A DNA stretch of 64,000 nt. Source: Acidobacteriota bacterium. Its GTDB lineage: Bacteria > Acidobacteriota > Terriglobia > Terriglobales > Acidobacteriaceae. Shown piece after piece: positions 1-64,000 of this stretch. The notes under the pieces are model-generated. The model made no database searches, was not told the origin of the DNA, and was given only the letters and a program-made list of their open reading frames with translations. Positions within the stretch are counted from its first letter, which is position 1; every line of letters starts with the position of its first letter. Both the position numbers and the translations under genes were made by a program. The DNA lies in the NCBI GenBank assembly GCA_013289685.1, contig JABCZL010000001.1, positions 313,838-377,837 on the forward strand. Direction: 5' to 3'.

Positions 1-2610
1 CCGCTCGAAAAAGGCGATCAGGCCGCCTTCGATGCTTCGCTCAAACAAGCTCATGCCAAGCTGGAGGTGCTCAAGCCGTGGCTGCAGCAATTCAACATTC
101 GGATCATCGGCAATTCGCACATTGATATGGCCTGGCTGTGGCCGTGGACCGAGACTGTGGAAGTCGTGCGTAACACCTTCCAGAGCGTGCTGGATTTGAT
201 GCGCGAGTATCCGGACTTCAAGTTCACTATGTCGTCCGCCCGCACTTACGAGTGGATGCAGGAAAAATATCCCGACCTCTTCCAGCAGATCGAGCAGCGT
301 GTGAAGGAGGGCCGGTGGGAGATTATCGGCGGCATGTGGGTCGAGCCTGACTTGAATATGCCGGACGGTGAGTCGCTGGTGCGCCAGATACTGGTGGGCA
401 AGCGCTACTTCCAGAAGAATTTTGGCGTGGACGTGAAGATTGGATGGAATCCGGATTCGTTCGGTTATAACTACCAGCTGCCGCAGATTTATAAGAAGTC
501 CGGCATGGATTATTTCGTCACCCAGAAGCTGCTGTGGGCGCACGAATTCACGGTGTTCCCCTACAAGCTGTTCTGGTGGCAGGCGCCCGACGGCAGCCGT
601 CTGCTCACGTATTTCCCGCACGACTACGCCGGCGGCATCGATGCCGAGCCGCTAGCGACCGACCTCTCGATCTGGATGCCGTCGATCTATGGCAAGGGCA
701 TTCCCGAGAAACCTGAGATGATGCACCTGTACGGCGTGGGCGACCACGGCGGCGGGCCGACCCGCATCATGCTCGACCACGCAGACCAACTGCGGGCGCC
801 GGACGCGGTGTACCCGAAACTGGAGTTCAGCTTCGCGCGCGACTTCTTCAGCGACCTGGAAAAGAAGCTTCCCGGTATGCAGGTTCCGACCTGGGATGGT
901 GAACTCTACTTCGCCTACCACCGCGGAGTCTTCACGACGCAGGCCGAGACGAAGCGCAGAATCCGCCGCGCCGAGGAAGCGGTGCTTAACGCCGAGAAAT
1001 TCGCTTCGCTGGCGTCGCTCTACGGGAGGCCCTACCCGAGCGATGGCATGGAGCAGACGTGGAAGAATTTGCTGTTCGATCACTTCCACGACATCATGCC
1101 CGGTTCTGGGATTGCGGTGAACTATCTGGACGCAAAACGCAACCTGGAGAATGTAGATCGAGCCGCGAACGACGTCACCATTGGATCGTTGCGCGAGATT
1201 GCCGCGCGCGTCAACACGCAGGGCGAGGGAGTGCCGGTAATCATCTTCAATTCTTTGTCGTGGCCGCGAACCGAAGTGACTGAGGTCGAGGTGCAACTGC
1301 CCGTGCCAGCGCGGCAGATCGAAGTGGCGGACTCGAACGGAAAGCTGGCGGCGTCGCAACTGCTTTCCGTCGACGACGACACGCACCGCGTACGGTTGTT
1401 GCTGTCGGCCAACACACCATCGTTTGGCTACCGGACCTATTTCGTGCGTCCTGCCATGAGCGCGCAAGTCGTCCCTTCGACTCTAAGCGCATCTGCGGAT
1501 AGGATCGAGAACGAGTTCATTCGGGTGAAGATCGATCCGCAAACCGGCTGCATGACGAGTCTGTTCGACAAGCGGAGCGGCACAGAGGCGCTCGCGCCTG
1601 CGGAAACCGACTCAGGTGGACCCAAGACCTCAACTTGCGGCAACCTGCTGCAGACTTTCGTCGACAAGCCCAAACAATGGGACGCGTGGAATATTGACGC
1701 CGACTTCGAGAAGCAGCACTGGGATCTGGACAAGGCCGATGAAGTGAAGCTCACGGAGAGCGGGCCACTGCGGGCGGTCATTCAAATCAAGAATCATTTT
1801 CAGAACTCAACTTTCGTGCGCGACATCATCGTCTACGCCGGGGTGCCACGGGTCGATGTGAAGATGATGGCGGAATGGCATGAAAAACACATTTTGCTGA
1901 AAGTGGCATTTCCGCTGAGCGCGCACAATGACAAAGCGACGTTCGAGATTCCATTCGGTTCAGTGGAGCGGCCCACCACTCGCAACAGCCCGGCTGAACT
2001 GGCGCAGTTTGAGGTTCCGGCGCAGCGCTGGGCCGATATCTCGGACGCGAAGCACGGCTTCAGCCTGCTCAACGATTGCAAATACGGATACGACGCAAAA
2101 GGAAATGTGCTGCGCCTGTCGCTGCTGCGTTCACCGGAGTGGCCCGATCCTCATGCCGATGAGGGCCATCATGAGTTCACGTATTCGCTGTATCCCCACG
2201 GCGGCGGCTGGAAGGATGCCCTCACGATCCGCCGCGGCTATGAATTGAACTACAAGTTAATTTCCCTGCCGTTCGAGAAGCATCAGGGGTCGCTCGCACC
2301 CGAGCATTCCTTCGTGCAAGCTCAGCCCGACAACGTCATCGTGACGGCGCTGAAGAGAGCCGAAGATGAGAACGCGCTGATCCTGCGGTTCTACGAGTGG
2401 GCCGGCAAGGAGGGTGAGGTTACGATTCAACTTCCTCCGGGAGCGGCGGCGGCGGCGGAAACTGACTTGATGGAAAGATCGATCGGCAACTTATCTGTGC
2501 ACAACGGCGCGGTGAGCGTGCACACCAAGCCGTATGAGATCAAGACCATCAAGGTGCAGTTTTCGAGCCTCTCTCAGATGACGGCGACGGCGACGGGCCA
2601 ACATGACTGA
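1..2610 (+). CDS. Alpha-mannosidase, glycoside hydrolase family 38 (5' end outside the window)
   Basis: This enzyme should remove alpha-linked mannose from oligosaccharides. The frame is open from base 1, so the true start lies upstream; the first visible Met-type codon (GTG at 67) is internal. GH38 hallmarks seen are NSHIDMAWLWPWTE near the start, whose His and Asp are the usual zinc ligands, and WNPDSFGYNYQLPQ, whose Asp is the usual nucleophile. A second His-rich stretch, FDHFHDIMPGSG, matches the family zinc site. The C-terminal half is beta-rich with no clear motifs, as in bacterial GH38 enzymes. The stop overlaps the next gene by 8 bases, which implies translational coupling with a ROK sugar kinase that could phosphorylate the released sugar. 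I see no signal peptide, but the N-terminus is missing. Family is certain; exact linkage specificity is unknown. Confidence 0.93.
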   Translation, partial: PLEKGDQAAFDASLKQAHAKLEVLKPWLQQFNIRIIGNSHIDMAWLWPWTETVEVVRNTFQSVLDLMREYPDFKFTMSSARTYEWMQEKYPDLFQQIEQRVKEGRWEIIGGMWVEPDLNMPDGESLVRQILVGKRYFQKNFGVDVKIGWNPDSFGYNYQLPQIYKKSGMDYFVTQKLLWAHEFTVFPYKLFWWQAPDGSRLLTYFPHDYAGGIDAEPLATDLSIWMPSIYGKGIPEKPEMMHLYGVGDHGGGPTRIMLDHADQLRAPDAVYPKLEFSFARDFFSDLEKKLPGMQVPTWDGELYFAYHRGVFTTQAETKRRIRRAEEAVLNAEKFASLASLYGRPYPSDGMEQTWKNLLFDHFHDIMPGSGIAVNYLDAKRNLENVDRAANDVTIGSLREIAARVNTQGEGVPVIIFNSLSWPRTEVTEVEVQLPVPARQIEVADSNGKLAASQLLSVDDDTHRVRLLLSANTPSFGYRTYFVRPAMSAQVVPSTLSASADRIENEFIRVKIDPQTGCMTSLFDKRSGTEALAPAETDSGGPKTSTCGNLLQTFVDKPKQWDAWNIDADFEKQHWDLDKADEVKLTESGPLRAVIQIKNHFQNSTFVRDIIVYAGVPRVDVKMMAEWHEKHILLKVAFPLSAHNDKATFEIPFGSVERPTTRNSPAELAQFEVPAQRWADISDAKHGFSLLNDCKYGYDAKGNVLRLSLLRSPEWPDPHADEGHHEFTYSLYPHGGGWKDALTIRRGYELNYKLISLPFEKHQGSLAPEHSFVQAQPDNVIVTALKRAEDENALILRFYEWAGKEGEVTIQLPPGAAAAAETDLMERSIGNLSVHNGAVSVHTKPYEIKTIKVQFSSLSQMTATATGQHD

Positions 2611-3577
2611 GTCAAAAGATGAGGCCCCAGTTCTCGGAGTTGATGTTGGCGGAACAAAAGTCGCCGTGGGGCTCGTGGACCACAACGGCAAGATACTCGC
2701 CCAGGGCCGCAAGCCCATGGTCGCCAACGGCACGGCTGAGGCTGGTCTGCAAGCAGTCGCTGACGCGATCGATTCCCTGGCATCCTCGGTGCCAGGCGGT
2801 ATTCACAGCATAGGCATCTGCGCTCCTGGCCCGCTCGACCCGAAGTCAGGAGTAGTACTCAATCCCCCGAATCTTCCCTGCTGGCGGGATTTTCCGCTGG
2901 CTGAGAAAATCCGGTCGAGGTATCACGTCCCCGTCAGAGTAGACAACGACGCCAACGCCGCCGCGCTCGCGGAGACGCGGTGGGGCGCGGCGCGAGGATT
3001 CCGCTACGTTTTTTATGCCACGATTGGAACTGGGATTGGAAGCGGCATCGTGTTCGACGGCCGCATCTATCACGGCAACACAGGCTCGGCCGGCGAAGGC
3101 GGCCATGTGAGCATCGATTATCGCGGGCCAGTGTGTAACTGCGGCAAACGTGGATGCATTGAAATACTGGCCGCAGGACCGGCGATTGGCGCACGTGCGC
3201 GAACCAGGCTGAGTTCGGAGTCTTCTCGCTCGTTGATTCTTGAACTCGCCAAGGGAGATGTTTCTGCCGTGACCAGCGAATTGGTGGGGCAGGCTTATAC
3301 CGCTGGCGATCCGTTAGCACGGGAGATTCTCCAAGAGACCGTCGAGATCTTAACGCCGTGGCTCGGCAACATCGTCGATTTGCTCGACCCCGACGTGCTG
3401 GTGATGGGCGGCGGCGTGGCGGCGATGCTCCAACCGTTCTTCGATGAAATCAAGGGGCGCCTTCCGGGTTGGTGCGTGAATCCTCGGGCCTCCGAAATCC
3501 CGCTGTTGATGGCCCACTACGGGGCCGACGCAGGAATTGCTGGAGGAGCGGCCTTATGCGCCGAGGACCTTTCTTGA
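2603..3577 (+). CDS. ROK-family sugar kinase (glucokinase-like)
   Basis: This 324-residue cytoplasmic kinase is expected to phosphorylate a hexose with ATP. The N-terminal phosphate-binding motif LGVDVGGTKVAVGLVD is followed by the ROK signature, with the catalytic Asp in DNDANAAALAE. The zinc-binding motif CNCGKRGCIE is intact and preceded by GEGGHVSIDYRG; the Glu-Gly-Gly-His element contacts sugar and metal in this family. Length is normal. There is no N-terminal helix-turn-helix, so it is a kinase rather than a NagC-type repressor. The ATG overlaps the end of the GH38 gene by 8 bases, which suggests co-translation and a role in using mannose or another sugar freed by that enzyme. Glucose, mannose and N-acetyl sugars cannot be told apart from sequence alone. 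Confidence 0.92.
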   Translation: MTESKDEAPVLGVDVGGTKVAVGLVDHNGKILAQGRKPMVANGTAEAGLQAVADAIDSLASSVPGGIHSIGICAPGPLDPKSGVVLNPPNLPCWRDFPLAEKIRSRYHVPVRVDNDANAAALAETRWGAARGFRYVFYATIGTGIGSGIVFDGRIYHGNTGSAGEGGHVSIDYRGPVCNCGKRGCIEILAAGPAIGARARTRLSSESSRSLILELAKGDVSAVTSELVGQAYTAGDPLAREILQETVEILTPWLGNIVDLLDPDVLVMGGGVAAMLQPFFDEIKGRLPGWCVNPRASEIPLLMAHYGADAGIAGGAALCAEDLS

Positions 3578-3615
3578 TGTCGTAGATTCGATCACGAATA
3601 TCCAAGGACTTTCGA

Positions 3616-5034
3616 ATGTTTTTCTCGCAGCATTTTCGCCGATACACAGCGACCACGATCTTCACGGTTTTTTGCAGCGCTCCGTTGCTCCTGCTGGGCC
3701 AGGATCTTCCCAAGGCTCCTCAGGCTCAGCTCTTCACCCTGACGCCAGCCCCTGGATTTTTCACGGAGCCGGCGATCGCTGTGAATCCCGCTAATCCCCA
3801 GCAAGTGGTCGGTGTCTTTCAGGACAACGTGCACGCGGACTACTCACAGGACGCTGGTCATACCTGGCACCCGGCCGAGAACGTGGATCCCAAAAACTAT
3901 AAGGTCTCGGGCGACGTCTCGGTGGCGTTCGATAACCTGGGCCACGCCTTCGTCTGTTACATCGCCTTCGACAAACTGGGAACTTTCAACTACTGGGCGC
4001 ATGGCGCGACCCGCAACGGAATTTTTGTGCGCCGTTCGCTCGATGGCGGAAAGACGTGGGAAGCCGAGCACAATCCTGTCGCCGAGCAAACCAGTTCGCC
4101 GGGAATTCCCTTTGAAGATAAACCGTGGATTGTCGCGGACAATACCAAGAGCCGCTACGCAGGCAACCTTTACGTCGGGTGGACGCGGTGGACGCTGACC
4201 GACTCTCAGATAGTACTTTCCCGGTCCACTGACGACGGGAAAACCTGGTCGCCACCGGTCGAGATCGATGCGCATCCTGGCTTGCCGCGCGATGACAACG
4301 GCACCGCCGAGGGGTTCGCCGGTGTGGTCGGCCCGGATGGCAAACTCTACGCCATCTGGAGCCAGGATGACGAGATCATGCTCACCACGTCCAGGGACGG
4401 CGGAAAAACGTTTTCGCACGCACGCCCCATCATTCATACGGCACCGATTATGTTCGCGATACAGACGCTGGAACGCGCCAACGGGTTCCCGCAGATTGCC
4501 ATCGATCCGAAGACCAAGCGCCTGTATGTGACCTGGAGCGATTACCGCAATGGCGATCTGGATGTTTTCCTGGCGACATCGGGCGACGGCGGAAAGCATT
4601 GGGAGGCGCCGGTCCGCGCGAACAACGACCCCGTTCACAACGGAGCGGAGCAATTCTTTCAGTGGCTGGCCGTGGACCCGACTGACGGCTCTATCGATGT
4701 TGTGTTTTATGACCGTCGGGGCGATCCGGCGAACCGCAAACAGATCGTGGTGCTGGCGCGTTCCACCGATGGCGGGCACAGCTTCAGCAACTACGCCTGG
4801 ACCGACGAACCATTCGAGGCTGGCGGCGTGTTTTTTGGCGACTATAGTGGCATTGCGGCCTATGCCGGCCGGGTCTACGGCATCTGGACGGAGAAACCCG
4901 TGCCTGCGCTGGAAGTAAAGACCAAACCTGACGAAGGCAAAGACGCGAAGGAGAAGGAGACGAAGCCGCAGCCTCGCGGAACGATCGTCAAGATTGGAAC
5001 GGCAGATTTCTCCGTTGCAGAGCACCCCAAGTGA
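3616..5034 (+). CDS. Secreted BNR-repeat (sialidase-like) protein
   Basis: This 472-residue protein has an N-terminal signal sequence: basic residues, then a hydrophobic stretch ending at LLLLGQ. Several Asp-box/BNR elements follow, including SLDGGKTWE, STDDGKTWS, SRDGGKTFS, SGDGGKHWE and STDGGHSFS, spaced as in a six-bladed beta-propeller. It is therefore a sialidase-fold protein outside the cytoplasm. I do not see a clear FRIP motif, so sialidase activity is not established; many acidobacterial proteins of this type have no known substrate. A charged Lys/Glu-rich segment lies near the C-terminus. An AAGGA Shine-Dalgarno element sits 8 bases before the ATG. The gene follows the ROK kinase by 38 bases in the same direction, so co-transcription with the sugar genes is likely. 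Confidence 0.85.
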   Translation: MFFSQHFRRYTATTIFTVFCSAPLLLLGQDLPKAPQAQLFTLTPAPGFFTEPAIAVNPANPQQVVGVFQDNVHADYSQDAGHTWHPAENVDPKNYKVSGDVSVAFDNLGHAFVCYIAFDKLGTFNYWAHGATRNGIFVRRSLDGGKTWEAEHNPVAEQTSSPGIPFEDKPWIVADNTKSRYAGNLYVGWTRWTLTDSQIVLSRSTDDGKTWSPPVEIDAHPGLPRDDNGTAEGFAGVVGPDGKLYAIWSQDDEIMLTTSRDGGKTFSHARPIIHTAPIMFAIQTLERANGFPQIAIDPKTKRLYVTWSDYRNGDLDVFLATSGDGGKHWEAPVRANNDPVHNGAEQFFQWLAVDPTDGSIDVVFYDRRGDPANRKQIVVLARSTDGGHSFSNYAWTDEPFEAGGVFFGDYSGIAAYAGRVYGIWTEKPVPALEVKTKPDEGKDAKEKETKPQPRGTIVKIGTADFSVAEHPK

Positions 5035-5075
5035 GGATGCCGGACAGGTAGATTCTCGAACACTTCAGAAACAGA

Positions 5076-5104
5076 AAAGGCGATCTCACAGGGAGATCGC
5101 CTTT
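5076..5104. terminator. Hairpin terminator between convergent genes
   Basis: A perfect 12-bp stem (5076-5087 with 5093-5104) encloses a 5-base loop. Read on the minus strand it is followed by a T-rich run (TTTTCTGTTTC), so it best serves the cold-shock gene. On the plus strand the tail is only a short T run. It lies between the 3' ends of the BNR gene and the cold-shock gene and may stop both. Confidence 0.8.
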
Positions 5105-5121
5105 CGCATCGCGGGATGTGG

Positions 5122-5325
5122 TTAGAGCGGCTGAACGTTCTCAGCCTGCCAGCCTTTGGGGCCTTTGGTCACGTCGAATTGCACTGTCTGGCCCTCCTGC
5201 AAGCTCTTGAAGCCGCCCGCCTGGATCGCTGAGAAGTGCACAAAAACATCTTCGCCATTCTGTCGGCTGATAAAGCCATAGCCCTTGGCGTCATTGAACC
5301 ACTTTACTGTTCCTTGTTCTGCCAT
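5122..5325 (-). CDS. Cold-shock domain protein (CspA family)
   Basis: This single cold-shock domain of 67 residues is expected to bind single-stranded RNA or DNA and act as an RNA chaperone. Both RNA-binding motifs are present: KGYGFI (RNP1) and VFVHFSAI (RNP2), preceded by GTVKWFND. The open frame extends upstream to a TTG at 5349, but the family length and the canonical [10 protein letters not shown] start favour the ATG at 5325. An AAAGGA element lies about 15 bases upstream, rather far, which leaves room for a structured leader as in other csp genes. A terminator hairpin follows the stop. The gene is monocistronic. Confidence 0.95.
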
Positions 5326-5418
5326 GTTGATAACTCGTGTTCCTTTCAATCAATTTACGCTGGAGAGATTCGGAGGTACCGCAGGCAGGTGCTGGCTGAT
5401 TAGGCGAGAACTGCTTAC

Positions 5419-5431
5419 GACCGATTCGGTC
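5419..5431. promoter_or_regulatory. Perfect 13-bp dyad upstream of the cold-shock gene
   Basis: GACCGA-T-TCGGTC is a perfect inverted repeat with a single central base, flanked by TTA and TAA. It lies about 95 bases upstream of the csp start, where a promoter or operator would be expected. It could be a repressor site or a small hairpin in the leader RNA. No regulator is identified. Confidence 0.4.
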
Positions 5432-5501
5432 TAACGTACACAGGGATGCTACTCTGACGGGCCACAGGTTAGCAAGGAAATTTGCTGCAAGAGCACCCGT
5501 G

Positions 5502-5966
5502 TCACCTTGAGAATCCGCTTCCGCTCGTGGAACCGCCGCTGTCCTGCGTGGCCTTGGACTCCCGAGTTTCCAACTCCGTCTGGCGAAGCACGGTTGCCTC
5601 CGCAGGGTCGGTTCCCGCCTTCAACGTGGTCTTTTCGAGGAAGTAGCGCCAGCCCTCATGCCGGTCCGCTGAACTTTGGCTGCTCTCGAAGTTCTTCAAA
5701 GCAGACTCAGCGTTCTGCCTTCCCTTGACGACCTCAACCACTCCCGCAGACTCGTAGGTACGGACGTTGTGGCGTATTACAACGTAAGAAGACTTGGCTT
5801 CGTCGTGTGTCAGATGTTCTCCCTTGTCACCGCAAACAAAGACCCTACTCTGAGAGTATGCGCGAAGGCGGCGATTAGCAAGCGGGAGTGCGGACCTTGG
5901 ACCTCCGACCTCAGCCCTGTGCAGAGTTAAAGGTCTCAAAGTCTGAGGTCCGAGGTCTGAGGTCAT
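5502..5966 (-). CDS. Hypothetical protein (doubtful)
   Basis: This open frame of 154 codons has no family that I recognise. The central part (from about residue 40 to 140) has ordinary protein-like composition, with HDEAKSSYVVIRHNVRTYES and a Lys/Glu-rich C-terminal half that looks helical. The first 30 or so codons lie inside an imperfect inverted repeat and are unlikely to be genuine coding sequence, so the real start may be further in or the ORF may be spurious. I see no convincing Shine-Dalgarno element at the ATG. It would be transcribed away from the divergent blaI-like gene. Confidence 0.35.
   Translation of the reverse strand: MTSDLGPQTLRPLTLHRAEVGGPRSALPLANRRLRAYSQSRVFVCGDKGEHLTHDEAKSSYVVIRHNVRTYESAGVVEVVKGRQNAESALKNFESSQSSADRHEGWRYFLEKTTLKAGTDPAEATVLRQTELETRESKATQDSGGSTSGSGFSR
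5893..5964. repeat. Imperfect long inverted repeat (REP-like)
   Basis: The arm 5893-5914 pairs with 5943-5964 at 19 of 22 positions across a 28-base spacer. Within each arm the short unit GACCTC(A/C/G) recurs several times. It lies between two divergent genes and overlaps the putative start of the small hypothetical ORF. It resembles dispersed palindromic intergenic elements, but copy number in the genome cannot be judged from this window. Confidence 0.6.
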
Positions 5967-5981
5967 CTGGTTCCAGCAGTG

Positions 5982-6017
5982 TTGACATACTCCGATCTAT
6001 ATGTTACATCTTGTAAC
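5982..6017 (+). promoter_or_regulatory. Promoter and BlaI-type operator of the blaI-M56 pair
   Basis: TTGACA at 5982-5987 is a consensus -35 box. With 17-base spacing the -10 position falls on TACATC (6005-6010), inside the palindrome GTTACA-TCT-TGTAAC (6003-6017). Operators of the BlaI/MecI family contain TACA/TGTA half-sites, so this is very likely the autoregulatory operator, with repressor and polymerase competing for the same bases. Confidence 0.75.
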
Positions 6018-6023
6018 GCTACA

Positions 6024-6437
6024 ATGACTAACACAAGCAATGTACGTCTAAAGAACATGGGTGAAGTCGAGCAGTTGGTGATGGATTACATCTGGACGCA
6101 TGGTCCATCATCCTCCGAAGCTTGCCGCGAAGGGCTGGCCGCATCGCGCCCCATGAAGGACTCGACTATCCGCACCGTCCTGCGCCGCCTGGAAGAAAAA
6201 GGCTTCCTCACACACGAGACAGAAGGCCGGACATTCATCTACAAGGCTTCGGACGCTCGCCAGAACGTCGCGGTTCGAGCGGTGAAGGCCATCATCGACC
6301 GCTTCTGCGGCGGGTCTGCCGAGCAATTGGTGCTCGGCATGGTGGACAACTCGGTGCTCAACCGCAAGCAATTGGAACGCCTGGCCCGCAAGATCGCCGA
6401 AAGAACGACTGCCGATCGGAAGGAAGGACACTCATGA
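6024..6437 (+). CDS. blaI: BlaI/MecI/CopY-family transcriptional repressor
   Basis: This 137-residue winged-helix repressor should be cleaved or released when its partner M56 protease is activated. The N-terminal winged helix is clear: GEVEQLVMDYIWTHGPSSS, then recognition-helix region STIRTVLRRLEEKGFL and wing HETEGRTFIYKA. The C-terminal dimerisation helices end with ERLARKIAERT. The frame is open to a GTG at 5979, but that lies before the promoter. Two ATGs are plausible: 6024, very close to the predicted transcript start, and 6057 (126 residues), just before GEVEQLV. The stop overlaps the protease start (ATGA), a typical coupled arrangement. A palindromic operator lies immediately upstream. 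Confidence 0.93.
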   Translation: MTNTSNVRLKNMGEVEQLVMDYIWTHGPSSSEACREGLAASRPMKDSTIRTVLRRLEEKGFLTHETEGRTFIYKASDARQNVAVRAVKAIIDRFCGGSAEQLVLGMVDNSVLNRKQLERLARKIAERTTADRKEGHS

Positions 6438-8590
6438 CGCTCATCATCGCCGCTTCAGCGTCCACCAGCGTTCTCGCATTGCTCGTGAATTCTGCCGTAC
6501 GCGCTCTGGCGCTGAGTGGAGTTGCGGCTCTCGCGCTGGCGGCCTTCCGCGTGAAGACTACCGCGGTGCGTTTGTTCACCTGGACCGCGGTGCTCTATGC
6601 CGCCCTCGCCATGCCTCTCTTGCAATGGATACTGCCGGCGGTTCCGGTTCCTACGCCGGCGATTCTTCAGTTCGGAGCAGCGCAGCCTCATGACTCAGCC
6701 CCGGAGCCTGGGACGACGAGCGAAGCTTTTCCCACTCGCAAAGCGGCAGCCAGACCGCCATCGTCTGCCAGGAAGTTGAGCAACGCGTCCTCGTCTCAGT
6801 TGAGACGAAAAGCGCTGCCGCATAACGAAGGGACCCTCATCGTCGCAACTCCCGAAGCTTCTCCGGCGAGTGTGTCTGCGGCGCTTTGGAGTTCGGTTCG
6901 GTGGAGCACCGTCGCGGCGGGAATTTATTTTGGCGTCGCACTTTTGCTTCTCGTGCGCTTCTTCGTGGGACTTGTCTTCGGCCAACGGTTGATGCGGGCG
7001 TCGCTGGAGATTGACGAACCGCGCGTGTCGCTAAGGCTTGCCTCCAGAGCATATGCCTCTGGACTTCCCTCCGCGCCCAGGGCAGCCGAATCTGAATTCA
7101 TATCGGTGCCGCTCACACTGGGCGTACTGCGCTCCACGATTCTTCTGCCCGCGGGTTGGCGGGAATGGGACGACGCCAAGCTCGACGCCGTCGTATCGCA
7201 TGAGGTGTCGCACGTGGCACGCCGTGACGCTCTTACGCAGCGTCTGTCGCTTCTGCATCGCGCGATTTTCTGGTTCAGCCCGCTCGCCTGGTGGCTCGCC
7301 CGTCGTCTCGCCGACCTTGCCGAGCAGGCTAGTGACGAGGCCGCATTGACCTGCGGCGCCGACCGTAAGGATTACGCCCGGACATTGCTGGGATTCTTCG
7401 AAGCCTTGCAGGCCGCGCCCGGGCGGGTGTGGTGGCAAGGCGTCGCGATGGCCAAGGCGGGTCAGGCGGAAAAAAGAGTAGAAAGAATTCTCTCCTGGAA
7501 AGGATCGGTTGCTATGCGTCTCAAGAAATCGATTGCTCTTGTGGTCGTTGCATTTGCGGTTCCGGTTGTTTATCTCGCCGCTTCGGTACACGCAGCCGGC
7601 AGTGCTGCTGCACCGCAACATATGTTCTTTCCGCAGGAGCAGACGCCGCCCCCTGCGTCGCGTTCAGCTGCCGCACCCAAGGCTCAGCCGACCGAGGCGC
7701 CAGAGCCCGCTCCCGCCCCGACATCAGACGCAACGCCTCCGCCTGCACCGCCCGCGATCAGCGGAATGGTCGCCGGGGGAGTAGGTGGAGGGGTGAGTGG
7801 AGGGGTCGCCTCGGGCGCTCCCGCTGCACCTGTTGGACGTGTTTATGGGATCGCCGCCCCTATCGCTCCTATCGCTCCAATCGCACCCATCGCGCGGCGT
7901 GGTCAATCTAACCATTCAGGGTCGTCCTCCGGCCACGGCTATTCTTATGCTTATGGCTACGACGACGAGCAGCGCTTTGTCATCGTCACCGGAAAATCCG
8001 ATTCCCTCACTATGTCCGGATCGACGGAAGATGCCCGGCATGTTGAGAAACTCAGGAAAACGATCCCGGGTGACTTCATCTGGTTCCAGCGCGACGAAAA
8101 GTCCTACGTCATTCGCGATCAGACCACGATCGATCGCGCCCGCAAGCTCTGGACTCCTCAAGAGGAGCTCGGCAAGAAACAGGAGGAGCTTGGAAAGCAG
8201 CAAGAAGCTTTGGGCAAGCAACAGGAAGAGCTAGGCGCGCAGATGGAGAAGATCCAGGTGAACGTGCCGGATATGAGCGCCGAACTCGACAAGCTCAAAT
8301 CGGAATTGAAGAAACTAAGTTCGGGAGCGACCGTGGAGCAGGTAGGCCACATTCAGGAAGAGATTGGGGAGTTACAGAGCAAAATCGGTGAAATCCAATC
8401 TCATGCCGGAGACCAGCAAGGCAAGCTGGGCGAGCAAATGGGCGCCCTCGGAGAAAAGCAAGGCAAACTCGGCGAACAGCAGGGCGAACTGGGCCGCCAG
8501 CAGGGTGAATTGGCGGAACAAGCTTCCCGGCAAATGAAACAGTTGCTCGATGAAGCGATCACGAAAGGCACCGCCCAACCCGAACTGTAA
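6434..8590 (+). CDS. M56-family membrane metalloprotease (BlaR1-like) with Gln/Glu-rich tail
   Basis: This 718-residue membrane protein is the likely signal transducer paired with the BlaI repressor. Hydrophobic segments occur near residues 5-30 and 40-60, around 150-175, and again near 365-380 after the protease domain. The zinc-protease motif is VVSHEVSHVARRDAL, with the third-ligand region LAEQASDEAAL. There is no penicillin-binding sensor domain as in BlaR1. Instead the extracytoplasmic part has a Pro/Ala-rich linker, an API-API-API run (about 7857-7890) and a long coiled coil made of repeated LGKQQEE-like units (about 8150-8540). The ligand is unknown. The start is fixed by the ATGA overlap with blaI. 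The open frame extends much further upstream inside blaI, but that part is a shadow. Confidence 0.88.
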   Translation: MTLIIAASASTSVLALLVNSAVRALALSGVAALALAAFRVKTTAVRLFTWTAVLYAALAMPLLQWILPAVPVPTPAILQFGAAQPHDSAPEPGTTSEAFPTRKAAARPPSSARKLSNASSSQLRRKALPHNEGTLIVATPEASPASVSAALWSSVRWSTVAAGIYFGVALLLLVRFFVGLVFGQRLMRASLEIDEPRVSLRLASRAYASGLPSAPRAAESEFISVPLTLGVLRSTILLPAGWREWDDAKLDAVVSHEVSHVARRDALTQRLSLLHRAIFWFSPLAWWLARRLADLAEQASDEAALTCGADRKDYARTLLGFFEALQAAPGRVWWQGVAMAKAGQAEKRVERILSWKGSVAMRLKKSIALVVVAFAVPVVYLAASVHAAGSAAAPQHMFFPQEQTPPPASRSAAAPKAQPTEAPEPAPAPTSDATPPPAPPAISGMVAGGVGGGVSGGVASGAPAAPVGRVYGIAAPIAPIAPIAPIARRGQSNHSGSSSGHGYSYAYGYDDEQRFVIVTGKSDSLTMSGSTEDARHVEKLRKTIPGDFIWFQRDEKSYVIRDQTTIDRARKLWTPQEELGKKQEELGKQQEALGKQQEELGAQMEKIQVNVPDMSAELDKLKSELKKLSSGATVEQVGHIQEEIGELQSKIGEIQSHAGDQQGKLGEQMGALGEKQGKLGEQQGELGRQQGELAEQASRQMKQLLDEAITKGTAQPEL

Positions 8591-8621
8591 GCGGGACGGG
8601 ATTCAACGACCTTGCAGAGGG

Positions 8622-10067
8622 TCAGACAGACGCCGGCTGCTGGGCACGTGGAAGCACAAGTCGTGCCTGGCAGCCCTTCTGGTCCGCGCGGTTCAGAAGT
8701 TCAATCGACCCTCCATGGGCTTCTGCGATCTGCCGCGAAAGAACCAACCCAATTCCGCTGCCCGAAGGCTTAGTCGTGTAGAACGGGACGAAGACGTTTG
8801 CCGGATTGCCCAGCCCAGGCCCGTTGTCTTCGATAGTGAGAACCAGATCGCTCTCTGCCAACTCCCATCGCACAACCACGAGGGGTTCCAGAACCGGCGC
8901 GGACGTGACCGTGCTTCCATTCTGAGAGGCAGTCGCCTGCCGCGGTTCCAGCGCGGCCTCAACCGCATTCCGCATCAGGTTGATCAGCATTTGTTCGAGC
9001 TGATCCGGATCAACCATCAACTCCACGGGCGGGCTGGGGAGCACCTGGACCGGCAACCCGGCCTCGAGAGCAGCGACACGTTGAACAATTGACGAAAGCA
9101 GTGTCTTGCGCAGGATGGGCGGCGGCATCTGGGCAAGGCGCCGGTACGCCTGCAGGAAACGGTTGAGAGAGTCGGCCCGGCCTTCAATGATGGAGAGCCC
9201 GCGTTCAAAGTCCTCGCGTCCATCCGAATCCGGCGCGCCGTTCGACATCTGTGCCCGCAGGCTTCCGGCAATGGATTTGATCGGCGTGAGCGAGTTGTTC
9301 AGCTCGTGGCCCAGCACGCGGATCAGGCGTTGCCAGGCGCCGCGCTCTTCTTCGCGCAGAGCGCGGCTAACATCCGACAAAACGATCAGCGTGTGCGGCA
9401 CACCTTTCTGTCGAAACGCACTGCGCCGTACCAGCCAGCGTGCGTTCGGCCCTTGAAACGGCAGCGGGACCACCGTCTCGCTCTCCGCACTCATACAGGC
9501 ATCCAGTCCTATTTCTTTCGCTGTAAGCCCAAGCAATCGCACGGACGGCTGCTGCAGCAGTCGTTCTCCGGCAGAGTTCATCAGCCGTAGAACCTGATCC
9601 GGGTCAAAGGTGAAGAGCGGGACCTCGATCTCTTCGACCACGCGGCTCAACAGCGCGTTGGCCTCAATCGCTCGGATCCGCTGGTCTGCGAGCAGATCGG
9701 CTAAGGCATTCACTTCGATGGAAAGTTCTCCGAGAGCGTCATCGGTGGCGGCGCCCCGCGCCCGGAACGAATAATCTTCTTCACGCAAAGCCGCGATCAC
9801 ATTGGCTAGGGTCTGCAAGGGCCGGGTGGCCTGCTCCTGAAGCGCCATGGCCAGCAGCCACCACACGAACAATTCGGCGAACATCAGCGCCAGCTTGGAC
9901 TCCAGCGTCCAGGGTTGCACCCAGATGAGAATACCGCTGATCAGCAGGCCGGGAAGCGCCACCAGGAGCGCGAACAGATTCACGCGCCGCTCATACAGGA
10001 GCCGAACCCGTTTTCGTGGAGGCTTGCGCGCGCCGGGTTTGGGGGTCCCCTGCGGGCTAGAGCCCAT
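8622..10067 (-). CDS. NtrY-like sensor histidine kinase of the ADOP operon
   Basis: This 481-residue kinase has two N-terminal membrane helices (about residues 28-50 and 55-77), a HAMP-like segment, a PAS-like region (about 135-235) and a kinase core. The H-box is RVLGHELNNSLTPIKSI, the N-box LINLMRNAVEA, the G1 box IEDNGPGLG and the G2 box GSGIGLVLSRQ. The HExNNxLxPI form of the H-box is typical of NtrB/NtrY-type kinases that pair with sigma-54 activators. Its start overlaps the upstream activator gene by 11 bases and has a GGAG element, so the two are a cognate pair. It is the last gene of the approximately 32-kb permease operon and presumably senses the need for export. The signal is unknown. 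Confidence 0.93.
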   Translation of the reverse strand: MGSSPQGTPKPGARKPPRKRVRLLYERRVNLFALLVALPGLLISGILIWVQPWTLESKLALMFAELFVWWLLAMALQEQATRPLQTLANVIAALREEDYSFRARGAATDDALGELSIEVNALADLLADQRIRAIEANALLSRVVEEIEVPLFTFDPDQVLRLMNSAGERLLQQPSVRLLGLTAKEIGLDACMSAESETVVPLPFQGPNARWLVRRSAFRQKGVPHTLIVLSDVSRALREEERGAWQRLIRVLGHELNNSLTPIKSIAGSLRAQMSNGAPDSDGREDFERGLSIIEGRADSLNRFLQAYRRLAQMPPPILRKTLLSSIVQRVAALEAGLPVQVLPSPPVELMVDPDQLEQMLINLMRNAVEAALEPRQATASQNGSTVTSAPVLEPLVVVRWELAESDLVLTIEDNGPGLGNPANVFVPFYTTKPSGSGIGLVLSRQIAEAHGGSIELLNRADQKGCQARLVLPRAQQPASV

Positions 10068-11469
10068 ATTTCTCCATTCGCCGGTAGAGCGCTCCGCGGC
10101 TGAGCCCCAGAGTCTCGGCCGCCTGACTCACGTTGCCCTGGGATCGCTGCAGTGCCTTGCGGATCAGAATGGCTTCCACGGATTCGAGGCTGAGCTCTTC
10201 GAGATTCTGGCTCTGCGGCCGAAGCATGTCCAGTCCCAAGTCCGCGCGCTGAATCTCGTTGCCACGGCACATCAGGACGGCGCGCTCCAGCGTATGTTCC
10301 AGCTCGCGCACGTTGCCCGGCCAGGAATACTGCATCATCAGTTGAAGAGCGGGAGCCTCGAAGCCCTGGATAGGCCGCCGGTAACGCGATGCGTAGCGCG
10401 TCAGGAAGTGCAGGGCGAGCGCGGGAATGTCTTCCCGGCGTTCGCGCAATGGCGGCACATGGATCTCGACGGTATTTAACCGAAATAGCAAGTCTTCGCG
10501 AAACTGTCCAGATGAGCAGGCGGCGCGAAGATCCGTGTTCGTTGCGGAGACAACCCGCACGTCCACACGCACAGAGCGGGACGAGCCGACGCGCTCGATC
10601 TCGCCCGCCTCCAACACCCGCAGCAGCTTGGCCTGCTGGCGTAGGGGCACATTGCCAATCTCGTCGAGGAAAATGGTGCCGCCATCGGCTAGCTCAAAGC
10701 GTCCGATGCGGTCGGAACGGGCGTCGGTGAACGCGCCTTTCACATGCCCAAAGAGTTCACTTTCAAACAGCGCTTCCGGCACGGCCCCGGTGTTCACCGA
10801 AACCATGAGGCGCGATGCCCGGCGAGAGACCGCATGCAGTGTGCGCGCCACAACCTCCTTCCCTGTCCCGTGCTCACCGGTGATCAGTACGTTTGCATCC
10901 GAAGGCCCGACTCGAGTAATAGCCTCGAGGACGGACTGCATGACCGGGGCCGTGGCAATAAATTCGGGGCGTCCATCGGCCTGCAGCAGGCGATTCTGAG
11001 CGGCAAGCCGCTCGGCGCGCTGCAATGCGCGGCGCAATTCAACCTGCACCCGCAGGATCGCAAGCAACCGCTCATTCTCCCAGGGCTTCTGGATGAAGTC
11101 CCGGGCACCGCGACGCATGGCCTCCACCGCCAGTTCAATGTTGGCCCATGCGGTCATCACGATCACGGGAGTGGTGTTGTCGAGACCAACAATTTCGGAC
11201 AGAAGGTCGAGGCCCTCTTGTCCGGAAGTCGTGTCCCGCGTGTAGTTCAAGTCGATGAGCAGGGCATCATAGGATCCTGAGGCAAGCGCTTCTCGAACCA
11301 GGGCCGGAGACTTTGCGGTCTCGACTTCATATCCCTGGGGACGCAACAAAAGTTCGAGAGCTTCGAGAACATGCTGCTGGTCGTCCGCCGCCAGAACGCG
11401 CGGCCGGGCGAGGCTGTCCTTTCCCGGGCTGGTGGCGGCAGGTGTTGCGTGTTTGGTAGAAGTCGGCAT
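10057..11469 (-). CDS. NtrC-type sigma-54-dependent response regulator
   Basis: This 470-residue activator has a receiver domain (about 24-145), an AAA+ sigma-54 interaction domain (about 170-400) and a Fis-type helix-turn-helix at the C-terminus (NVSQAAETLGLSRGALYRR). The AAA+ motifs are intact: GEHGTGKEVVA (Walker A), GHVKGAFTDA (sigma-54 contact loop) and GGTIFLDEIGN (Walker B). The receiver has VLAADD and the phosphoacceptor in LIDLNYTRDTTSGQEG, a lengthened loop that I recall from activators beside ABC exporters. It lies 7 bases after the TolC-like gene and overlaps its kinase. The likely target is the sigma-54 promoter at 40919-40935, which drives this same operon, giving positive feedback. 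The Shine-Dalgarno element at the chosen ATG is weak. Confidence 0.94.
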   Translation of the reverse strand: MPTSTKHATPAATSPGKDSLARPRVLAADDQQHVLEALELLLRPQGYEVETAKSPALVREALASGSYDALLIDLNYTRDTTSGQEGLDLLSEIVGLDNTTPVIVMTAWANIELAVEAMRRGARDFIQKPWENERLLAILRVQVELRRALQRAERLAAQNRLLQADGRPEFIATAPVMQSVLEAITRVGPSDANVLITGEHGTGKEVVARTLHAVSRRASRLMVSVNTGAVPEALFESELFGHVKGAFTDARSDRIGRFELADGGTIFLDEIGNVPLRQQAKLLRVLEAGEIERVGSSRSVRVDVRVVSATNTDLRAACSSGQFREDLLFRLNTVEIHVPPLRERREDIPALALHFLTRYASRYRRPIQGFEAPALQLMMQYSWPGNVRELEHTLERAVLMCRGNEIQRADLGLDMLRPQSQNLEELSLESVEAILIRKALQRSQGNVSQAAETLGLSRGALYRRMEKYGL

Positions 11470-11476
11470 GACGAAA

Positions 11477-13465
11477 TTATTGAGTTACGGGGCTGATCGT
11501 ATCATCAACCGTGCCGTTCACGGCATTCTGCAGCTGGATGCCATTATGTTCCAAAGTCGCTCCGGTTGCCCGATCAAGCTCCACCTTTGCTTTCTCAAAG
11601 ACGGTCATCGCCGTCACCAGATCCAGCTCAGCCAGAGCGAGATCTCGCTGGGCGGAAAGGGTCTGATAGCTTGATCCCGCACCCAGGTCCTGCTCTTTCT
11701 TGGTGATGTCGAACGTTCGCTGCGCCAGGTCGCGGGCTTTGCGGGCGGCCTGAACCCGTGCGCCAGTCTGCTCGACCGAATACTGCGCATTGCGCACTTC
11801 GATGCGAACCTGCTTCTTCAGCTGTTCCAACCGCAACTCGGCCTGCCGGTATTCGAGCTCGGAACGGTACTGGTCGGCTTTTGCGACGCGATTACGCAGC
11901 GGGATGTTCAAGTTCAATCCTACGTAGTAATCGGGGGAAGAATTGTTGAACGTATTTTGCAGAGCGCCCGCAAAGTCGACCGGCACACTGGAAGTACAAC
12001 CTTTGCATAGAGGATTGAGTGGCCCCGCTAACCCGGAACCTCCGTAAAAGCCGACTAGTGAAAGCGACGGTAGGAGGGCATTGCGCGCTGCGCGGCGGCT
12101 GATTTGACGGTTGACCAGATCGACGTCGGACTCAGCCAGTTCGGGCCGATCGTGCAACGCCTGCGAGATCAAGTCCTGAATCGACTGGACAGCTCGGGGC
12201 TGCTCGGCTTGCATTCGATCCGTCGGAATGACGGGCATGGCTTCCAGCACCGGATCATCCAGACTTTTGGTGACGGCATTCTTGATGAGAGTCTCCTGCA
12301 GCTGAAGACTGGTGCGGGCGACGGTCAATTCCTGATCGCGCTTGGAAACCTCGGCTTCAGCGCGCAGGACATCCATCTCCGGAATGCTTTGCAGCTGCAA
12401 CTGCTTTCGAGCATTGTCCAAGGTCTGCGTGGCGAAGGCCGAAGATTTTTCGTTCACCTGCGTTTGCTCGTAAGCGCTAACCAGGTCCCAATAGATATTC
12501 TCGATCTGGGTTATGGTGGCGATCACCTGATCTTTGAAAGCGATGTCCGAGATCTTTTTGTTGTTGCTGGCGATGCGCAAATATCGCAAGTTCGGGCCAA
12601 GCCCGAATCCAGCGAGAAGTTCCTGCTGGATGACGACTCGATACTGAGAGTTCAGGCTCGGGGATAAGTTCGTGAAAATGCTATTGGTGGTCTGGCGTCC
12701 ATTGTTGAAACTGAAAGAGACACTCGTACCTGTGGCGAAGGCTTGCGAGTAGTTGACATTAACCTGCCCGGTATTGGTCTGCAGAGTTGGCACGCCGTTG
12801 AGCTGCAAGTTCGAAAGCGGAAGGGTCTGATGCTCTTCTCCTCCATTGGCACTGATGAATGGATCGTAGGAAGAGACTGTCGTCCCGACTCCCAGAGTGG
12901 ATTGCACCAATCCCGACGCGCCTGCTCCAGCTCCACCGGCGCCGCTAGTCGTGCCGCCGGCTCCAGCACCCGGAGCGCCTGTGCCAAAACCTCCAACGCC
13001 ACCCCCGGGAGTTCCCTGCACCACTCCGGTGTTTACACCGCGAAAAAATCCTCCGGCCTGAGTGCGCAGAATGTCGGTATTCGCGATCGGAAGATTGTAG
13101 CGGGCGATGGCCAAATCCAGGTTGTTTTCCAGCGCAAGATCGATGGCATCTTTCAACGAAAGGTAGAGCTTCCCTTCCCGGATGAGACGATCGAGACGTG
13201 ATGAATTAGTCAGCACGGGCTCGGGAACATAGTCTGGCGAATAGGCGTTGAGAGGATTGTGCGATTTCGGCATGTCGAAGCGAACTGGAATGTTGACCGG
13301 GGCGCTCGTTTGCGGAATGACGGTCTGTGGGGCTGCGGCTCTCGCTGAGGCGTCCTGCGGAGTGCTAGCGGCTGTGGTCTGCGCTGGCATCGTCGACGCC
13401 AGCATCCCGTAAACACAAATGACCGCAACTCCCCGTTTCAAGAAAATGGACCCGGAAACATTCAC
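11477..13465 (-). CDS. TolC-family outer-membrane efflux protein
   Basis: This 662-residue protein is expected to be the outer-membrane channel of the export system. It has a signal peptide (basic start, hydrophobic core, cleavage near MPAQT). Two TolC-type repeats carry the long helical hairpins; typical stretches are ALENNLDLAIARYNLPIA and HDRPELAESDVDLVNRQI. A Gly/Ala-rich insertion of about 60 residues (roughly 145-205) interrupts the first repeat and makes the protein longer than Escherichia coli TolC. The frame is open upstream, but the GTG at 13465 has a GGAGGT element nine bases before it and overlaps the ATPase stop by four bases (GTGA), so it is the better start. It sits after the second ATPase and before the two-component genes. 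Confidence 0.92.
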   Translation of the reverse strand: MNVSGSIFLKRGVAVICVYGMLASTMPAQTTAASTPQDASARAAAPQTVIPQTSAPVNIPVRFDMPKSHNPLNAYSPDYVPEPVLTNSSRLDRLIREGKLYLSLKDAIDLALENNLDLAIARYNLPIANTDILRTQAGGFFRGVNTGVVQGTPGGGVGGFGTGAPGAGAGGTTSGAGGAGAGASGLVQSTLGVGTTVSSYDPFISANGGEEHQTLPLSNLQLNGVPTLQTNTGQVNVNYSQAFATGTSVSFSFNNGRQTTNSIFTNLSPSLNSQYRVVIQQELLAGFGLGPNLRYLRIASNNKKISDIAFKDQVIATITQIENIYWDLVSAYEQTQVNEKSSAFATQTLDNARKQLQLQSIPEMDVLRAEAEVSKRDQELTVARTSLQLQETLIKNAVTKSLDDPVLEAMPVIPTDRMQAEQPRAVQSIQDLISQALHDRPELAESDVDLVNRQISRRAARNALLPSLSLVGFYGGSGLAGPLNPLCKGCTSSVPVDFAGALQNTFNNSSPDYYVGLNLNIPLRNRVAKADQYRSELEYRQAELRLEQLKKQVRIEVRNAQYSVEQTGARVQAARKARDLAQRTFDITKKEQDLGAGSSYQTLSAQRDLALAELDLVTAMTVFEKAKVELDRATGATLEHNGIQLQNAVNGTVDDTISPVTQ

Positions 13466-14172
13466 GATGCGCTGACCTCCGCCGGCTGTGCGAGCGTTGG
13501 ATTGGCCGTGTCGCCCACCAGCCATCCGTCCCGCAGTTGAATGGTGCGGCTCCCGTACGCCGCGTTCGCTTCCGAGTGCGTGACCTGCACGATGGTGGTT
13601 CCTTGCTGATTCAGTCCGCGGAACAGCTCCATAATTTCCTTGGCTTGTCCGGAGTGCAGGTTGCCGGTAGGCTCATCGGCCAGCAGAAGCGGAGGTTTGT
13701 GGATCACCGCCCGCGCAATGCCTACAAGCTGCTGCTGTCCCCCCGAGAGCTGGCTGGGATACAAATCCTTCTTCGCGACGATCTGGAAGCGGTCGAGCGT
13801 GTCTGCCACCAGGCTCTGCCGCTGATGGCGCGGAATGTCTTTATAAGAAAGCGGCAGGTCAATATTTTCCTGAACCGTGAGGTCGTCGAGCAGGTGGTAG
13901 CTCTGGAAGACCATTCCGATATTCTTCTTCGCGAGTTCGGCCCGCTGCTTGCGTTTCAGATCGTGAATGCCTTGCTCACGGAACCAGTATTCGCCCTCCC
14001 ACTGGTCGTCGAGCAGCGCCAGCACGTTGAGGAGGGATGACTTCCCTGCTCCGGAGGGCCCCATGACGGTAATGAACTCGCCCTCGCGAATATCGAGGTT
14101 CACGCGGCGCAGCACCCAGGTTCGTCCAGCGCCAGTTTTGTAGCTCCGGTCAACGTTCTTCAATTGGATCAT
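13462..14172 (-). CDS. MacB-type ABC transporter ATPase, downstream copy
   Basis: This 236-residue ATPase of the MacB/LolD type should power one or more permeases of the array. Motifs are GPSGAGKSS (Walker A), [10 protein letters not shown] (Q-loop), [14 protein letters not shown] (signature) and [10 protein letters not shown] (Walker B). It departs from its upstream paralogue: the signature has Leu where Arg is usual, the D-loop reads NLHSGQ rather than NLDSRN, and the switch His is in [11 protein letters not shown]. The frame is open to 14412, but the ATG at 14172 has GAGG five bases before it and gives the normal family length. It follows the tenth permease by 26 bases and its stop overlaps the TolC-like gene. 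Confidence 0.93.
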
Positions 14173-14198
14173 CTTGTCCTCAATTCCCATTTGAATAT

Positions 14199-16709
14199 CT
14201 ACTCGTAGCGCAACGCCACCATGGGCTCCGTTTTGGCGGCCCGACGGGCCGGCAGCAGCGCAGATGCTACCGCGACCGCCGCGACCAGAGCAGTCACCGC
14301 GACAAGCGTAAGCGGATCGCTGCTGGAAATGCCGAACAACTGGCTGCGAACTGCGCTGGTAAGCAGCAGCGAAGCCGGCAATGCCACCGCGATGCTGATC
14401 CCCGCCAGCCACAGAACTTCCATCAGCACCATGCGCACGACAGACCGGCGTGCAGCGCCGAGAGCGATGCGAATGCCGATCTCGCGCGTTCGTTGCGCCG
14501 TCGAATACGCCAGCACTCCGTAAAGGCCAACCGCGGCCATGAGTACCGCGAGCACGCCGAAGCTCGATGCCAGGATCGCGATGACGCGCTCGGCCGTCAG
14601 GTTGTCGTCGATCTGTTCCTGCATGGTGCGGAAATTATCCAGCACCAACTTCGAGTCGAGCGTCTGCATCGCACGCCGGATCGTAGCCTCCGCGCTTTCC
14701 GGGGGCTGCCAGGTGCGCACATAGAATGTCATCGCACCCAGATTTGCCTCCTGAAGATACGGAGTAAAAGCGGTGCGCACGATGTCGTCGCGAACGCCGG
14801 TGTGCTTTGCGTCTTTCACTACGCCAATAATCTCAATGTCCGTTGTTACTTTCCCTCTGCCATTTCCGTAAGAGTGGCCGATCGCCTGCTGCGGTTCTTC
14901 AAAATAGTGGCGTGCGAAACTTTCGTTCACCACCGCGACTTTCTGGGTTCCGTCATGGTCCTGGTCGCCGAAGTCGCGTCCCGCCAGCAGCGGCATACCC
15001 ATGGTCGAAAAGTAGCCGGCACTCACGTTTGCCGATTCCACGTTCATGTTTTCATTCTCTTTCGCTGTGTATCCGGCCAGCGTAATTGTGTTCGACGTGT
15101 TGTCACCCGCCAGTTCTCGATCGGTGGTTCCCGCCACCGACCGCACTCCCGGCAGCGCAGCCAGCGTTTGCAGGACTTGTTTGTCCACATCGCGGGTCTG
15201 ATCGGGTCGATATCCCGCGAGGGTCGGCTGAACGCCAAAGGTTACAAGATGATCTGTCGTAAAACCGACATTCAGCGACTTGAGGTTGTGCAAGGTCCGC
15301 ACGAACAGACCCGCACCCACCAGCACTAACAGGCTCAATCCGATCTGGACCGCAACCGCGATACGGCGAAAACGCAAAGGCCCACCGCCAGCTATCATCA
15401 CCTGCTGCTTGAGAGCGGGAGCCAGGTTCGGGCGCCAGAACTGGGCGGCGGGCGCGAGACTGAAAATCAGACTTACCGCCAGCGCCAGAGCGAAATTGAA
15501 AAGCAAGATCCGCAGATCCGGATGCGAGGAAAACGGAAGATCTCCCGTGGTGGAACTCCAGATCATATTGATAAGCCACGCCGATACCGTCGGCGCAATC
15601 GCGATGCCGAGTGCGCCCCCTGCCAGCCCCAGCAACAGGCCCTCGACCAACAATTGCTGTACTACGCGGGCGCGCTTTGCTCCCAGCGCGTAGCGCACCG
15701 ACATTTCGCGAACCCGCCCCGCAGCCCGCACCAGCAGAAGGCTGCCCACATTGGCGCACGCCATGAGCGCCACCAAACCCACCATCCCCATAATGATCAA
15801 CAGGGGCTCTTGCACGTCTTGACGAAGAGGAGAGAACCCCTTTGCTCCGTCACGAACAAACAAATGCGATTTGGTGAGGAAGTTCGCCCTGACGTTTTCC
15901 GAACTGTTCCCCCTCTGTTTCAATTCGTCGGCGCGGATGGAATACCAGAGAGGGTTGATGCCGACCTCGGCCTGATCGCGGCTGAGTCCCGGCTTGAGCT
16001 TTCCGACAATATTGAGCCACCGGGACTTTCTGTCCTCGAGATCCTTGAATCCAGGCTTCACTTCGGCCTTCATCGTCATCGGAGCGAAAAGATCGGGAGT
16101 GTCCCCCATCACCACGCTGTGAAAGCCGGGCGGCGCTACTCCGAGGATGGTGAAAGGACGGCCATTGACCAGAATGCTCTGGTTGACGACGTTTGGATCC
16201 GAACCAAAGCGGCGTTTCCAGTAACTGAAACTCAACACTACGACCGGATTCGCGTCGGGCGCCAAATCATCGGAGGCAACCAAGAGACGGCCCCGCGCGG
16301 GCTGCACACCGAGCACTTCAAAATAGTTGCCGGAGACGAGTTCCGCCGCGACCAATTCAGGCTGGTTGCGCCATTGCACACCAACCTGGGTCCAGACGGT
16401 CGCGATCAGGCCGCTGAACACGGAGTTGCGGTCGCGGAGATCCCGATACATGGGGTAGGAGAAATAGAAATTTTCATCGGTGCGCGAACTGGTGTTCCCA
16501 TTGAAGCTGCCCACGGATTGCAGAACCACCAGGCGATCGGTGTCCTTGACCGGCAAGGTACGCAACAGCGCCTGATCGAGCAGGCTGAAGATCGCCGTGT
16601 TGGCGCCGATGCCCAGCGCCAGGGTGACGATGGCGACCGCGGCAAAGCCCGGCGCCTTCCCCAGTTGCCGCAGCGCATAGCGAAAGTCTTGAGCGAATCC
16701 GTTGATCAT
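14199..16709 (-). CDS. ADOP-type ABC permease, array copy 10 (last translated)
   Basis: At 836 residues this is the longest of the ten. It has the double FtsX/MacB layout: a cytoplasmic start (MINGFAQDFRYALRQLGKA), TM1 with [16 protein letters not shown], MacB periplasmic core 1 (about 50-240), an FtsX helix bundle (about 280-410), TM5 (VQIGLSLLVLVGAGLFVRTL), periplasmic core 2 (about 450-650) and the final FtsX bundle (about 700-820). It ends [13 protein letters not shown], with Thr-Glu where most copies have Val-Asp. SFSYWKRRFG groups it with array copies 1 and 2 rather than the middle seven. There is no ATPase domain. It lies 26 bases before the downstream ATPase gene, and an AGGGGG element precedes the ATG. 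Confidence 0.93.
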   Translation of the reverse strand: MINGFAQDFRYALRQLGKAPGFAAVAIVTLALGIGANTAIFSLLDQALLRTLPVKDTDRLVVLQSVGSFNGNTSSRTDENFYFSYPMYRDLRDRNSVFSGLIATVWTQVGVQWRNQPELVAAELVSGNYFEVLGVQPARGRLLVASDDLAPDANPVVVLSFSYWKRRFGSDPNVVNQSILVNGRPFTILGVAPPGFHSVVMGDTPDLFAPMTMKAEVKPGFKDLEDRKSRWLNIVGKLKPGLSRDQAEVGINPLWYSIRADELKQRGNSSENVRANFLTKSHLFVRDGAKGFSPLRQDVQEPLLIIMGMVGLVALMACANVGSLLLVRAAGRVREMSVRYALGAKRARVVQQLLVEGLLLGLAGGALGIAIAPTVSAWLINMIWSSTTGDLPFSSHPDLRILLFNFALALAVSLIFSLAPAAQFWRPNLAPALKQQVMIAGGGPLRFRRIAVAVQIGLSLLVLVGAGLFVRTLHNLKSLNVGFTTDHLVTFGVQPTLAGYRPDQTRDVDKQVLQTLAALPGVRSVAGTTDRELAGDNTSNTITLAGYTAKENENMNVESANVSAGYFSTMGMPLLAGRDFGDQDHDGTQKVAVVNESFARHYFEEPQQAIGHSYGNGRGKVTTDIEIIGVVKDAKHTGVRDDIVRTAFTPYLQEANLGAMTFYVRTWQPPESAEATIRRAMQTLDSKLVLDNFRTMQEQIDDNLTAERVIAILASSFGVLAVLMAAVGLYGVLAYSTAQRTREIGIRIALGAARRSVVRMVLMEVLWLAGISIAVALPASLLLTSAVRSQLFGISSSDPLTLVAVTALVAAVAVASALLPARRAAKTEPMVALRYE

Positions 16710-16736
16710 CTGTGAGAACCCCCTGAGTCTTATCTC

Positions 16737-19157
16737 CTACTCGTAGCGCAACGCCACCATGGGATCGACTTTCGCTGCCTTGTTCGCTGGCACATAGCAG
16801 GCGACCAAGGCGGCTGCTAACATCGCGGCTGCAACCACGCTGAAGGCGGCGACATCAATCGTGCCCACCCCATACAAAAGACCACGCATGGCGCGTCCCA
16901 CAAAACATGCACCGACCAGCCCCAGTCCGAGGCCGATGGCCGCCAGCATGATGCCTTCCTTCAGAATTAATCCCAGCACGTGATCCCGGCTCGCTCCCAG
17001 TGCCATGCGCAATCCGATTTCGTGGGTGCGCTGGGCGACTGCGAAAGCCATAACGCCGTAGATCCCGATCGTGGCGAGCAAAAGAGCCACTCCCGCAAAG
17101 CTGACGTATAGCAGTGAAGTGAAACGGTCGGTCACCAGAGACTCGTCCCGGAGCTGGTCCATCGGCTTGACGTTGGCCAGCGCGAGGTCGGGATCGAGCG
17201 AGTGTACGGCGGCCGCGATGCTCTTGCTCATCGCGATAGGATCTCCGGTGGTCCGCACAGCCATGCCAACCTGCGGCCACGGACTCTGCCAGAAAGGAAC
17301 GTCAATTTCTGGAAAGCCGTCATTGCGGATGCCGTTCCGGACATTTCGAACCACTCCCACGATCTGCCATTCCACGGGAGGTCCGAGCTTGGTCACGCCA
17401 GGAATCAGATCTTCGACAATGAGGCGCTGGGTCAAGGGATCAACGTCTGGGAAATACTTCTTTACCAGAGCTTCGTTCACCACCGCCACGCGAACGCGCC
17501 CGGCGATGTCCTGCTCGGTAAACCCACGTCCCTTCACCATCTGAATCCCGAACGTTTGAAAATAGCCCGGCGTCACCATCTCGAAACCGGCGCCGGGGCG
17601 GGTCGACGGATCACTAACGGGTTTGCCCGCGATTGTAAAAGGCATTCCGAAGCCGGGCCCTTGCAGCGGCATGCCAGTCGCAACCTCGGCGTGGCTGACT
17701 CCTGGAAGCGATTCCACTCGCTCGAGTAGTTGCTGGTAAAAGCTGACCATCTGCCCAGACTGAGTCAACTTTGCCTGCGGTACGGGGAGACTGAAGGTCA
17801 GAACGTGATCGGTGCGAACCCCGAGATCCACTTTCGCCAGATTCCAGAAGCTATGGATCGCGAGCCCAGCGCCAGCCAGCAAGGTCAGCGCCAGCGCGAA
17901 CTCTGCAACCACCAGACTCCTGCGAAGCCGGTTGCGGCCGGCGCTCGTCCCAGATCGTCCTCCCTCTTTTAACGTCTCGTTGGGATCCACCCGCGAGGCG
18001 TGCCATGCCGGGGCGCATCCGAACAACACGCCCGCAATCGTGGTGGCCGCCAAAGTAAATAAGAGGACTGGCACATTCAACCCCACGTCGGCTTCGGAAG
18101 GAAGCGTGAAGGGCGGCATCTTCGCCAGCATGGCTCGAATCATTGCGACTCCCAGGGCGATGCCCAACCCGCCGCCAAGAACCGCCAGCATCAGACTCTC
18201 TGTCAAAAACTGGCTGAACACGTGCCAGCGGGTCGCTCCCAGGGACGTCCGCACCGCTACCTCTTTGATTCGCGTCGTTCCTTTCGCGAGCAGCAGGTTC
18301 GCCACGTTCGCACAGGCGATCAAAAGCACAAACCCCACGCCGCCCATCAACAGCCACAGCGTTAGTCGCGCCTCCTTCGGGAAAAAGTCGTTGTGCAGCA
18401 GTTCCACGCTGGCGCCCCAGCCCTCGTTTGATTGAGGGTTATCCTGGGCGATGCGTCCGGTAACAACCTCCATGTCGGCTTGCGCCTGGGCGAGAGAAAC
18501 GCCAGGCTTCACGCGGCCCATCACCAGCAGCCAATGAAAATCATGGTTCAACTGCTCAGGCTTGAACGCCAAAGGCACGACGAACTGCGATTGCAGCCGG
18601 TCGGCCTGCCCTGCCGCGAGCACTCCGACCACCGTATACGGCTCGCTGTTCATCCTGATCTGCTTGCCGATAATGTTGCGATCGCCCCCCAGATGTTCCC
18701 AGAGCCGGTGAGTGAGTACGACCACGCGATCCTTGCCTACCTCGCCCTCCTCGGGGAGAAAGTCGCGCCCCAGGAAGAAATCGTTGCCGGTCATGTGCAG
18801 GAACCCCGGAGTCTCCGAACTGCCGTTGATCTGTTCCGGTTGATCGGCTGTGGCGAAATTGAAGTTGGCGCCGCTCCACGCGTTGATGTCCTGGAACGCT
18901 TTGTTCTGCCGCTTCCAATCGAGATAATCACCCGCAGAAACCACGTTGCGATTGCCCTGGATCCTCGACCACACCATCACCAATTGGTCGGGATTCGGAT
19001 ACGGCATGGGAGCCAGCAGCACGGCGTAAATCACGCTGAAGATCGCGGTGTTTGCGCCAATGCCCAGAGCAAGCGTGACCGCAGCGATCAGAGTGAAGCC
19101 GGGGTTCTTCCGCAGCAATCGAAAACTGTAGCGAACGTTCTGCCGGAGTGTTTTCAT
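16737..19157 (-). CDS. ADOP-type ABC permease, array copy 9
   Basis: This 806-residue double FtsX/MacB permease has the most divergent start of the series: [20 protein letters not shown] instead of the usual M-x-G-x-x-QD form. TM1 carries [16 protein letters not shown]. The central membrane helix ([20 protein letters not shown]) separates the two halves, each with a MacB-type periplasmic core and a three-helix FtsX bundle. The C-terminus is [15 protein letters not shown]. The frame runs open far upstream into the preceding gene's end, but the ATG at 19157 has AGGAG six bases upstream and lines up with its paralogues. It begins 8 bases after the stop of the previous permease. The periplasmic cores differ strongly between copies while membrane parts and termini are conserved, which suggests different substrates or partners. 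Confidence 0.93.
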
Positions 19158-19165
19158 AGGTTCTC

Positions 19166-21619
19166 CTATTCGTATCTCAGAGCCACCATGGGATCGACTT
19201 TGGCGGCGCGGCGCGCGGGAATCCACGCGCCCAACAGCGCCACGGCCAGAAGCAGTGCCGCAGCTTCGACCAGCGTCGCGGGGTCGTTGGCGCGAATTCC
19301 GAATAGCAATGCACCGATCCAACGGGCAGTAACCAGCGATCCGAGAATCCCCGCGGCTGCGCCCACACCAATCCATAAGGACACTTGACGCACCATCATT
19401 CCGATGACGTTCTTTTGAGTCGCTCCCAGGGCCATCCGAATTCCGATCTCCTGCGTGCGTTGATTCACCAGCAGCGAGACCACGCCGTAGATGCCTACCG
19501 CGGTCAACACCAGGCCAATGACTGCGAACAACGAGAGCAAGGCAGCGTTGAAACGCGGACGCTCCGCCAGTTGCGCGACCGTCCGGCCCAGCGAGCCCAC
19601 ATCAACGGGTAAGGTCGGGTCCAGCGTCGTAACGACGCCCCGCAATTCCTGGGCTACGGTCGCCGGCCCCACGACGCTTCGAACCAGAATGCTGATGTGC
19701 TGCGAATCGGGATAGCGAAAGATTGGGTCGTCCTCGCGATGCCGCCGTACCAGGTAATATTCGGGACCGACGCGACCGCCCAGCCCCTGATTCTGTGCGT
19801 TGCCAGCCACGCCGATGACCGTGAAGACCGCGCCCGCCACGCCTTCCGCCTGGGGAAGCCGAACGACCTGGCCGAGCGGATCTTCACCCGGAAAAAGACG
19901 CTCCGCTAATTCCTGATTGAGAATGACCGCACTCGAACCCGGCGTGCGATCCGCTTCAGCGAAACTGCGACCGCGCACCAGCGGAATATTCAGAACCGAC
20001 AAATAATCCGGCGTAACCGATCTCCATCCCACCACCCCGCCGATCCCCTGCTCTGGCGCGAGCGGCGGACGCCCCTCGGCTTGCACCGCTACAAACGGCA
20101 CGGTGCGGGCTGTTGCACTCGGCGGAAGCGAGTCGCTCAGGGCCACTCCATTTACTCCGGGCAGGTCTTTCAGTTTTCGTTCGAGTTCTTCATAGAAAGC
20201 GAGCCGCTCGGGTGGTCCTGGATATTTTGACTGCCCCAAGGTGATTTGCGCAGTCACGATGTTCTGCGTGTTCATGCCCAGAGATTCGGTTTGCAGCGTG
20301 AGCAGGCTACGCACGAAAAGCATCGCGCTCGCCAGCAGAACGACCGTCATCCAGACCTGAGTCACCATGAGGAGTTGCCGCAGTCGGCCCCGCCGCACGT
20401 CCGGCGTAGCTTTGACCACCAACATTTGTGTCGTGGGCTTTTCCAGCGAGGGCACGGTTCCAAAAACAATTCCCGAAATAAGCGACACGATGATCGAAAA
20501 CAGCAACACCCGTACATCTACGGTTGCCTGCGACAAGCGCGGAATCCCCACCGGCGCGAGGGCAGCAAAAGTGTGAACGACGGCATAGGCGAGTCCTGTA
20601 CCGGCTGCGCCTCCGATGAGGGCGAGCAGAATACTTTCCGTGAGCCTTTGCTGGAACAGACGCGCGCGTCCCGCCCCGATCGCAGAGCGGACGGCCAACT
20701 CATGGCGCCTTCCCGCATTGCGGGCCAGCACAAGGTTCGCCGCGTTAGCGCAGGCAATAAGAAGTACCGCCAGCGCGGACACCAGCAGAAGCCAAGCCGC
20801 CCGTCGAGAGTCATGTACCTGCAGGTCGCGAATGGGGCGAACCTCGAGTCGGAGTACCTTGCGAAAAGGCGGCGGCGCCGACTCGACAAAGGAACCAAAA
20901 AGCGGCTGCAGCTGCGCCTTAGCTTGCTCCACGCTGGTGCCCGGTTTCATCCGCCCGAATACCCGGACCACCGGGCCCATCGCGTTGCGCTGCACAATGG
21001 ATTCGTCCAGCGCTTCCGGCACCAGGATGCCGGTGTGCGCAAGAGTTGGAAATTCGAAGTCGCGCGGCAGCACTCCCAGAACTTGAGTAGGGTGCCCGTC
21101 CAGCGAAATAACCCGCCCAACTACGTTGCGGTCACCGCCGAACCGGTCCTGCCATAGTCCATAGGCCAGCAGCGCCACTTTGGGCGCGTCGGGCCGGTCC
21201 TCCTCGGGCGTGAAGTTCCGTCCCACCACGGGCTGGATACCAAACGTCGGCAAGAATGTTGACGCGACCGCAGCGCAAGCCACGCGCACCGGATGCTCGT
21301 CGGTGAGATCGCAATCGCTGACTCCGGTCGACGAAGTGAAGCCCACGAACGGAGTCTGGTGTTCTCGCCATCCCAGATAATTCGCCGCAAAAAGAAACTC
21401 ACCGTCGATGATGGGGGCAATGACGCCAACTGAAACGAGTTCGTCATCGTGTGGGTAAGGCAAACTGCGAAACAGGATGCGGTCCACCAGGCTGAACATC
21501 GCGGTGGTCGCTCCAATGCCCAGCGCCAGCGTGAGGATGGCCACCGTCGCGAACCCCGGGCTCTTACGCAGCTGGCGCAGGGCGTAGCGAATGTCCTGGA
21601 ACAGGCTATGCATGATCAT
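19166..21619 (-). CDS. ADOP-type ABC permease, array copy 8
   Basis: An 817-residue double FtsX/MacB permease. TM1 is in [19 protein letters not shown], the first periplasmic core contains [19 protein letters not shown], and the mid-protein helix is [20 protein letters not shown]. The second core includes [20 protein letters not shown], and the last bundle ends [17 protein letters not shown]. Two in-frame ATGs lie two codons apart (21619 and 21613); an AGGAG element lies four bases before the first and ten before the second, so either could be used. The gap to the previous permease is 14 bases. Like its neighbours it has no nucleotide-binding domain and must borrow an ATPase. Confidence 0.93.
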
Positions 21620-21633
21620 TGGCTCCTAAACTC

Positions 21634-24057
21634 CTACTCGTAACGCAGCGCGACCATGGGATCGACCTTCGCCGCCCTTCGTGCAGGGATGTAGCTGGCC
21701 AGCATTGCCGACGTCGCCAGCACTACAGAAACTGCGGCAAGCGTTGCCGCGTCCCATGATCGAACGCCAAACAGCAGCCCGCGAATCAGAGTTGCCGCGG
21801 CGATCGAGCACAGAAGGCCCGCCCCAATTCCCGCCCCCACCAGCCAGCCCGCCTCTTTCAGGATGAGCTGATAGACCGAACTGCGTTGCGCACCCAGAGC
21901 CATGCGAACGCCGATTTCGCGCGTCCTCTGGCCCACCGAGTACGCGATCACGCCGTAGAGCCCGACCACTCCCAGCAACAATGCAAGGAAGGCGAAGCCA
22001 CCGACCAGCCATGCCGAGGATCGGTGGAGAGCAGCGGAAGGCGAATCGTTGATTCTGGCGATCATCGTCGTCTCATTCATGGTGCCGATGCCTGGATCGA
22101 CCTCATGAACGGCAGCGACCAGCGCCGGGAGCACAGACTGCTCGGCCTGAGAAGTACGCACGACCACAGAAAAAAAGGTGTCGCTATCCTGGTCGAAGGG
22201 ATAGTAAACAGCCGGCCATATCTCGGAATCGAGCGAGCCATCCTTCACGTCATCCACGACGCCAATGATTTCCTTGATCGACTTCGGCGCCAGATCGGTG
22301 TCGGCAATACGTTTGCCGATTGGATCCTCCCCAGGAAAATATTTATTGGCCAGGGTCTGGTTGATGATCGCCACCCGAGGCTTCGACGCAACATCCCCAT
22401 CGGTGAAATAACGGCCGCGCAACAACTTCGCCCGCAGCAGCGAGAAAAAAGCAGGACTCACATCCCGCTGGTTCACTTCATTGTGTTCTCCGTTGTACGG
22501 CCGGCCTACCAACCGGATCCAGGTGGTATTGCCATTGAAGCTCACCGGCAAAACGTTGGAGATGCCCGCCGATTGGACGCCCGGCAAACTTGCGACGCGG
22601 CTCAAGATCTGCCGCCCGGCCGCAGCCACCTGCTCGTCTTTGGGATAGCTGGCATCGGACAAAGAAACCTGCACCGTTGCCAGGTGGTCGGGTTGAAATC
22701 CAAGGTCCACATGAAGCAAGCGATAGAGACTCTTCCCCAGCAGTCCGGCGCTCACCAGCAGAACCACCGCAATCGCGAGTTCGACCACTACAAGATTCGT
22801 GCCAAAACGACGCCACAAGGTTCCGGCATAGCCGCGACCCCCTTCGGTCAGGCCTTCTTGCAGTTTGGTCAAAGGCAGTCGCAAGATCGGCGGCAGAGAC
22901 AACAGAATCGCCGCAAACACGAAAATGGCGCCCGCAAAGGCCAGCACGTGGGAGTTCACGCGAAGCCCGTTCAGGTACGGCATGCCTTCCATCATTTGCT
23001 TAGAGATAAGCCGCGTGAGGACTTGCATGGCACCATCCGCCGCCGCCAGCCCGAGCAAACTGCCCGCCGCCATCAGAACCAGCCCTTCAGTAAGAAATTG
23101 GCGGATCAGTCGTGCGCGCGATGCACCCAGCGCTCCGCGCACCGCGATCTCGCGCCTGCGACTCTCCGACCGCACCAACAGCAAGCTCGACACATTCACG
23201 CAAGCGATGACCAGCAACAATCCTGCGCCGCCCAGTAAGGCGAGCAGGATGGGGCGAATGTCCTTGACAATCACCTCGGACAGCGGAAGCACGGTTGCCC
23301 CCTGGCCGCGATTGTCGTTGGGATATTGCAGCTCCAGTTGACCCGCAATCGCTTTCATGTTGGCCAGCGCCATCTCGACCGAGACGCCGTCTTTGAGCCG
23401 TCCAATGCCGGTGAAGTTGTGGCAGCTCCGCCGCAGGGAACAGGAGTCGGAGGCGTGAAGCGTCGTCCAGAATTCCTCATTCCCGCCGGGCGCGAATTCG
23501 AAGTCCTGGGGCAACACTCCGACAATGGCGAATGGGATGCCGCTGAGCGAAACGATCTCGCCGATCACGTCTTTCCTTCCGCCAAACCGTTTCTGCCAGG
23601 TGCTGTAGCTCAGGATCACGGTCTTGGGCGCGGACGGCAAATCCTCGCCTGCATAAAAATCGCGCCCCAGCACGGGAGCGATCCCCAAGGTGCGAAAGAA
23701 CCCGTCACTCACCCGAATCCCGGGCACCGGTTCAGCGCCTGCCGAAGTTCGCAGCAGATAGCCGTCGCCGTTATAGACCTCCATCGAGCTGAAGACCTGG
23801 TTGAGCCGCTTCCAGTCCAGATAGTCGGGATAAGAGAGGTTGGCGATCGGCATCATGGGAACGGTTTCCGTCACCAGAACCAGACGATTGGGATCCGGAT
23901 AAGGCAACGGCTTAATCAGTGCAGCGTCCACAAAAGCGAAGATGGACACACTGGCGCACATTCCCAGCGTCAGCACCAGCATCGCCGTACAGGCGAAGCC
24001 CGGGCTCTTGCGCAGTTGCCGCAGTGAATAGCGAAGATCCTGCAGAAAGCCGTTCAT
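21634..24057 (-). CDS. ADOP-type ABC permease, array copy 7
   Basis: An 807-residue double FtsX/MacB permease with an unusual first membrane helix: TLGMCASVSIFAFVDA, where the other copies have [11 protein letters not shown] or close to it. The remaining landmarks are normal: LSYSTWQKRFGGRKDVIG in the first periplasmic core, ELAIAVVLLVSAGLLGKSLY in the middle helix, and [17 protein letters not shown] at the end. The ATG at 24057 is preceded by AAGGAGAGG. It starts 13 bases after the previous permease stop. The changed first helix might alter packing with a partner subunit, but this is speculative. Confidence 0.93.
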   Translation of the reverse strand: MNGFLQDLRYSLRQLRKSPGFACTAMLVLTLGMCASVSIFAFVDAALIKPLPYPDPNRLVLVTETVPMMPIANLSYPDYLDWKRLNQVFSSMEVYNGDGYLLRTSAGAEPVPGIRVSDGFFRTLGIAPVLGRDFYAGEDLPSAPKTVILSYSTWQKRFGGRKDVIGEIVSLSGIPFAIVGVLPQDFEFAPGGNEEFWTTLHASDSCSLRRSCHNFTGIGRLKDGVSVEMALANMKAIAGQLELQYPNDNRGQGATVLPLSEVIVKDIRPILLALLGGAGLLLVIACVNVSSLLLVRSESRRREIAVRGALGASRARLIRQFLTEGLVLMAAGSLLGLAAADGAMQVLTRLISKQMMEGMPYLNGLRVNSHVLAFAGAIFVFAAILLSLPPILRLPLTKLQEGLTEGGRGYAGTLWRRFGTNLVVVELAIAVVLLVSAGLLGKSLYRLLHVDLGFQPDHLATVQVSLSDASYPKDEQVAAAGRQILSRVASLPGVQSAGISNVLPVSFNGNTTWIRLVGRPYNGEHNEVNQRDVSPAFFSLLRAKLLRGRYFTDGDVASKPRVAIINQTLANKYFPGEDPIGKRIADTDLAPKSIKEIIGVVDDVKDGSLDSEIWPAVYYPFDQDSDTFFSVVVRTSQAEQSVLPALVAAVHEVDPGIGTMNETTMIARINDSPSAALHRSSAWLVGGFAFLALLLGVVGLYGVIAYSVGQRTREIGVRMALGAQRSSVYQLILKEAGWLVGAGIGAGLLCSIAAATLIRGLLFGVRSWDAATLAAVSVVLATSAMLASYIPARRAAKVDPMVALRYE

Positions 24058-24070
24058 CAGTTTCCTCTCC

Positions 24071-26482
24071 TTACTCGTATCTCAACGCCACCATAGGATC
24101 GACCTTCGTCGCGCGGTGGGCGGGGATGTAACATGCGGCTACATTCGTCAGGAGCAGCACAAGAGCAACTCCGACATAGGTAAGGGGATCGGTTGACGTC
24201 ACTCCAAATAGCAAACCAGCCATAGCTCTAGCTGCCGCCAGCGCAGCGATTGTGCCCGCAGTGATTCCGGCGAGTGCCTGCCACAATCCTTCTTTCATCA
24301 CCAGGATCAGGACATCCTGGCGCTGTCCACCGAGCGCGATCCGTACGCCGAATTCGCGGGTTCGTTGGCTGACGGAATACGCGATCGCGCCATAGAGGCC
24401 GACTGCAGACAGCACCAACGCCAATGTGGCGAAGGCTTCCATCAGCACAAGACTCAGGCGTCTGGTGGCAAGAGTCTGAAGCGCAATGCTATCCATCGTT
24501 CGTATTTCATTGATCGGCTGGTCCGACTTGATCGCGTGTACGCGCTCCCGCAAAGATCCGGCTACGTTGATCGGGTCCCCTGTGGTGTGAACGAAAAGGT
24601 GCATGCCGGCAAACACGTGATGAGTCGGATCCTGCAAGAAGGGCATGTACAGCGCCGGTTCGGGTGATACATCCAACCCTCGTTGTTTCACGCTCTCCAC
24701 GACGCCAACGACTTCCCGATACCGGGCAACTACATTACCGTCACGGCCGGGGCCTACGTAGTTGACTGCGAAACGCTTGCCGATTGGATCTTGGCCGGGC
24801 CAGTATGTCCGCGCCATGGCTCGGTTCACTATTACGACCGCTGGCGCGGCCTCGTCATCGTGGGACGTAAACCATCGACCTCGCAACAGCGGCGTTCCCG
24901 TCGCGCGAAAAAAATCGGTGCTGATCCAACAGGCATCGGTAGTCGGCACGTTTTTGGGATCTACGGGGCGATCATTGAAAGTTAGAGTCGCCGTGGGAGC
25001 CCAATTTGCCGGCACACAATCGCTCACGCCGGTTGCCTGTACTCCAGGTAGAGATGACACCGACTCCAGAACCTGCTTGTAGAAGGTCGCGCCTGCGGCG
25101 TCGTAGTAATTCGTGCGTAAATAAGTCTCGAGCAATTGCTCGGGCCGGAACCCAGGGTCGGATCGCGCTGCCAGCCGAAAGCTGCGAAACAGTAGTCCCG
25201 CACCCACCAACAGTACCAATGCAAGTGCAACCTCGGACGCGATCAACAACTGCAAACCTCGTCGGCTCGATCTCCCGACTTGTCCCCGTCCTGATTTGAG
25301 GGCGGTAGTGACATCAAGTCGCGAGAAGACTGCCGATGGTCCCCAGGCCAGAAGCAAACTGACAGAAAACGTTAGCAGCAGCGCAATTCCCAATACCGGG
25401 GCATTGACGTGGATGGAATGGTTCCGCGGCAAGTTGCCAAAATTCAAGCTCGTGGTCAGTCTCACTCCCCATACTGCCAAAGCCACTCCCAAGGCTCCCC
25501 CGATTACACTGAGGAGCAGATTCTCAGCGATCAGTTGCTGCAAAATGCGCTTGCGAGTAGCGCCGAGGCCAAGCCTCACGGCTATTTCCGGCTGCCGCTT
25601 TTCGCTTCGGGCCAGCAGTAAGCCCATCACGTTCACGCAGGCGATCAGAAGAACCAGGCCTACGGCGGCAGCAATGATGTCTAGCTCAGCCCGCACCTGA
25701 CCAACGAGTTCGTCCTTCAGCGGCACGAGTTTGATTGCCGAAGTTGAGGATGCCCCGGGCGCTCGCCGCAAGATCGCCGTCAAATCCTGCTCCGCCTGTG
25801 CGCGGCTTACTCCAGGCTTGGTGCGACCAATCACTGTAAGGAATTTGTTTCCTCGTAACCGCATCCAAGCAAAGTCAGGAATGACCTTTGCCCAGATATC
25901 GGTATCCGGAAACAGGTCTGGGATTGATGGCATTACTCCGATGACGGTCTGGGCCCCTCCGCTGAGGTTCAGGGCACGTCCCAGCACATGCGGGTCGCTG
26001 TCGAGCTGTTGCCTCCAGAAGCGCTCTGAAATGACGACCTGGACTCCGTCCGTGTGGTACTCCTCCGGGGTGTATAACCGGCCGAGGAGCGGCTGTACTC
26101 CCAGCATTGGAAAGAAGTCGTATGAGATGCCTGTGCAGATTACGTTTCGTGGCTCGCCTTGCCCGGTCAAGCTGTACGTGAAGTGGGGGAGCAGTTCGGC
26201 TAGGCCATCAAAAGACCGGCTCTGTTCCTTGTAGTCCTGAAAATCGGGCCCAGACGCGCCGGTCTTGATTGATTTCTCTTCCTGCGACTCTGCCCACACG
26301 GCAAAGAGATGGTCGGGGTCGTGAAATGGCAACGGCCTAAGGAGCACGCCTTGAATTACGCTGAAGATGGCCGTATTCGCGCCAATGCCCAGAGCCAGAG
26401 TGACGATCGCCACTACCGCGAATCCTGGACTCTTGCGCAACTGGCGCAACGCGTAGCGAACATCTTGGATTAGGCCAGTCAT
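24071..26482 (-). CDS. ADOP-type ABC permease, array copy 6
   Basis: An 803-residue double FtsX/MacB permease with the standard start [20 protein letters not shown] and TM1 [16 protein letters not shown]. The first core has VVISERFWRQQLDSDPHVLG, the mid-protein helix is ASEVALALVLLVGAGLLFRS, and the end is [17 protein letters not shown]. The base composition here looks slightly less GC-rich and less codon-biased than in neighbours, judged by eye only. The gap to the previous permease is 10 bases, and a purine-rich AGAGA element lies ahead of the ATG. Confidence 0.93.
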   Translation of the reverse strand: MTGLIQDVRYALRQLRKSPGFAVVAIVTLALGIGANTAIFSVIQGVLLRPLPFHDPDHLFAVWAESQEEKSIKTGASGPDFQDYKEQSRSFDGLAELLPHFTYSLTGQGEPRNVICTGISYDFFPMLGVQPLLGRLYTPEEYHTDGVQVVISERFWRQQLDSDPHVLGRALNLSGGAQTVIGVMPSIPDLFPDTDIWAKVIPDFAWMRLRGNKFLTVIGRTKPGVSRAQAEQDLTAILRRAPGASSTSAIKLVPLKDELVGQVRAELDIIAAAVGLVLLIACVNVMGLLLARSEKRQPEIAVRLGLGATRKRILQQLIAENLLLSVIGGALGVALAVWGVRLTTSLNFGNLPRNHSIHVNAPVLGIALLLTFSVSLLLAWGPSAVFSRLDVTTALKSGRGQVGRSSRRGLQLLIASEVALALVLLVGAGLLFRSFRLAARSDPGFRPEQLLETYLRTNYYDAAGATFYKQVLESVSSLPGVQATGVSDCVPANWAPTATLTFNDRPVDPKNVPTTDACWISTDFFRATGTPLLRGRWFTSHDDEAAPAVVIVNRAMARTYWPGQDPIGKRFAVNYVGPGRDGNVVARYREVVGVVESVKQRGLDVSPEPALYMPFLQDPTHHVFAGMHLFVHTTGDPINVAGSLRERVHAIKSDQPINEIRTMDSIALQTLATRRLSLVLMEAFATLALVLSAVGLYGAIAYSVSQRTREFGVRIALGGQRQDVLILVMKEGLWQALAGITAGTIAALAAARAMAGLLFGVTSTDPLTYVGVALVLLLTNVAACYIPAHRATKVDPMVALRYE

Positions 26483-26492
26483 CGGGATCTCT

Positions 26493-28940
26493 TTACTCGT
26501 ATCTCAGCGCCACCATAGGATCGACCTTCGCGGCGCGGCGGGCCGGCCAGTACGCCGCAAACAACGCCACGCCGAGCAGCAGCACAGCCACCAGCGCCGT
26601 CGTAGGTACATCGAAGCGGCTGACGTGATAGAGGCTCGCCTGCAGCAGTCGAGTAGCGAGAAACGACAGCGACAGCCCCAGCCCGCAGCCCGCCAAGCCA
26701 ATTCGCGCCGCGCGTCTCAGCACCTGCCAGTAGATGCTGCTCCGCTCCGCTCCCAGAGCCATGCGCACTCCAAACTCACGCGTGCGTTCGGCAACCAGGC
26801 ACGAGATCACTCCAAACAATCCGATCGCGGCCAGCACCAGCGCAATCACGGCAAAGCCGCCCAGCAACAGCACGGTAAAACGTCGCTGCGCCAACGACTC
26901 CGCGACCAGGCTCGTCAAAGTCGTGGTGTTGTAGACGGGCAGGTCTTTATCGACAGACCACACTTGCCGCTGCACTTCCTGGAACAGACCCTGCTGGAAC
27001 AAGCCCTGCTCTGACCGGTCGCCGCGCAATACGAAAGCGGTGCGCTCGGCGGCTCCACTCTCCACTTGAAACATGGAGTCGTAGATCATCGGGGGCGGAT
27101 CGGCATCCAGTGCTGAAATGTGGACATCGCCAGCGATGCCCACAATCGTGAACAACGCACGGTCTCCCCACTGAAAACGCTGACCAATCGGATCCTGGCC
27201 GGGGAAATACTGCTTCGCCAGCGTCTCGCTGACAATCGCCACATTCGTCGTGTCATTACGATCCTGCTCAGTGAAATCCCTTCCCCTCAGCAGAGGAATC
27301 CCCATGGCGCGGAAGTAGCCCGGACCGACCAGCGAATTCTCCGCGAAGTGATAGTCGTCGGCAGCGGCATGCTCCAGCCGGAACCCGATCTGCCGCGCGT
27401 CGCTCAGTGGAAGATGGCTGGCGGCGGCTACGGTCGTTACACCCGGCAGATGAGAAAGACGGTCAAGGATCTCCTTCTGCGCAGCCTGACGCTTCGCCGG
27501 ATCGGGATAACGGCTGCGATCGAACAAGGTTCTGACCACGAACCCGCCGCTAGGATCGAAGCCGAACGGAGAGTCCAGCAATCGCACGAAGCTGCGGAGC
27601 AACAGGCCACCGGCCATCAGCAATACCAGGGCGGCAGCAATTTCGGTCGTGGCCAGGGAATTTTGCAGTCGCTGACCGGCCCAGGCTGGTCCAATCTGCG
27701 ACTTCTCTTGAAGCGACGCACCCGGCGAAACTTGGGACATCCTCCACGCCGGGATGACGCCAGAGAGAATCGCCGTCACCAGAGAAAGCGCCAGTGCGAC
27801 CAGAAGAACCAGCGGGTGCAGCATCACATCGTGCAAGCGTGGCACGTCGCTGGGACCAAAACGCCTGAGCCCAGCTACTACCGCCTCTGCCACGAGAATG
27901 CCGCAAGCGGCGCCGCACAGCGAGAGCAGCGCACTCTCCAGCAGGCACTGCCGCACGATCCGGCCGCGGTCTGCACCGACTGCGCAGCGGATCGCCATCT
28001 CATGGCCTCGTTGATTGCCGCGCGCCAGCAGCAGGTTGGCAACGTTGGCGCACGCGATTAGAAGCACACACGCAACCGCCAAGATCAACAGCGTCACCAG
28101 CGGCCGCGCCTTCTCCACGGCATGCGCCGCAAAAACATACGTGCGCGGCTCGACCCGAATCGTCCCCGAATAGCCGTACTGCTTCATGAAATCGGCGGCG
28201 ATGTTCTCCATATCAGCCCGCGCCTGCTCACGCGTGACACCCGCCTTGAGCCGGCCGACCAGACCTACGCCAAATTCCATGGTGCGATTCTCAGGGCTCA
28301 GCTGGTTGGGCGAGAACGCGATCGGCACCCACAAGTCGGCCATCTCAGACAGCGGCGCTCCATCGAATGGAAAACGGAAAGAGGGCGGCATCACGCCGAC
28401 CACAGTGTAGGAGTGCTCATCGAGCTTGACGGTCTTGCCCAGAATGTTCGGATCGCGGCCATATTCATGCTCCCACAGCGCGTGCGAAAGCACGACCACA
28501 TTACCTGCCCCGTACCGGTCTTCGTCCGCTGTGAACGCACGTCCCAACTCGGGCAATACCCCTAGGAGTGGGAACGCCGATGCTGACACGCTCGCCGCAT
28601 TGATGCGCAGCGGCTGGCCCGCGCCCGTCAGATTGAAGCCTGCGCTTTCGTAGGCAGCGACCTGAGAAAAAGAGTGATTGCGATCTCGATAATCCTGATA
28701 CTCCCCGGCCGCGACTCCAACCTCATCTGCCGACATTCCCGGCAGGGTCTCAGTGACCTGGACCAACCGCTCCGGCTGCTGGTAGGGCAGTGGCTGCAGA
28801 AGCACCGTGTCGACCACGCTGAAGGTCGCAGTACTCGCCCCAATACCGATGGCCAACGTCAGGACAGCGATCGCCGTGAACCCGGGGTTCTTCCCCAGCA
28901 TCCGCCAGCCGTATCGAATGTCCTGCACCACACTCTCCAT
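26493..28940 (-). CDS. ADOP-type ABC permease, array copy 5
   Basis: An 815-residue double FtsX/MacB permease. It starts [20 protein letters not shown], and TM1 is in [16 protein letters not shown]. The first core contains [20 protein letters not shown], and the central helix region is [20 protein letters not shown]. The second core carries a longer loop with a near-duplicate [13 protein letters not shown] (about residues 620-640). The end is [17 protein letters not shown]. The gap to the previous permease stop is 9 bases, with GAGGTGATCCG before the ATG. It shows the same fold as its neighbours with no ATPase domain. Confidence 0.93.
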
Positions 28941-28949
28941 CGGATCACC

Positions 28950-31373
28950 TCACTCGTAGCGCAACGCCACCATGGGATCGACCTTCGTCGCGCGATACGC
29001 CGGTATGTAGCTGGCGACGAAGGCGGTGGCAGTCAGTGCAACCGAAACCACGGCGAACGTCGTTGGATCGGTAGGTCTCACACCGTAGAGCATGGTGGTC
29101 AAGAAGCGGGTCAGCGCCCAGGCTCCCGCCGCGCCGAGTCCGACTCCTGCGAGCGTCAGCGCCATGCCCCGCGCGATCACCAGCCACAGCACTTCCTGCC
29201 GTCCAGCTCCCATCGCCATACGAATTCCGATTTCCCGCGTGCGTTCCACCACGCTGTTCGTCATCACTCCATAAACTCCAACCGCGGCCAGAGCCAGCGC
29301 CAATCCAGCGAACCCAGCCAGCAGAACCATCAGCACACGTTGCGGAGCGATCGACTCGGCAACTAACTGATTCATGCTCATGACATACGACAAAGGCTGA
29401 TCTTTATCGACCGACCACACGACCCGCTGCACCCCGTTGGCCAGGTTCAGCGGATTCGAGAGCGAGGTGCGAACCACAAAACACATCAGCGACGCCAGTG
29501 CTTGCTGGTAGGGCACATAAACCTGAGCGGTTGCATCTGTACTCGCCCCGAAATGGCGTACGTCGCCGACCACTCCCACGACTGTGCGAGGCGTCTTCTC
29601 GTACTGCAGAGTAATCTGTTCGCCGACGGGATTTTTGTTTGGCCAATACTGCTGTGCCAGGGACTGGCTGACCACCGCGACCGGCTGGCCGCTGGTCGAG
29701 TCCTGCTCGGTGAAGGTTCGTCCCCGGAGGGTTGCGATTTCCATGGTGGAGAAATAGTCCGGGCTGGCCGGGCTCCACACGACAGGAGGACTCGTGGCGA
29801 GGTTTTCCGCTGCTCTCCCGGCGATGGTGAAGGTTCGGACTCCGTACCACCCACTCAGCGGAAGGAAGGTAACGCTGCCCACCGAGCGCACTCCAGGCAG
29901 GGTTCTAATTCCGTTCAGCACCTGATCTGTAAACCTTCTCTGCTGCGGTTCGGTCGCGTACTTCGCCTCGGGCAGTGTGATTCTGAACGTCAGAACGCCA
30001 TCCGAGCTGAAACCCGATTTCCTTCCCATCAGATCGACGAAGCTCCTGACCAGAAGCCCCGCTCCAACCAACAGGACCAGGGACAAAGCCACTTCGGAAA
30101 CGACCAGCGTGCTGCGGTAAGCTCCGTTGCGCGGGCCGCGGGAACTTCGACTGGCATCTTGCAGAGACTCGCGCAAACTGATGCGCGAGCGCAGCGCCGG
30201 GGCCAGGCCAAATAACAATCCGGTCAGCAGCGAAACCACCAGCGCAAACCCAAGGACTCTGCCTTCAATCGGAATGCTATCCACGCGAGGGATATTTAGA
30301 TTTGAAACGGTGGGAGGAAACATGCGGACCAGCATGTTGACGCTCAAGGATGCCAGGAACACGCCTAGCGCGCCCCCCACCAAACCCAACAGCATGCTCT
30401 CGATGACGAACTGCCGGACCAGCCGCAACCGGCTCGCGCCCAGCGCAGTGCGCACTGCAATTTCGCCTCGCCTCCGGGCCGAACGCGCCAGCAGCAGATT
30501 CGCGACGTTGGCGCAGGCAATTAGCAACACAAAACCTACGGCCCCCATCAGTGCCAGTAATGCAGGGCGGATATCCCGTGTGGCCTCCTCCTCTGCAGAG
30601 ACAAGATGGGCACCCTGCCCCTCGTTCGTATCGGAATGCAATGCCGCAATGCGCGCGGCAATCGTGGCGGTCTCGGCTTGCGCCTGTTGCAGGGAAACTC
30701 CCGGTTTCAGCCGCGCCCACACTCGCAAAAAGCGTGCACTTCGATCATTCAATGTTCCCGGCGGAATTACGATCGGGGTCCACAGATCATTGTCACGATC
30801 CGGGTAGTAAAAGTCTGCCGGCATCACTCCGATGACGGTGTAAGGCTCACCATTCAAGGTGACAGCGTTCCCCAAAACTCCCGGGTTGCCGCCAAATCGC
30901 CGTTGCCACAAGCGATAGCTCAGCACCACAACGTGGTCGTGTCCGGGAGCATCTTCTCCTGCCGAAAAAGTGCGCCCTAGAATCGGATCCGCTCCCAACA
31001 GGCCGAAGAAATTAGCCGACAACTGGTACCCGAGCAGCGACTCAGGATCGCCGGCATTGGTCAGGTTGTAGACCTGATCGGTCGACGAGCCAATCTCTTC
31101 AAATGCGCGGCTTTGATTACGCAGATCCTGAAGGTCGCCCGGAGAAATGGCGTCTACATCAATACCCTTCTTCGGATTCGTGCCCCAAATCTTGACGAGC
31201 GCGGCAGCGCTCCTGTACGGAAGAGAATGCAACAGGACGGTATTAATCACGCTGAAAATCGCCGTGTTCGCGCCAATCCCCAGCGCCAGGGTGATGACCG
31301 CAACTGCGGCGAACCCCGGACTCTTGCGCAACTGGCGCAACGCGTAGCGAAGATCTTGGAGTATGCCAGCCAT
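28950..31373 (-). CDS. ADOP-type ABC permease, array copy 4
   Basis: An 807-residue double FtsX/MacB permease, close to the family consensus: [22 protein letters not shown]1 [36 protein letters not shown] in the first core, EVALSLVLLVGAGLLVRSFV in the middle and [17 protein letters not shown] at the end. The frame is open to 31445, but that extension is the out-of-frame tail of the preceding permease gene. The ATG at 31373 has AAGGAG six bases upstream and aligns with the paralogues. It starts 10 bases after the previous stop, consistent with translational coupling. Confidence 0.93.
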   Translation of the reverse strand: MAGILQDLRYALRQLRKSPGFAAVAVITLALGIGANTAIFSVINTVLLHSLPYRSAAALVKIWGTNPKKGIDVDAISPGDLQDLRNQSRAFEEIGSSTDQVYNLTNAGDPESLLGYQLSANFFGLLGADPILGRTFSAGEDAPGHDHVVVLSYRLWQRRFGGNPGVLGNAVTLNGEPYTVIGVMPADFYYPDRDNDLWTPIVIPPGTLNDRSARFLRVWARLKPGVSLQQAQAETATIAARIAALHSDTNEGQGAHLVSAEEEATRDIRPALLALMGAVGFVLLIACANVANLLLARSARRRGEIAVRTALGASRLRLVRQFVIESMLLGLVGGALGVFLASLSVNMLVRMFPPTVSNLNIPRVDSIPIEGRVLGFALVVSLLTGLLFGLAPALRSRISLRESLQDASRSSRGPRNGAYRSTLVVSEVALSLVLLVGAGLLVRSFVDLMGRKSGFSSDGVLTFRITLPEAKYATEPQQRRFTDQVLNGIRTLPGVRSVGSVTFLPLSGWYGVRTFTIAGRAAENLATSPPVVWSPASPDYFSTMEIATLRGRTFTEQDSTSGQPVAVVSQSLAQQYWPNKNPVGEQITLQYEKTPRTVVGVVGDVRHFGASTDATAQVYVPYQQALASLMCFVVRTSLSNPLNLANGVQRVVWSVDKDQPLSYVMSMNQLVAESIAPQRVLMVLLAGFAGLALALAAVGVYGVMTNSVVERTREIGIRMAMGAGRQEVLWLVIARGMALTLAGVGLGAAGAWALTRFLTTMLYGVRPTDPTTFAVVSVALTATAFVASYIPAYRATKVDPMVALRYE

Positions 31374-31383
31374 CAGAATCTCC

Positions 31384-33807
31384 TTACTCGTAGCGCAATG
31401 CCACCATGGGATCGACCTTAGCCGCACGCCATGCCGGCACCGCACACGCGATCATCGACACGGCCCCGAGCAGCACAATCACGCCGAAGTATGTGAGCGG
31501 GTCGAGGGGCGATATCCCGAAGAGCAGAGCGGCAATAGCCTGGCTCGCCGCCGCAGCCCCGAAAAGTCCGAGCACAATGCCGATCGCTGTAAGCCTCATC
31601 CCCTGCCGAAGTACCAAAACGAGGATGTCGCCACGAGACGCGCCCAGAGCCGATCGCACTCCGATCTCGCGCGTTCGCTCCGTGACGCTGCCAGACAGGA
31701 CGCCATAGATGCCGGTCGCCGCCAATATCAATGACACCAGACCAAATGCCTCGAATAAGATCAGCACAAAGCTTCGCTCGGCTGCCGACGCGGCGAGCAG
31801 GCTCTCCATGGTGGCAACGCGAACGATCGCCTGATCCTTGTCCACCGACCAGATCGCGTTCTTAATGGCCGGGGTAAGTGAGGCCACGTTGCCGCTTGCG
31901 CGGACTACCAGCGACAGCGTGCCGTCCGCCCAATGCCACTGCGTAGTCGAGGTGTACACTGCATCGGATTCGCTCAGGGCCAGTGACATCTGTTTAACGT
32001 CAGAGATCACGCCAACGATTGTGAAAAAAGGCGAGTCAACCGGACCGATGCGAACACGTTTTCCGATGGGGTCTTGATCAGGGAACCGGCGCTTCGCTAG
32101 CGACTCGCTGATCAAGATCGCGCGGGGAGCCTCAGCCGTATCCTGAGCGTTCAGAAGACGGCCGCGGCGCAGTGAGACACCAAGAGTTGAGAAATAATCT
32201 GGCGTCACAGCGTATCGAAACACGGGGTAACCGGCTCGGGGATCGTCATTTTCGAATCGCGCGCCGTAAACGTCCGAGTCGCCACTCAACGGCAGCTGGC
32301 TCGTAAATGCCGCCGCCGTGACCCCTGGAACCGCCCGCACCGCGTCGAGGGCCTGGGCGAAGAACTGATGACAAACGCGGTCATCGTCGTAGCGGCGTCC
32401 GTAAGTTTGCACTTGCATGGTGAGCACGCCTGATCCGTCAAAGCCCGGTGAGACGGCGAACAGCCGCCGTAAACTGTGTAGCAACAGTCCCCCGCTCACC
32501 AGCAGAACCAGCGCAAGCGCGACCTCGGCGACGGCGAACATGCGGCGGGTCAACTGATGAGTTCCAGCCGTACGCTGCGAGTTTTCCTGCACTCCCACAT
32601 GCAGGTCGCCGCGCGAGGCGTGCCGTGCAGGAATCAATCCAACAACTAGGCCAATCATGGCCGTAATGCCGAGCGCGAAAGCGAACACCGTGCCGTCGAC
32701 GCGGATCGCATCCACCCGCGGAAGCTCGGGAGGACTGAGCGCCACCAGTGCGCGTGTACCCACCTGCGCCACCATCAATCCGACGGCGCCGCCCAGAACG
32801 GCCAGCAGCAGACTCTCTGTGATCAGTTGACGGACCAGTCGCGATCGTCCCGCTCCCAGCGCTATGCGCAGGGAGAATTCACTGCGGCGCTGCGCGCTCC
32901 GCGCCAGCAAAAGATTCGTCACATTCACGCAGGCGATCAAGAGCACCAGCATCACCGCCCCGAAGACGGCGAGCAGCGCGGGCTTCACGCCGCGAGTGAC
33001 TTCATCTTGCAAGGAGTTCACGATGAGCCCGTGCGCCAGCGACACAAAACTGGGCCGCGGAAATTCCGGCACGGGCGTGTGCGCGATCCAATTCAGATCG
33101 CCCCGGACTTGTTCCATGCTGACGGCGGCCCGCACCCGCCCCACCATTCGCAAGTGATGTCCCCATTCCCGCGAATCGATCGCAGCAATATTTCCGGTGT
33201 CGTATTGCAAGGGCGACCAGACTTCGGCTTCGGGAGCGAGAATATTGTGGAACGTGCGCGGCATGACGCCGATCACGGTGTAGCTCTCGCCGTCGAGCTT
33301 GACCTGCTGTCCGATGATTGTGATGTCGGCGCCGAAACGCCGCCGCCACAGCCCGTCGCCAAGGATCACCACTTTCGGCCCGTGGAGCACGTCGTCCGCA
33401 GCCTGGAAGCCTCGTCCCAGCGCCGGTGTTATTCCCAGTGTCCGCAGATAGCCGGCACTCACCTGCTGCCCATCGAAGCGCTCCGGCTGCTCTCCGCCCG
33501 TGAGCGTCGGTTGCCACGGCTTCACCACCGCGATCGCGTCGAGCGTGCGGCTCCGTTCCGCCAGTTCGCGATAGGTGTGGAAGGTCTGGGGAATCCGCGA
33601 TCCATCTTCCCCGGCATACCAGATCATCATGATCCGGTTAGCAGTCGGGTACGGCAACGGCTCGAATAGGATCGGGTTGATCGTGCTGAAGATGGCGGTA
33701 GTGCCCCCGATGCCGAGCGCCAGGATCACGACCGCCGTGCAGGCAAACCCCGGGCTCTTGCGCAGCTGGCGCCACGCGTAGCGAATATCTTGCAGCAGTC
33801 CGGTCAT
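31384..33807 (-). CDS. ADOP-type ABC permease, array copy 3
   Basis: An 807-residue double FtsX/MacB permease. It starts [20 protein letters not shown] with TM1 in ILALGIGGTTAIFSTIN, and the first core contains LGDGLWRRRFGADITIIGQQ. The central helix is EVALALVLLVSGGLLLHSLR, and the last bundle ends [23 protein letters not shown] precedes the ATG, which lies 13 bases after the stop of the upstream permease. It is the first of seven consecutive copies in the LWxRRF-type subgroup and follows two copies of the other subgroup. Confidence 0.93.
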   Translation of the reverse strand: MTGLLQDIRYAWRQLRKSPGFACTAVVILALGIGGTTAIFSTINPILFEPLPYPTANRIMMIWYAGEDGSRIPQTFHTYRELAERSRTLDAIAVVKPWQPTLTGGEQPERFDGQQVSAGYLRTLGITPALGRGFQAADDVLHGPKVVILGDGLWRRRFGADITIIGQQVKLDGESYTVIGVMPRTFHNILAPEAEVWSPLQYDTGNIAAIDSREWGHHLRMVGRVRAAVSMEQVRGDLNWIAHTPVPEFPRPSFVSLAHGLIVNSLQDEVTRGVKPALLAVFGAVMLVLLIACVNVTNLLLARSAQRRSEFSLRIALGAGRSRLVRQLITESLLLAVLGGAVGLMVAQVGTRALVALSPPELPRVDAIRVDGTVFAFALGITAMIGLVVGLIPARHASRGDLHVGVQENSQRTAGTHQLTRRMFAVAEVALALVLLVSGGLLLHSLRRLFAVSPGFDGSGVLTMQVQTYGRRYDDDRVCHQFFAQALDAVRAVPGVTAAAFTSQLPLSGDSDVYGARFENDDPRAGYPVFRYAVTPDYFSTLGVSLRRGRLLNAQDTAEAPRAILISESLAKRRFPDQDPIGKRVRIGPVDSPFFTIVGVISDVKQMSLALSESDAVYTSTTQWHWADGTLSLVVRASGNVASLTPAIKNAIWSVDKDQAIVRVATMESLLAASAAERSFVLILFEAFGLVSLILAATGIYGVLSGSVTERTREIGVRSALGASRGDILVLVLRQGMRLTAIGIVLGLFGAAAASQAIAALLFGISPLDPLTYFGVIVLLGAVSMIACAVPAWRAAKVDPMVALRYE

Positions 33808-33820
33808 CGTTCGCCTCCCA

Positions 33821-36301
33821 CTACTCGTACCTCAACGCCACCATGGGATCGACTTTGGCCGCCCGGCGCGTAGGAATATAGGTGGCCACGCACGCAATGG
33901 TCGCCAGCAAAAGTGAAACTCCCACGTAAGTGAGTGGGTCGGTGGGCGTAATGCCGATGAGAAAATCGCTGACCAGACGTCCCGCGGCCAGCGCGGCCAG
34001 CACGCCAATGGTCAGACCCGATGCAACAATCACTGCACCCCGGCGTCCGATCATCCTCAGAATGTCGCGCCGCTGAGCGCCCAGCGCGATGCGAAGACCA
34101 ATCTCTTGCGTGCGCTGGCTGACGGCATACGACATCACTCCGTACACGCCAACAACAGCGAGAATCAGTCCCAGAACCCCCATTGCTGCGGCCAGGCTCG
34201 CTCCGAGTTCGAAAAACAACAAGCCATTGCCGCCGTGAAGGGCCTCCGTCATTGTGCGCACGCCATACACCGGAATCGCCGGCGCCAGTGACTGGGCAAT
34301 CGCCCTTACTTCGGCAACAGTCTCCTGCGGACTCCGTTGCGAGCGTATGTGCAGGGTCTCCGTCGAGACGTAACTCTGCGCAACCGGCTGAAAGAAGATC
34401 GGGTCAAAGGGATCATAGAGCTGGCTCATGCGGCTGTTTCTGACGACTCCCACAATGGTCACTGGACGCTTCGGATCCGAACTCAATGCAAAGGATTTCC
34501 CCACCGGATCCTGGCTCGGCCAAAAACGCTCCGCCATGGCCTGGTTGATGACGGCCACGCGGAGCGCGTTTTCGTTGTCCGCCTCGGTGAAATCCCGGCC
34601 GCGGTTCAGAGTCATCCCCATGGTTGTGAAATAGTCCGGAGACACAGCGTCGGTTTCGGCGTGAGGGGCTTCCTGGTCTGAGGTGGTAGCGAATCCGGGA
34701 ATCACCAAGTCGCTACCCTGCACGGAGTCGCTCAGGGGAACCACAGATGCGAGACTGGCCGACTGCACTCCGGGCAGAGCTCGCGCACGCTCCAGCATCG
34801 CTCGATAGAAAGTCCGCCCCTGAGCCTCCGTATAGCCGATCTCGTTCGGGTCGAGCGTCACATTGAGGACATGCTGGGGATCGAACCCCAAATCGCTGCT
34901 CTGGACACCGCGAAGACTCCGCACAAACAGCCCTGCCACGATCAGCAAGGTCAGCGACCCGCCAACTTGGACGGCGACCAGAATGTCGCGCAAGCGCTGG
35001 CGCCCGCCGGTCGATGTGCGCCCGCCTTCATGCAGCACTTCCCGCAAGTTGCCGCGCCACACGCGGGCCGCAGGCACGGCCACGACGAAGGCTGCGGTGA
35101 ATGCTGCCACTGCGAGCGCATATGCGAAAACATGCCAGTTGAAATCAAAATCGAAGACGAGCGGCAGGTCGCTCTGCATGTTTACAGAGCCCAGGAGACG
35201 CGCCGCGGCTGAGCCGAGGAGGGCCCCCAGAACGCAACTGAGAGCCGCCACAACCAGGCTCTCGGTGAGCAGTTGGCGAACGATCCGGCCACTCCCGGCG
35301 CCCAGCGCCGCGCGCACCGCCATCTCACGTTGGCGCGCACCCGCCCGAACAAGAAAGAGGTTGGCGACGTTCACGCAGGCCAAGGCCAGCACCAGGGCAG
35401 CCAGAGTCAGAAACAGAGCTGCCAGCTTGGGAAAGGGATTCTGCCCGGTAATCATCCCGGGCCCCCGCAACGGGGAAGCGCCCAGTTCGCCAATCCCGCG
35501 ATCTCTCGGGAACTGCTTCAGCAGACCCCGGCCTACAACAGCGAGCTTGGACTGGACCTGTTTGATCTCTGCGCTGGGCTTCACGCGCGCAATGGCGGCC
35601 ATGCTGCGAGTCTTGGGGTTGGCCATGAAGTCGCCGGCAACTCCTCTCTCGATCATGAACTGGCTCAGGGGGAGATAAGCCTGCATCACGAGGAGCGGAG
35701 TCGGCCCTAGAAAACCCTTGCCTGCGACGCCCACGATAGTGACGGGATGACCATTGATCGAAACGGCTTTGCCGACAACTGCCGGGTCGCCACCGAAGCG
35801 AGTCTGCCAATAGTTGTAACTCAGCACCACGACCGGGTCGGCACCGGCGGCCTTCCCTTCCGTACTCAAAATGAAACGGCCCGCGGCCGGAGCAATGCCC
35901 ATTAGTGAAAAGAAATTTCCGCCCACGTAAGCCGTCTGCACCGGTTTGGTTACGCCGTCGGCGGTCATTCCACTTTGCGAGTTTTGCTCGCCCGCCAGAC
36001 CACCGAAAATGAATGGCGTTACGCCCGAAAAAACATCGGTGGTCTGTTCTTGAATTTCCGTGAACTCCGGATAGGAGAATTCGACTTCGGAATTTGCACC
36101 CGGCCGCGCAAAAGCCAGAAAATGCATTTGCGATGGATCTTTGATGGGCAGCGACCGCAGAACCAGCCAATCCACCATGCTGAAAATGGCAGTGTTGGCT
36201 CCAATGCCAAGTCCAAGGGTCAAGACGACCACCGCGAAAAACGCGGGGCTCCTGCGCAACTGCCGCAGCGTGTAGCGAACGTCCTGCACCCAACCGGTCA
36301 T
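33821..36301 (-). CDS. ADOP-type ABC permease, array copy 2
   Basis: An 826-residue double FtsX/MacB permease. It starts MTGWVQDVRYTLRQLRRSPA, with TM1 in [16 protein letters not shown] and then SLPIKDPSQMHFL. LSYNYWQTRFGGDPAVVGKA in the first core, together with a KGFLG loop, places it with array copies 1 and 10. The middle helix is VGGSLTLLIVAGLFVRSLRG, and the end is [17 protein letters not shown]. The 37-base gap to the previous permease is the longest inside the array and holds two GGGAGGC elements, one of them well placed as a Shine-Dalgarno site. Confidence 0.93.
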   Translation of the reverse strand: MTGWVQDVRYTLRQLRRSPAFFAVVVLTLGLGIGANTAIFSMVDWLVLRSLPIKDPSQMHFLAFARPGANSEVEFSYPEFTEIQEQTTDVFSGVTPFIFGGLAGEQNSQSGMTADGVTKPVQTAYVGGNFFSLMGIAPAAGRFILSTEGKAAGADPVVVLSYNYWQTRFGGDPAVVGKAVSINGHPVTIVGVAGKGFLGPTPLLVMQAYLPLSQFMIERGVAGDFMANPKTRSMAAIARVKPSAEIKQVQSKLAVVGRGLLKQFPRDRGIGELGASPLRGPGMITGQNPFPKLAALFLTLAALVLALACVNVANLFLVRAGARQREMAVRAALGAGSGRIVRQLLTESLVVAALSCVLGALLGSAAARLLGSVNMQSDLPLVFDFDFNWHVFAYALAVAAFTAAFVVAVPAARVWRGNLREVLHEGGRTSTGGRQRLRDILVAVQVGGSLTLLIVAGLFVRSLRGVQSSDLGFDPQHVLNVTLDPNEIGYTEAQGRTFYRAMLERARALPGVQSASLASVVPLSDSVQGSDLVIPGFATTSDQEAPHAETDAVSPDYFTTMGMTLNRGRDFTEADNENALRVAVINQAMAERFWPSQDPVGKSFALSSDPKRPVTIVGVVRNSRMSQLYDPFDPIFFQPVAQSYVSTETLHIRSQRSPQETVAEVRAIAQSLAPAIPVYGVRTMTEALHGGNGLLFFELGASLAAAMGVLGLILAVVGVYGVMSYAVSQRTQEIGLRIALGAQRRDILRMIGRRGAVIVASGLTIGVLAALAAGRLVSDFLIGITPTDPLTYVGVSLLLATIACVATYIPTRRAAKVDPMVALRYE

Positions 36302-36338
36302 ATTTTGCCTCCCAGCCCGCCTCCCAATTCGCCACCCA

Positions 36339-38813
36339 CTACTCGTACCTCAAGGCCACCATGGGTTCGATCTTGGCCGCACGCCATGCGGGCAGAAACG
36401 CGGCAATGCCGGCCACCATCACGACACAACAGGTTGCCAGCGCGAAGCTCACGCGATCGAGCGGAGACAACTGGTAGAGCATCGACTCCAGAAGACGGGC
36501 GCAGAACAACGCCCCGACGAGTCCGATCGCCGTACCGGAGCAACTAATCAAAAGGCTTTCCCGCATGATCATCCACAGCACCCGGCTGCGTTGCGCTCCG
36601 AGCGCCATGCGGGTTCCGATCTCCCCGGTGCGGCGGTTGGTTCGAAACGACAACGTTCCGTAGAGTCCAGTGGCCACCAGAAGCGCGGCCAGTCCGCCGA
36701 AAAAACCGCCCAGTCGCGCAAACATTGCCGGCTCCTCGAAGGATTCCTCAAACTGGGCCCGCTGTGTCGTGGGCTTCTCCAGCGGAATGTTCGGGTCGAT
36801 GTTGTGAACCACCTGCCGAATCGTAGGCAGCAGGTTCAACGGTTCTCCAGTCACCCTCACCTCGACATGCATGGTTTGCCCGGCACTCAGGTTCTGGAAG
36901 GCGGGGTAATAGGCCATGGGCATGGGCACCTCACCGACGCTGGTGTACTTGCTGTCCTTCACCACACCGACGATGGTTCGGTTATCGCGAACCTTGTGGC
37001 CAAGTGGATTCGCATTTGACAAGAACCGCTTCGCAAACGTTTCGTTGACCACGACGACCGGAAGTGAGGACGGAGTATCGGTCTCTTGAAGATCGCGGCC
37101 TTCAAGAATTGGAACTCCGAGCACATGGAAGTAGTCGGGACCAACATTGTTGCTGCGCACGATGGCGTTGGAACCAAATTTCGCAAAAAGGCCGACTCCG
37201 TCGACCATGTCGTCATTGTTGTTGCTCCAGCCTGAGCCGATGCGATTCTCCATCAGCGTTGCGGATTCCACGCCGGGCAGCGCATGAATGCGCTCGAGCA
37301 AAGTACGATAAAAGCCCAGAGTCTCCGGGGCACTTTGCGCGCGCTGTGGAGTGATTCCAAAAACCAGCAAGCCGTCGGCGCGCAGTCCGAGATCCTGATT
37401 CTCGTAATTGCGTAGCGTGCGCAGCAGCAGCCCGGCCGCGACCAGCAGCAACAGGCAAATTGCCACTTGCGACGACATGAGCACCCGGCCGCCCAGAGCG
37501 CGGCGCCGGTCCTGCGTGATATTCGTTGCGGTCGCCCGCAGCACGCCTGAAACCGGGACCCGCAACGCACTCCACAACGGCGCGACACTGAAGACGAGAG
37601 CACTCATCACTGAAATCGCAAGAGTGAAGAACAACACGGCACGGTCCGGATCGAGACCGGTTTCGATCCCCGACCAGGCGGCCAGAGCGCGCGTTGCGAA
37701 CAGTGCGAATACCCAGCCCAGGCCCGCTCCCGCCATCACCAGCAGCGAACTCTCGGTGAACAGTTGCCGAAAAAGGTGCAGTCTCTCGGCTCCAATCGCC
37801 ATTCGCAGGCTGAACTCCCGTTGCCGCGCTTCATTGCGAGCCATGATCAGCAGAGCAACGTTGGTACAGGCGATCAGCAGCACAAGCAACACCAGGCCCA
37901 TCAGCATCCGCACCGGTTCGCGGTACTGCTGGTTGTAGCCTTGAATTCCTTTGGCGGGATCAAAGTTCAGCAACGGTTTCCATTGCTTCGGATCAATAGT
38001 GCCGACCCCGATCTTGGCCGCTTCCCCGAACGTGGATTGCAGGGCAACTTGCGCCTGCTGAGGCGTGACATGCGTCTTGAGACGGGCTATGAGCGGGAGG
38101 CACCACCATTTCGGCGTGCCATAAAGACTATTGATGCTGGCGGGGTTGCCCCACGCATTCAGCTCCGCCCGGCTTTGCAGAGGAACCCAAAAATCCGTTG
38201 CACTTCCGGCTTCGACTCCGTGAAATCCCTGCGCAGCAATGCCGACAACAGTGAAAGGCACATTCTTGACGAACAACGTCGCGCCGAGAACGGCAGGATC
38301 GCGGGCAAAACGCCGCGTCCAATAGTCGTAACTGATGACGAGTACGGGCGAGTGACCTTTCTCGTCCTCGAGAGAAAACCCGCGACCACGGGCAATCTCC
38401 GCGCTCAAGCCGGAAAAGAAGTTTCCGCTGACCTCGTCACCCTGGGCTTCCTCTGGCGTGTCCCCGTACCGCACCGCGACCTTGCCAATCCCCAGCGGAA
38501 CGTACGCGATCACGTCGTCCAGAACATCATTGCGCTGGCGAAGCGCTTCGAACACCGGTTCCGAAAACGAGGTATTGCCGTTGCCCGTGTTGCTCGCCCC
38601 GGGCGGCTGGTTCTCGGATGCGATCTGCAGATAGTAAAGCCGCTGCGGATCGCGCACCGGCAGCATGCGCGACAAGACCGCATTCATCACGCTGAAAACC
38701 GCCGTATTCGCGCCGATTCCCAGGGCAAGGGTCGAGACAGCCACGACCGTAAACCCCGGGCTCTTGCGCAACTGACGCAGCGCATACCGAACGTCTTGGA
38801 GCAAACCGCTCAT
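36339..38813 (-). CDS. ADOP-type ABC permease, array copy 1 (first translated)
   Basis: An 824-residue double FtsX/MacB permease that heads the array. It starts [22 protein letters not shown]1 is [16 protein letters not shown], the first core has ISYDYWTRRFARDPAVLGAT, the middle helix is QVAICLLLLVAAGLLLRTLR, and the end is [17 protein letters not shown], with Ile-Glu for the usual Val-Asp. Its ATG overlaps the upstream ATPase stop by four bases (ATGA), so it is the copy most tightly coupled to that ATPase and its best candidate partner. Loop lengths and the SYxYW motif place it with copies 2 and 10. Confidence 0.93.
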   Translation of the reverse strand: MSGLLQDVRYALRQLRKSPGFTVVAVSTLALGIGANTAVFSVMNAVLSRMLPVRDPQRLYYLQIASENQPPGASNTGNGNTSFSEPVFEALRQRNDVLDDVIAYVPLGIGKVAVRYGDTPEEAQGDEVSGNFFSGLSAEIARGRGFSLEDEKGHSPVLVISYDYWTRRFARDPAVLGATLFVKNVPFTVVGIAAQGFHGVEAGSATDFWVPLQSRAELNAWGNPASINSLYGTPKWWCLPLIARLKTHVTPQQAQVALQSTFGEAAKIGVGTIDPKQWKPLLNFDPAKGIQGYNQQYREPVRMLMGLVLLVLLIACTNVALLIMARNEARQREFSLRMAIGAERLHLFRQLFTESSLLVMAGAGLGWVFALFATRALAAWSGIETGLDPDRAVLFFTLAISVMSALVFSVAPLWSALRVPVSGVLRATATNITQDRRRALGGRVLMSSQVAICLLLLVAAGLLLRTLRNYENQDLGLRADGLLVFGITPQRAQSAPETLGFYRTLLERIHALPGVESATLMENRIGSGWSNNNDDMVDGVGLFAKFGSNAIVRSNNVGPDYFHVLGVPILEGRDLQETDTPSSLPVVVVNETFAKRFLSNANPLGHKVRDNRTIVGVVKDSKYTSVGEVPMPMAYYPAFQNLSAGQTMHVEVRVTGEPLNLLPTIRQVVHNIDPNIPLEKPTTQRAQFEESFEEPAMFARLGGFFGGLAALLVATGLYGTLSFRTNRRTGEIGTRMALGAQRSRVLWMIMRESLLISCSGTAIGLVGALFCARLLESMLYQLSPLDRVSFALATCCVVMVAGIAAFLPAWRAAKIEPMVALRYE

Positions 38814-39535
38814 GCATGCACGTCCGCCATCAGTTTCTGCAGCTCTTCTTCGGCCACAACTTTGCCGTCGAACAAATGCACTTCGCGCTGAGCATGTTTG
38901 GCAAACCGAGGATCGTGCGTCACCATGCAGATCGTCGCGCCCTCACGGTGCAGGTTCTGCAACAGTTCCATCACGGCTTCGCCGTTGCGTGAGTCGAGGT
39001 TTCCGGTGGGCTCGTCCGCCAGCAGGATGGAGGGTTTCCCGCCCAGCGCACGCGCCACGGCGACGCGCTGTTGCTGACCACCGGAGAGTTGCGACGGGTA
39101 GTGCCGGACGCGGTGCGCCATGCCCACCCGTTCCAGCGCTTCCATGACCCGCGCCTTGCGGTCGGCGGCGGGCATTCTCTGGCGGTAGGTGAGCGGCAGT
39201 TCGACGTTTTCGTACACCGTCAAATCGCCAATCAGGTTGAAACTTTGAAAGATGAACCCGATCTCCTGGTTGCGAATGCGGGAACGCTCGGCAAAATCGA
39301 GGTTCTCAACCGTCTTGCCGTTTAGCGAATAGCGGCCCTGCGTCGGCGTATCCAGCAATCCGATGATGGAAAGCAATGTGGACTTGCCACAGCCCGACGG
39401 TCCCGACATGGCCACGTACTCGCCTTTGGCAATCGAGAGGTGAACTCCCGAAAGGGCATGGGTCTCAATTTCGTCGGTATAGAAAACCTTGGTCATCTCC
39501 TGGATCTGGATCAACGGCTGGCCTGTTTCGGTCAT
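38810..39535 (-). CDS. MacB-type ABC transporter ATPase, upstream copy
   Basis: This 241-residue ATPase of the MacB/LolD type has fully canonical motifs: GPSGCGKST (Walker A), GFIFQSFNL (Q-loop), LSGGQQQRVAVARA (signature), [16 protein letters not shown] (Walker B and D-loop) and VTHDPRFA (switch His). It is expected to sit on the cytoplasmic face and drive the MacB-like conformational cycle of a permease. It follows the adaptor gene by 46 bases and overlaps the first permease by four bases. Compared with the downstream ATPase it has the standard signature Arg and D-loop Asp, so the two are not interchangeable recent duplicates. Confidence 0.95.
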   Translation of the reverse strand: MTETGQPLIQIQEMTKVFYTDEIETHALSGVHLSIAKGEYVAMSGPSGCGKSTLLSIIGLLDTPTQGRYSLNGKTVENLDFAERSRIRNQEIGFIFQSFNLIGDLTVYENVELPLTYRQRMPAADRKARVMEALERVGMAHRVRHYPSQLSGGQQQRVAVARALGGKPSILLADEPTGNLDSRNGEAVMELLQNLHREGATICMVTHDPRFAKHAQREVHLFDGKVVAEEELQKLMADVHA

Positions 39536-39581
39536 AGCTTCTGCCTCGTCGTCTTGATTTTTTCGCTTCTAATTTCGTCGC

Positions 39582-40841
39582 TCAGTCCAGACGGATACGA
39601 TCCGTCTTATCCCAACGTGACATGTCGGAAAGAATCACTGTATCGCCCTCATGAAGGCCGTCGAGAATCTGAATCGAGTTCACCGACTCGCGCCCCACCT
39701 TCACCGAGACGCGCGTCGCCTCTTTGCCATCAGTGTCCAGCTTGAACAGACTGATCGTGCTGTTTTCCTGTCCGAACGCCGGACGCCCCACATAGAGCGT
39801 GTTGTCCAGCCGTTCCAGGTCGATGGTCCCATCCACGCTCAAATCCGTCCGCGCCCCCTTGGGCAGTTCACTTGTCAGTTTGACGTCCACGGTGACGGTT
39901 CCGTTTTGTACCGCTGGGTCGACGCGCATCACGGTCCCGCTGATCATTCCGTTGTGCGTATCGATCGCCGCCGGCTCGCCCGCCTGCACATCCCGCGCTT
40001 GCGTCTCCGAGATCTTCAACGTGGCCATCAGATGATTCGGCTCCACCACTTTCGCGAGCATCGCCCCAGGTTGTACATGTTGTCCGACCTGCAGGGGCAA
40101 GTCGACCAGCACTCCGTCGATGCCGGCACGGACTTTCAGTGCATCCAGTTGCTTCTGCTTCAGATCGGCCAGCGTTCGCGCTTCGTCAACTTTGGCCTGT
40201 TCCTGAGCCAGTTGCGTATCGATGGCCTTCTTGTTGATCACCAGTCTCTGTTCTTCAAGATCGTTTCGTGTCGTGAGTTCGTCGGCTTTGCCTTTGGAAG
40301 ACTTGTAGGCCAGACCGGAGATCACGCCGAGATCGTAAAGGGCCTTGTCCGTATCCGCCTGCCGTTGTGCCTGGCTGTAGTCCGCATTCACGGTGGCAGC
40401 GCCGGCTTTCTGCGTCATCAGGTCGCTCTCCAGCTTTACCTTCAGGCTCTGGTACTCGGCTTCTGCCGCCTTCGATTGCAGCTGGGCATCCACGGCCGCC
40501 TGCTCGACCTGGGAATTGCTCATCTCCAGAAGAATGTCGTTGGCCTTTACCTGCGAGCCAGGCAGCATGCGAATGCGCACCACAGTCGCCTCGGTCTCGG
40601 CAGGAATCTGCCGAACCGCTTCCTGCGAGGGGACCAGTGATCCCGGCCCTCGTACTTGCCGCAGCATCGATCCGCGTTTCACAACGTCGGGCCACACCGT
40701 CCCGCGCTCGACCTCTGGCGCGGCCGGCTTCATTCGCCAGATTTCGATCGTCGCCGCCGTCACGGCCACGACACCAACCACAGCCCACATGATCATGCGA
40801 CGCAGTTTCTGAGCCTTGAATTCTGGGCGGGCGATATCCAT
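39582..40841 (-). CDS. MacA/HlyD-type periplasmic adaptor
   Basis: This 419-residue membrane-fusion protein should bridge the inner-membrane permease and the TolC-like channel. An N-terminal membrane anchor (about residues 17-36, WAVVGVVAVTAATIEIW) is followed by the lipoyl half-motif (RIRMLPGSQVKANDILLEMS), a long coiled coil (about 108-225, Gln/Ala/Lys-rich), the second lipoyl half (VRAGIDGVLVDLPLQVGQHV) and the beta-barrel domain. The chosen ATG at 40841 has AGGG seven bases before it; a GTG one codon earlier is also possible. It is the first gene of the operon, about 68 bases downstream of the predicted sigma-54 transcription start. Confidence 0.93.
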   Translation of the reverse strand: MDIARPEFKAQKLRRMIMWAVVGVVAVTAATIEIWRMKPAAPEVERGTVWPDVVKRGSMLRQVRGPGSLVPSQEAVRQIPAETEATVVRIRMLPGSQVKANDILLEMSNSQVEQAAVDAQLQSKAAEAEYQSLKVKLESDLMTQKAGAATVNADYSQAQRQADTDKALYDLGVISGLAYKSSKGKADELTTRNDLEEQRLVINKKAIDTQLAQEQAKVDEARTLADLKQKQLDALKVRAGIDGVLVDLPLQVGQHVQPGAMLAKVVEPNHLMATLKISETQARDVQAGEPAAIDTHNGMISGTVMRVDPAVQNGTVTVDVKLTSELPKGARTDLSVDGTIDLERLDNTLYVGRPAFGQENSTISLFKLDTDGKEATRVSVKVGRESVNSIQILDGLHEGDTVILSDMSRWDKTDRIRLD

Positions 40842-40918
40842 CACGTTACCCTATGGCAACTCGCCTTCCACATGGCGGAAGCGTCTAAGTACTGGAAAAA
40901 CAATAGGATAGGCTCAGG

Positions 40919-40935
40919 AAGCAACTCTTGAGCCG
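40919..40935 (-). promoter_or_regulatory. Sigma-54 (-24/-12) promoter of the ADOP operon
   Basis: On the minus strand the sequence CGGCTCAAGAGTTGCT matches the sigma-54 consensus TGGCAC-N5-TTGCW: the invariant GG at -24 and GC at -12 are present with exact spacing, as are the following C and the TTGC block. The predicted start is near 40909, giving a leader of about 68 bases before the adaptor ATG at 40841. An NtrC-type activator is encoded in the same operon, which supports the call. Confidence 0.78.
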
Positions 40936-40942
40936 AAGACGG

Positions 40943-40980
40943 CTGTCCAATGCCGGACCAGATTGTCCAGTACCGGACAA
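40943..40980 (-). promoter_or_regulatory. Two tandem dyad sites for the sigma-54 activator
   Basis: On the minus strand, site A (40980-40963) is TTGTCCGGTACTGGACAA and site B (40960-40943) is TGGTCCGGCATTGGACAG. Both have GTCC-N6-GGAC symmetry and are offset by exactly 20 bp, about two helical turns, so bound dimers would lie on the same DNA face. Their centres fall near -62 and -42 from the predicted start, closer than most enhancer sites. The likely binder is the NtrC-type regulator at 10057-11469; this is inference. Confidence 0.7.
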
Positions 40981-40986
40981 CACAGC

Positions 40987-41003
40987 ACACTTGCATGCAG
41001 TGT
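40987..41003. promoter_or_regulatory. Short palindrome upstream of the activator sites
   Basis: ACACT-T-GCATGC-AGTGT is an inverted repeat with 5-bp outer arms around the self-complementary GCATGC. It lies just beyond the two dyads of the ADOP promoter region and could be a further protein site. There is no other evidence. Confidence 0.3.
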
Positions 41004-41161
41004 AGTTAGGGGATTATCAGGGAAGCCGAGCGCCGCACTGGGATCAGCGACTCAAGAAGAAGTAGGCACCTACGACATCCTAATGCAGCGTTCTTTGGGT
41101 GTTGAAAAAGGATCAGTTCACCTCGATGGTACGCACCAAGCGATCCCGGTCCGCCTCAAAG

Positions 41162-41638
41162 TCATTTGTTACCGGCTGACGCTGCCTGCGCCACGCCGTT
41201 CGCCGGAAGCTGGTTGATGACCAGCCAGTACAAACCAACTGTCTTGATCGTCTCCCGGAACTGGTCGAAGTCGACCGGCTTTTGAATATAGCTGTTGGCT
41301 CCTAGACCGTAGCCCATGATCAAATCGCGTTCCTCCTTGGAGGCCGTCAGGATCACAACGGGAATGTTGCGCGTGCGCGCATCCGCCTTGAGTCGCCTTA
41401 GCACCTCCAGTCCATCCACCTTGGGAAGTTTCAAATCCAGCAGCACGAGCTTTGGCGGCCGCTCAAAGGAGCGCGCCGCATGGGGCCCCTGGCAAAACAG
41501 AAAATCCACAGCCTCTTCGCCATCGCGGGCCACGTGAATGTTATTCGCCAGATGTTCCTTACGGAGGGCGTGGAGTGCCAGTTCTACGTCATCCGGGTTA
41601 TCTTCCACCAGCAAGATATCGATTTCGCCTGTACTCAT
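41162..41638 (-). CDS. Stand-alone receiver-domain response regulator
   Basis: A single receiver domain of 158 residues with no output domain. The acidic pocket is in LLVEDNPDDVELA, the phosphoacceptor Asp in LVLLDLKLPKVDG, the conserved Thr in VVILTASKE and the Lys in SYIQKPVDF. The DNPDD form and the long beta4-alpha4 region are typical of Rcp1-like receivers paired with PAS-rich kinases. Its ATG overlaps the stop of the 1771-residue kinase by four bases and is preceded by AGGAG, so it is most likely that kinase's direct partner, acting by protein contact or as a phosphorelay step rather than on DNA. Confidence 0.94.
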   Translation of the reverse strand: MSTGEIDILLVEDNPDDVELALHALRKEHLANNIHVARDGEEAVDFLFCQGPHAARSFERPPKLVLLDLKLPKVDGLEVLRRLKADARTRNIPVVILTASKEERDLIMGYGLGANSYIQKPVDFDQFRETIKTVGLYWLVINQLPANGVAQAASAGNK

Positions 41639-44600
41639 GATTTTTCTCCTGCCACTGCGGCTTTGGTTTTCAGTTCGATTTTCTCGGAACTTCCGAGGGT
41701 GAAATAGAAAGTTGCGCCTTTATCCAGTTCGGCTTCGGCCCAGATGCGGCCGCCATGCTTCTGAATAATGCGCTGGACCGTGGCCAGGCCCACGCCCGTG
41801 CCCTCGAAGTCTTCCTGTCGGTGCAGGCGTTGAAAAACGCCGAAGAGCTTGTCGGCATACTTGATGTTGAAGCCCACGCCGTTGTCGCGCACGAACACGG
41901 CCGAACGTCCGGCTTCATCTTTCTGTCCGACGTCCTGCGCGACCTCAATGACAGCCTGCGCGCGAGGACGCGTGAACTTGACCGCATTCAACAGCAGGTT
42001 CTGGAAGACCTGCTTCATCAATCCGGGATCGCACTCCACCGAGGGCAGGTCGCCAATCTTCCACTCGATCTGCCGTCCTTCGCAGTCGGGTTCCAGTTCA
42101 GCAAGAACTTCGTTGACGATCAATTTCAGCTCCGAAGGCTGCACGCTCAGATCGCGACGGCCCAGACGCGCCAGATTCAACAGATCATCCACCAGCGCCC
42201 CCATGCGCCGGGTGCCTTCCTGAATGCGCTGCAACTGATGCTGGGCAGCGAGGGGCAGGTTCGATCCATATTCCTCGCTCAGCATCTTGGAAAACCCGCT
42301 GATATGGCGAAGCGGCGCGCGCAAGTCGTGAGAAACCGAATAGGTAAAGGCTTCCAGTTCCTTGTTTGCGGCCTGCAGCTGTGCCGTTCGCTCCACCACT
42401 CTTTGTTCGAGTTGGTTATTGAGGTTGCGGATTTCCCGCTCATCCGCCTTCCTTCGGGTAATGTCGCGAAACGCGACCACGCCGCCCCGCACTGCGCCGT
42501 TCTTGTCTTTCAAAGGACCGCCGCCGACTTCAATCCACGTCCCTTGTTCGAGCTCGGGATTGCGCACAAACATCTGAGCGGTGCACACCTCCCCGCGAAT
42601 GGCACGGGCCAGGGGCAGTTGATCGGGAGGAAAAGGTGTGACCATGTCCTCCAGGAACAGGCCATAGTGTGCGGTCCACTCCTGGCTGGATACGTCCGCC
42701 GCACCCAAGCCAAGAATCTTGACCGCGGCTGGGTTCCAGATGATGAACCTTCCCTGCTCGTCGGCGGCGACCAACCCCTCGCCCATACTGTCCAGCACGG
42801 ATTGCAGCATGAGCTTGTGCGTTTCCAGTGCCTCTCGCGAACGGGCTAGCTCCTCCGCCTGGCGGGACAATTCTTCAGCTTGCTCGGCAAGTTCAGACTC
42901 CGCCTGCTTGCGAGCCGTAATGTCAATATTGGTCTCCAGGATGCGTATGGGACGCCCTTGATTATCTCGATGCAATGCCCATGCACTGGAGACAACAATA
43001 ATGCTGCCGTCACGCCTGCGGTGTGTAAGCTCGCCCTCCCACAGGCCGGTCTCGAAGAGCTTCTTCTCTACCACCTCCAACGGCTCGGGGAATTGCGTAT
43101 GGAATAAGTCGTGGGAAAGGACGCCTAAGGCCTCCCGCGGTGTGAAGCCATAGAGCTTTTCCGCTCCCCGGGGCCAGAATACGACTCGGCTTTCCATGTC
43201 ACGGACAAACACTTGGGCAGAGTCCAGCACGTCGGCCTGCTCGCGCAATGCTTGTTCCGCCTTCTTGCGCTCGGTGATCACCGTGCGAATTGCCATGTAC
43301 TGCCGGGGTTTGCCATTGCCGTCGAGCAAAGGCAGAATGGTCGCATCCACCCAGTGGAACGAACCGTCCTTGGCGCGGTTCCGTATCTCCCCTTGCCACA
43401 CCTCGCCGTTCGCGATGGTGTCGTACATCTTCCGGAAAAACTCTTCGGGGTGCTGGCCGGAGTTGAGTATGCGGTGATTTTGCCCGATCAGTTCGTCCCT
43501 GGAGTATTGGCTGACGGCGCAAAACTTGTCGTTGACGTACGTGATCGTTCCCGCAAGATCGGTCACGGCCACCACCGCGTGCTGATCGAGCGCAAACTTC
43601 TGATCTGCCAGATCCTTGAGCGCGGCCTTGGCGGTGGCCAGGCTTTCCTGCACGGCTTGCTCCGCTCGTCTGCCCTCGGTGATGTCACGCGCGACCTTGG
43701 AGAAGCCCCGAAGCGCACCGTGGTCGTCGTACATGGGAGTGATCACGACATTCGCCCAGAAGGAGGTACCGTCCTTGCGAACTCGCCATGCCTGTTCCTC
43801 GAATCGCCCGTTGGTCAGAGACGCGCGCAGTTCTTCGGAGGGCTTACCGGACGCGCGGGCCTCCGGAGTATAAAAACAGGAAAAATGCTTACCCAGAATT
43901 TCTTCTTGTAGATAGCCCTTGATGCGGGTCGCACCCGCATTCCAACTAATCACGTTACCTTCGGGGTCGAGCATGTAGATGGCGTAGTCCTTGACTCCGT
44001 CGAGCAGCAGCCGGAACCGCTCCTGACTTTCGTGCAGCACTTCTTCCGCCCGCTTACGCTCGGTGATATCCGCGCGGATCGCCATATACTGCCGGGGCTT
44101 ACCGTAGGCGTCGAGGAACGGGACGATAGTCGTGTCCACCCAGTAAATCGAACCGTCTTTGGCGCGGTTGCAGATCTCGTCTCGCCACACCTGCCCATTG
44201 GCGATGGTGTGGTACATCTGCTGAAAAAACTCTTTGGGGTGGTGGCCGGAGTTGAGGATGCGATGGTTCTGGCCGATCAGTTCCTCGAGGGAATACTTGC
44301 TGATGGCGCAGAACTTGTCGTTGACGTAGGTGATGGTTCCCTGCACATCAGTGGTGGCCACGATCGCGTGCTGGTCGAGAGCGAACTTTTGGTCGGCCAG
44401 CTCCTTCAGCGCTGCCTCGCTGGTGGCCAGGCTTTCCTTCAGGGCCTGTTCGGCTTGTTTGCGTTCGGTGATATCGGCGCGGATGGCGACATACTGCCGT
44501 GGTTTTCCATCTGCACTCAAGGTCGGGACAATCGTCGTATCTACCCAATAAATCGAGCCGTCCTTGGCGCGGTTCTTAATCTCACCGTGCCAGACCTGGC

Positions 44601-46950
44601 CGGCGGCGATGGTGTGATACATCTTCTGGAAAAATTCTTTCGAATGATGACCGGAGTTAAGAATGCGGTGATTCTGCCCGATCAGTTCCTCTTTGGAATA
44701 TTGACTGATGGTGCAGAACTTGTCGTTCACGTAAGTGATTGTGCCTTGTACGTCGGTCACCGCCACAATGGCATGCTGGTCGAGGGCGAACTTCTGATCG
44801 GCCAGTTCCTTGATCGCTCCCTCTCTTGCGGCCAGGCTCTGCTTCGCCGCCTCTTCGGCAACTTTGCGTTCCGTGATGTCGGCGCGGATGGCCACATACT
44901 GCCGCGGCTTGCCATCCGCGCTCATGAACGGAACGATGGTCGTGTCCACCCAGTACATCGAACCGTCCCGGGCTCGGTTCTTGATTTCGCCGTGCCATAC
45001 TTTGCCGCTGGCGATGGTGCGGTACATCTCCTGGAAAAACTCTTTGGGATGGTGGCCCGAATTGAGGATGCGGTGATTCTGGCCAATCAGGTCCTCTTTC
45101 GGATATCGGCTGATCGCGCAGAACTTGTCGTTTACGTAGGTGATCGTGCCCTGAACGTCGGTCACCGCCACGATGGCGTGCTGATCCAGAGCGAATTTCT
45201 GGTCCGCCACTTCCTTGAGCGCGCGTTCGCTGATGGCGAGGCTCTCCTTCAATGCCCGCTCACCCGACTTGCGCTCGGTGATGTCGGCGCGGATGGCAAC
45301 GTACTGCCGCGGCTTTCCGTCTGCACTCAAGGTCGGGACAATCGTCGTATCCACCCAATAGATCGATCCGTCCTTGGCGCGGTTCTGGATCTCACCGTGC
45401 CAGACCTGGCCATTCGCAATCGTTCGATACATCAGCTGGAAAAATTCTTTTGGATGGTGGCCCGAGTTGAGAATGCGATGGTTCTGGCCAATCAGCTCCT
45501 CTTTGGAATACTGACTGATGGTGCAGAACTTGTCGTTCACGTAAGTGATCGTGCCCTGGACATCGGTAACGGCCACGATGGCATGTTGATCGAGAGCGAA
45601 TTGCTGGTCTGCCAGCTCTTTCAGCGCAGCCTTGCTGGTGGCGAGGCTTTCCTGCACAGTTTGCTCGGCACGTTTGCGGTCGGTAATGTCGCGGGCAACT
45701 TTCGACGCGCCGACAATTGCGCCGCTGCCATCGCGAACCGGCGAAATGGTCACGGAGACGTCAATACTCTTGCCATCTTTCCGGACGCGAACCGTTTCGA
45801 AATGCTCAACGCTTTCGCCTCGCCTGGTGCGGGCCAGGATTTCCAACTCCTCGTTTGTGCGCTCCGGCGGGATTAGCATCTGCCCGGGTTTGCCCAAGAC
45901 CTCCGATGCCGAGTAGCCGAACACCTTCTCGGCGCCGCGATTCCAGGCATTGATCGTCCCGTTCAGGTCCTTGCTGATAATGGCGTCGTCAGATGAGTCG
46001 ACCACGGCAGCCAGGCGTTCGCGTACTTCCTCAGCCCGCTTGCGCTCCGTGATGTCAGCGCGGATCGCCATATATTGGCGGGGCTTCCCATCGGCCTCGA
46101 GGAATGGAACGATGGTCGTGTCAACCCAGTAAATCGAACCATCTTTTGCCCGGTTGCAGATTTCACCTCGCCACACCTGGCCGTTGGCGATCGTGTGGTA
46201 CATCTGCTGGAAGAATTCTTTCGAATGGTGCGCCGAGTTCAGGATGCGGTGGTTCTGCCCGATCAGTTCTTCCTTGGAATACTGACTGATGGCGCAGAAC
46301 TTATCGTTGACGTAGGTGATGGTTCCTTGCACATCGGTGGTGGCCACGATGGCGTGCTGATCCAGGGCAAATTTTTGCTCGGCCAACTCCCTCAGCGCAG
46401 CTGCGCTGGTGGTGAGCGTCTCGTGCGCGGCTTGTTCAGAACGCTTGCGCTCGGCAATTTCCTCCTCTAAGTCGCGATTCACGCCCTGCAAGTGCATCCG
46501 GTCCGGAACCGAGATGACTTTAGGAATCAACGGGATGAGCATGGCCGCCGTGACCACCGACACGGCAGCCGTGGTCCCTTTGATCACACCGGCGAGCATG
46601 TAGTTGCCGTGCCAGACATTCCAGATCTCCAGCAGGTGGGTGGTGCCGCAAGCCAGAATGAATGTGCCGAACATCCAGAAAATGTGATTGAAGGGAAGGT
46701 TGCGATTCTTGCGGATGAAATAAATAAGGATGATCGGAATGGCGTAGTACGAAAGCGTGATCAAACCATCGGAGATGACATTCAACCAGAGAATTCGGGG
46801 ATCCCACAGATAGCAGTATCCGTGGGGCATGAAATCCGATGGTCCCGTCGACCACTTGTGGGCAGCCACGAGGGCGAGCCCCACGGATCCTGCGGCTGCG
46901 GCAACGGCAATTCCCCCCTTGGCGAGACGTGATGCCGTGGCACTGCTCAT
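41635..46950 (-). CDS. Histidine kinase with ethylene-receptor-like membrane domain and ten PAS domains
   Basis: This 1771-residue kinase begins with a membrane helix (about 13-30) and a three-helix domain (about 50-145) that resembles the ethylene-binding domain of plant ETR1 and cyanobacterial homologues: ISDGLITLSYYAIP, then ACGTTHLLEIW. Asp61, Tyr68, Cys101 and His105 have the spacing of ETR1 Asp25, Tyr32, Cys65 and His69. Ten PAS modules follow. Six are near-identical copies (LDQHAIVAVTDVQGTITYVN to IRADITERK), four of them in strict tandem. The other four, numbers 2, 7, 9 and 10, are of different types. The C-terminus has a HisKA domain (FTYSVSHDLRAPLRHISGF) and an ATPase domain (DNGVGFN, GTGVGLATVQR). 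The partner receiver overlaps its stop. The ligand is unknown; ethylene or copper is only suggested by the residues. Confidence 0.93.
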   Translation of the reverse strand: MSSATASRLAKGGIAVAAAAGSVGLALVAAHKWSTGPSDFMPHGYCYLWDPRILWLNVISDGLITLSYYAIPIILIYFIRKNRNLPFNHIFWMFGTFILACGTTHLLEIWNVWHGNYMLAGVIKGTTAAVSVVTAAMLIPLIPKVISVPDRMHLQGVNRDLEEEIAERKRSEQAAHETLTTSAAALRELAEQKFALDQHAIVATTDVQGTITYVNDKFCAISQYSKEELIGQNHRILNSAHHSKEFFQQMYHTIANGQVWRGEICNRAKDGSIYWVDTTIVPFLEADGKPRQYMAIRADITERKRAEEVRERLAAVVDSSDDAIISKDLNGTINAWNRGAEKVFGYSASEVLGKPGQMLIPPERTNEELEILARTRRGESVEHFETVRVRKDGKSIDVSVTISPVRDGSGAIVGASKVARDITDRKRAEQTVQESLATSKAALKELADQQFALDQHAIVAVTDVQGTITYVNDKFCTISQYSKEELIGQNHRILNSGHHPKEFFQLMYRTIANGQVWHGEIQNRAKDGSIYWVDTTIVPTLSADGKPRQYVAIRADITERKSGERALKESLAISERALKEVADQKFALDQHAIVAVTDVQGTITYVNDKFCAISRYPKEDLIGQNHRILNSGHHPKEFFQEMYRTIASGKVWHGEIKNRARDGSMYWVDTTIVPFMSADGKPRQYVAIRADITERKVAEEAAKQSLAAREGAIKELADQKFALDQHAIVAVTDVQGTITYVNDKFCTISQYSKEELIGQNHRILNSGHHSKEFFQKMYHTIAAGQVWHGEIKNRAKDGSIYWVDTTIVPTLSADGKPRQYVAIRADITERKQAEQALKESLATSEAALKELADQKFALDQHAIVATTDVQGTITYVNDKFCAISKYSLEELIGQNHRILNSGHHPKEFFQQMYHTIANGQVWRDEICNRAKDGSIYWVDTTIVPFLDAYGKPRQYMAIRADITERKRAEEVLHESQERFRLLLDGVKDYAIYMLDPEGNVISWNAGATRIKGYLQEEILGKHFSCFYTPEARASGKPSEELRASLTNGRFEEQAWRVRKDGTSFWANVVITPMYDDHGALRGFSKVARDITEGRRAEQAVQESLATAKAALKDLADQKFALDQHAVVAVTDLAGTITYVNDKFCAVSQYSRDELIGQNHRILNSGQHPEEFFRKMYDTIANGEVWQGEIRNRAKDGSFHWVDATILPLLDGNGKPRQYMAIRTVITERKKAEQALREQADVLDSAQVFVRDMESRVVFWPRGAEKLYGFTPREALGVLSHDLFHTQFPEPLEVVEKKLFETGLWEGELTHRRRDGSIIVVSSAWALHRDNQGRPIRILETNIDITARKQAESELAEQAEELSRQAEELARSREALETHKLMLQSVLDSMGEGLVAADEQGRFIIWNPAAVKILGLGAADVSSQEWTAHYGLFLEDMVTPFPPDQLPLARAIRGEVCTAQMFVRNPELEQGTWIEVGGGPLKDKNGAVRGGVVAFRDITRRKADEREIRNLNNQLEQRVVERTAQLQAANKELEAFTYSVSHDLRAPLRHISGFSKMLSEEYGSNLPLAAQHQLQRIQEGTRRMGALVDDLLNLARLGRRDLSVQPSELKLIVNEVLAELEPDCEGRQIEWKIGDLPSVECDPGLMKQVFQNLLLNAVKFTRPRAQAVIEVAQDVGQKDEAGRSAVFVRDNGVGFNIKYADKLFGVFQRLHRQEDFEGTGVGLATVQRIIQKHGGRIWAEAELDKGATFYFTLGSSEKIELKTKAAVAGEKS
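44053..45672 (-). repeat. Four tandem 405-bp PAS-coding repeats
   Basis: The ITERK codons that close each PAS copy start at 45268, 44863, 44458 and 44053, an exact 405-bp (135-residue) period. Long stretches match almost base for base between copies; for example, the codons around VDTTIVPTLSADGKPRQY differ at only a few silent sites. Two further related copies lie outside the strict period (about 46039-46380 and 43264-43602). This indicates recent internal duplication or gene conversion. Confidence 0.85.
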
Positions 46951-47059
46951 CGGCCTGATGAATCCTTTCTATATAGGCTATCGGCGGGGACTAAGCGAAC
47001 GTTAGGGACCATGCGTACGATCTTTTTTGAGCGAGCTCGAGGCGGCAGGGAGTTCCCCG

Positions 47060-47407
47060 TTAAGAGTGGCCGATGACGCTCGTGATCTGCACCCGCTCCT
47101 CCGGCGTTAACCCTACAAACTCAAATCCGGAATGAACGCTGGAGGTGTGCCGCACAATGGCAACGGTAGTGAGCGATCGCTCGCTCAGCCGGAGATCAAT
47201 GGCGACCGTGTCCCCGACCTGGACTTCCCCGTGAACGATGGCACCCAGTCCACCCTGGCAGAGATTAAGACTGATGCCTTTCGAACTCAGAACGCCACGT
47301 GGGCCCAAATGACGGACGGTGATGGGAACGCTGAACAGCGTCCGAACATATCGCCGGGAAGGTAGTTTCGAATGGTAACGCTCAATCTCCCAAACATGGA
47401 CAGGCAT
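47060..47407 (-). CDS. PilZ-domain protein
   Basis: A 115-residue protein resembling a single PilZ domain, which usually binds cyclic di-GMP. Matches are the Arg-rich entry PSRRYVRTLFSVPITVRH, then GISLNLCQGGLGAIV, corresponding to the family's (D/N)xSxxG turn but with Asn-Leu-Cys in place of the usual Asp-x-Ser. The strands VGDTVAIDLRL and HSGFEFVGLTPEERVQI close the barrel. Because the second motif is altered, nucleotide binding is uncertain. The frame is open to 47635, but a strong AGGAGGG element seven bases before the ATG at 47407 fixes the start. It lies between a receiver gene and the giant kinase. Confidence 0.8.
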   Translation of the reverse strand: MPVHVWEIERYHSKLPSRRYVRTLFSVPITVRHLGPRGVLSSKGISLNLCQGGLGAIVHGEVQVGDTVAIDLRLSERSLTTVAIVRHTSSVHSGFEFVGLTPEERVQITSVIGHS

Positions 47408-47588
47408 CGCAGTTCCCTCCTGGCGGGCACACTTCAACTGACGGCGGAGCTTGAGCGCGGGTACGACCCGCATCGCTAGACCGTGGTGGTTGTTGCCACA
47501 GTCGTTACCGATTCGCCGCCAGATGTCGCTGACACGTTCTTGGTTCGAGCCGGTTCCTCGAGCCCTGAACCGCCGCCTACACCGCTGG

Positions 47589-47987
47589 CTATGACGGCAG
47601 AACCGGCTTCGTCCTGGCCTGGGACAAGCTGGCACGAATCATGTCGATCAATTCCGCGTTGTCCGCTGGCTTCTGAAAGAAAGCCGTAGCTCCCGACTGC
47701 AGAGCGCGCCGCTCGCTGCTTTGCGGGTCGCGCGCCGTCAACACGATCACCGGGATGGCCGAGAGCTTGTCGTCCTTCTGCAGGCGTTCGAGTACGACAA
47801 AACCGTCTCCCGCGGGCAGGCCGAGATCGAGGATGATCAGGTCGGGGTGCTCTTTGTACGCCAGTGCAATGGCGGAGTAACCATCCACCGCATTGACCGT
47901 ATCGTAGTCGTTGGCGCGCAGGCGCAGTCGCAGCGCCTGCCTGAGATCGGGATCGTCGTCCACAATCATGATTTTTGAATTTGCCAT
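47589..47987 (-). CDS. Stand-alone receiver-domain response regulator
   Basis: A 132-residue CheY-like receiver with no output domain. The acidic pair is in MIVDDDPDLRQAL, the phosphoacceptor Asp in LIILDLGLPAGDG, the conserved Thr in VIVLTARDP and the Lys in AFFQKPADN. GGAG lies eight bases before the ATG. The gene follows a receiver-kinase hybrid by 76 bases and precedes the PilZ gene by 181 bases, in which I see nothing. It may receive phosphate from one of the nearby kinases. Confidence 0.93.
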   Translation of the reverse strand: MANSKIMIVDDDPDLRQALRLRLRANDYDTVNAVDGYSAIALAYKEHPDLIILDLGLPAGDGFVVLERLQKDDKLSAIPVIVLTARDPQSSERRALQSGATAFFQKPADNAELIDMIRASLSQARTKPVLPS

Positions 47988-48063
47988 TGGTTATTCTCCA
48001 TTTCCAAAGTTCACACAGACTTCTCAGCGTGTGCCTTACACGTTCTGACTTATTTTCGGAGGC

Positions 48064-49620
48064 CTAGTTCCCTCCAAGAACCTTTTGCACCATTTCATTG
48101 ACGGTGGCAGCAACTTCCTGCACTTGGTCTTCCAGCGAGCGGCCGCTGCCAGGATCGGGAAGTGCCACAGCCTCTGCGGTCAGTTCCAGTTTGCCCGTAC
48201 CGTTCAGTTCGGCAACCTTTCCGAGTTGCTCGCGAATGCGCGTCATCATGATGTTGGCGCCCTCCAGGTCGGTCGACGCCACCACCAGAAATGTCTCCTC
48301 CGCCATGGCAACCGTCATCGGAGGCAACACCAGATCTTTATCGAGATACACGCAGCGCTTCAGAATCTCCAGGCAACGCTGGCAAGTTTCTTTCCAGTTA
48401 GCCCGCGCCGGCATGGTGACTGGTCGCAATACCGTCTTCACCAGCACCATGTTGTCCCGCAGGTTTCCCTGATAAGTGATGACCGGGAAGAGCAGCTTGG
48501 CCAGGGAATACAGCGGCAGCGTGAACGAGAAGATGCTGCCGTGCCCCGGTTCGCTGGCCACCCATATGCGTCCTCCGTGAAGATTGACCAGTTCCTTCGC
48601 AATGAACAACCCAAGCCCCAGGCCCTTGCGGCTGTTGTCCACCGAATTCGGATCCTGGTACAGGCGTTCAAACACCAGCGCTCTGCCCTCGGGACTGATG
48701 CCGCAGCCGGTGTCTGCCACCGAGAGATATACGAAGTTGGGATCGGTCTGCACCAGGCAGGCTTGCACGGTAACCGCTCCACCCTGGGGAGTGAACTTGA
48801 TGCCATTCTCGATGAGATTGATCAGCACCTCGAGAATGCGTCCAGGATCTCCATGGACGAACGGAATCCGGGTGTCCACGCCCACCTCAAGGCCTACCTC
48901 TTTTTCGTGCGCGAGCGGTTGCATCATGGCCACTGCCTGCCGGATCAGGTCTCCGATCGGCACACAACGCGGCTCAATGCGGATCTTTCCTGACTCCGCC
49001 CGGCTGGCTTCCAGCAGATCGCGAACCATGGCGCCCAGCTGGTTGACGCTCTTGAAAATCGTCTTGAGATGGTCACGTTGTTCCGGGCTTATTTCTCCTG
49101 CCAGCCCATCGAGCAAAATAGTGACGAACTGATGGATGCTGGTCAGCGGTGTCCGCAGTTCGTGCGATACATGGGAAAGGAACTGGTTTTTAAACTCCAG
49201 TTGCTGCTTACGGCTCATCTCCAGGGAGCGCAGCAGCGCCTGCCGTTCCACGGCGTAGCGCATGGCCCGTTCCAGCCCACTACTGGAGATCGCGCCTTTC
49301 ACCAGGTAATCCTGCACGCCCTGATGCAGGGCCTTGATCGCGAGTTCTTCGTCGTCCTGTCCTGACAGGATGACGATGGGCACGTTCGGCGCTTTCTCCA
49401 ACACCTTGCGATAGGTGTCTGCTCCCTGGCTATCGGGTAGATTGAGGTCCAGCAGGATTACCCCGGGAGGTCTTTCCTTGAGCGAGGCTAGTCCGTCGGA
49501 CAAGCGATTGACGCAGCTGACCTCCACCTTGGTTTTGCCATCCACCAGCCGCAGGCGAACCAGATCCGCATCTCCCGGGTTGTCTTCAATCAGTAGAACA
49601 TGGGTCGAACGGTCGTTCAT
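48064..49620 (-). CDS. Receiver-histidine kinase hybrid with an extra C-terminal domain
   Basis: This 518-residue soluble protein has an N-terminal receiver (LLIEDNPGDADLVRL; phosphoacceptor in VILLDLNLPDSQG), then HisKA (FLSHVSHELRTPLTSIHQF) and an ATPase domain (VADTGCGISPEG; GLGLGLFIAKEL). About 130 more residues follow. They contain AMAEETFLVVASTDLEGANI and MMTRIREQLGKV, which faintly recall a degenerate GGDEF domain with no GGDEF signature, so no cyclase activity is expected. AAGGAG precedes the ATG at 49620, which overlaps the upstream receiver's stop by four bases. There is no transmembrane segment. It probably takes its signal from another kinase or from the receiver domain. Confidence 0.9.
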   Translation of the reverse strand: MNDRSTHVLLIEDNPGDADLVRLRLVDGKTKVEVSCVNRLSDGLASLKERPPGVILLDLNLPDSQGADTYRKVLEKAPNVPIVILSGQDDEELAIKALHQGVQDYLVKGAISSSGLERAMRYAVERQALLRSLEMSRKQQLEFKNQFLSHVSHELRTPLTSIHQFVTILLDGLAGEISPEQRDHLKTIFKSVNQLGAMVRDLLEASRAESGKIRIEPRCVPIGDLIRQAVAMMQPLAHEKEVGLEVGVDTRIPFVHGDPGRILEVLINLIENGIKFTPQGGAVTVQACLVQTDPNFVYLSVADTGCGISPEGRALVFERLYQDPNSVDNSRKGLGLGLFIAKELVNLHGGRIWVASEPGHGSIFSFTLPLYSLAKLLFPVITYQGNLRDNMVLVKTVLRPVTMPARANWKETCQRCLEILKRCVYLDKDLVLPPMTVAMAEETFLVVASTDLEGANIMMTRIREQLGKVAELNGTGKLELTAEAVALPDPGSGRSLEDQVQEVAATVNEMVQKVLGGN

Positions 49621-50057
49621 CTTTTCTCCTTCTGGGGCAGAATGGCGAAGCCCAGCCAAAACTCCGCCATGGATTGGACTACCGCGACGAACTCCGGAAG
49701 GTTCCCCGGCTTTCGCAGATAACAGTTCGCTCCCAGTTTGTAACTGCGGCTGATGTCGGAATCCGCCTGAGACGTGGTAAAAATGACCACTGGAATCCGG
49801 GCCAGAGCGGGGTCGGATTTGATATTTGAAAGAACCTCGCAGCCGTCAATGTGGGGCAGGTTCAGGTCGAGGACAACCAAGTCAGGCACCGGCGCCTGGG
49901 CATATTTCCCCAGCCGCCGCAGAAAAGAGATCGCCTCCACCCCATCGTTTACCGCATTCACGTGAAAATGTGCCTTGCTCTGAGCCAGCACCTCGCTGGT
50001 CAGGTCAATGTCCGCCGGGTTGTCGTCGACCATCAGGATTTCCGGTTGGGTTTTCAT
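49617..50057 (-). CDS. Stand-alone receiver-domain response regulator (Rcp1-like)
   Basis: A 146-residue receiver without output domain. Motifs are EILMVDDNPADIDLT, LVVLDLNLPHIDGCEV with the phosphoacceptor, VVIFTTSQADSDISRSY and CYLRKPGNL. The longer beta4-alpha4 loop and the closing WLGFAILP are typical of Rcp1-like receivers encoded next to bacteriophytochrome or PAS kinases. The frame is open to 50249, but the upstream part overlaps the preceding kinase; the ATG at 50057 gives the normal size. Its stop overlaps the next gene and it lies 16 bases after a receiver-kinase hybrid, so these three genes form a coupled unit. Confidence 0.93.
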   Translation of the reverse strand: MKTQPEILMVDDNPADIDLTSEVLAQSKAHFHVNAVNDGVEAISFLRRLGKYAQAPVPDLVVLDLNLPHIDGCEVLSNIKSDPALARIPVVIFTTSQADSDISRSYKLGANCYLRKPGNLPEFVAVVQSMAEFWLGFAILPQKEKR

Positions 50058-50073
50058 CTCTTCAGTTCCGTCC

Positions 50074-51399
50074 TCACTGCTTTGGTATTGCTTTGATTGG
50101 GATGGTGAAGTAGAAGATGGATCCGTGATCAGGTCGCGATTCAACCCAGATCCGGCCGCCGTGTTGTTCGACGATCTTCTTGCAGATCGAGAGCCCGATG
50201 CCGTTGCCTGAATACTCCGCACGCGTATGCAGGCGTCGAAAGATGACAAACACGTTGTCGACGTTTTCGGGCGCGATCCCGATCCCGTTATCCGCCACCG
50301 AAAAGACCCATTCCTTCCCTTTTACCCCGGCGGCCACTTGAATCACGGGCGGTTCGGAACCGTGAAATTTGATGGCGTTTCCGATCAAGTTTTGAAACAC
50401 CTGCACCAGTTGGGAACCATCGGCCACCACCGCCGGAAGTTGAGCGTGCTCGACGATCGCGCCGCCTTCCCGAATCGCGGCCTCCAGATTCAGCAGGGCC
50501 ACCTGCAGAACGGCATTGCTATCGGTGCTCTCGAGAGCCATGCCTTGCCGCCCGACCCGCGAAAAAGCCAGCAGGTCCTGGACCAGCTTCTGCATGCGCA
50601 GCGCGCCATCGACCGCGTAGTGAATGTATTTGTCCGCGTCGGAATCGAGTTTCCCCTTGTAGCGCTCCGCAAGAAGTTGGGTATAGGTGGCGACCATGCG
50701 CAGCGGCTCCTGCAGATCGTGCGAGGCCACGTAGGCAAACTGCTCCAGATCGCGATTGGAGCGGGCTAATTCCTCTTGCGCCTGCCTGTGATCCTCGCGC
50801 AGCTTTCTTTCGCGCATGGCTCGCCGCACCGCCTCCGGCAGACGCGCCAGGTGATCCTTCAGGACATAATCGGCGGCACCCTGCTTAATGCACTCCACCG
50901 CGGTCTGTTCCCCCAGCGCTCCCGAGACCAGGATCACTGGAATGTCCAGCCCTTCTTGGCGCAGGACCTCGACCGATTCCATGCCATTCCAATTCGGCAG
51001 CTTGTAGTCCGCGAGAATCACGTCGTACAAATTCTTTCGCACCAAATCGGTGAATTCCTTCCCCGTCTGTGCGATGTCTGCGGTCGTCTCAAAGCCCGCC
51101 TGCCGCAAGGCGCGCAACACCAGTTCGACGTCCGCTGGTTCGTCCTCGACCATCAACACCCGCAGCCTTTTCGTGCTTCCGTTGGCTTCCTCGGGGGGCC
51201 CCTTGGAGACGCCTTCGGGAGCGCCAGCCGACCCGATGCTGGGCAGGGCGCTCAAACCGGAACTGGTTTGCAATGCTTCGGGTCCTTGCCCAAGCTCGCA
51301 CTGCATCGCCAAACCTAAACTGTACGCATCCTTAGATATAGCTAACGTTCGGAGCCTCCCGTCCCTTGGAACTGCACAATTCGGACCGCGATTTGACAT
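50074..51399 (-). CDS. Receiver-histidine kinase hybrid
   Basis: This 441-residue soluble kinase has a receiver (LMVEDEPADVELV; phosphoacceptor in VILADYKLPNWNG), a short coiled coil, HisKA (QFAYVASHDLQEPLRMVATY) and an ATPase domain (VADNGIGIAPEN; GNGIGLSICKKIV). The HDLQEPL form is typical of light- or PAS-linked kinases paired with Rcp1-like receivers, and such a receiver follows 16 bases downstream. The first 75 residues before the receiver are low-complexity with no motif. The ATG at 51399 has a poor ribosome site, and the ATG at 51303 is a credible alternative. It is the first gene of the signalling cluster. Confidence 0.9.
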   Translation of the reverse strand: MSNRGPNCAVPRDGRLRTLAISKDAYSLGLAMQCELGQGPEALQTSSGLSALPSIGSAGAPEGVSKGPPEEANGSTKRLRVLMVEDEPADVELVLRALRQAGFETTADIAQTGKEFTDLVRKNLYDVILADYKLPNWNGMESVEVLRQEGLDIPVILVSGALGEQTAVECIKQGAADYVLKDHLARLPEAVRRAMRERKLREDHRQAQEELARSNRDLEQFAYVASHDLQEPLRMVATYTQLLAERYKGKLDSDADKYIHYAVDGALRMQKLVQDLLAFSRVGRQGMALESTDSNAVLQVALLNLEAAIREGGAIVEHAQLPAVVADGSQLVQVFQNLIGNAIKFHGSEPPVIQVAAGVKGKEWVFSVADNGIGIAPENVDNVFVIFRRLHTRAEYSGNGIGLSICKKIVEQHGGRIWVESRPDHGSIFYFTIPIKAIPKQ

Positions 51400-51754
51400 G
51401 CCTCAACACCGCGATCCGCGCGTTCGCCTACATTGGCCATCGGCACGCTTCCCCGAACCTTGAGTGGAAAACGCGCCCGTGCCTGCCCGGATGGCATAGC
51501 CGTCCCCTGTCCCTTGGGCGTGACGGACGTGTCCTGTAGGCCCTGTACTTCTGCGGAGGGTGACTTAGCTGGAGTTAATTCCGAGGCGAGTTGTACGCCT
51601 GTTGCTCGAACGGAGGAAACCCAAGAACCGAGGCTTGTCGGACCGTAACGGAACTACAAAATTCTGGAGGGGATTTACGAGTGTTTGATAAAGTTGGCGT
51701 CCTCAACCACGCTGGTTCGAACTGTGCAGTTCGACTCCGAAACTTCTCCGCACA
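51400..51754. other. 355-bp gap between the DUF2934 gene and the signalling cluster
   Basis: I see no gene here. It must contain the 3' end of the glycogen-operon transcript and, on the minus strand, any promoter of the receiver-kinase hybrid. The only clear structure is the 18-bp palindrome at 51717-51734, 20 bases beyond the DUF2934 stop. I find no sigma-54 or strong -35/-10 pair. Confidence 0.5.
51717..51734. terminator. Perfect 18-bp palindrome after the DUF2934 gene
   Basis: TCGAACTG-TG-CAGTTCGA is perfectly self-complementary, with 8-bp arms and a two-base centre. It lies just downstream of the DUF2934 stop, so it could be a transcript-end hairpin, but the loop is very short and no T-run follows; a protein-binding operator is equally possible. 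Confidence 0.35.
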
Positions 51755-52009
51755 TTACCGGTAGATCTGTTCTGCTATGTGCTGCGCAGCATTCGGAGAG
51801 GGGGTAACCAAACCCGACGCCACCAACGACGAGTACACAGCTTGTTCCGCTGCGAACCAATCGATCTCGGGCGAACCGAAGGGGCGACCCCTCCCTTCCC
51901 AAAGCTGGTATGCCAGCTTTGCCACGAATTCGTGCCGATCCTCTCCTAGAAAATCGGTGGTGAGCTCCATCGGTTGTTGCTTATCCGGTGACTTAAGTTT
52001 ATCGGGCAT
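51755..52009 (-). CDS. DUF2934 family protein
   Basis: An 84-residue protein whose core, VAKLAYQLWEGRGRPFGSPE followed by DWFAAEQ, is the DUF2934 signature. The domain is common in acidobacteria and rhizobia and has no established function. In other genomes it is often next to glycogen or trehalose genes, which matches its place here as the last gene of the glgX-pgm-glgP group, 182 bases after glgP. GGGAG lies seven bases before the ATG. Confidence 0.85.
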   Translation of the reverse strand: MPDKLKSPDKQQPMELTTDFLGEDRHEFVAKLAYQLWEGRGRPFGSPEIDWFAAEQAVYSSLVASGLVTPSPNAAQHIAEQIYR

Positions 52010-52191
52010 GGGATTGCTCCCTCGAATTCTGGCCCAGCGGGACTGTTTTCAGCCCGCTCTCGCTATCCGATCTCTTGTACGACCGTTGCGAAAGTGGAGA
52101 CTAGAGATCGCGTTCAAGCTTCTCCACTCACACGTTCGATGGTCAAAACCAATTCTTCTTTTGTGTTCACATCTTTGAGCACAGCTCCAAT

Positions 52192-54780
52192 TCACCGCCA
52201 AGAGGGCGCGTCGTCCCACAGAATCAAAGGAGCCTCCAGCGGCACGAACGCTCCCACGTGCTGCGGAACGAGGCGCGGCGTGTAGGCAGCAAGCGGGCGA
52301 CTCGTCGGAACAGAAGCACTGTAGGTGAAGCCACTTGCCGCACCGACCAGGCGTTCGCCGCGATTCATAGTTTGTATGACTGGGTCCTCGTCTTTGTGCG
52401 CGTCCGCGTAGAGTTCGACCCTCACGGCATCGGGATCGATATCCCCAAGAAAAACCTGAACGTGAAATAGATATTGCTCGCCCTGTTGCTCGACGGTCGT
52501 GGGGCCGAATCGCAAGGCTGACCAATGTTTCGCCAGTTCGGACTGCCAGGCGACGAGATCGGCTCCCACTGAACCTCGATTCTCGGCGCGCTGGCGAAAA
52601 GCTGCTGCCGCCGAGAGATAGTGTTCTTCCGTATATTGCCGGACTGCGCGATTGGTCGAAAAGGTCGGAGTTAAGCGGGCCATACTTTCGCGCATGCGGC
52701 CAACCCAGCCGCGCGGAATTCCATGCTCGTCGCGGGCATAGAACTCTGGGATAACTTCTCTTTCGAGCACTGCATAGAGACTTTCGGCTTCCGCTGCGTC
52801 CCAGGAAGGGTCATCCCCATGTTCGCGCCCATCTCCGATCGCCCAGCCTACTTCCGGGGAATACGCCTCCGCCCACCAGCCATCGAGTTCCGAAAGATTC
52901 AACCCGCCGTTCACCAGCACCTTCATGCCGCTGGTGCCGCTTGCTTCCCAAGGCCGTCGCGGAGTGTTCACCCAGACGTCCACGCCCTGCACCAGATGCT
53001 CCGCCATGAGAACGTCGTAATCCGAAAGGAAGACCACCCGCGATCGAACTTCAGCGCGGCGAGCAAACTCAACCCACTGCCGGATCATTTCTTGCCCCTC
53101 GGCATCTTGGGGATGAGCCTTGCCTGCAAGCACGAGTTGAACCGGGCGCTCTCGATTCATCAGAATGTTCAGAAGCCGTGCCGGATCGTGCAGGAGAAGG
53201 TTCGGGCGTTTGTACGTGGCAAAGCGACGGGCAAATCCCAGAGTCAAAATATTGTCATCGAGAATCTGTGCGGCCTGCGCGAGATCTTCCGACGACGCTC
53301 CCCGAGCCGCTGATTGACGGCCGTAGAGTCTTCGGACGTACTCAACCAGAGCCTTGCGGCTATCTGCGCGGAGTTGCCACAGACTGGAATCGCTGGCGGC
53401 GCGAATATCTCTTTCTGTGTCTGCCAGTGTTCCGTGCCAGCATTTCTTTCCGCAGGAAAGTTCCCACAAGCGGTCTGCTTCAGGAGAGTCCCAAGTAGGG
53501 GTGTGCACTCCGTTGGTCACGTGCGTTACAGGCACCTCTGTTTCAGGCCACCTGGGAAAGAGGGGCTGAAAGAGTCGTCGGCTCACTTGACCGTGCAATT
53601 TGCTGACGCCGTTGATGGCGCCGCTCCCGCGGATCGCCAAATAGGCCATATTGAACGGTTCGGACGAGTCTTGGCGGTCGCGTCGCCCCAACGATAGGAG
53701 CTCGTCGAGCGAAATCGAAAGTTTCTCCTCGGCATACTTCCCAAGATATCGCTCGATCAGGCTTGGAGCAAAACGGTCAAAGCCCGCCTCCACGGGAGTA
53801 TGGGTCGTAAAAAGGTTGCCGGCCCGAGTGACGCTAAGCGCGACGTCGAATGGCTTGCCATTGTCTTCCATGTATGAACGCGCCCGTTCCAGCACTGCGA
53901 ATGCGGCGTGACCCTCATTGAGATGGCAGACCTCGGGCTGCAGTCCCAAGGCTCGCAGGAGCCGCCAGCCTCCAACCCCGAGGACCAACTCTTGTTTCAA
54001 ACGCAACTCCGGACCACCTCCGTACAGTTCTGTCGTAATGCCGCGGAAGGACGGAAGGTTTGCGGGATCGTTGGTATCGAGCAAATACAATTTGACCCGG
54101 CCCACCTGTACTTGCCAGACTCTGATCCACAACTTAAAGCCTGGCATAGCGATGGCCAGGCGCAGCCATTCCCCGTTTGGTTCGCGCACCGGTCGAATCG
54201 GCAACTGGCCCGGATCGTTGAATGGGTACAAAGCTTGCTGGTGGCCTTGTGCATCAATTTCCTGCCGAAAATAGCCTTGTTGGTAGAGCAGACCAATTCC
54301 GGTCACCGGGACGCCAAGGTTACTGGCGGCTTTGAGCTGATCGCCGGCAACGTTGCCGAGTCCGCCAGAATAAATCGGCAGTGCTTCGCTCAACATGAAC
54401 TCCATCGAGAAATACGCAATTGTCGACACGCCCGAACGCGGATGCGCCTTTTGAAACCACGCTTCCGACTCTTCGGCAAACGTTTTCTCGCGGTGGAGAT
54501 CAGCCAAGAGTTTTTGAAATTTTGGGTCGGAGGTAACAGTTTGCAGTTTCTCCCGGGATACAGTCTGCAGCAGAACCCAGGGATTGTGGGTAAGTTCCCA
54601 GAGTTCGGGATCGAGTTGCTCCCACAGTTGGTCCGCTGAGTGATTGAACGACCATCTAAGGTCCAAGGCCAGGTCGGTAAGAGCATCTGAAATGGCGGTA
54701 TCGAGAGGACGATCGGCGATTGTTCGATCTGGGATTGTACGATCTGGGATTGTACGACCAGCGATTGTCGTGCTACTCAT
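52192..54780 (-). CDS. glgP: Alpha-glucan (glycogen) phosphorylase
   Basis: This 862-residue GT35 enzyme releases glucose 1-phosphate from glycogen or maltodextrin using phosphate. It belongs to the shorter alpha-glucan phosphorylase branch. Seen are SMEFMLSEALPIYSGGLGNV at the N-terminal glycan side, CHLNEGHAAFAVLERA, FARRFATYKRPNLLL and the pyridoxal-phosphate loop EASGTSGMKVLVNGGLNLS with its Lys. The residues TIAGRTIPDRTIPDRTIAD near the start are encoded by four 15-bp repeats, an insertion before the conserved fold. The ATG at 54780 has AGGAG seven bases upstream; a TTG two codons earlier is less likely. It lies 42 bases after pgm, which converts its product to glucose 6-phosphate. Confidence 0.94.
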   Translation of the reverse strand: MSSTTIAGRTIPDRTIPDRTIADRPLDTAISDALTDLALDLRWSFNHSADQLWEQLDPELWELTHNPWVLLQTVSREKLQTVTSDPKFQKLLADLHREKTFAEESEAWFQKAHPRSGVSTIAYFSMEFMLSEALPIYSGGLGNVAGDQLKAASNLGVPVTGIGLLYQQGYFRQEIDAQGHQQALYPFNDPGQLPIRPVREPNGEWLRLAIAMPGFKLWIRVWQVQVGRVKLYLLDTNDPANLPSFRGITTELYGGGPELRLKQELVLGVGGWRLLRALGLQPEVCHLNEGHAAFAVLERARSYMEDNGKPFDVALSVTRAGNLFTTHTPVEAGFDRFAPSLIERYLGKYAEEKLSISLDELLSLGRRDRQDSSEPFNMAYLAIRGSGAINGVSKLHGQVSRRLFQPLFPRWPETEVPVTHVTNGVHTPTWDSPEADRLWELSCGKKCWHGTLADTERDIRAASDSSLWQLRADSRKALVEYVRRLYGRQSAARGASSEDLAQAAQILDDNILTLGFARRFATYKRPNLLLHDPARLLNILMNRERPVQLVLAGKAHPQDAEGQEMIRQWVEFARRAEVRSRVVFLSDYDVLMAEHLVQGVDVWVNTPRRPWEASGTSGMKVLVNGGLNLSELDGWWAEAYSPEVGWAIGDGREHGDDPSWDAAEAESLYAVLEREVIPEFYARDEHGIPRGWVGRMRESMARLTPTFSTNRAVRQYTEEHYLSAAAAFRQRAENRGSVGADLVAWQSELAKHWSALRFGPTTVEQQGEQYLFHVQVFLGDIDPDAVRVELYADAHKDEDPVIQTMNRGERLVGAASGFTYSASVPTSRPLAAYTPRLVPQHVGAFVPLEAPLILWDDAPSWR
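54711..54770 (-). repeat. Four 15-bp tandem repeats at the glgP start
   Basis: Units at 54711-54725, 54726-54740, 54741-54755 and 54756-54770 share the pattern GAT-C-x-GGGATTGTAC. The two central ones are identical and the outer ones differ at several positions. In frame they encode RTIPD/RTIAD units near the N-terminus, so copy changes would keep the glgP reading frame. Confidence 0.85.
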
Positions 54781-54822
54781 AAACAAACTCCTGTCCTGCT
54801 TATCGGCTCAAGGCTTATGGGC

Positions 54823-56481
54823 TTAGGCCGCCTGGGCACTGCGAGCCAGCGTTTCCGAAACAATGGTCTGGGCTTCCTCCTCGATCTGTCGTAAATGGTT
54901 CTGACCGAGGAAACTCTCGGCGTAGATCTTGTAGATCTCCTCCGTGCCCGAAGGACGCGCGGCAAACCAACCATCCTGGGCAATCACTTTGATACCTCCA
55001 ATTGGATTGCCGTCTCCCGGAGCGGTTGCAAGAATCTTCTGGATCGGTTGACCAGCAACTTCTGTAGCGCGAATGTCGGACGGGGACAATCTTGCCAGAG
55101 CGGCCTTTTGATCGGGCGTAGCGGGAGCATCGATGCGTTCGTAGACGGGATCTCCCAGCTCACGGGTGAGCTCACGATAAATCTCACCCGGATCTTTGCC
55201 CACACGCGCCGTAATTTCTGCCGACAGTAAACAAGGAACGATTCCGTCCTTATCGGTGGTCCACACGCTGCCGTCGCGCCGGAGAAAGGAGGAACCCGCG
55301 CTCTCCTCGCCGCCAAAGCCCAGGCGGCCGGCGAGCAGTCCTTCGACAAACCACTTAAAGCCCACTGGAACTTCATAAAGCCGCCGCCTCAGGCGAGCGC
55401 TGACCCGATCGATCATGCTGCTGCTCACCACGGTCTTGCCGACGGCGACGTCGTTACTCCAATTGGGCCGGTTCGCGAACACATAGCTGACGCACACAGA
55501 AAGGTAGTGATTCGGAGGCAGCAACCCGCTTCCTTTGGTCACGATGCCGTGGCGGTCGTGATCGGTATCGCTGGCAAACGCAATATCGAACTTGTCTTTC
55601 AATGCGATGAGTCTCTGCATGGCATAAGGCGAAGAAGGATCCATGCGAATCTTCCCGTCCCAATCCACGGTCATGAAGCGAAATGTCGGATCTACAGATT
55701 GGTTGACGATCGTCAGATCGAGACCGCACTGCTCGGCAATCCGCGGCCAATAATCGATGCCCGCTCCCCCGAGGGGATCCACGCCAAGCTTAATCTTGGC
55801 GTCGCGCACCGCATTCATGTCGACAACACTGTTGAGATCGCTGACATAGGCGCTCAAAAAGTCGTGATTGTGCGTTGTGGGTGCACGCAGCGCTTTGGCA
55901 AAATGCGTACGCTTAACGCCGTCGAGGCCGCGCTCGAGAAAACCATTGGCCTTCGATTCAATCCACGAAGTTACGCTCGAATCCGCCGGTCCTCCATGCG
56001 GAGGGTCGTATTTGAAGCCCCCGTCATCGGGAGGATTGTGAGAAGGAGTAATTACGATACCGTCGGCAAGTCCTGACTTTCGCGCGCGGTTGTAAAGCAG
56101 AATCGCGTGGGAGACGGCTGGAGTCGGAGTATAGGGTGTGCCTTCGGAGAGCATTACTTCGATGTTATTTGCCGCAAGCACTTCCAGCGCGCTCGCAAAT
56201 GCAGGTTCGGACAGAGCATGAGTGTCCATCCCAAGGAACAGCGGCCCGTCAATGTTCTGGAGTTTGCGGTAATCACAAATCGCCTGCGTGATGGCCAGGA
56301 TGTGCCACTCGTTGAACGCCACGTCCATCGCAGATCCGCGATGGCCCGACGTACCGAAGACAACCCTCTGTCTGGGATCGCTCACATCGGGCCGCAACTC
56401 GTAATAGGCTGTAACGAGCTTCGGGACGTTAACGAGAATAGATGGGTCAGCCGGCTTCCCGGCAGCAGGGTTAATTGTCAT
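54823..56481 (-). CDS. pgm: Alpha-D-glucose phosphate-specific phosphoglucomutase
   Basis: This 552-residue enzyme interconverts glucose 1-phosphate and glucose 6-phosphate. The phosphoserine loop is GIVITPSHNPPDDGGFKYDP, the Mg-binding loop FASDTDHDRHGIVT, the sugar-binding loop GFGGEESAGSSFLRRDG and the phosphate-binding loop AARPSGTEEIYKIYAES. Length and motifs match the bacterial Pgm type (as in Escherichia coli pgm), not the PgcA type. The start overlaps the end of glgX by 11 bases and has GAGG six bases upstream. Placed between the debranching enzyme and the phosphorylase, it connects glycogen breakdown to glycolysis. Confidence 0.96.
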   Translation of the reverse strand: MTINPAAGKPADPSILVNVPKLVTAYYELRPDVSDPRQRVVFGTSGHRGSAMDVAFNEWHILAITQAICDYRKLQNIDGPLFLGMDTHALSEPAFASALEVLAANNIEVMLSEGTPYTPTPAVSHAILLYNRARKSGLADGIVITPSHNPPDDGGFKYDPPHGGPADSSVTSWIESKANGFLERGLDGVKRTHFAKALRAPTTHNHDFLSAYVSDLNSVVDMNAVRDAKIKLGVDPLGGAGIDYWPRIAEQCGLDLTIVNQSVDPTFRFMTVDWDGKIRMDPSSPYAMQRLIALKDKFDIAFASDTDHDRHGIVTKGSGLLPPNHYLSVCVSYVFANRPNWSNDVAVGKTVVSSSMIDRVSARLRRRLYEVPVGFKWFVEGLLAGRLGFGGEESAGSSFLRRDGSVWTTDKDGIVPCLLSAEITARVGKDPGEIYRELTRELGDPVYERIDAPATPDQKAALARLSPSDIRATEVAGQPIQKILATAPGDGNPIGGIKVIAQDGWFAARPSGTEEIYKIYAESFLGQNHLRQIEEEAQTIVSETLARSAQAA

Positions 56482-58654
56482 GCAGCACCTCGCCGCTGTC
56501 CGTCAGGAGAATTGCACTTGATCGAGGTTCGAGCCGAAAACCGATTTGGCCCTGCAGGGAAGGCTCTTTCCCAGAGTCGAAGAAATCGTCAGGGGCGGCT
56601 CGGGCAGTATCGACCGCCAAACGCCAGATCTTCCCGGCGGGCAAGGCAGGGATGGAAAAATCAACTGATCTGGTGTCGGCGTTAAACAGGAGGAACAAGT
56701 CAGGTTCTGTCTGTCCCAGAATCAGACACGCAAAGGATTTCTGCCCCTGGTCCGCCCAGTCAGGTGGGGCCCCGTTTGGCGCGAACCACTTTATATCCTG
56801 ATCCGCATAGAACTTTTCTCTTCGCAAAACAGGATGGGCTCGGCGAAAGGCGATCATTCCCCTAGTGAAGCGCTGGATCTCTTTGTGCTTTTCGAGCAGG
56901 CTCCAGTCAAACCAGCTCACCTCGTTATCTTGGCAATAGGCATTGTTATTGCCGCGCTGGGTTCGCCTAAACTCATCGCCGCCAAGCAACATGGGAACGC
57001 CTCGAGAAATAAACAGGGTTAACAGGAAGTTCTTGATCAAGCGGTTGCGCACGCCCTCGACACCGGGATCCTGGCTCGGCCCTTCCACCTCGCAATTGTC
57101 GCTGTAGTTGGCATCGGTTCCATCACGACCGAACTCGCCATTTTCGTTATTGTGCTTCTGCTTGTAGCTGACCAAATCGTTCAGTGTGAAGCCGTCATGA
57201 GAAGTGACGAAGTTGAGGCTGCTAGCGGGTCCCTTGCCCGAGCTTTGGTACAAATCCGAGCTTCCACAGATTCGGTTGGCAAACAATCCCATCATGCCCG
57301 CGTCGCCAATCCAGAAGCGGCGCACATCGTCACGGAAACGGCCGTTCCATTCCGTCCAACGTTGGGTGGAAAAACTTCCCACTTGATAGGCACCGCCTGC
57401 ATCCCAAGCCTCCGCGATGATTTTTACGTCCCGCAGGATGGGATCCTCTGCAATGTCCTCGAGAAGCGGAGCGTTGCGGAGAATGTTCCCATGCTCATCT
57501 CGCCCCAGGACCGAAGCAAGGTCGAAGCGAAAGCCATCCACATGCATGTGCATGACCCAGTAACGAAGCACATTCCTGACGAACTCCCGCACGACGGGAT
57601 GATTTGCGTTAAGCGTATTGCCAACGCCGGAAAAGTCCTTGTAGTATCGGCGCCCGTTCTCTTGCAGCATGTAGAAGATCGAGTTCTCAAGACCGCGCAG
57701 AGAGATCGTGGGTCCCAATTCATCTCCCTCGGCCGTGTGGTTCAACACGATATCCAGGATCACTTCAATACCTGCGCGGTGAAAGGCCTTGACCATCTCT
57801 CGGAACTCCTGGATCTGCCGACCGTGCGGTCCTCCAATGCAGTAGGACTGCTTCGGAGCGAAAAATGCGACGGGATCGTAGCCCCAGTAGTTCTTGAGTC
57901 TCTCTCCTGTGATTGGATTCAGTCGGTTGGATTCGTTTTCGTTGAATTCAAGAACAGGCATTAACTCAATGGCGGTCACTCCCAGATCTTGGAGATACGG
58001 GATCTTTTCGGTCAAGCCAACGAAGGTTCCAGGATGCGGCACACCCGAACTCGGATGAATTGTGAAACCGCGAACGTGTGTCTCGTAGATCACCGTATCA
58101 GAGGCGGAATGTTTTGGAGGCGAATCCATCTCCCAGTCGAAATGGTCGTGGGTAAAAATGCATTTCGGTGTGGTGCCGGCGTTATCAACCGTCGAAATGC
58201 TTAAGTCAGTCAGACTGCTGGAGGAATCGTAACCGCGGGCGGCTAGAAAATCCCAATTCTCGATCCCGGCGATTGCTCTTGCATATGGATCCAGAAGCAG
58301 CTTCTGGGGGTTGAAGCGATGGCCCTCTTCGGGTAGATACGGCCCGTCGACGCGGTAACCATAGAGTTGGCCTGCGGGAATGCCTCGCACCCACACATGC
58401 CAGACGTCGCCGGTCCGATGACGCACCGGATCGAAGTCAATGATTCTGCTCGGAGAAGAATCGGCGGACTTTTGATAGAGCTCTAAACGAACACCGGTTG
58501 CGTGACGGCTGAACAAAACAAAATTGACTCCCTTTCCTTGTTGGTGGGCTCCTCCAATCGGAAGCGGATTTCCCGCCTGAACCTCGCCCACCTCAGACGG
58601 CGCTGTGAAACCATTCGCCGGATTCTGCTCTGTCACGGAGTCAGTAATTGGCAT
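56471..58654 (-). CDS. glgX: Glycogen debranching enzyme
   Basis: This 727-residue GH13 isoamylase-type enzyme hydrolyses alpha-1,6 branches of phosphorylase-trimmed glycogen. An N-terminal CBM48-like domain (about 30-150) has GVNFVLFSRHATGVRLELY. The barrel has VILDIVLNHTAEGD, the nucleophile Asp in MHVDGFRFDLASVLGR, the acid Glu in VKIIAEAWDAGGAY and the third carboxylate in FVTSHDGFTLNDLV. The tail is the usual beta-sandwich. Size matches GlgX. It is the first gene of the glycogen group, separated by 120 bases from the upstream MFS gene, where its promoter probably lies. Confidence 0.95.
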   Translation of the reverse strand: MPITDSVTEQNPANGFTAPSEVGEVQAGNPLPIGGAHQQGKGVNFVLFSRHATGVRLELYQKSADSSPSRIIDFDPVRHRTGDVWHVWVRGIPAGQLYGYRVDGPYLPEEGHRFNPQKLLLDPYARAIAGIENWDFLAARGYDSSSSLTDLSISTVDNAGTTPKCIFTHDHFDWEMDSPPKHSASDTVIYETHVRGFTIHPSSGVPHPGTFVGLTEKIPYLQDLGVTAIELMPVLEFNENESNRLNPITGERLKNYWGYDPVAFFAPKQSYCIGGPHGRQIQEFREMVKAFHRAGIEVILDIVLNHTAEGDELGPTISLRGLENSIFYMLQENGRRYYKDFSGVGNTLNANHPVVREFVRNVLRYWVMHMHVDGFRFDLASVLGRDEHGNILRNAPLLEDIAEDPILRDVKIIAEAWDAGGAYQVGSFSTQRWTEWNGRFRDDVRRFWIGDAGMMGLFANRICGSSDLYQSSGKGPASSLNFVTSHDGFTLNDLVSYKQKHNNENGEFGRDGTDANYSDNCEVEGPSQDPGVEGVRNRLIKNFLLTLFISRGVPMLLGGDEFRRTQRGNNNAYCQDNEVSWFDWSLLEKHKEIQRFTRGMIAFRRAHPVLRREKFYADQDIKWFAPNGAPPDWADQGQKSFACLILGQTEPDLFLLFNADTRSVDFSIPALPAGKIWRLAVDTARAAPDDFFDSGKEPSLQGQIGFRLEPRSSAILLTDSGEVLHDN

Positions 58655-58774
58655 AGTTTCCCACCCTCACGACGGTGACAAACCCCACCCATGGTACCGC
58701 TACGAAGGTGATGCGATCCAGTTTTGCCGAGGCGTTGTGGATAGTTAATTAGGCCAGAAGGCGACCCCGTCCGA

Positions 58775-60370
58775 TCACGTTTCTGTCGCGTAGGTATCGA
58801 TCAAATGACGCACCACAGGGTCTCCGGAAAGACAGCTGGTTATTCGCCCTTCCAACTCACGGTCGGCCTGGGTCTGCCTCTCATGCTGACGCAGATGCTC
58901 CGCCCAAGAGTTCACCAAAAATATCTCCAGATAACGATCCGCGATTTCCGTATCGCGGAAGATTCCCCAGCGGTACGCGCCATCGCGACGCCGCGTCCGA
59001 CCATATTCATGCATTGCATCCACAAATTCTGCAGTCCGTTTTGGCATGACGACGTATTCAACCGTTACCATCATCGGTCCCTTCTCAACATCAGCTCCGA
59101 CTTCCCCGATGACGACGGGCATGCGCCAGTGGTTCCAGGGACTCAGATCCGCGGTCGAATCGGGAAGTCGCGCGAAAAGGGCAATTGCTGCGGTGGCGAT
59201 TGTCCCCAATCCAGCGTAGACAAGCGCGGTTCCAACACCTGATCGTTGCGCGACGGCACCCCAGGCCGCGGTCCCGAGCGCATAACTCCCCTGATAAACC
59301 AGAATGAAGATGGCGAGGACTCGCGCTCTGACCCAATCAGGCGCCAGGTTCTGGACAATGGCATTGATAAGAGAAATGAAAATGACCCACGCCGCACCGC
59401 CAACCAACATAACTGCAGCCAGTGTACTCAATCTGTGCAACCCACTCATCGCCAGAATCACTAGTCCCAAGCTCACGACGCCCGTCGACACTATGGACTC
59501 CATCCCCCACCTGTTACAGGCTGACTGCATGAGCAAAGCACCGATGATTGCACCGCCACCAAAGCAGCCAAGCAAGAGTCCATAGCCGGTTGCATTCTGA
59601 TTCACGCTTCGAGAAACCGTCGGTAGCAACGCGAAGAGAGCGCTGGAGAAGAACATGACTACGCCTGTTCTTAGCAATACCGTCAGGATTTCGGGAGAGT
59701 GCCGGACGTATCGAATCGCGGCGACGGTGGCTCCGGAAAAAGATTCCGGCGGCGCGCTCCTCTTGCCGCTGCGGACAGGCCTTTTCCACCTGGCAACGAC
59801 GAAAATGACACCGAAGAACGATACGAAATTTGCGACGAAGGCCGCGGCGACTCCAGCAACAGATATGATCGCGCCAGCGAGCGCCGGCCCAACCGCTCGG
59901 GCGAGGTTGAATTCAATCCCGTTGAGCGCAGAAGCCGCTGCCAGGTCTTCCTTGGGCACCAGTTCAGGGAGGATCGCCCGCCATGCCGGTGTTTCAAACG
60001 CATCTCCCGCCGAAAGCGCAAACGTAAGCACCAGCAGTATCCATGGCGACATCACGCCTGCGATGGTCAGGATCGCTAGAATCAACGCGACGCCCATCAT
60101 CCACGACTCGGTGAAAAGAACCAGCTTGCGGCGGTCGACGATATCGCCAGCGGAGCCCGCTGGAAGGGCCAGTAGAAAATATGGCAAAGAAGAGGCGGTC
60201 TGCGTCAGCGCAACATAAATCGGCCCTGCCCCGAGTGAGACCATCAACCATGCAGCGCCGACATTCTGCATGAAAGCGCCGGCGTCTGAAACGACGTCCG
60301 CGATTAGCAGATTGCGAAAAACCGTTACTCGAAGCGGTCGCCACAGATTTGTGGAAGAAGTCGGCTTCAT
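58775..60370 (-). CDS. MFS exporter with a C-terminal ABM-like domain
   Basis: This 531-residue protein has a 12-helix major-facilitator domain (about 1-410) of the EntS/MFS_3 group: FRNLLIADVVSDAGAFMQNV at helix 1, LPAGSAGDIVDRRKLVLFTE between helices 2 and 3, and ETPAWRAILPELVPKEDLAA. From about residue 430 a soluble tail contains MVTVEYVVMPKRTAEFVDAM and YLEIFLVNSWAEHLRQHER, which looks like an antibiotic-biosynthesis-monooxygenase-type ferredoxin-like fold, as in other proteins annotated as MFS_3 transmembrane effectors. GGAGAG precedes the ATG. It is the last gene of the redox group, 55 bases after the peroxiredoxin-like gene. The substrate is unknown. Confidence 0.88.
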   Translation of the reverse strand: MKPTSSTNLWRPLRVTVFRNLLIADVVSDAGAFMQNVGAAWLMVSLGAGPIYVALTQTASSLPYFLLALPAGSAGDIVDRRKLVLFTESWMMGVALILAILTIAGVMSPWILLVLTFALSAGDAFETPAWRAILPELVPKEDLAAASALNGIEFNLARAVGPALAGAIISVAGVAAAFVANFVSFFGVIFVVARWKRPVRSGKRSAPPESFSGATVAAIRYVRHSPEILTVLLRTGVVMFFSSALFALLPTVSRSVNQNATGYGLLLGCFGGGAIIGALLMQSACNRWGMESIVSTGVVSLGLVILAMSGLHRLSTLAAVMLVGGAAWVIFISLINAIVQNLAPDWVRARVLAIFILVYQGSYALGTAAWGAVAQRSGVGTALVYAGLGTIATAAIALFARLPDSTADLSPWNHWRMPVVIGEVGADVEKGPMMVTVEYVVMPKRTAEFVDAMHEYGRTRRRDGAYRWGIFRDTEIADRYLEIFLVNSWAEHLRQHERQTQADRELEGRITSCLSGDPVVRHLIDTYATET

Positions 60371-60425
60371 TTCTCTCCGCTATGGTCTCTCAACTCGCCA
60401 CACCAATGTCAAACAAAAAGCGCTC

Positions 60426-61031
60426 CTATTCCTTCCGTGCAATCGAGGCCGCCTCCACACTGGCCTGCTTGTTCCACCCGTGGAAACGCGAGAAGTCACC
60501 CGCATTCCATGCCTCGCGGAGTCCAGGAGTACTCAGGTCCCAGTCTGGGCGGACTTCACTCGTCACGGCGCGCAGATCACGCCAAAGATCGATGACCGAT
60601 GGACGCCCCCAGAACCAGTAGCCGTTATAGATGCCGTAAATCACCAGGCGCGGCTTGAGCACGAGCGTATGCGGGATCATCGGATTATGCTCGGGGTCGG
60701 TGTACTCCTGGATGTCGAGATCCTTCTGAACCGTTCGGTCGGGGTCCGAAAGGAATGTCCACTGAGCCCCGACGGACGCACGGAATTCCTGCAGCGTATG
60801 GTGATCGTCGGTGGCGATCGTGGCGATCTGAGTGTACGCCACCGCGATCTTCGGGTAGAACGCGGCGAGCTCCAAATGCTGCTGGTGCTCCTTTGGGCAA
60901 TAGTGGCCGCGCGCAAGCGTCAGGATCAGCGGATCGTCGCCCTGTAGCTCGCTGAGCTTGCGCAGTTGACCCGTGTGATCGGGCAGTTCGTAGTCGGGGA
61001 AAATGCCTCCGGGCACAATATCAGAACGCAT
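60426..61031 (-). CDS. Peroxiredoxin-like (AhpC/TSA fold) protein
   Basis: This 201-residue protein has the thioredoxin-fold entry PGGIFPDYELPDHTGQLRKL, typical of redoxins. The active-site region reads LARGHYCPKEHQQHLELA: one Cys is present at the peroxidatic position, but the second Cys of a CxxC or resolving pair is absent, since CPKEH replaces CPxC. TQIATIATDDHHTLQEFRAS and FLSDPDRTVQKDL match the AhpC/TSA core. No other Cys is visible, so it would act as a one-Cys enzyme needing an external thiol, or be non-catalytic. A GGGAGGAG element sits seven bases before the ATG at 61031; the extension to 61058 is less likely. It is flanked by a flavin/iron-sulphur reductase that might supply electrons. 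Confidence 0.8.
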   Translation of the reverse strand: MRSDIVPGGIFPDYELPDHTGQLRKLSELQGDDPLILTLARGHYCPKEHQQHLELAAFYPKIAVAYTQIATIATDDHHTLQEFRASVGAQWTFLSDPDRTVQKDLDIQEYTDPEHNPMIPHTLVLKPRLVIYGIYNGYWFWGRPSVIDLWRDLRAVTSEVRPDWDLSTPGLREAWNAGDFSRFHGWNKQASVEAASIARKE

Positions 61032-61065
61032 GATTCGACTCCTCCCGTTTCTCTCCAAGACCTAC

Positions 61066-61107
61066 TCTTAAAGATCTTCTCTTAAAGATCTTCCTTTAAA
61101 GATCCAG
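61066..61107 (-). repeat. Three 14-bp repeats across the end of the MOSC gene
   Basis: TCTTAAAGATCTTC occurs twice in tandem (61066-61079, 61080-61093) and a degenerate third unit (61094-61107) covers the MOSC-gene stop codon at 61096-61098. Each unit contains the inverted pair AAGATCTT. It appears to be a small slippage expansion of the gene's 3' end. Confidence 0.8.
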
Positions 61108-62853
61108 AGTGACACCCGCGTTGGGCTGAGAGCAGCATACGAGCACGTTCCCGGGAGCGGGCCTCTCCAGCGGCTCAGGATTATAAATAATCGATCCGCC
61201 AATCAGACCAGTCATGCAGGTATGACAGACTCCGGCCCGGCACGACCATCTGACCGGAACGTCGCACGCTTCCGCTAGTTCGAGCAAACTTGCGAATTTC
61301 GGATCCCAAGCGGCGGTAATCCCGCTACGCGCGAATGAGACTGGGGGGCCAGATCCGGGCGGCCCTTGCGGCAAGTGAGGAGTGTGAACAACCTGCGCCA
61401 TACCAGGGGTAATGGCCTCGAGAGAACCGAAGATTTCCGTGTGCACATTCCCGGCGAGCACACCCCAGTTCCGCAGCCCATCGCGCATGTTCTGCAAGAA
61501 TGAAGGTGGGCCACACAGATAGAAGTCGCTACTCCGTGACACTCCGATTCTCTTCAGCAAAGCTGCGTCAATGTGCCCGGGAGCATCGAAGTCTGCCCCG
61601 ACTTGGTCGATTGCAGCGGGCCTGCTGTACACGATGTATGCTCGTCCACGAGACAGCTGTTTCAGTAATGAACGCGATTCCTCTGCAAATGGATGTTCGT
61701 CCCGATTGCGCGCTCCATAGATCCACCAGATTTCTCGTGGCGATCTCTCGGCGGCGAGTGAGTGCAGCATCGACATCACGGGCGTTGCTCCCACTCCAGC
61801 GCTCACCAGAGCCACGGGATTCTGGCTGGGACCGAGAGTAAAGCTACCGCGCGGCGCACTCACATCCAATACATCGCCTTCTCGCGCACGGTCGCACAGA
61901 AATGAACTTCCAATCCCGTCCAATTCACTCTTAACGCTGATGCGGAGATGGTCGGCTGCTGGCAGATCAGACAGCGAATAGCTGCGAAGAACCGGCGGTT
62001 TGCCGGGATCGACAAGCAACCGCAAGACAACAAATTGACCTGCCTGGCAGACAGGAAGAAGCTGCCCATCGATCGGCGCCAGAACGAAGGAAGTCACGCT
62101 ATCGCTTTCCTTATAGATGCGCGCGACTCGCATCTGTCTAAATCCGGGCCATGCCGGAGGTTGTTCCTCATTCGCGAGTCCCGGATTCCCCGCCTTAGTT
62201 TTGGAGCTCAACTCTTGTTCGAGCATTGCCTGGAACGAACTCTGCCAACCCTCGCTGAGGGCAGGAATCTGTAGCGCGCGTTGCAGTTGTTCGGGAGAAT
62301 GTCCTGGCAAATACAGGAGGGCGTCAACGTCGGCCACACTGATTCGCTCTGGACCGTCGGCAAACTTTACAATGTCGTCGCCCGCGCCAACTTCTCCTTC
62401 CTGCAACACACGAAAGTAGAATCCTGGTCTGTGATGTTCTACGAGCAGGGCTGGCATGCGAGGTTCATTCATGCGAATGCCGACGCGGTAACACGTCACG
62501 CGTGGCTGCGTTACTTCAAATTCAGCGTTACCTATGCGGTATCGATCGCCGATGCAGACCTCGTTATCAGGAAGTCCCTCGACCGTGAAGTTCTCTCCGA
62601 ACTGGCCGAAAGTAAAATCGTTGCGACCCAGAAAACGCTCCCAGTAGTGGTAAGAATCCATCTGGTAGACGAATACGGCGCGGTGCTCCCCACCGTGACC
62701 GGCGAGATCGGCTTGCGCATCACCATCGATATCGAGTTTGCGCACCATTCGCCGTCCCGTAGCCGGAGATTTCCAGACTGACGTTCGGACCGTTTTGCCG
62801 TTCCATGTCACGTCGCGCGGAAGGCCGACATTTACTGAAAGCAATCGGGGCAT
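61096..62853 (-). CDS. MOSC domain fused to ferredoxin reductase and 2Fe-2S ferredoxin
   Basis: This 585-residue protein has three modules. An N-terminal MOSC domain with a YiiM-like 3-alpha tail (about 1-220) has DLAGHGGEHRAVFVYQMDSY and FGENFTVEGL. An FNR-type flavin and NAD(P)H domain (about 240-480) has VLRSYSLSD, VSAGVGATPVMSML and FYLCGPPSFLQNM. A plant-type ferredoxin (about 500-585) carries SCRAGVCHTCMTG and a last Cys in LVCCSQP, which supply the four cluster ligands. Related YiiM-type proteins reduce N-hydroxylated bases using molybdenum cofactor and separate redox partners; here the electron chain is built in. The substrate is unknown. GAGG lies before the ATG. It follows the SDR gene by 47 bases. 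Confidence 0.9.
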   Translation of the reverse strand: MPRLLSVNVGLPRDVTWNGKTVRTSVWKSPATGRRMVRKLDIDGDAQADLAGHGGEHRAVFVYQMDSYHYWERFLGRNDFTFGQFGENFTVEGLPDNEVCIGDRYRIGNAEFEVTQPRVTCYRVGIRMNEPRMPALLVEHHRPGFYFRVLQEGEVGAGDDIVKFADGPERISVADVDALLYLPGHSPEQLQRALQIPALSEGWQSSFQAMLEQELSSKTKAGNPGLANEEQPPAWPGFRQMRVARIYKESDSVTSFVLAPIDGQLLPVCQAGQFVVLRLLVDPGKPPVLRSYSLSDLPAADHLRISVKSELDGIGSSFLCDRAREGDVLDVSAPRGSFTLGPSQNPVALVSAGVGATPVMSMLHSLAAERSPREIWWIYGARNRDEHPFAEESRSLLKQLSRGRAYIVYSRPAAIDQVGADFDAPGHIDAALLKRIGVSRSSDFYLCGPPSFLQNMRDGLRNWGVLAGNVHTEIFGSLEAITPGMAQVVHTPHLPQGPPGSGPPVSFARSGITAAWDPKFASLLELAEACDVPVRWSCRAGVCHTCMTGLIGGSIIYNPEPLERPAPGNVLVCCSQPNAGVTLDL

Positions 62854-62900
62854 GCTTACCTCGTCGAGGTCCAGCGTGTGGTTAGAGTCCTTTATATTTT

Positions 62901-63611
62901 TTACCAGCGACGAGCGGGAGCGGCACCATCCACGTGGAGAACCTCTCCGCTCACATGACCTGCCTGTGCCAAGTAAAGTACGGCATCGACAACATCCTTT
63001 ACCGTCGCCTTTTTCATAGCCGGCTGCAGTGTCGAATCGTTGGGATCATTGCGGTGCATTGGTGTATCCACAACGCCGGGGGCTACAGCATTGAAGCGGA
63101 TGCCATCTTTTGCATACTCGATTGCGAGATTCTTGGTCGCTGAATTCAACCCACCCTTCGTAATCATCGAAATGGAGCCATTTTCGCCGGCGATTGGACG
63201 ATCGGCAAGTGCCGCAGTGATGGTCACAACGCATCCCGATTTTTGTTTCAGCATCTCTTTTACAGTGCGCTGAGTGATGTAGAAGAATCCGAGGAGATTA
63301 GTGGAGACAAGGGCGTCGAAGTCCTCGGCAGTGAAGTCAGTGAAAGGCTTGTTTAGGAAGATGCCAGCGTTATTCACCAAAACATCGATGGTTCCGAAGT
63401 TGTTGATCGCTGCCTCGACCGCCTGGACAGCCGTTTCCTGCTTGCCGATATCCCCATCGAGCAGAACCAGACTGCCTGATGTGGTCAACTTTCGATTGGC
63501 ATCACGAGAGGTTGCGACGACGTTATAACCGTCTCTGAGAAACCCCTCGACTAAACCCGTACCGATACCGCCCGCCGCTCCGGTTATGATCGCTGTTTTC
63601 TTGCCCGACAT
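62901..63611 (-). CDS. Short-chain dehydrogenase/reductase with atypical active site
   Basis: This 236-residue Rossmann-fold protein has the nucleotide-binding TAIITGAAGGIGTGLVEGFL and the structural LVNNAGIFLNKPF. At the catalytic position, where the family has YxxxK, it reads SMITK, so Tyr appears to be replaced by Ser while the Lys is kept; the usual catalytic Ser region reads VVTITAALADRP. The rest (RFNAVAPGVVDTPM) is normal. It may still bind NAD(P) but act differently from ordinary dehydrogenases, or not as one. GGAGAGG precedes the ATG. It is probably co-transcribed with the MOSC fusion downstream. Confidence 0.88.
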   Translation of the reverse strand: MSGKKTAIITGAAGGIGTGLVEGFLRDGYNVVATSRDANRKLTTSGSLVLLDGDIGKQETAVQAVEAAINNFGTIDVLVNNAGIFLNKPFTDFTAEDFDALVSTNLLGFFYITQRTVKEMLKQKSGCVVTITAALADRPIAGENGSISMITKGGLNSATKNLAIEYAKDGIRFNAVAPGVVDTPMHRNDPNDSTLQPAMKKATVKDVVDAVLYLAQAGHVSGEVLHVDGAAPARRW

Positions 63612-63677
63612 AAATAACCTCTCCTTAAAGGTCCGAACTCAATACGCAACTGGGTCACCGGCCCTCTCAAAGCGACT

Positions 63678-63956
63678 TCATCCCGCCCGACGCGCCGCGA
63701 TCCCCTCGCGTAAGAACCGACGAACACTTGCACCAACGCGGCGATCTGATGTGCGATGCTGCGCGAAGGCTAGCCGATTTGCCAATCTTGTCGAGGCCGC
63801 GATCGTGACTGCCCGCCAATTTCGCCATGTAGATCGAGGCGGGCGATCCAGTAGTTCTGACTCGTCGAGCCAGTCTTCTGTCGAAAGCCTCGCCTGCTCT
63901 GGACCGAACAATTCCGTCACCGCACGGATGAACGCCGATAACTCGCGCTCCGCCAT
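63678..63956 (-). CDS. Hypothetical protein
   Basis: This 92-residue frame starts MAERELSAFIRAVTELFGPE, continues STEDWLDESELLDRPP and has an Arg/Ala-rich C-terminal half. It is predicted mostly helical and cytoplasmic. I recall similar small acidobacterial proteins but cannot name a family. It ends 66 bases before the SDR start in the same direction and could head that group. The ribosome site is not clear, and a competing frame covers the same bases, so the call is tentative. Confidence 0.45.
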   Translation of the reverse strand: MAERELSAFIRAVTELFGPEQARLSTEDWLDESELLDRPPRSTWRNWRAVTIAASTRLANRLAFAQHRTSDRRVGASVRRFLREGIAARRAG

Positions 63957-64000
63957 GTTGATCTGGTCTTCGCAAGTCGAATTGCAAAACGATTCTTCCT

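Follow-up and report, generated by a model that had tools for sequence, protein, structure and literature searches.

Acidobacterial orphan permeases (ADOPs) are, to our knowledge, described in the definition of their protein family (TIGR03434) as having no ABC ATPase gene nearby. A locus on contig JABCZL010000001.1 of an Acidobacteriota bacterium, analyzed here within a window of 64,000 nucleotides, carries ten consecutive ADOP genes with an ATPase gene on each flank. This raises the question of which permeases these ATPases may drive: those of the array, those scattered over the chromosome, or both. We assign a probability of about 0.6 to the reading that the operon would serve as a shared engine and conduit (the hub) for interchangeable MacB-type (type VII ABC) export permeases, local and orphan alike. 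If correct, this would account for the many “orphan” permeases of a large family that seemingly have no motor. In the open-access literature, neither a function nor a motor was found described for ADOPs, and nothing was found on shared ATPases in such systems. ADOPs can be very numerous: one acidobacterial MAG is reported to encode 102 “acidobacterial orphan permeases”, 80 of which are transcribed (PMC10564751), and two Dyadobacter genomes encode 28 and 33 such permeases (PMC11573002).

Layout of the permease locus

The operon spans 8622-40841 on the minus strand, in the order adaptor, canonical ATPase (ATPc), ten ADOPs, variant ATPase (ATPv), channel, NtrC regulator and kinase, as determined from the list of open reading frames and from Pfam and TIGR profiles. 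Its features are as follows:

39582-40841, minus: periplasmic adaptor of HlyD/MacA type (MFP), at the head of the hub operon (Pfam HlyD_3 and HlyD_D23)
38810-39535, minus: canonical MacB-type ATPase, ATPc (ABC_tran; canonical motifs)
36339-38813, minus: ADOP permease W1 (TIGR03434, 824.0 bits)
33821-36301, minus: ADOP permease W2 (TIGR03434, 832.7 bits)
31384-33807, minus: ADOP permease W3 (TIGR03434, 879.4 bits)
31234-31438, minus: gene joint W3/W4, second 205-nt repeat copy (repeat family D7)
28950-31373, minus: ADOP permease W4, start corrected (TIGR03434, 979.0 bits; structure predicted)
26493-28940, minus: ADOP permease W5 (TIGR03434, 901.7 bits)
26343-26547, minus: gene joint W5/W6, 205-nt repeat copy (repeat family D7)
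24071-26482, minus: ADOP permease W6 (TIGR03434, 855.1 bits)
21634-24057, minus: ADOP permease W7 (TIGR03434, 883.3 bits)
19166-21619, minus: ADOP permease W8 (TIGR03434, 805.6 bits)
16737-19157, minus: ADOP permease W9, start corrected from the longest frame (TIGR03434, 909.9 bits)
14199-16709, minus: ADOP permease W10 (TIGR03434, 901.8 bits)
13462-14172, minus: variant MacB-type ATPase, ATPv, with D-loop His, LSGGQQQ-L and H-loop THS (profile and motifs)
11477-13525, minus: TolC-like outer membrane channel, OEP (Pfam OEP, E 4.8e-40); its true start is probably further inside this frame
10057-11469, minus: NtrC-type sigma-54 response regulator (Response_reg, Sigma54_activat, HTH_8)
8622-10067, minus: histidine kinase, partner of the NtrC regulator (HATPase_c)

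The initial annotation had described ten intact double permeases on one strand with near-identical ends, enclosed by a canonical and a variant MacB-type ATPase, and all of this was confirmed. The ten proteins score 805.6-979 bits against TIGR03434 (cut-off 622.3), with alignments from profile position 1 or 2 to 803. All ten frames are intact and, once the two starts are corrected, encode 803-836 amino acids; each protein ends in PMVALRYE. Gaps of 8 to 37 nt separate the genes from W1 through ATPv, and ATPc and W1 overlap by 4 nt. The annotation had also counted adaptor, channel and two-component genes as part of the set. Pfam supports the adaptor, the TolC-like channel and the NtrC/kinase pair, while a multi-PAS kinase (1771 aa) and its receiver gene (41162-46950) probably lie outside the hub operon. 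Neither of the latter had a match in 32 loci of the bacterial family, where the upstream cover was often only about 3-4 kb beyond the adaptor.

The source genome encodes 34 ADOPs above the TIGR03434 cut-off, ten in the array and 24 elsewhere. As ten of the 34 sit here and the surrounding frame recurs in other genomes, the array is not a product of chance. Its permeases belong to the ADOP family by profile score and not by the contextual orphan trait, which the array lacks, having an ATPase on each flank; it thereby adds candidate partner ATPases to the family. None of the 24 orphans has a MacB-type ATPase within the flanks examined: one has a distant ABC ATPase (25-29%) there and 23 have none. 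The locus encodes together the components of a tripartite exporter, namely a HlyD/MacA adaptor, a MacB-type ATPase and permease, and a TolC-like channel. It differs from the fused ATPase-permease of MacB in that the ATPases are separate and the permease is duplicated.

Recurrence of the hub and its association with ADOPs

Sequence comparison shows that an adaptor, two unlike ATPases, a channel, a sigma-54 regulator and a kinase recur together as a frame whose two ATPase genes enclose anywhere from 0 to 10 permease genes. The initial annotation had proposed counting ADOPs per operon with flanking ATPases, and such counts found this frame repeatedly. A table was compiled of 55 loci whose two ATPases lie on the same examined stretch and strand, taken from the window, L039-L130 and five loci selected in a contig scan. 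In this table, the number of full-length permeases between the ATPases was zero in 19 loci, one in 15, two in six, three in six, four in four, five in four and ten in one; loci with ATPases on different pieces, such as that of G059 (8 permeases), fall outside it. Some of the 19 zero-permease loci have ADOPs just beyond the ATPases (e.g. L084, L102, L193). In these surveys, proteins of a locus were classed as ADOPs if they exceeded 400 bits against a profile derived from the ten permeases of the window rather than against TIGR03434. The contig scan searched with an ATPv alignment; because its motifs were generic to ABC proteins, the majority of the 80 loci it returned encode other ATPases, and eight near orthologues (57-66%) were taken. 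Counterparts of the NtrC regulator and kinase are present at many other hub loci. The recurrence of the set with varying permease number fits the earlier suggestion of a complete tripartite set in which many permeases share adaptor, channel and ATPases. Four hubs have no permease between their ATPases (G033, G035, G039, G017); both ATPases are 81-85% identical to those of the window, and the genomes hold at least 13, at least 13, at least 13 and 7 ADOPs, respectively.

The two ATPases are each conserved in their motifs and unlike one another. ATPv constitutes an orthologue group in which the D-loop histidine occurs in 93% of 89 sequences, some of them contig-end fragments, and the catalytic residues are kept. 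ATPc motifs are canonical in 49 sequences, after removal of four with less than 58% identity. Among 60 genomes of the bacterial family, ATPv orthologues (69-100% identity) are found in 28, one of them partial; aside from a truncated copy in G015, the next ATPv matches among those listed reach at most 46%. ATPc orthologues are found in 29 genomes (E≤1e-84), as are adaptor orthologues; G035 carries a second adaptor copy, which is the sole additional match at E≤1e-50. The two unlike ATPases co-occur in 26 of the 60 genomes, with ATPv only in two and ATPc only in three. In several genomes, ATPv stands on its own within the 20 kb examined. G015 has ATPc, the adaptor and the truncated ATPv, and still encodes two ADOPs.

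Hub genes and ADOPs are strongly associated. Of the 60 family genomes, 32 have one or more of the genes for ATPv, ATPc and the adaptor, and ADOPs are present in all 32, compared with three genomes with ADOPs only (Fisher 6e-14). None of the 25 ADOP-free genomes, defined by no match at E≤1e-180 and not by absence of every related permease, has any of these hub genes. On an rpoB tree of 53 of the 60 genomes (seven had no rpoB match), hub and ADOPs each require 17 changes, of which 14 fall on shared branches as counted by eye; this is a single-gene, midpoint-rooted tree in which the N-terminal part of RpoB is absent throughout and eight sequences are shorter still. Kinship does not account for the hub-ADOP match, since the mean over shuffled hub labels is 17.9 changes.

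The association extends further, in statistics that ignore kinship. In a sample of the phylum, ADOPs occur in 69 of 71 genomes with ATPv versus 39 of 226 others. Likewise, ATPv and related double permeases occur together in 50 of 61 genomes of a Bacteroidota family, with ATPv only in two, permeases only in one and neither in eight; the count of these permeases relied on a profile built from six members (A3) instead of TIGR03434, and they score below 400 bits with the window profile. Permease numbers were taken from the best 3 candidates per genome in the phylum, 13 in the family and 16 in the Bacteroidota, and are lower bounds where they reach these values. There are exceptions on both sides. 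ATPv is present with no permease at the thresholds used in G074 and G138 (phylum sample) and in G361 and G368 (Bacteroidota family). Conversely, 39 of 108 ADOP-bearing phylum genomes have no ATPv orthologue, some having an ATPase right beside an ADOP (G061, G119), and the loci L212 and L214 comprise adaptor, ATPc and ADOP with no ATPv within the 14 and 10 kb examined.

Co-occurrence alone is no proof of partnership. Even so, because permease-free hubs sit in ADOP-rich genomes and hub and ADOPs are gained and lost together, it is probable that the hub parts work for the scattered “orphan” ADOPs as well.

Permease fold and candidate mechanism

MacB consists of an ATPase fused to a four-helix permease and works as a homodimer of such chains. 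The predicted model of W4 (pLDDT 80.8, pTM 0.73) contains two FtsX/MacB units and two coupling helices (about residues 302-310 and 712-720), and places eight long helices at the position of the membrane; this ADOP is accordingly predicted to be a fused pseudo-dimer. MacB aligns to each ADOP half (VIA Z about 17). With FtsX-type membrane units, MacB-like periplasmic domains and matches to YbbP, MacB, LolC/E and BceAB, the predicted model has a type VII ABC fold. The best match is YbbP, with Z 23 over 648-673 residues, yet an rmsd of about 10 and a Foldseek TM of 0.42. Both coupling regions are similar between array ADOPs and orphans.

The initial annotation had offered mixed permease dimers as an option, with two different ADOPs per transporter yielding combinatorial pumps. 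Such pumps could arise if the ten permeases of one operon were expressed together, and the homodimeric MacB offers a precedent for dimerization. The W4 model does not support them: mixed dimers are unneeded if one ADOP is already a fused pair, and YbbP, the closest structural match, is reported to function as a single polypeptide together with two ATPases (PMC12646458). We consider this option very improbable.

Known systems resemble the locus in part. It shares with MacAB-TolC an adaptor, MacB-type ATPase and permease folds and a TolC-like channel, but the hub ATPases are unfused and of two unlike kinds, the permease is a fused pair, many permeases accompany one adaptor and channel, and the operon includes an NtrC/kinase pair. 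LolCDE also combines an asymmetric FtsX-type permease pair with separate ATPases, as fold matches indicate; unlike the ADOP hub, its LolC and LolE are separate chains, LolD is a homodimer and there is one substrate class. YbbAP-TesA of E. coli likewise has separate ATPases and two coupling helices, and its permease is a duplicated single chain of about 800 aa. It differs in that YbbP has 10 membrane helices versus eight long helices in the ADOP model, and in working with a pair of identical ATPases and with a hydrolase partner, with no adaptor or channel reported (PMC12646458). Group II ECF transporters provide a functional analogy only, as they are importers with unrelated folds and no adaptor or outer membrane channel. 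One ECF engine with two different ATPases (EcfA, EcfA') serves several competing, exchangeable membrane parts (PMC7755397). The strong co-occurrence and the shared changes on the tree would be compatible with a similar dependence of remotely encoded permeases on the hub; this would represent engine sharing in tripartite export, otherwise known to us from importers such as these.

Under the shared-engine reading, each ADOP would be a self-sufficient pseudo-dimeric permease whose two coupling helices engage two ATPases, probably an ATPc paired with an ATPv. The permease would connect to the adaptor and TolC-like channel that all ADOPs have in common, and its variable periplasmic head would select the exported substrate. 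The permeases, distant orphans included, would compete for the shared hub. An ATPc/ATPv heterodimer cannot be general, since ADOPs without ATPv exist in the 39 phylum genomes and at L212 and L214. We are more tentative, at somewhat less than even odds, about the fullest version of this model, which would amount to a new way of organizing ABC exporters. It holds that one hub, comprising adaptor, heterodimeric motor, channel and sigma-54 control, powers up to dozens of chromosome-wide single-chain permeases with their own heads, collects permeases like cassettes through recombination at their conserved ends, is at work in Acidobacteriota and Bacteroidota at least, and accounts for the orphans. 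If the hub powers ADOPs, loss of one or two genes would silence the whole exporter repertoire, which makes ADOP function directly testable by deletion.

Other explanations of the distribution are less convincing. The hub might be a local machine for the permeases of its own operon, with orphans using other MacB-type ATPases or not being ABC pumps. Candidate ATPases are plentiful, with 19 to 47 ABC ATPase matches to ATPv per family genome (E≤0.001), and some orphans are separate transcription units, as they adjoin their own PadR regulator gene. We nevertheless regard this as unlikely: the four permease-free hubs keep both ATPases amid many ADOPs elsewhere, and the 25 ADOP-free family genomes still hold many ABC ATPases but no hub gene. 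Doubtful to a greater degree is an indirect link, through the lifestyle of large, gene-exchanging genomes and not through a complex. None of the hub genes tested is present in ADOP-free genomes as large as 4.8 to 5.5 Mb (G014, G028, G029, G048, G056), hub genes and ADOPs are both found in genomes as small as 2.9 to 3.3 Mb (G020, G043, G044, G058), and the pairing is repeated in another phylum, the Bacteroidota. In favor of this link, the hub is scattered over the rpoB tree as if by chance and mean genome size is 4.5 Mb with ADOPs versus 3.9 Mb without.

Regulation and growth of the array

The NtrC/kinase pair probably sets hub expression. A -24/-12 site with at most one mismatch to the sigma-54 consensus occurs in 17 of 53 regions upstream of hub adaptors, versus 5.5% of random stretches. 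No good site was found upstream of the window's own adaptor, and no convincing ones upstream of the 24 orphans of the source genome. A single transcript for the operon is plausible from the sequence. Two scans for internal starts and ends gave no clear sign of either: the first gave 0 promoters versus 3.3 and 14 terminators versus 13.7 in shuffles; the second gave 3 promoters versus 4.4 and 27 terminators versus 17.4 (sd 4.9), the latter about two standard deviations above the shuffles.

Recent tandem amplification of the array was ruled out. The ten permeases are 31-41% identical (mean 34.5%, 45 pairs), too diverged for recent duplicates, and the closest relatives of all ten by bit score are in other genomes. 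For example, W5 shares 74% identity with a permease at the hub locus of G045, W10 is 72% identical to the sole hub permease of the congener G006, and W9 has relatives at 63-67% in G059, G036 and G035. The array gene ends are homogenized at the DNA level. A repeat search found the W5/W6 and W3/W4 joints to be 82% alike over 205 nt, and synonymous identity in the last 12 codons exceeds that of every body window in G000 (0.65 versus 0.38), G059 (0.55 versus 0.34) and G261 (0.77 versus 0.45). It is not a general rule, as 19 of the 22 gene groups compared, a few of whose sequences are cut at the end of the examined stretch, show no such excess; recombination at the ends is therefore proposed solely for arrays like this one. 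The array may have grown by uptake of diverged permeases that recombined at conserved gene ends.

Homogenized ends and long repeats common to the joints would also be expected of a selfish or neutral array, copied repeatedly at a recombination hotspot with no shared function. We give this little credence, given ten intact frames of 803-836 codons despite the low identity, the conservation of the flanking hub genes and the transcription of most such permeases in the acidobacterial MAG cited above. Arrays of roughly ten permeases are not unique to this locus: Larkinella has nine related double permeases in a row, and another Bacteroidota genome has ten complete and one partial.

The hub operon and its two ATPases

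Sixteen closely spaced genes, all on the minus strand, occupy positions 40841 to 8622:

39582-40841, minus strand, HlyD-type adaptor
38810-39535, minus strand, canonical MacB-type ATPase (ATPc)
38813 down to 14199, minus strand, ten ADOP permeases, W1 to W10
13462-14172, minus strand, variant ATPase (ATPv)
11477-13525, minus strand, OEP/TolC-like channel
10057-11469, minus strand, NtrC-type sigma-54 regulator
8622-10067, minus strand, histidine kinase

The initial annotation of a ten-ADOP array enclosed by two unlike ATPases was right: all ten permeases exceed the TIGR03434 cut-off (805.6 to 979 bits), and they account for 10 of the 34 ADOPs above it in this genome. The remaining parts of the operon are termed the hub here, and ADOPs encoded away from it are termed orphans. 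A gene on the other strand (6122-8590) adjoins the operon; it encodes a BlaR1-type M56 peptidase whose long C-terminal part is repetitive and has many Q, G, E and L residues. The gene at 41635-46950 encodes a histidine kinase of 1771 aa. Its N-terminal domain resembles ETR1 (ethylene receptor), and of its roughly ten PAS domains several are mutually very similar, which looks like internal PAS amplification. A separate receiver gene (41162-41638) comes next.

The catalytic motifs of ATPc are canonical (49 sequences). Of 89 ATPv sequences, 98-100% retain the Walker A Lys, Walker B DE and H-loop His, whereas the D-loop Asp is replaced by His in 93%, Leu directly follows LSGGQQQ in 96%, and Ser directly follows the H-loop His in 94%; the D-loop residue is Asn in three of the Bacteroidota and Ignavibacteria relatives. 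Each ADOP has two conserved coupling segments, one per half, which are similar between array members and orphans. The simplest reading of these sequences is that an ATPc/ATPv heterodimer would serve an asymmetric permease. The mixed permease dimers proposed earlier are unnecessary.

Distribution of hubs and ADOPs

ATPv orthologues occur in 28 of 60 family genomes from 59 genera (69-100% identity, one partial), and one further genome has a truncated copy; among the matches listed, the next are paralogues at no more than 46%. Where contig ends permit reading, the family order is adaptor, ATPc, permeases in varying number, ATPv, zero to two permeases, channel, NtrC, kinase. Hub parts recur across the phylum, and in some genomes they are reordered or split, or ATPv stands alone within the fetched stretch. 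Both ATPases share a stretch and a strand at 55 loci, and the number of full-length permeases between them is zero in 19, one in 15, two in 6, three in 6, four in 4, five in 4, and ten in the window alone. The hub of G059, fetched as two pieces, has eight permeases and a fragment.

Four permease-free hubs belong to genomes with at least 13 ADOPs (G033, G035, G039) or 7 (G017). The fifth (L070, 5969-6705, of G015, a genome with 2 ADOPs) has a truncated ATPv that is apparently decaying, and the system looks as if it is being lost. G035 also encodes adaptor and ATPc a second time, close to three ADOP genes (G035:C1:176109-178099 and L160). In another acidobacterial hub (L087, G138), the permeases score far below ADOP members and the adaptor and ATPc are weakly similar (25% and 53%); this is perhaps a transferred version.

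Among the 60 family genomes, ADOPs (E<=1e-180) are present in 35, ATPv in 28, ATPc in 29 and the adaptor in 29. All 32 genomes with at least one of these three hub genes have ADOPs, and none of the 25 without ADOPs has a hub gene. The three with ADOPs alone are G018 (one ADOP), G021 (two) and the 53% complete G037 (four). An rpoB tree covering 53 of these genomes has 17 hub changes and as many ADOP changes, and 14 branches carry both; the hub is scattered like shuffled labels (mean 17.9, minimum 13), so shared descent does not explain the match. The association extends to a phylum sample of 297 genomes, with ADOPs at the same threshold in 69 of 71 genomes with an ATPv orthologue versus 39 of 226 without. 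When three ADOP candidates were scored per genome, all three passed in 65/69 and 13/39 of these, respectively, by our count. Simpler ATPase-ADOP pairs also exist, since G061 and G119, which have ADOPs and no ATPv orthologue, encode an ATPase beside an ADOP. These patterns support the earlier proposal of swappable heads on shared parts and extend it to orphans, which would then be partners of the hub.

ATPv relatives (57-61%) were found in Larkinella, Mucilaginibacter, Sinomicrobium, another Bacteroidota MAG and an Ignavibacteria MAG, the order in Mucilaginibacter and Ignavibacteria being adaptor, ATPc, permease(s), ATPv. The double permeases of these lineages are ADOP-related, with low scores against the window profile. 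In the Larkinella family (n=61), 50 genomes have both ATPv and double permeases, 2 ATPv alone, 8 neither, and one, of 2.2 Mb, permeases alone. Larkinella itself has 57 ADOP-related double permeases (E<=1e-60); nine of them follow adaptor and ATPc in one run, and ATPv is on a different contig. In a second Bacteroidota genome, ten full permeases and a partial one stand consecutively, reaching the contig end; arrays this large are therefore not unique.

Few open papers mention ADOPs by name. One reports 102 'acidobacterial orphan permeases' in a sulfate-reducing acidobacterial MAG, of which 80 were transcriptionally active and 13 showed differential expression (PMC10564751); another gives 28 and 33 such permeases in two Dyadobacter genomes by RAST annotation (PMC11573002). 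No description of a shared ATPase hub was found in the open-access literature searched. The nearest functional analogy is the group II ECF module (PMC7755397).

Permease architecture and array origin

By our assignment, an AlphaFold model of W4, with the ten window sequences as input (pLDDT 80.8, pTM 0.73), has eight long helices positioned in the membrane, together with two periplasmic domains and two coupling helices. In structure it comes closest to E. coli YbbP (VIA Z 23.2 over 648 residues with rmsd 10.7, and Z 23.1 over 673 residues with rmsd 9.8), though the Foldseek TM of 0.42 indicates that the domain arrangement differs. PMC12646458 describes YbbP as a single chain that works with two ATPases and has MacB-like periplasmic domains and a coupling helix in each half. 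Each half of the ADOP model also matches MacB (Z about 17) and LolC/LolE. By our count, the two periplasmic stretches (residues 50-265 and 455-670) contain 12 of the 61 invariant columns of alignment A1, and the other 49 lie outside them; chassis and ends are therefore constant and heads variable.

Pairwise identity among W1-W10 is 31-41% (45 pairs), which rules out recent copies. W10 shares 72% identity with the sole hub permease of G006, a congener; for W9 there are relatives in G059, G036 and G035 (63-67%), and for W5 there is one in G045 (74%). The other seven reach at most 47% with their four best-scoring matches each among 191 ADOPs compared. Given the low mutual identity and these relatives elsewhere, the array looks assembled rather than amplified. 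Among the ten genes, synonymous codon identity reaches 0.65 over the final 12 codons and 0.51 near the start, compared with 0.38 in the body; this genome's 24 orphans show no excess at gene ends (0.35, 0.38, 0.37). The C-terminal motif PMVALRYE is present in 10/10 array permeases versus 2/24 of these orphans, and a 205-nt repeat (82%) spans joints W5/W6 and W3/W4. Homogenised ends and the joint repeat are compatible with recombination at shared gene ends. The 3'-end excess is not a general rule, being limited to 3 of 22 gene groups tested (the window's own G000, plus G059 and G261).

Regulation

A sigma-54-like site (no more than one mismatch) is present in the 600 nt before the adaptor at 17 of 53 loci versus 5.5% of random stretches, and 11 of the 17 lie within 45 nt of the chosen adaptor start codon; the window has no such site in this interval. 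Outside the window's array, five PadR genes of this genome (L137, L140, L141, L146) directly precede ADOP genes, one of these ADOP genes being partial, and thus at least some orphans are under their own control. The full PadR-preceded ADOPs are of a longer subtype, about 875-952 aa.
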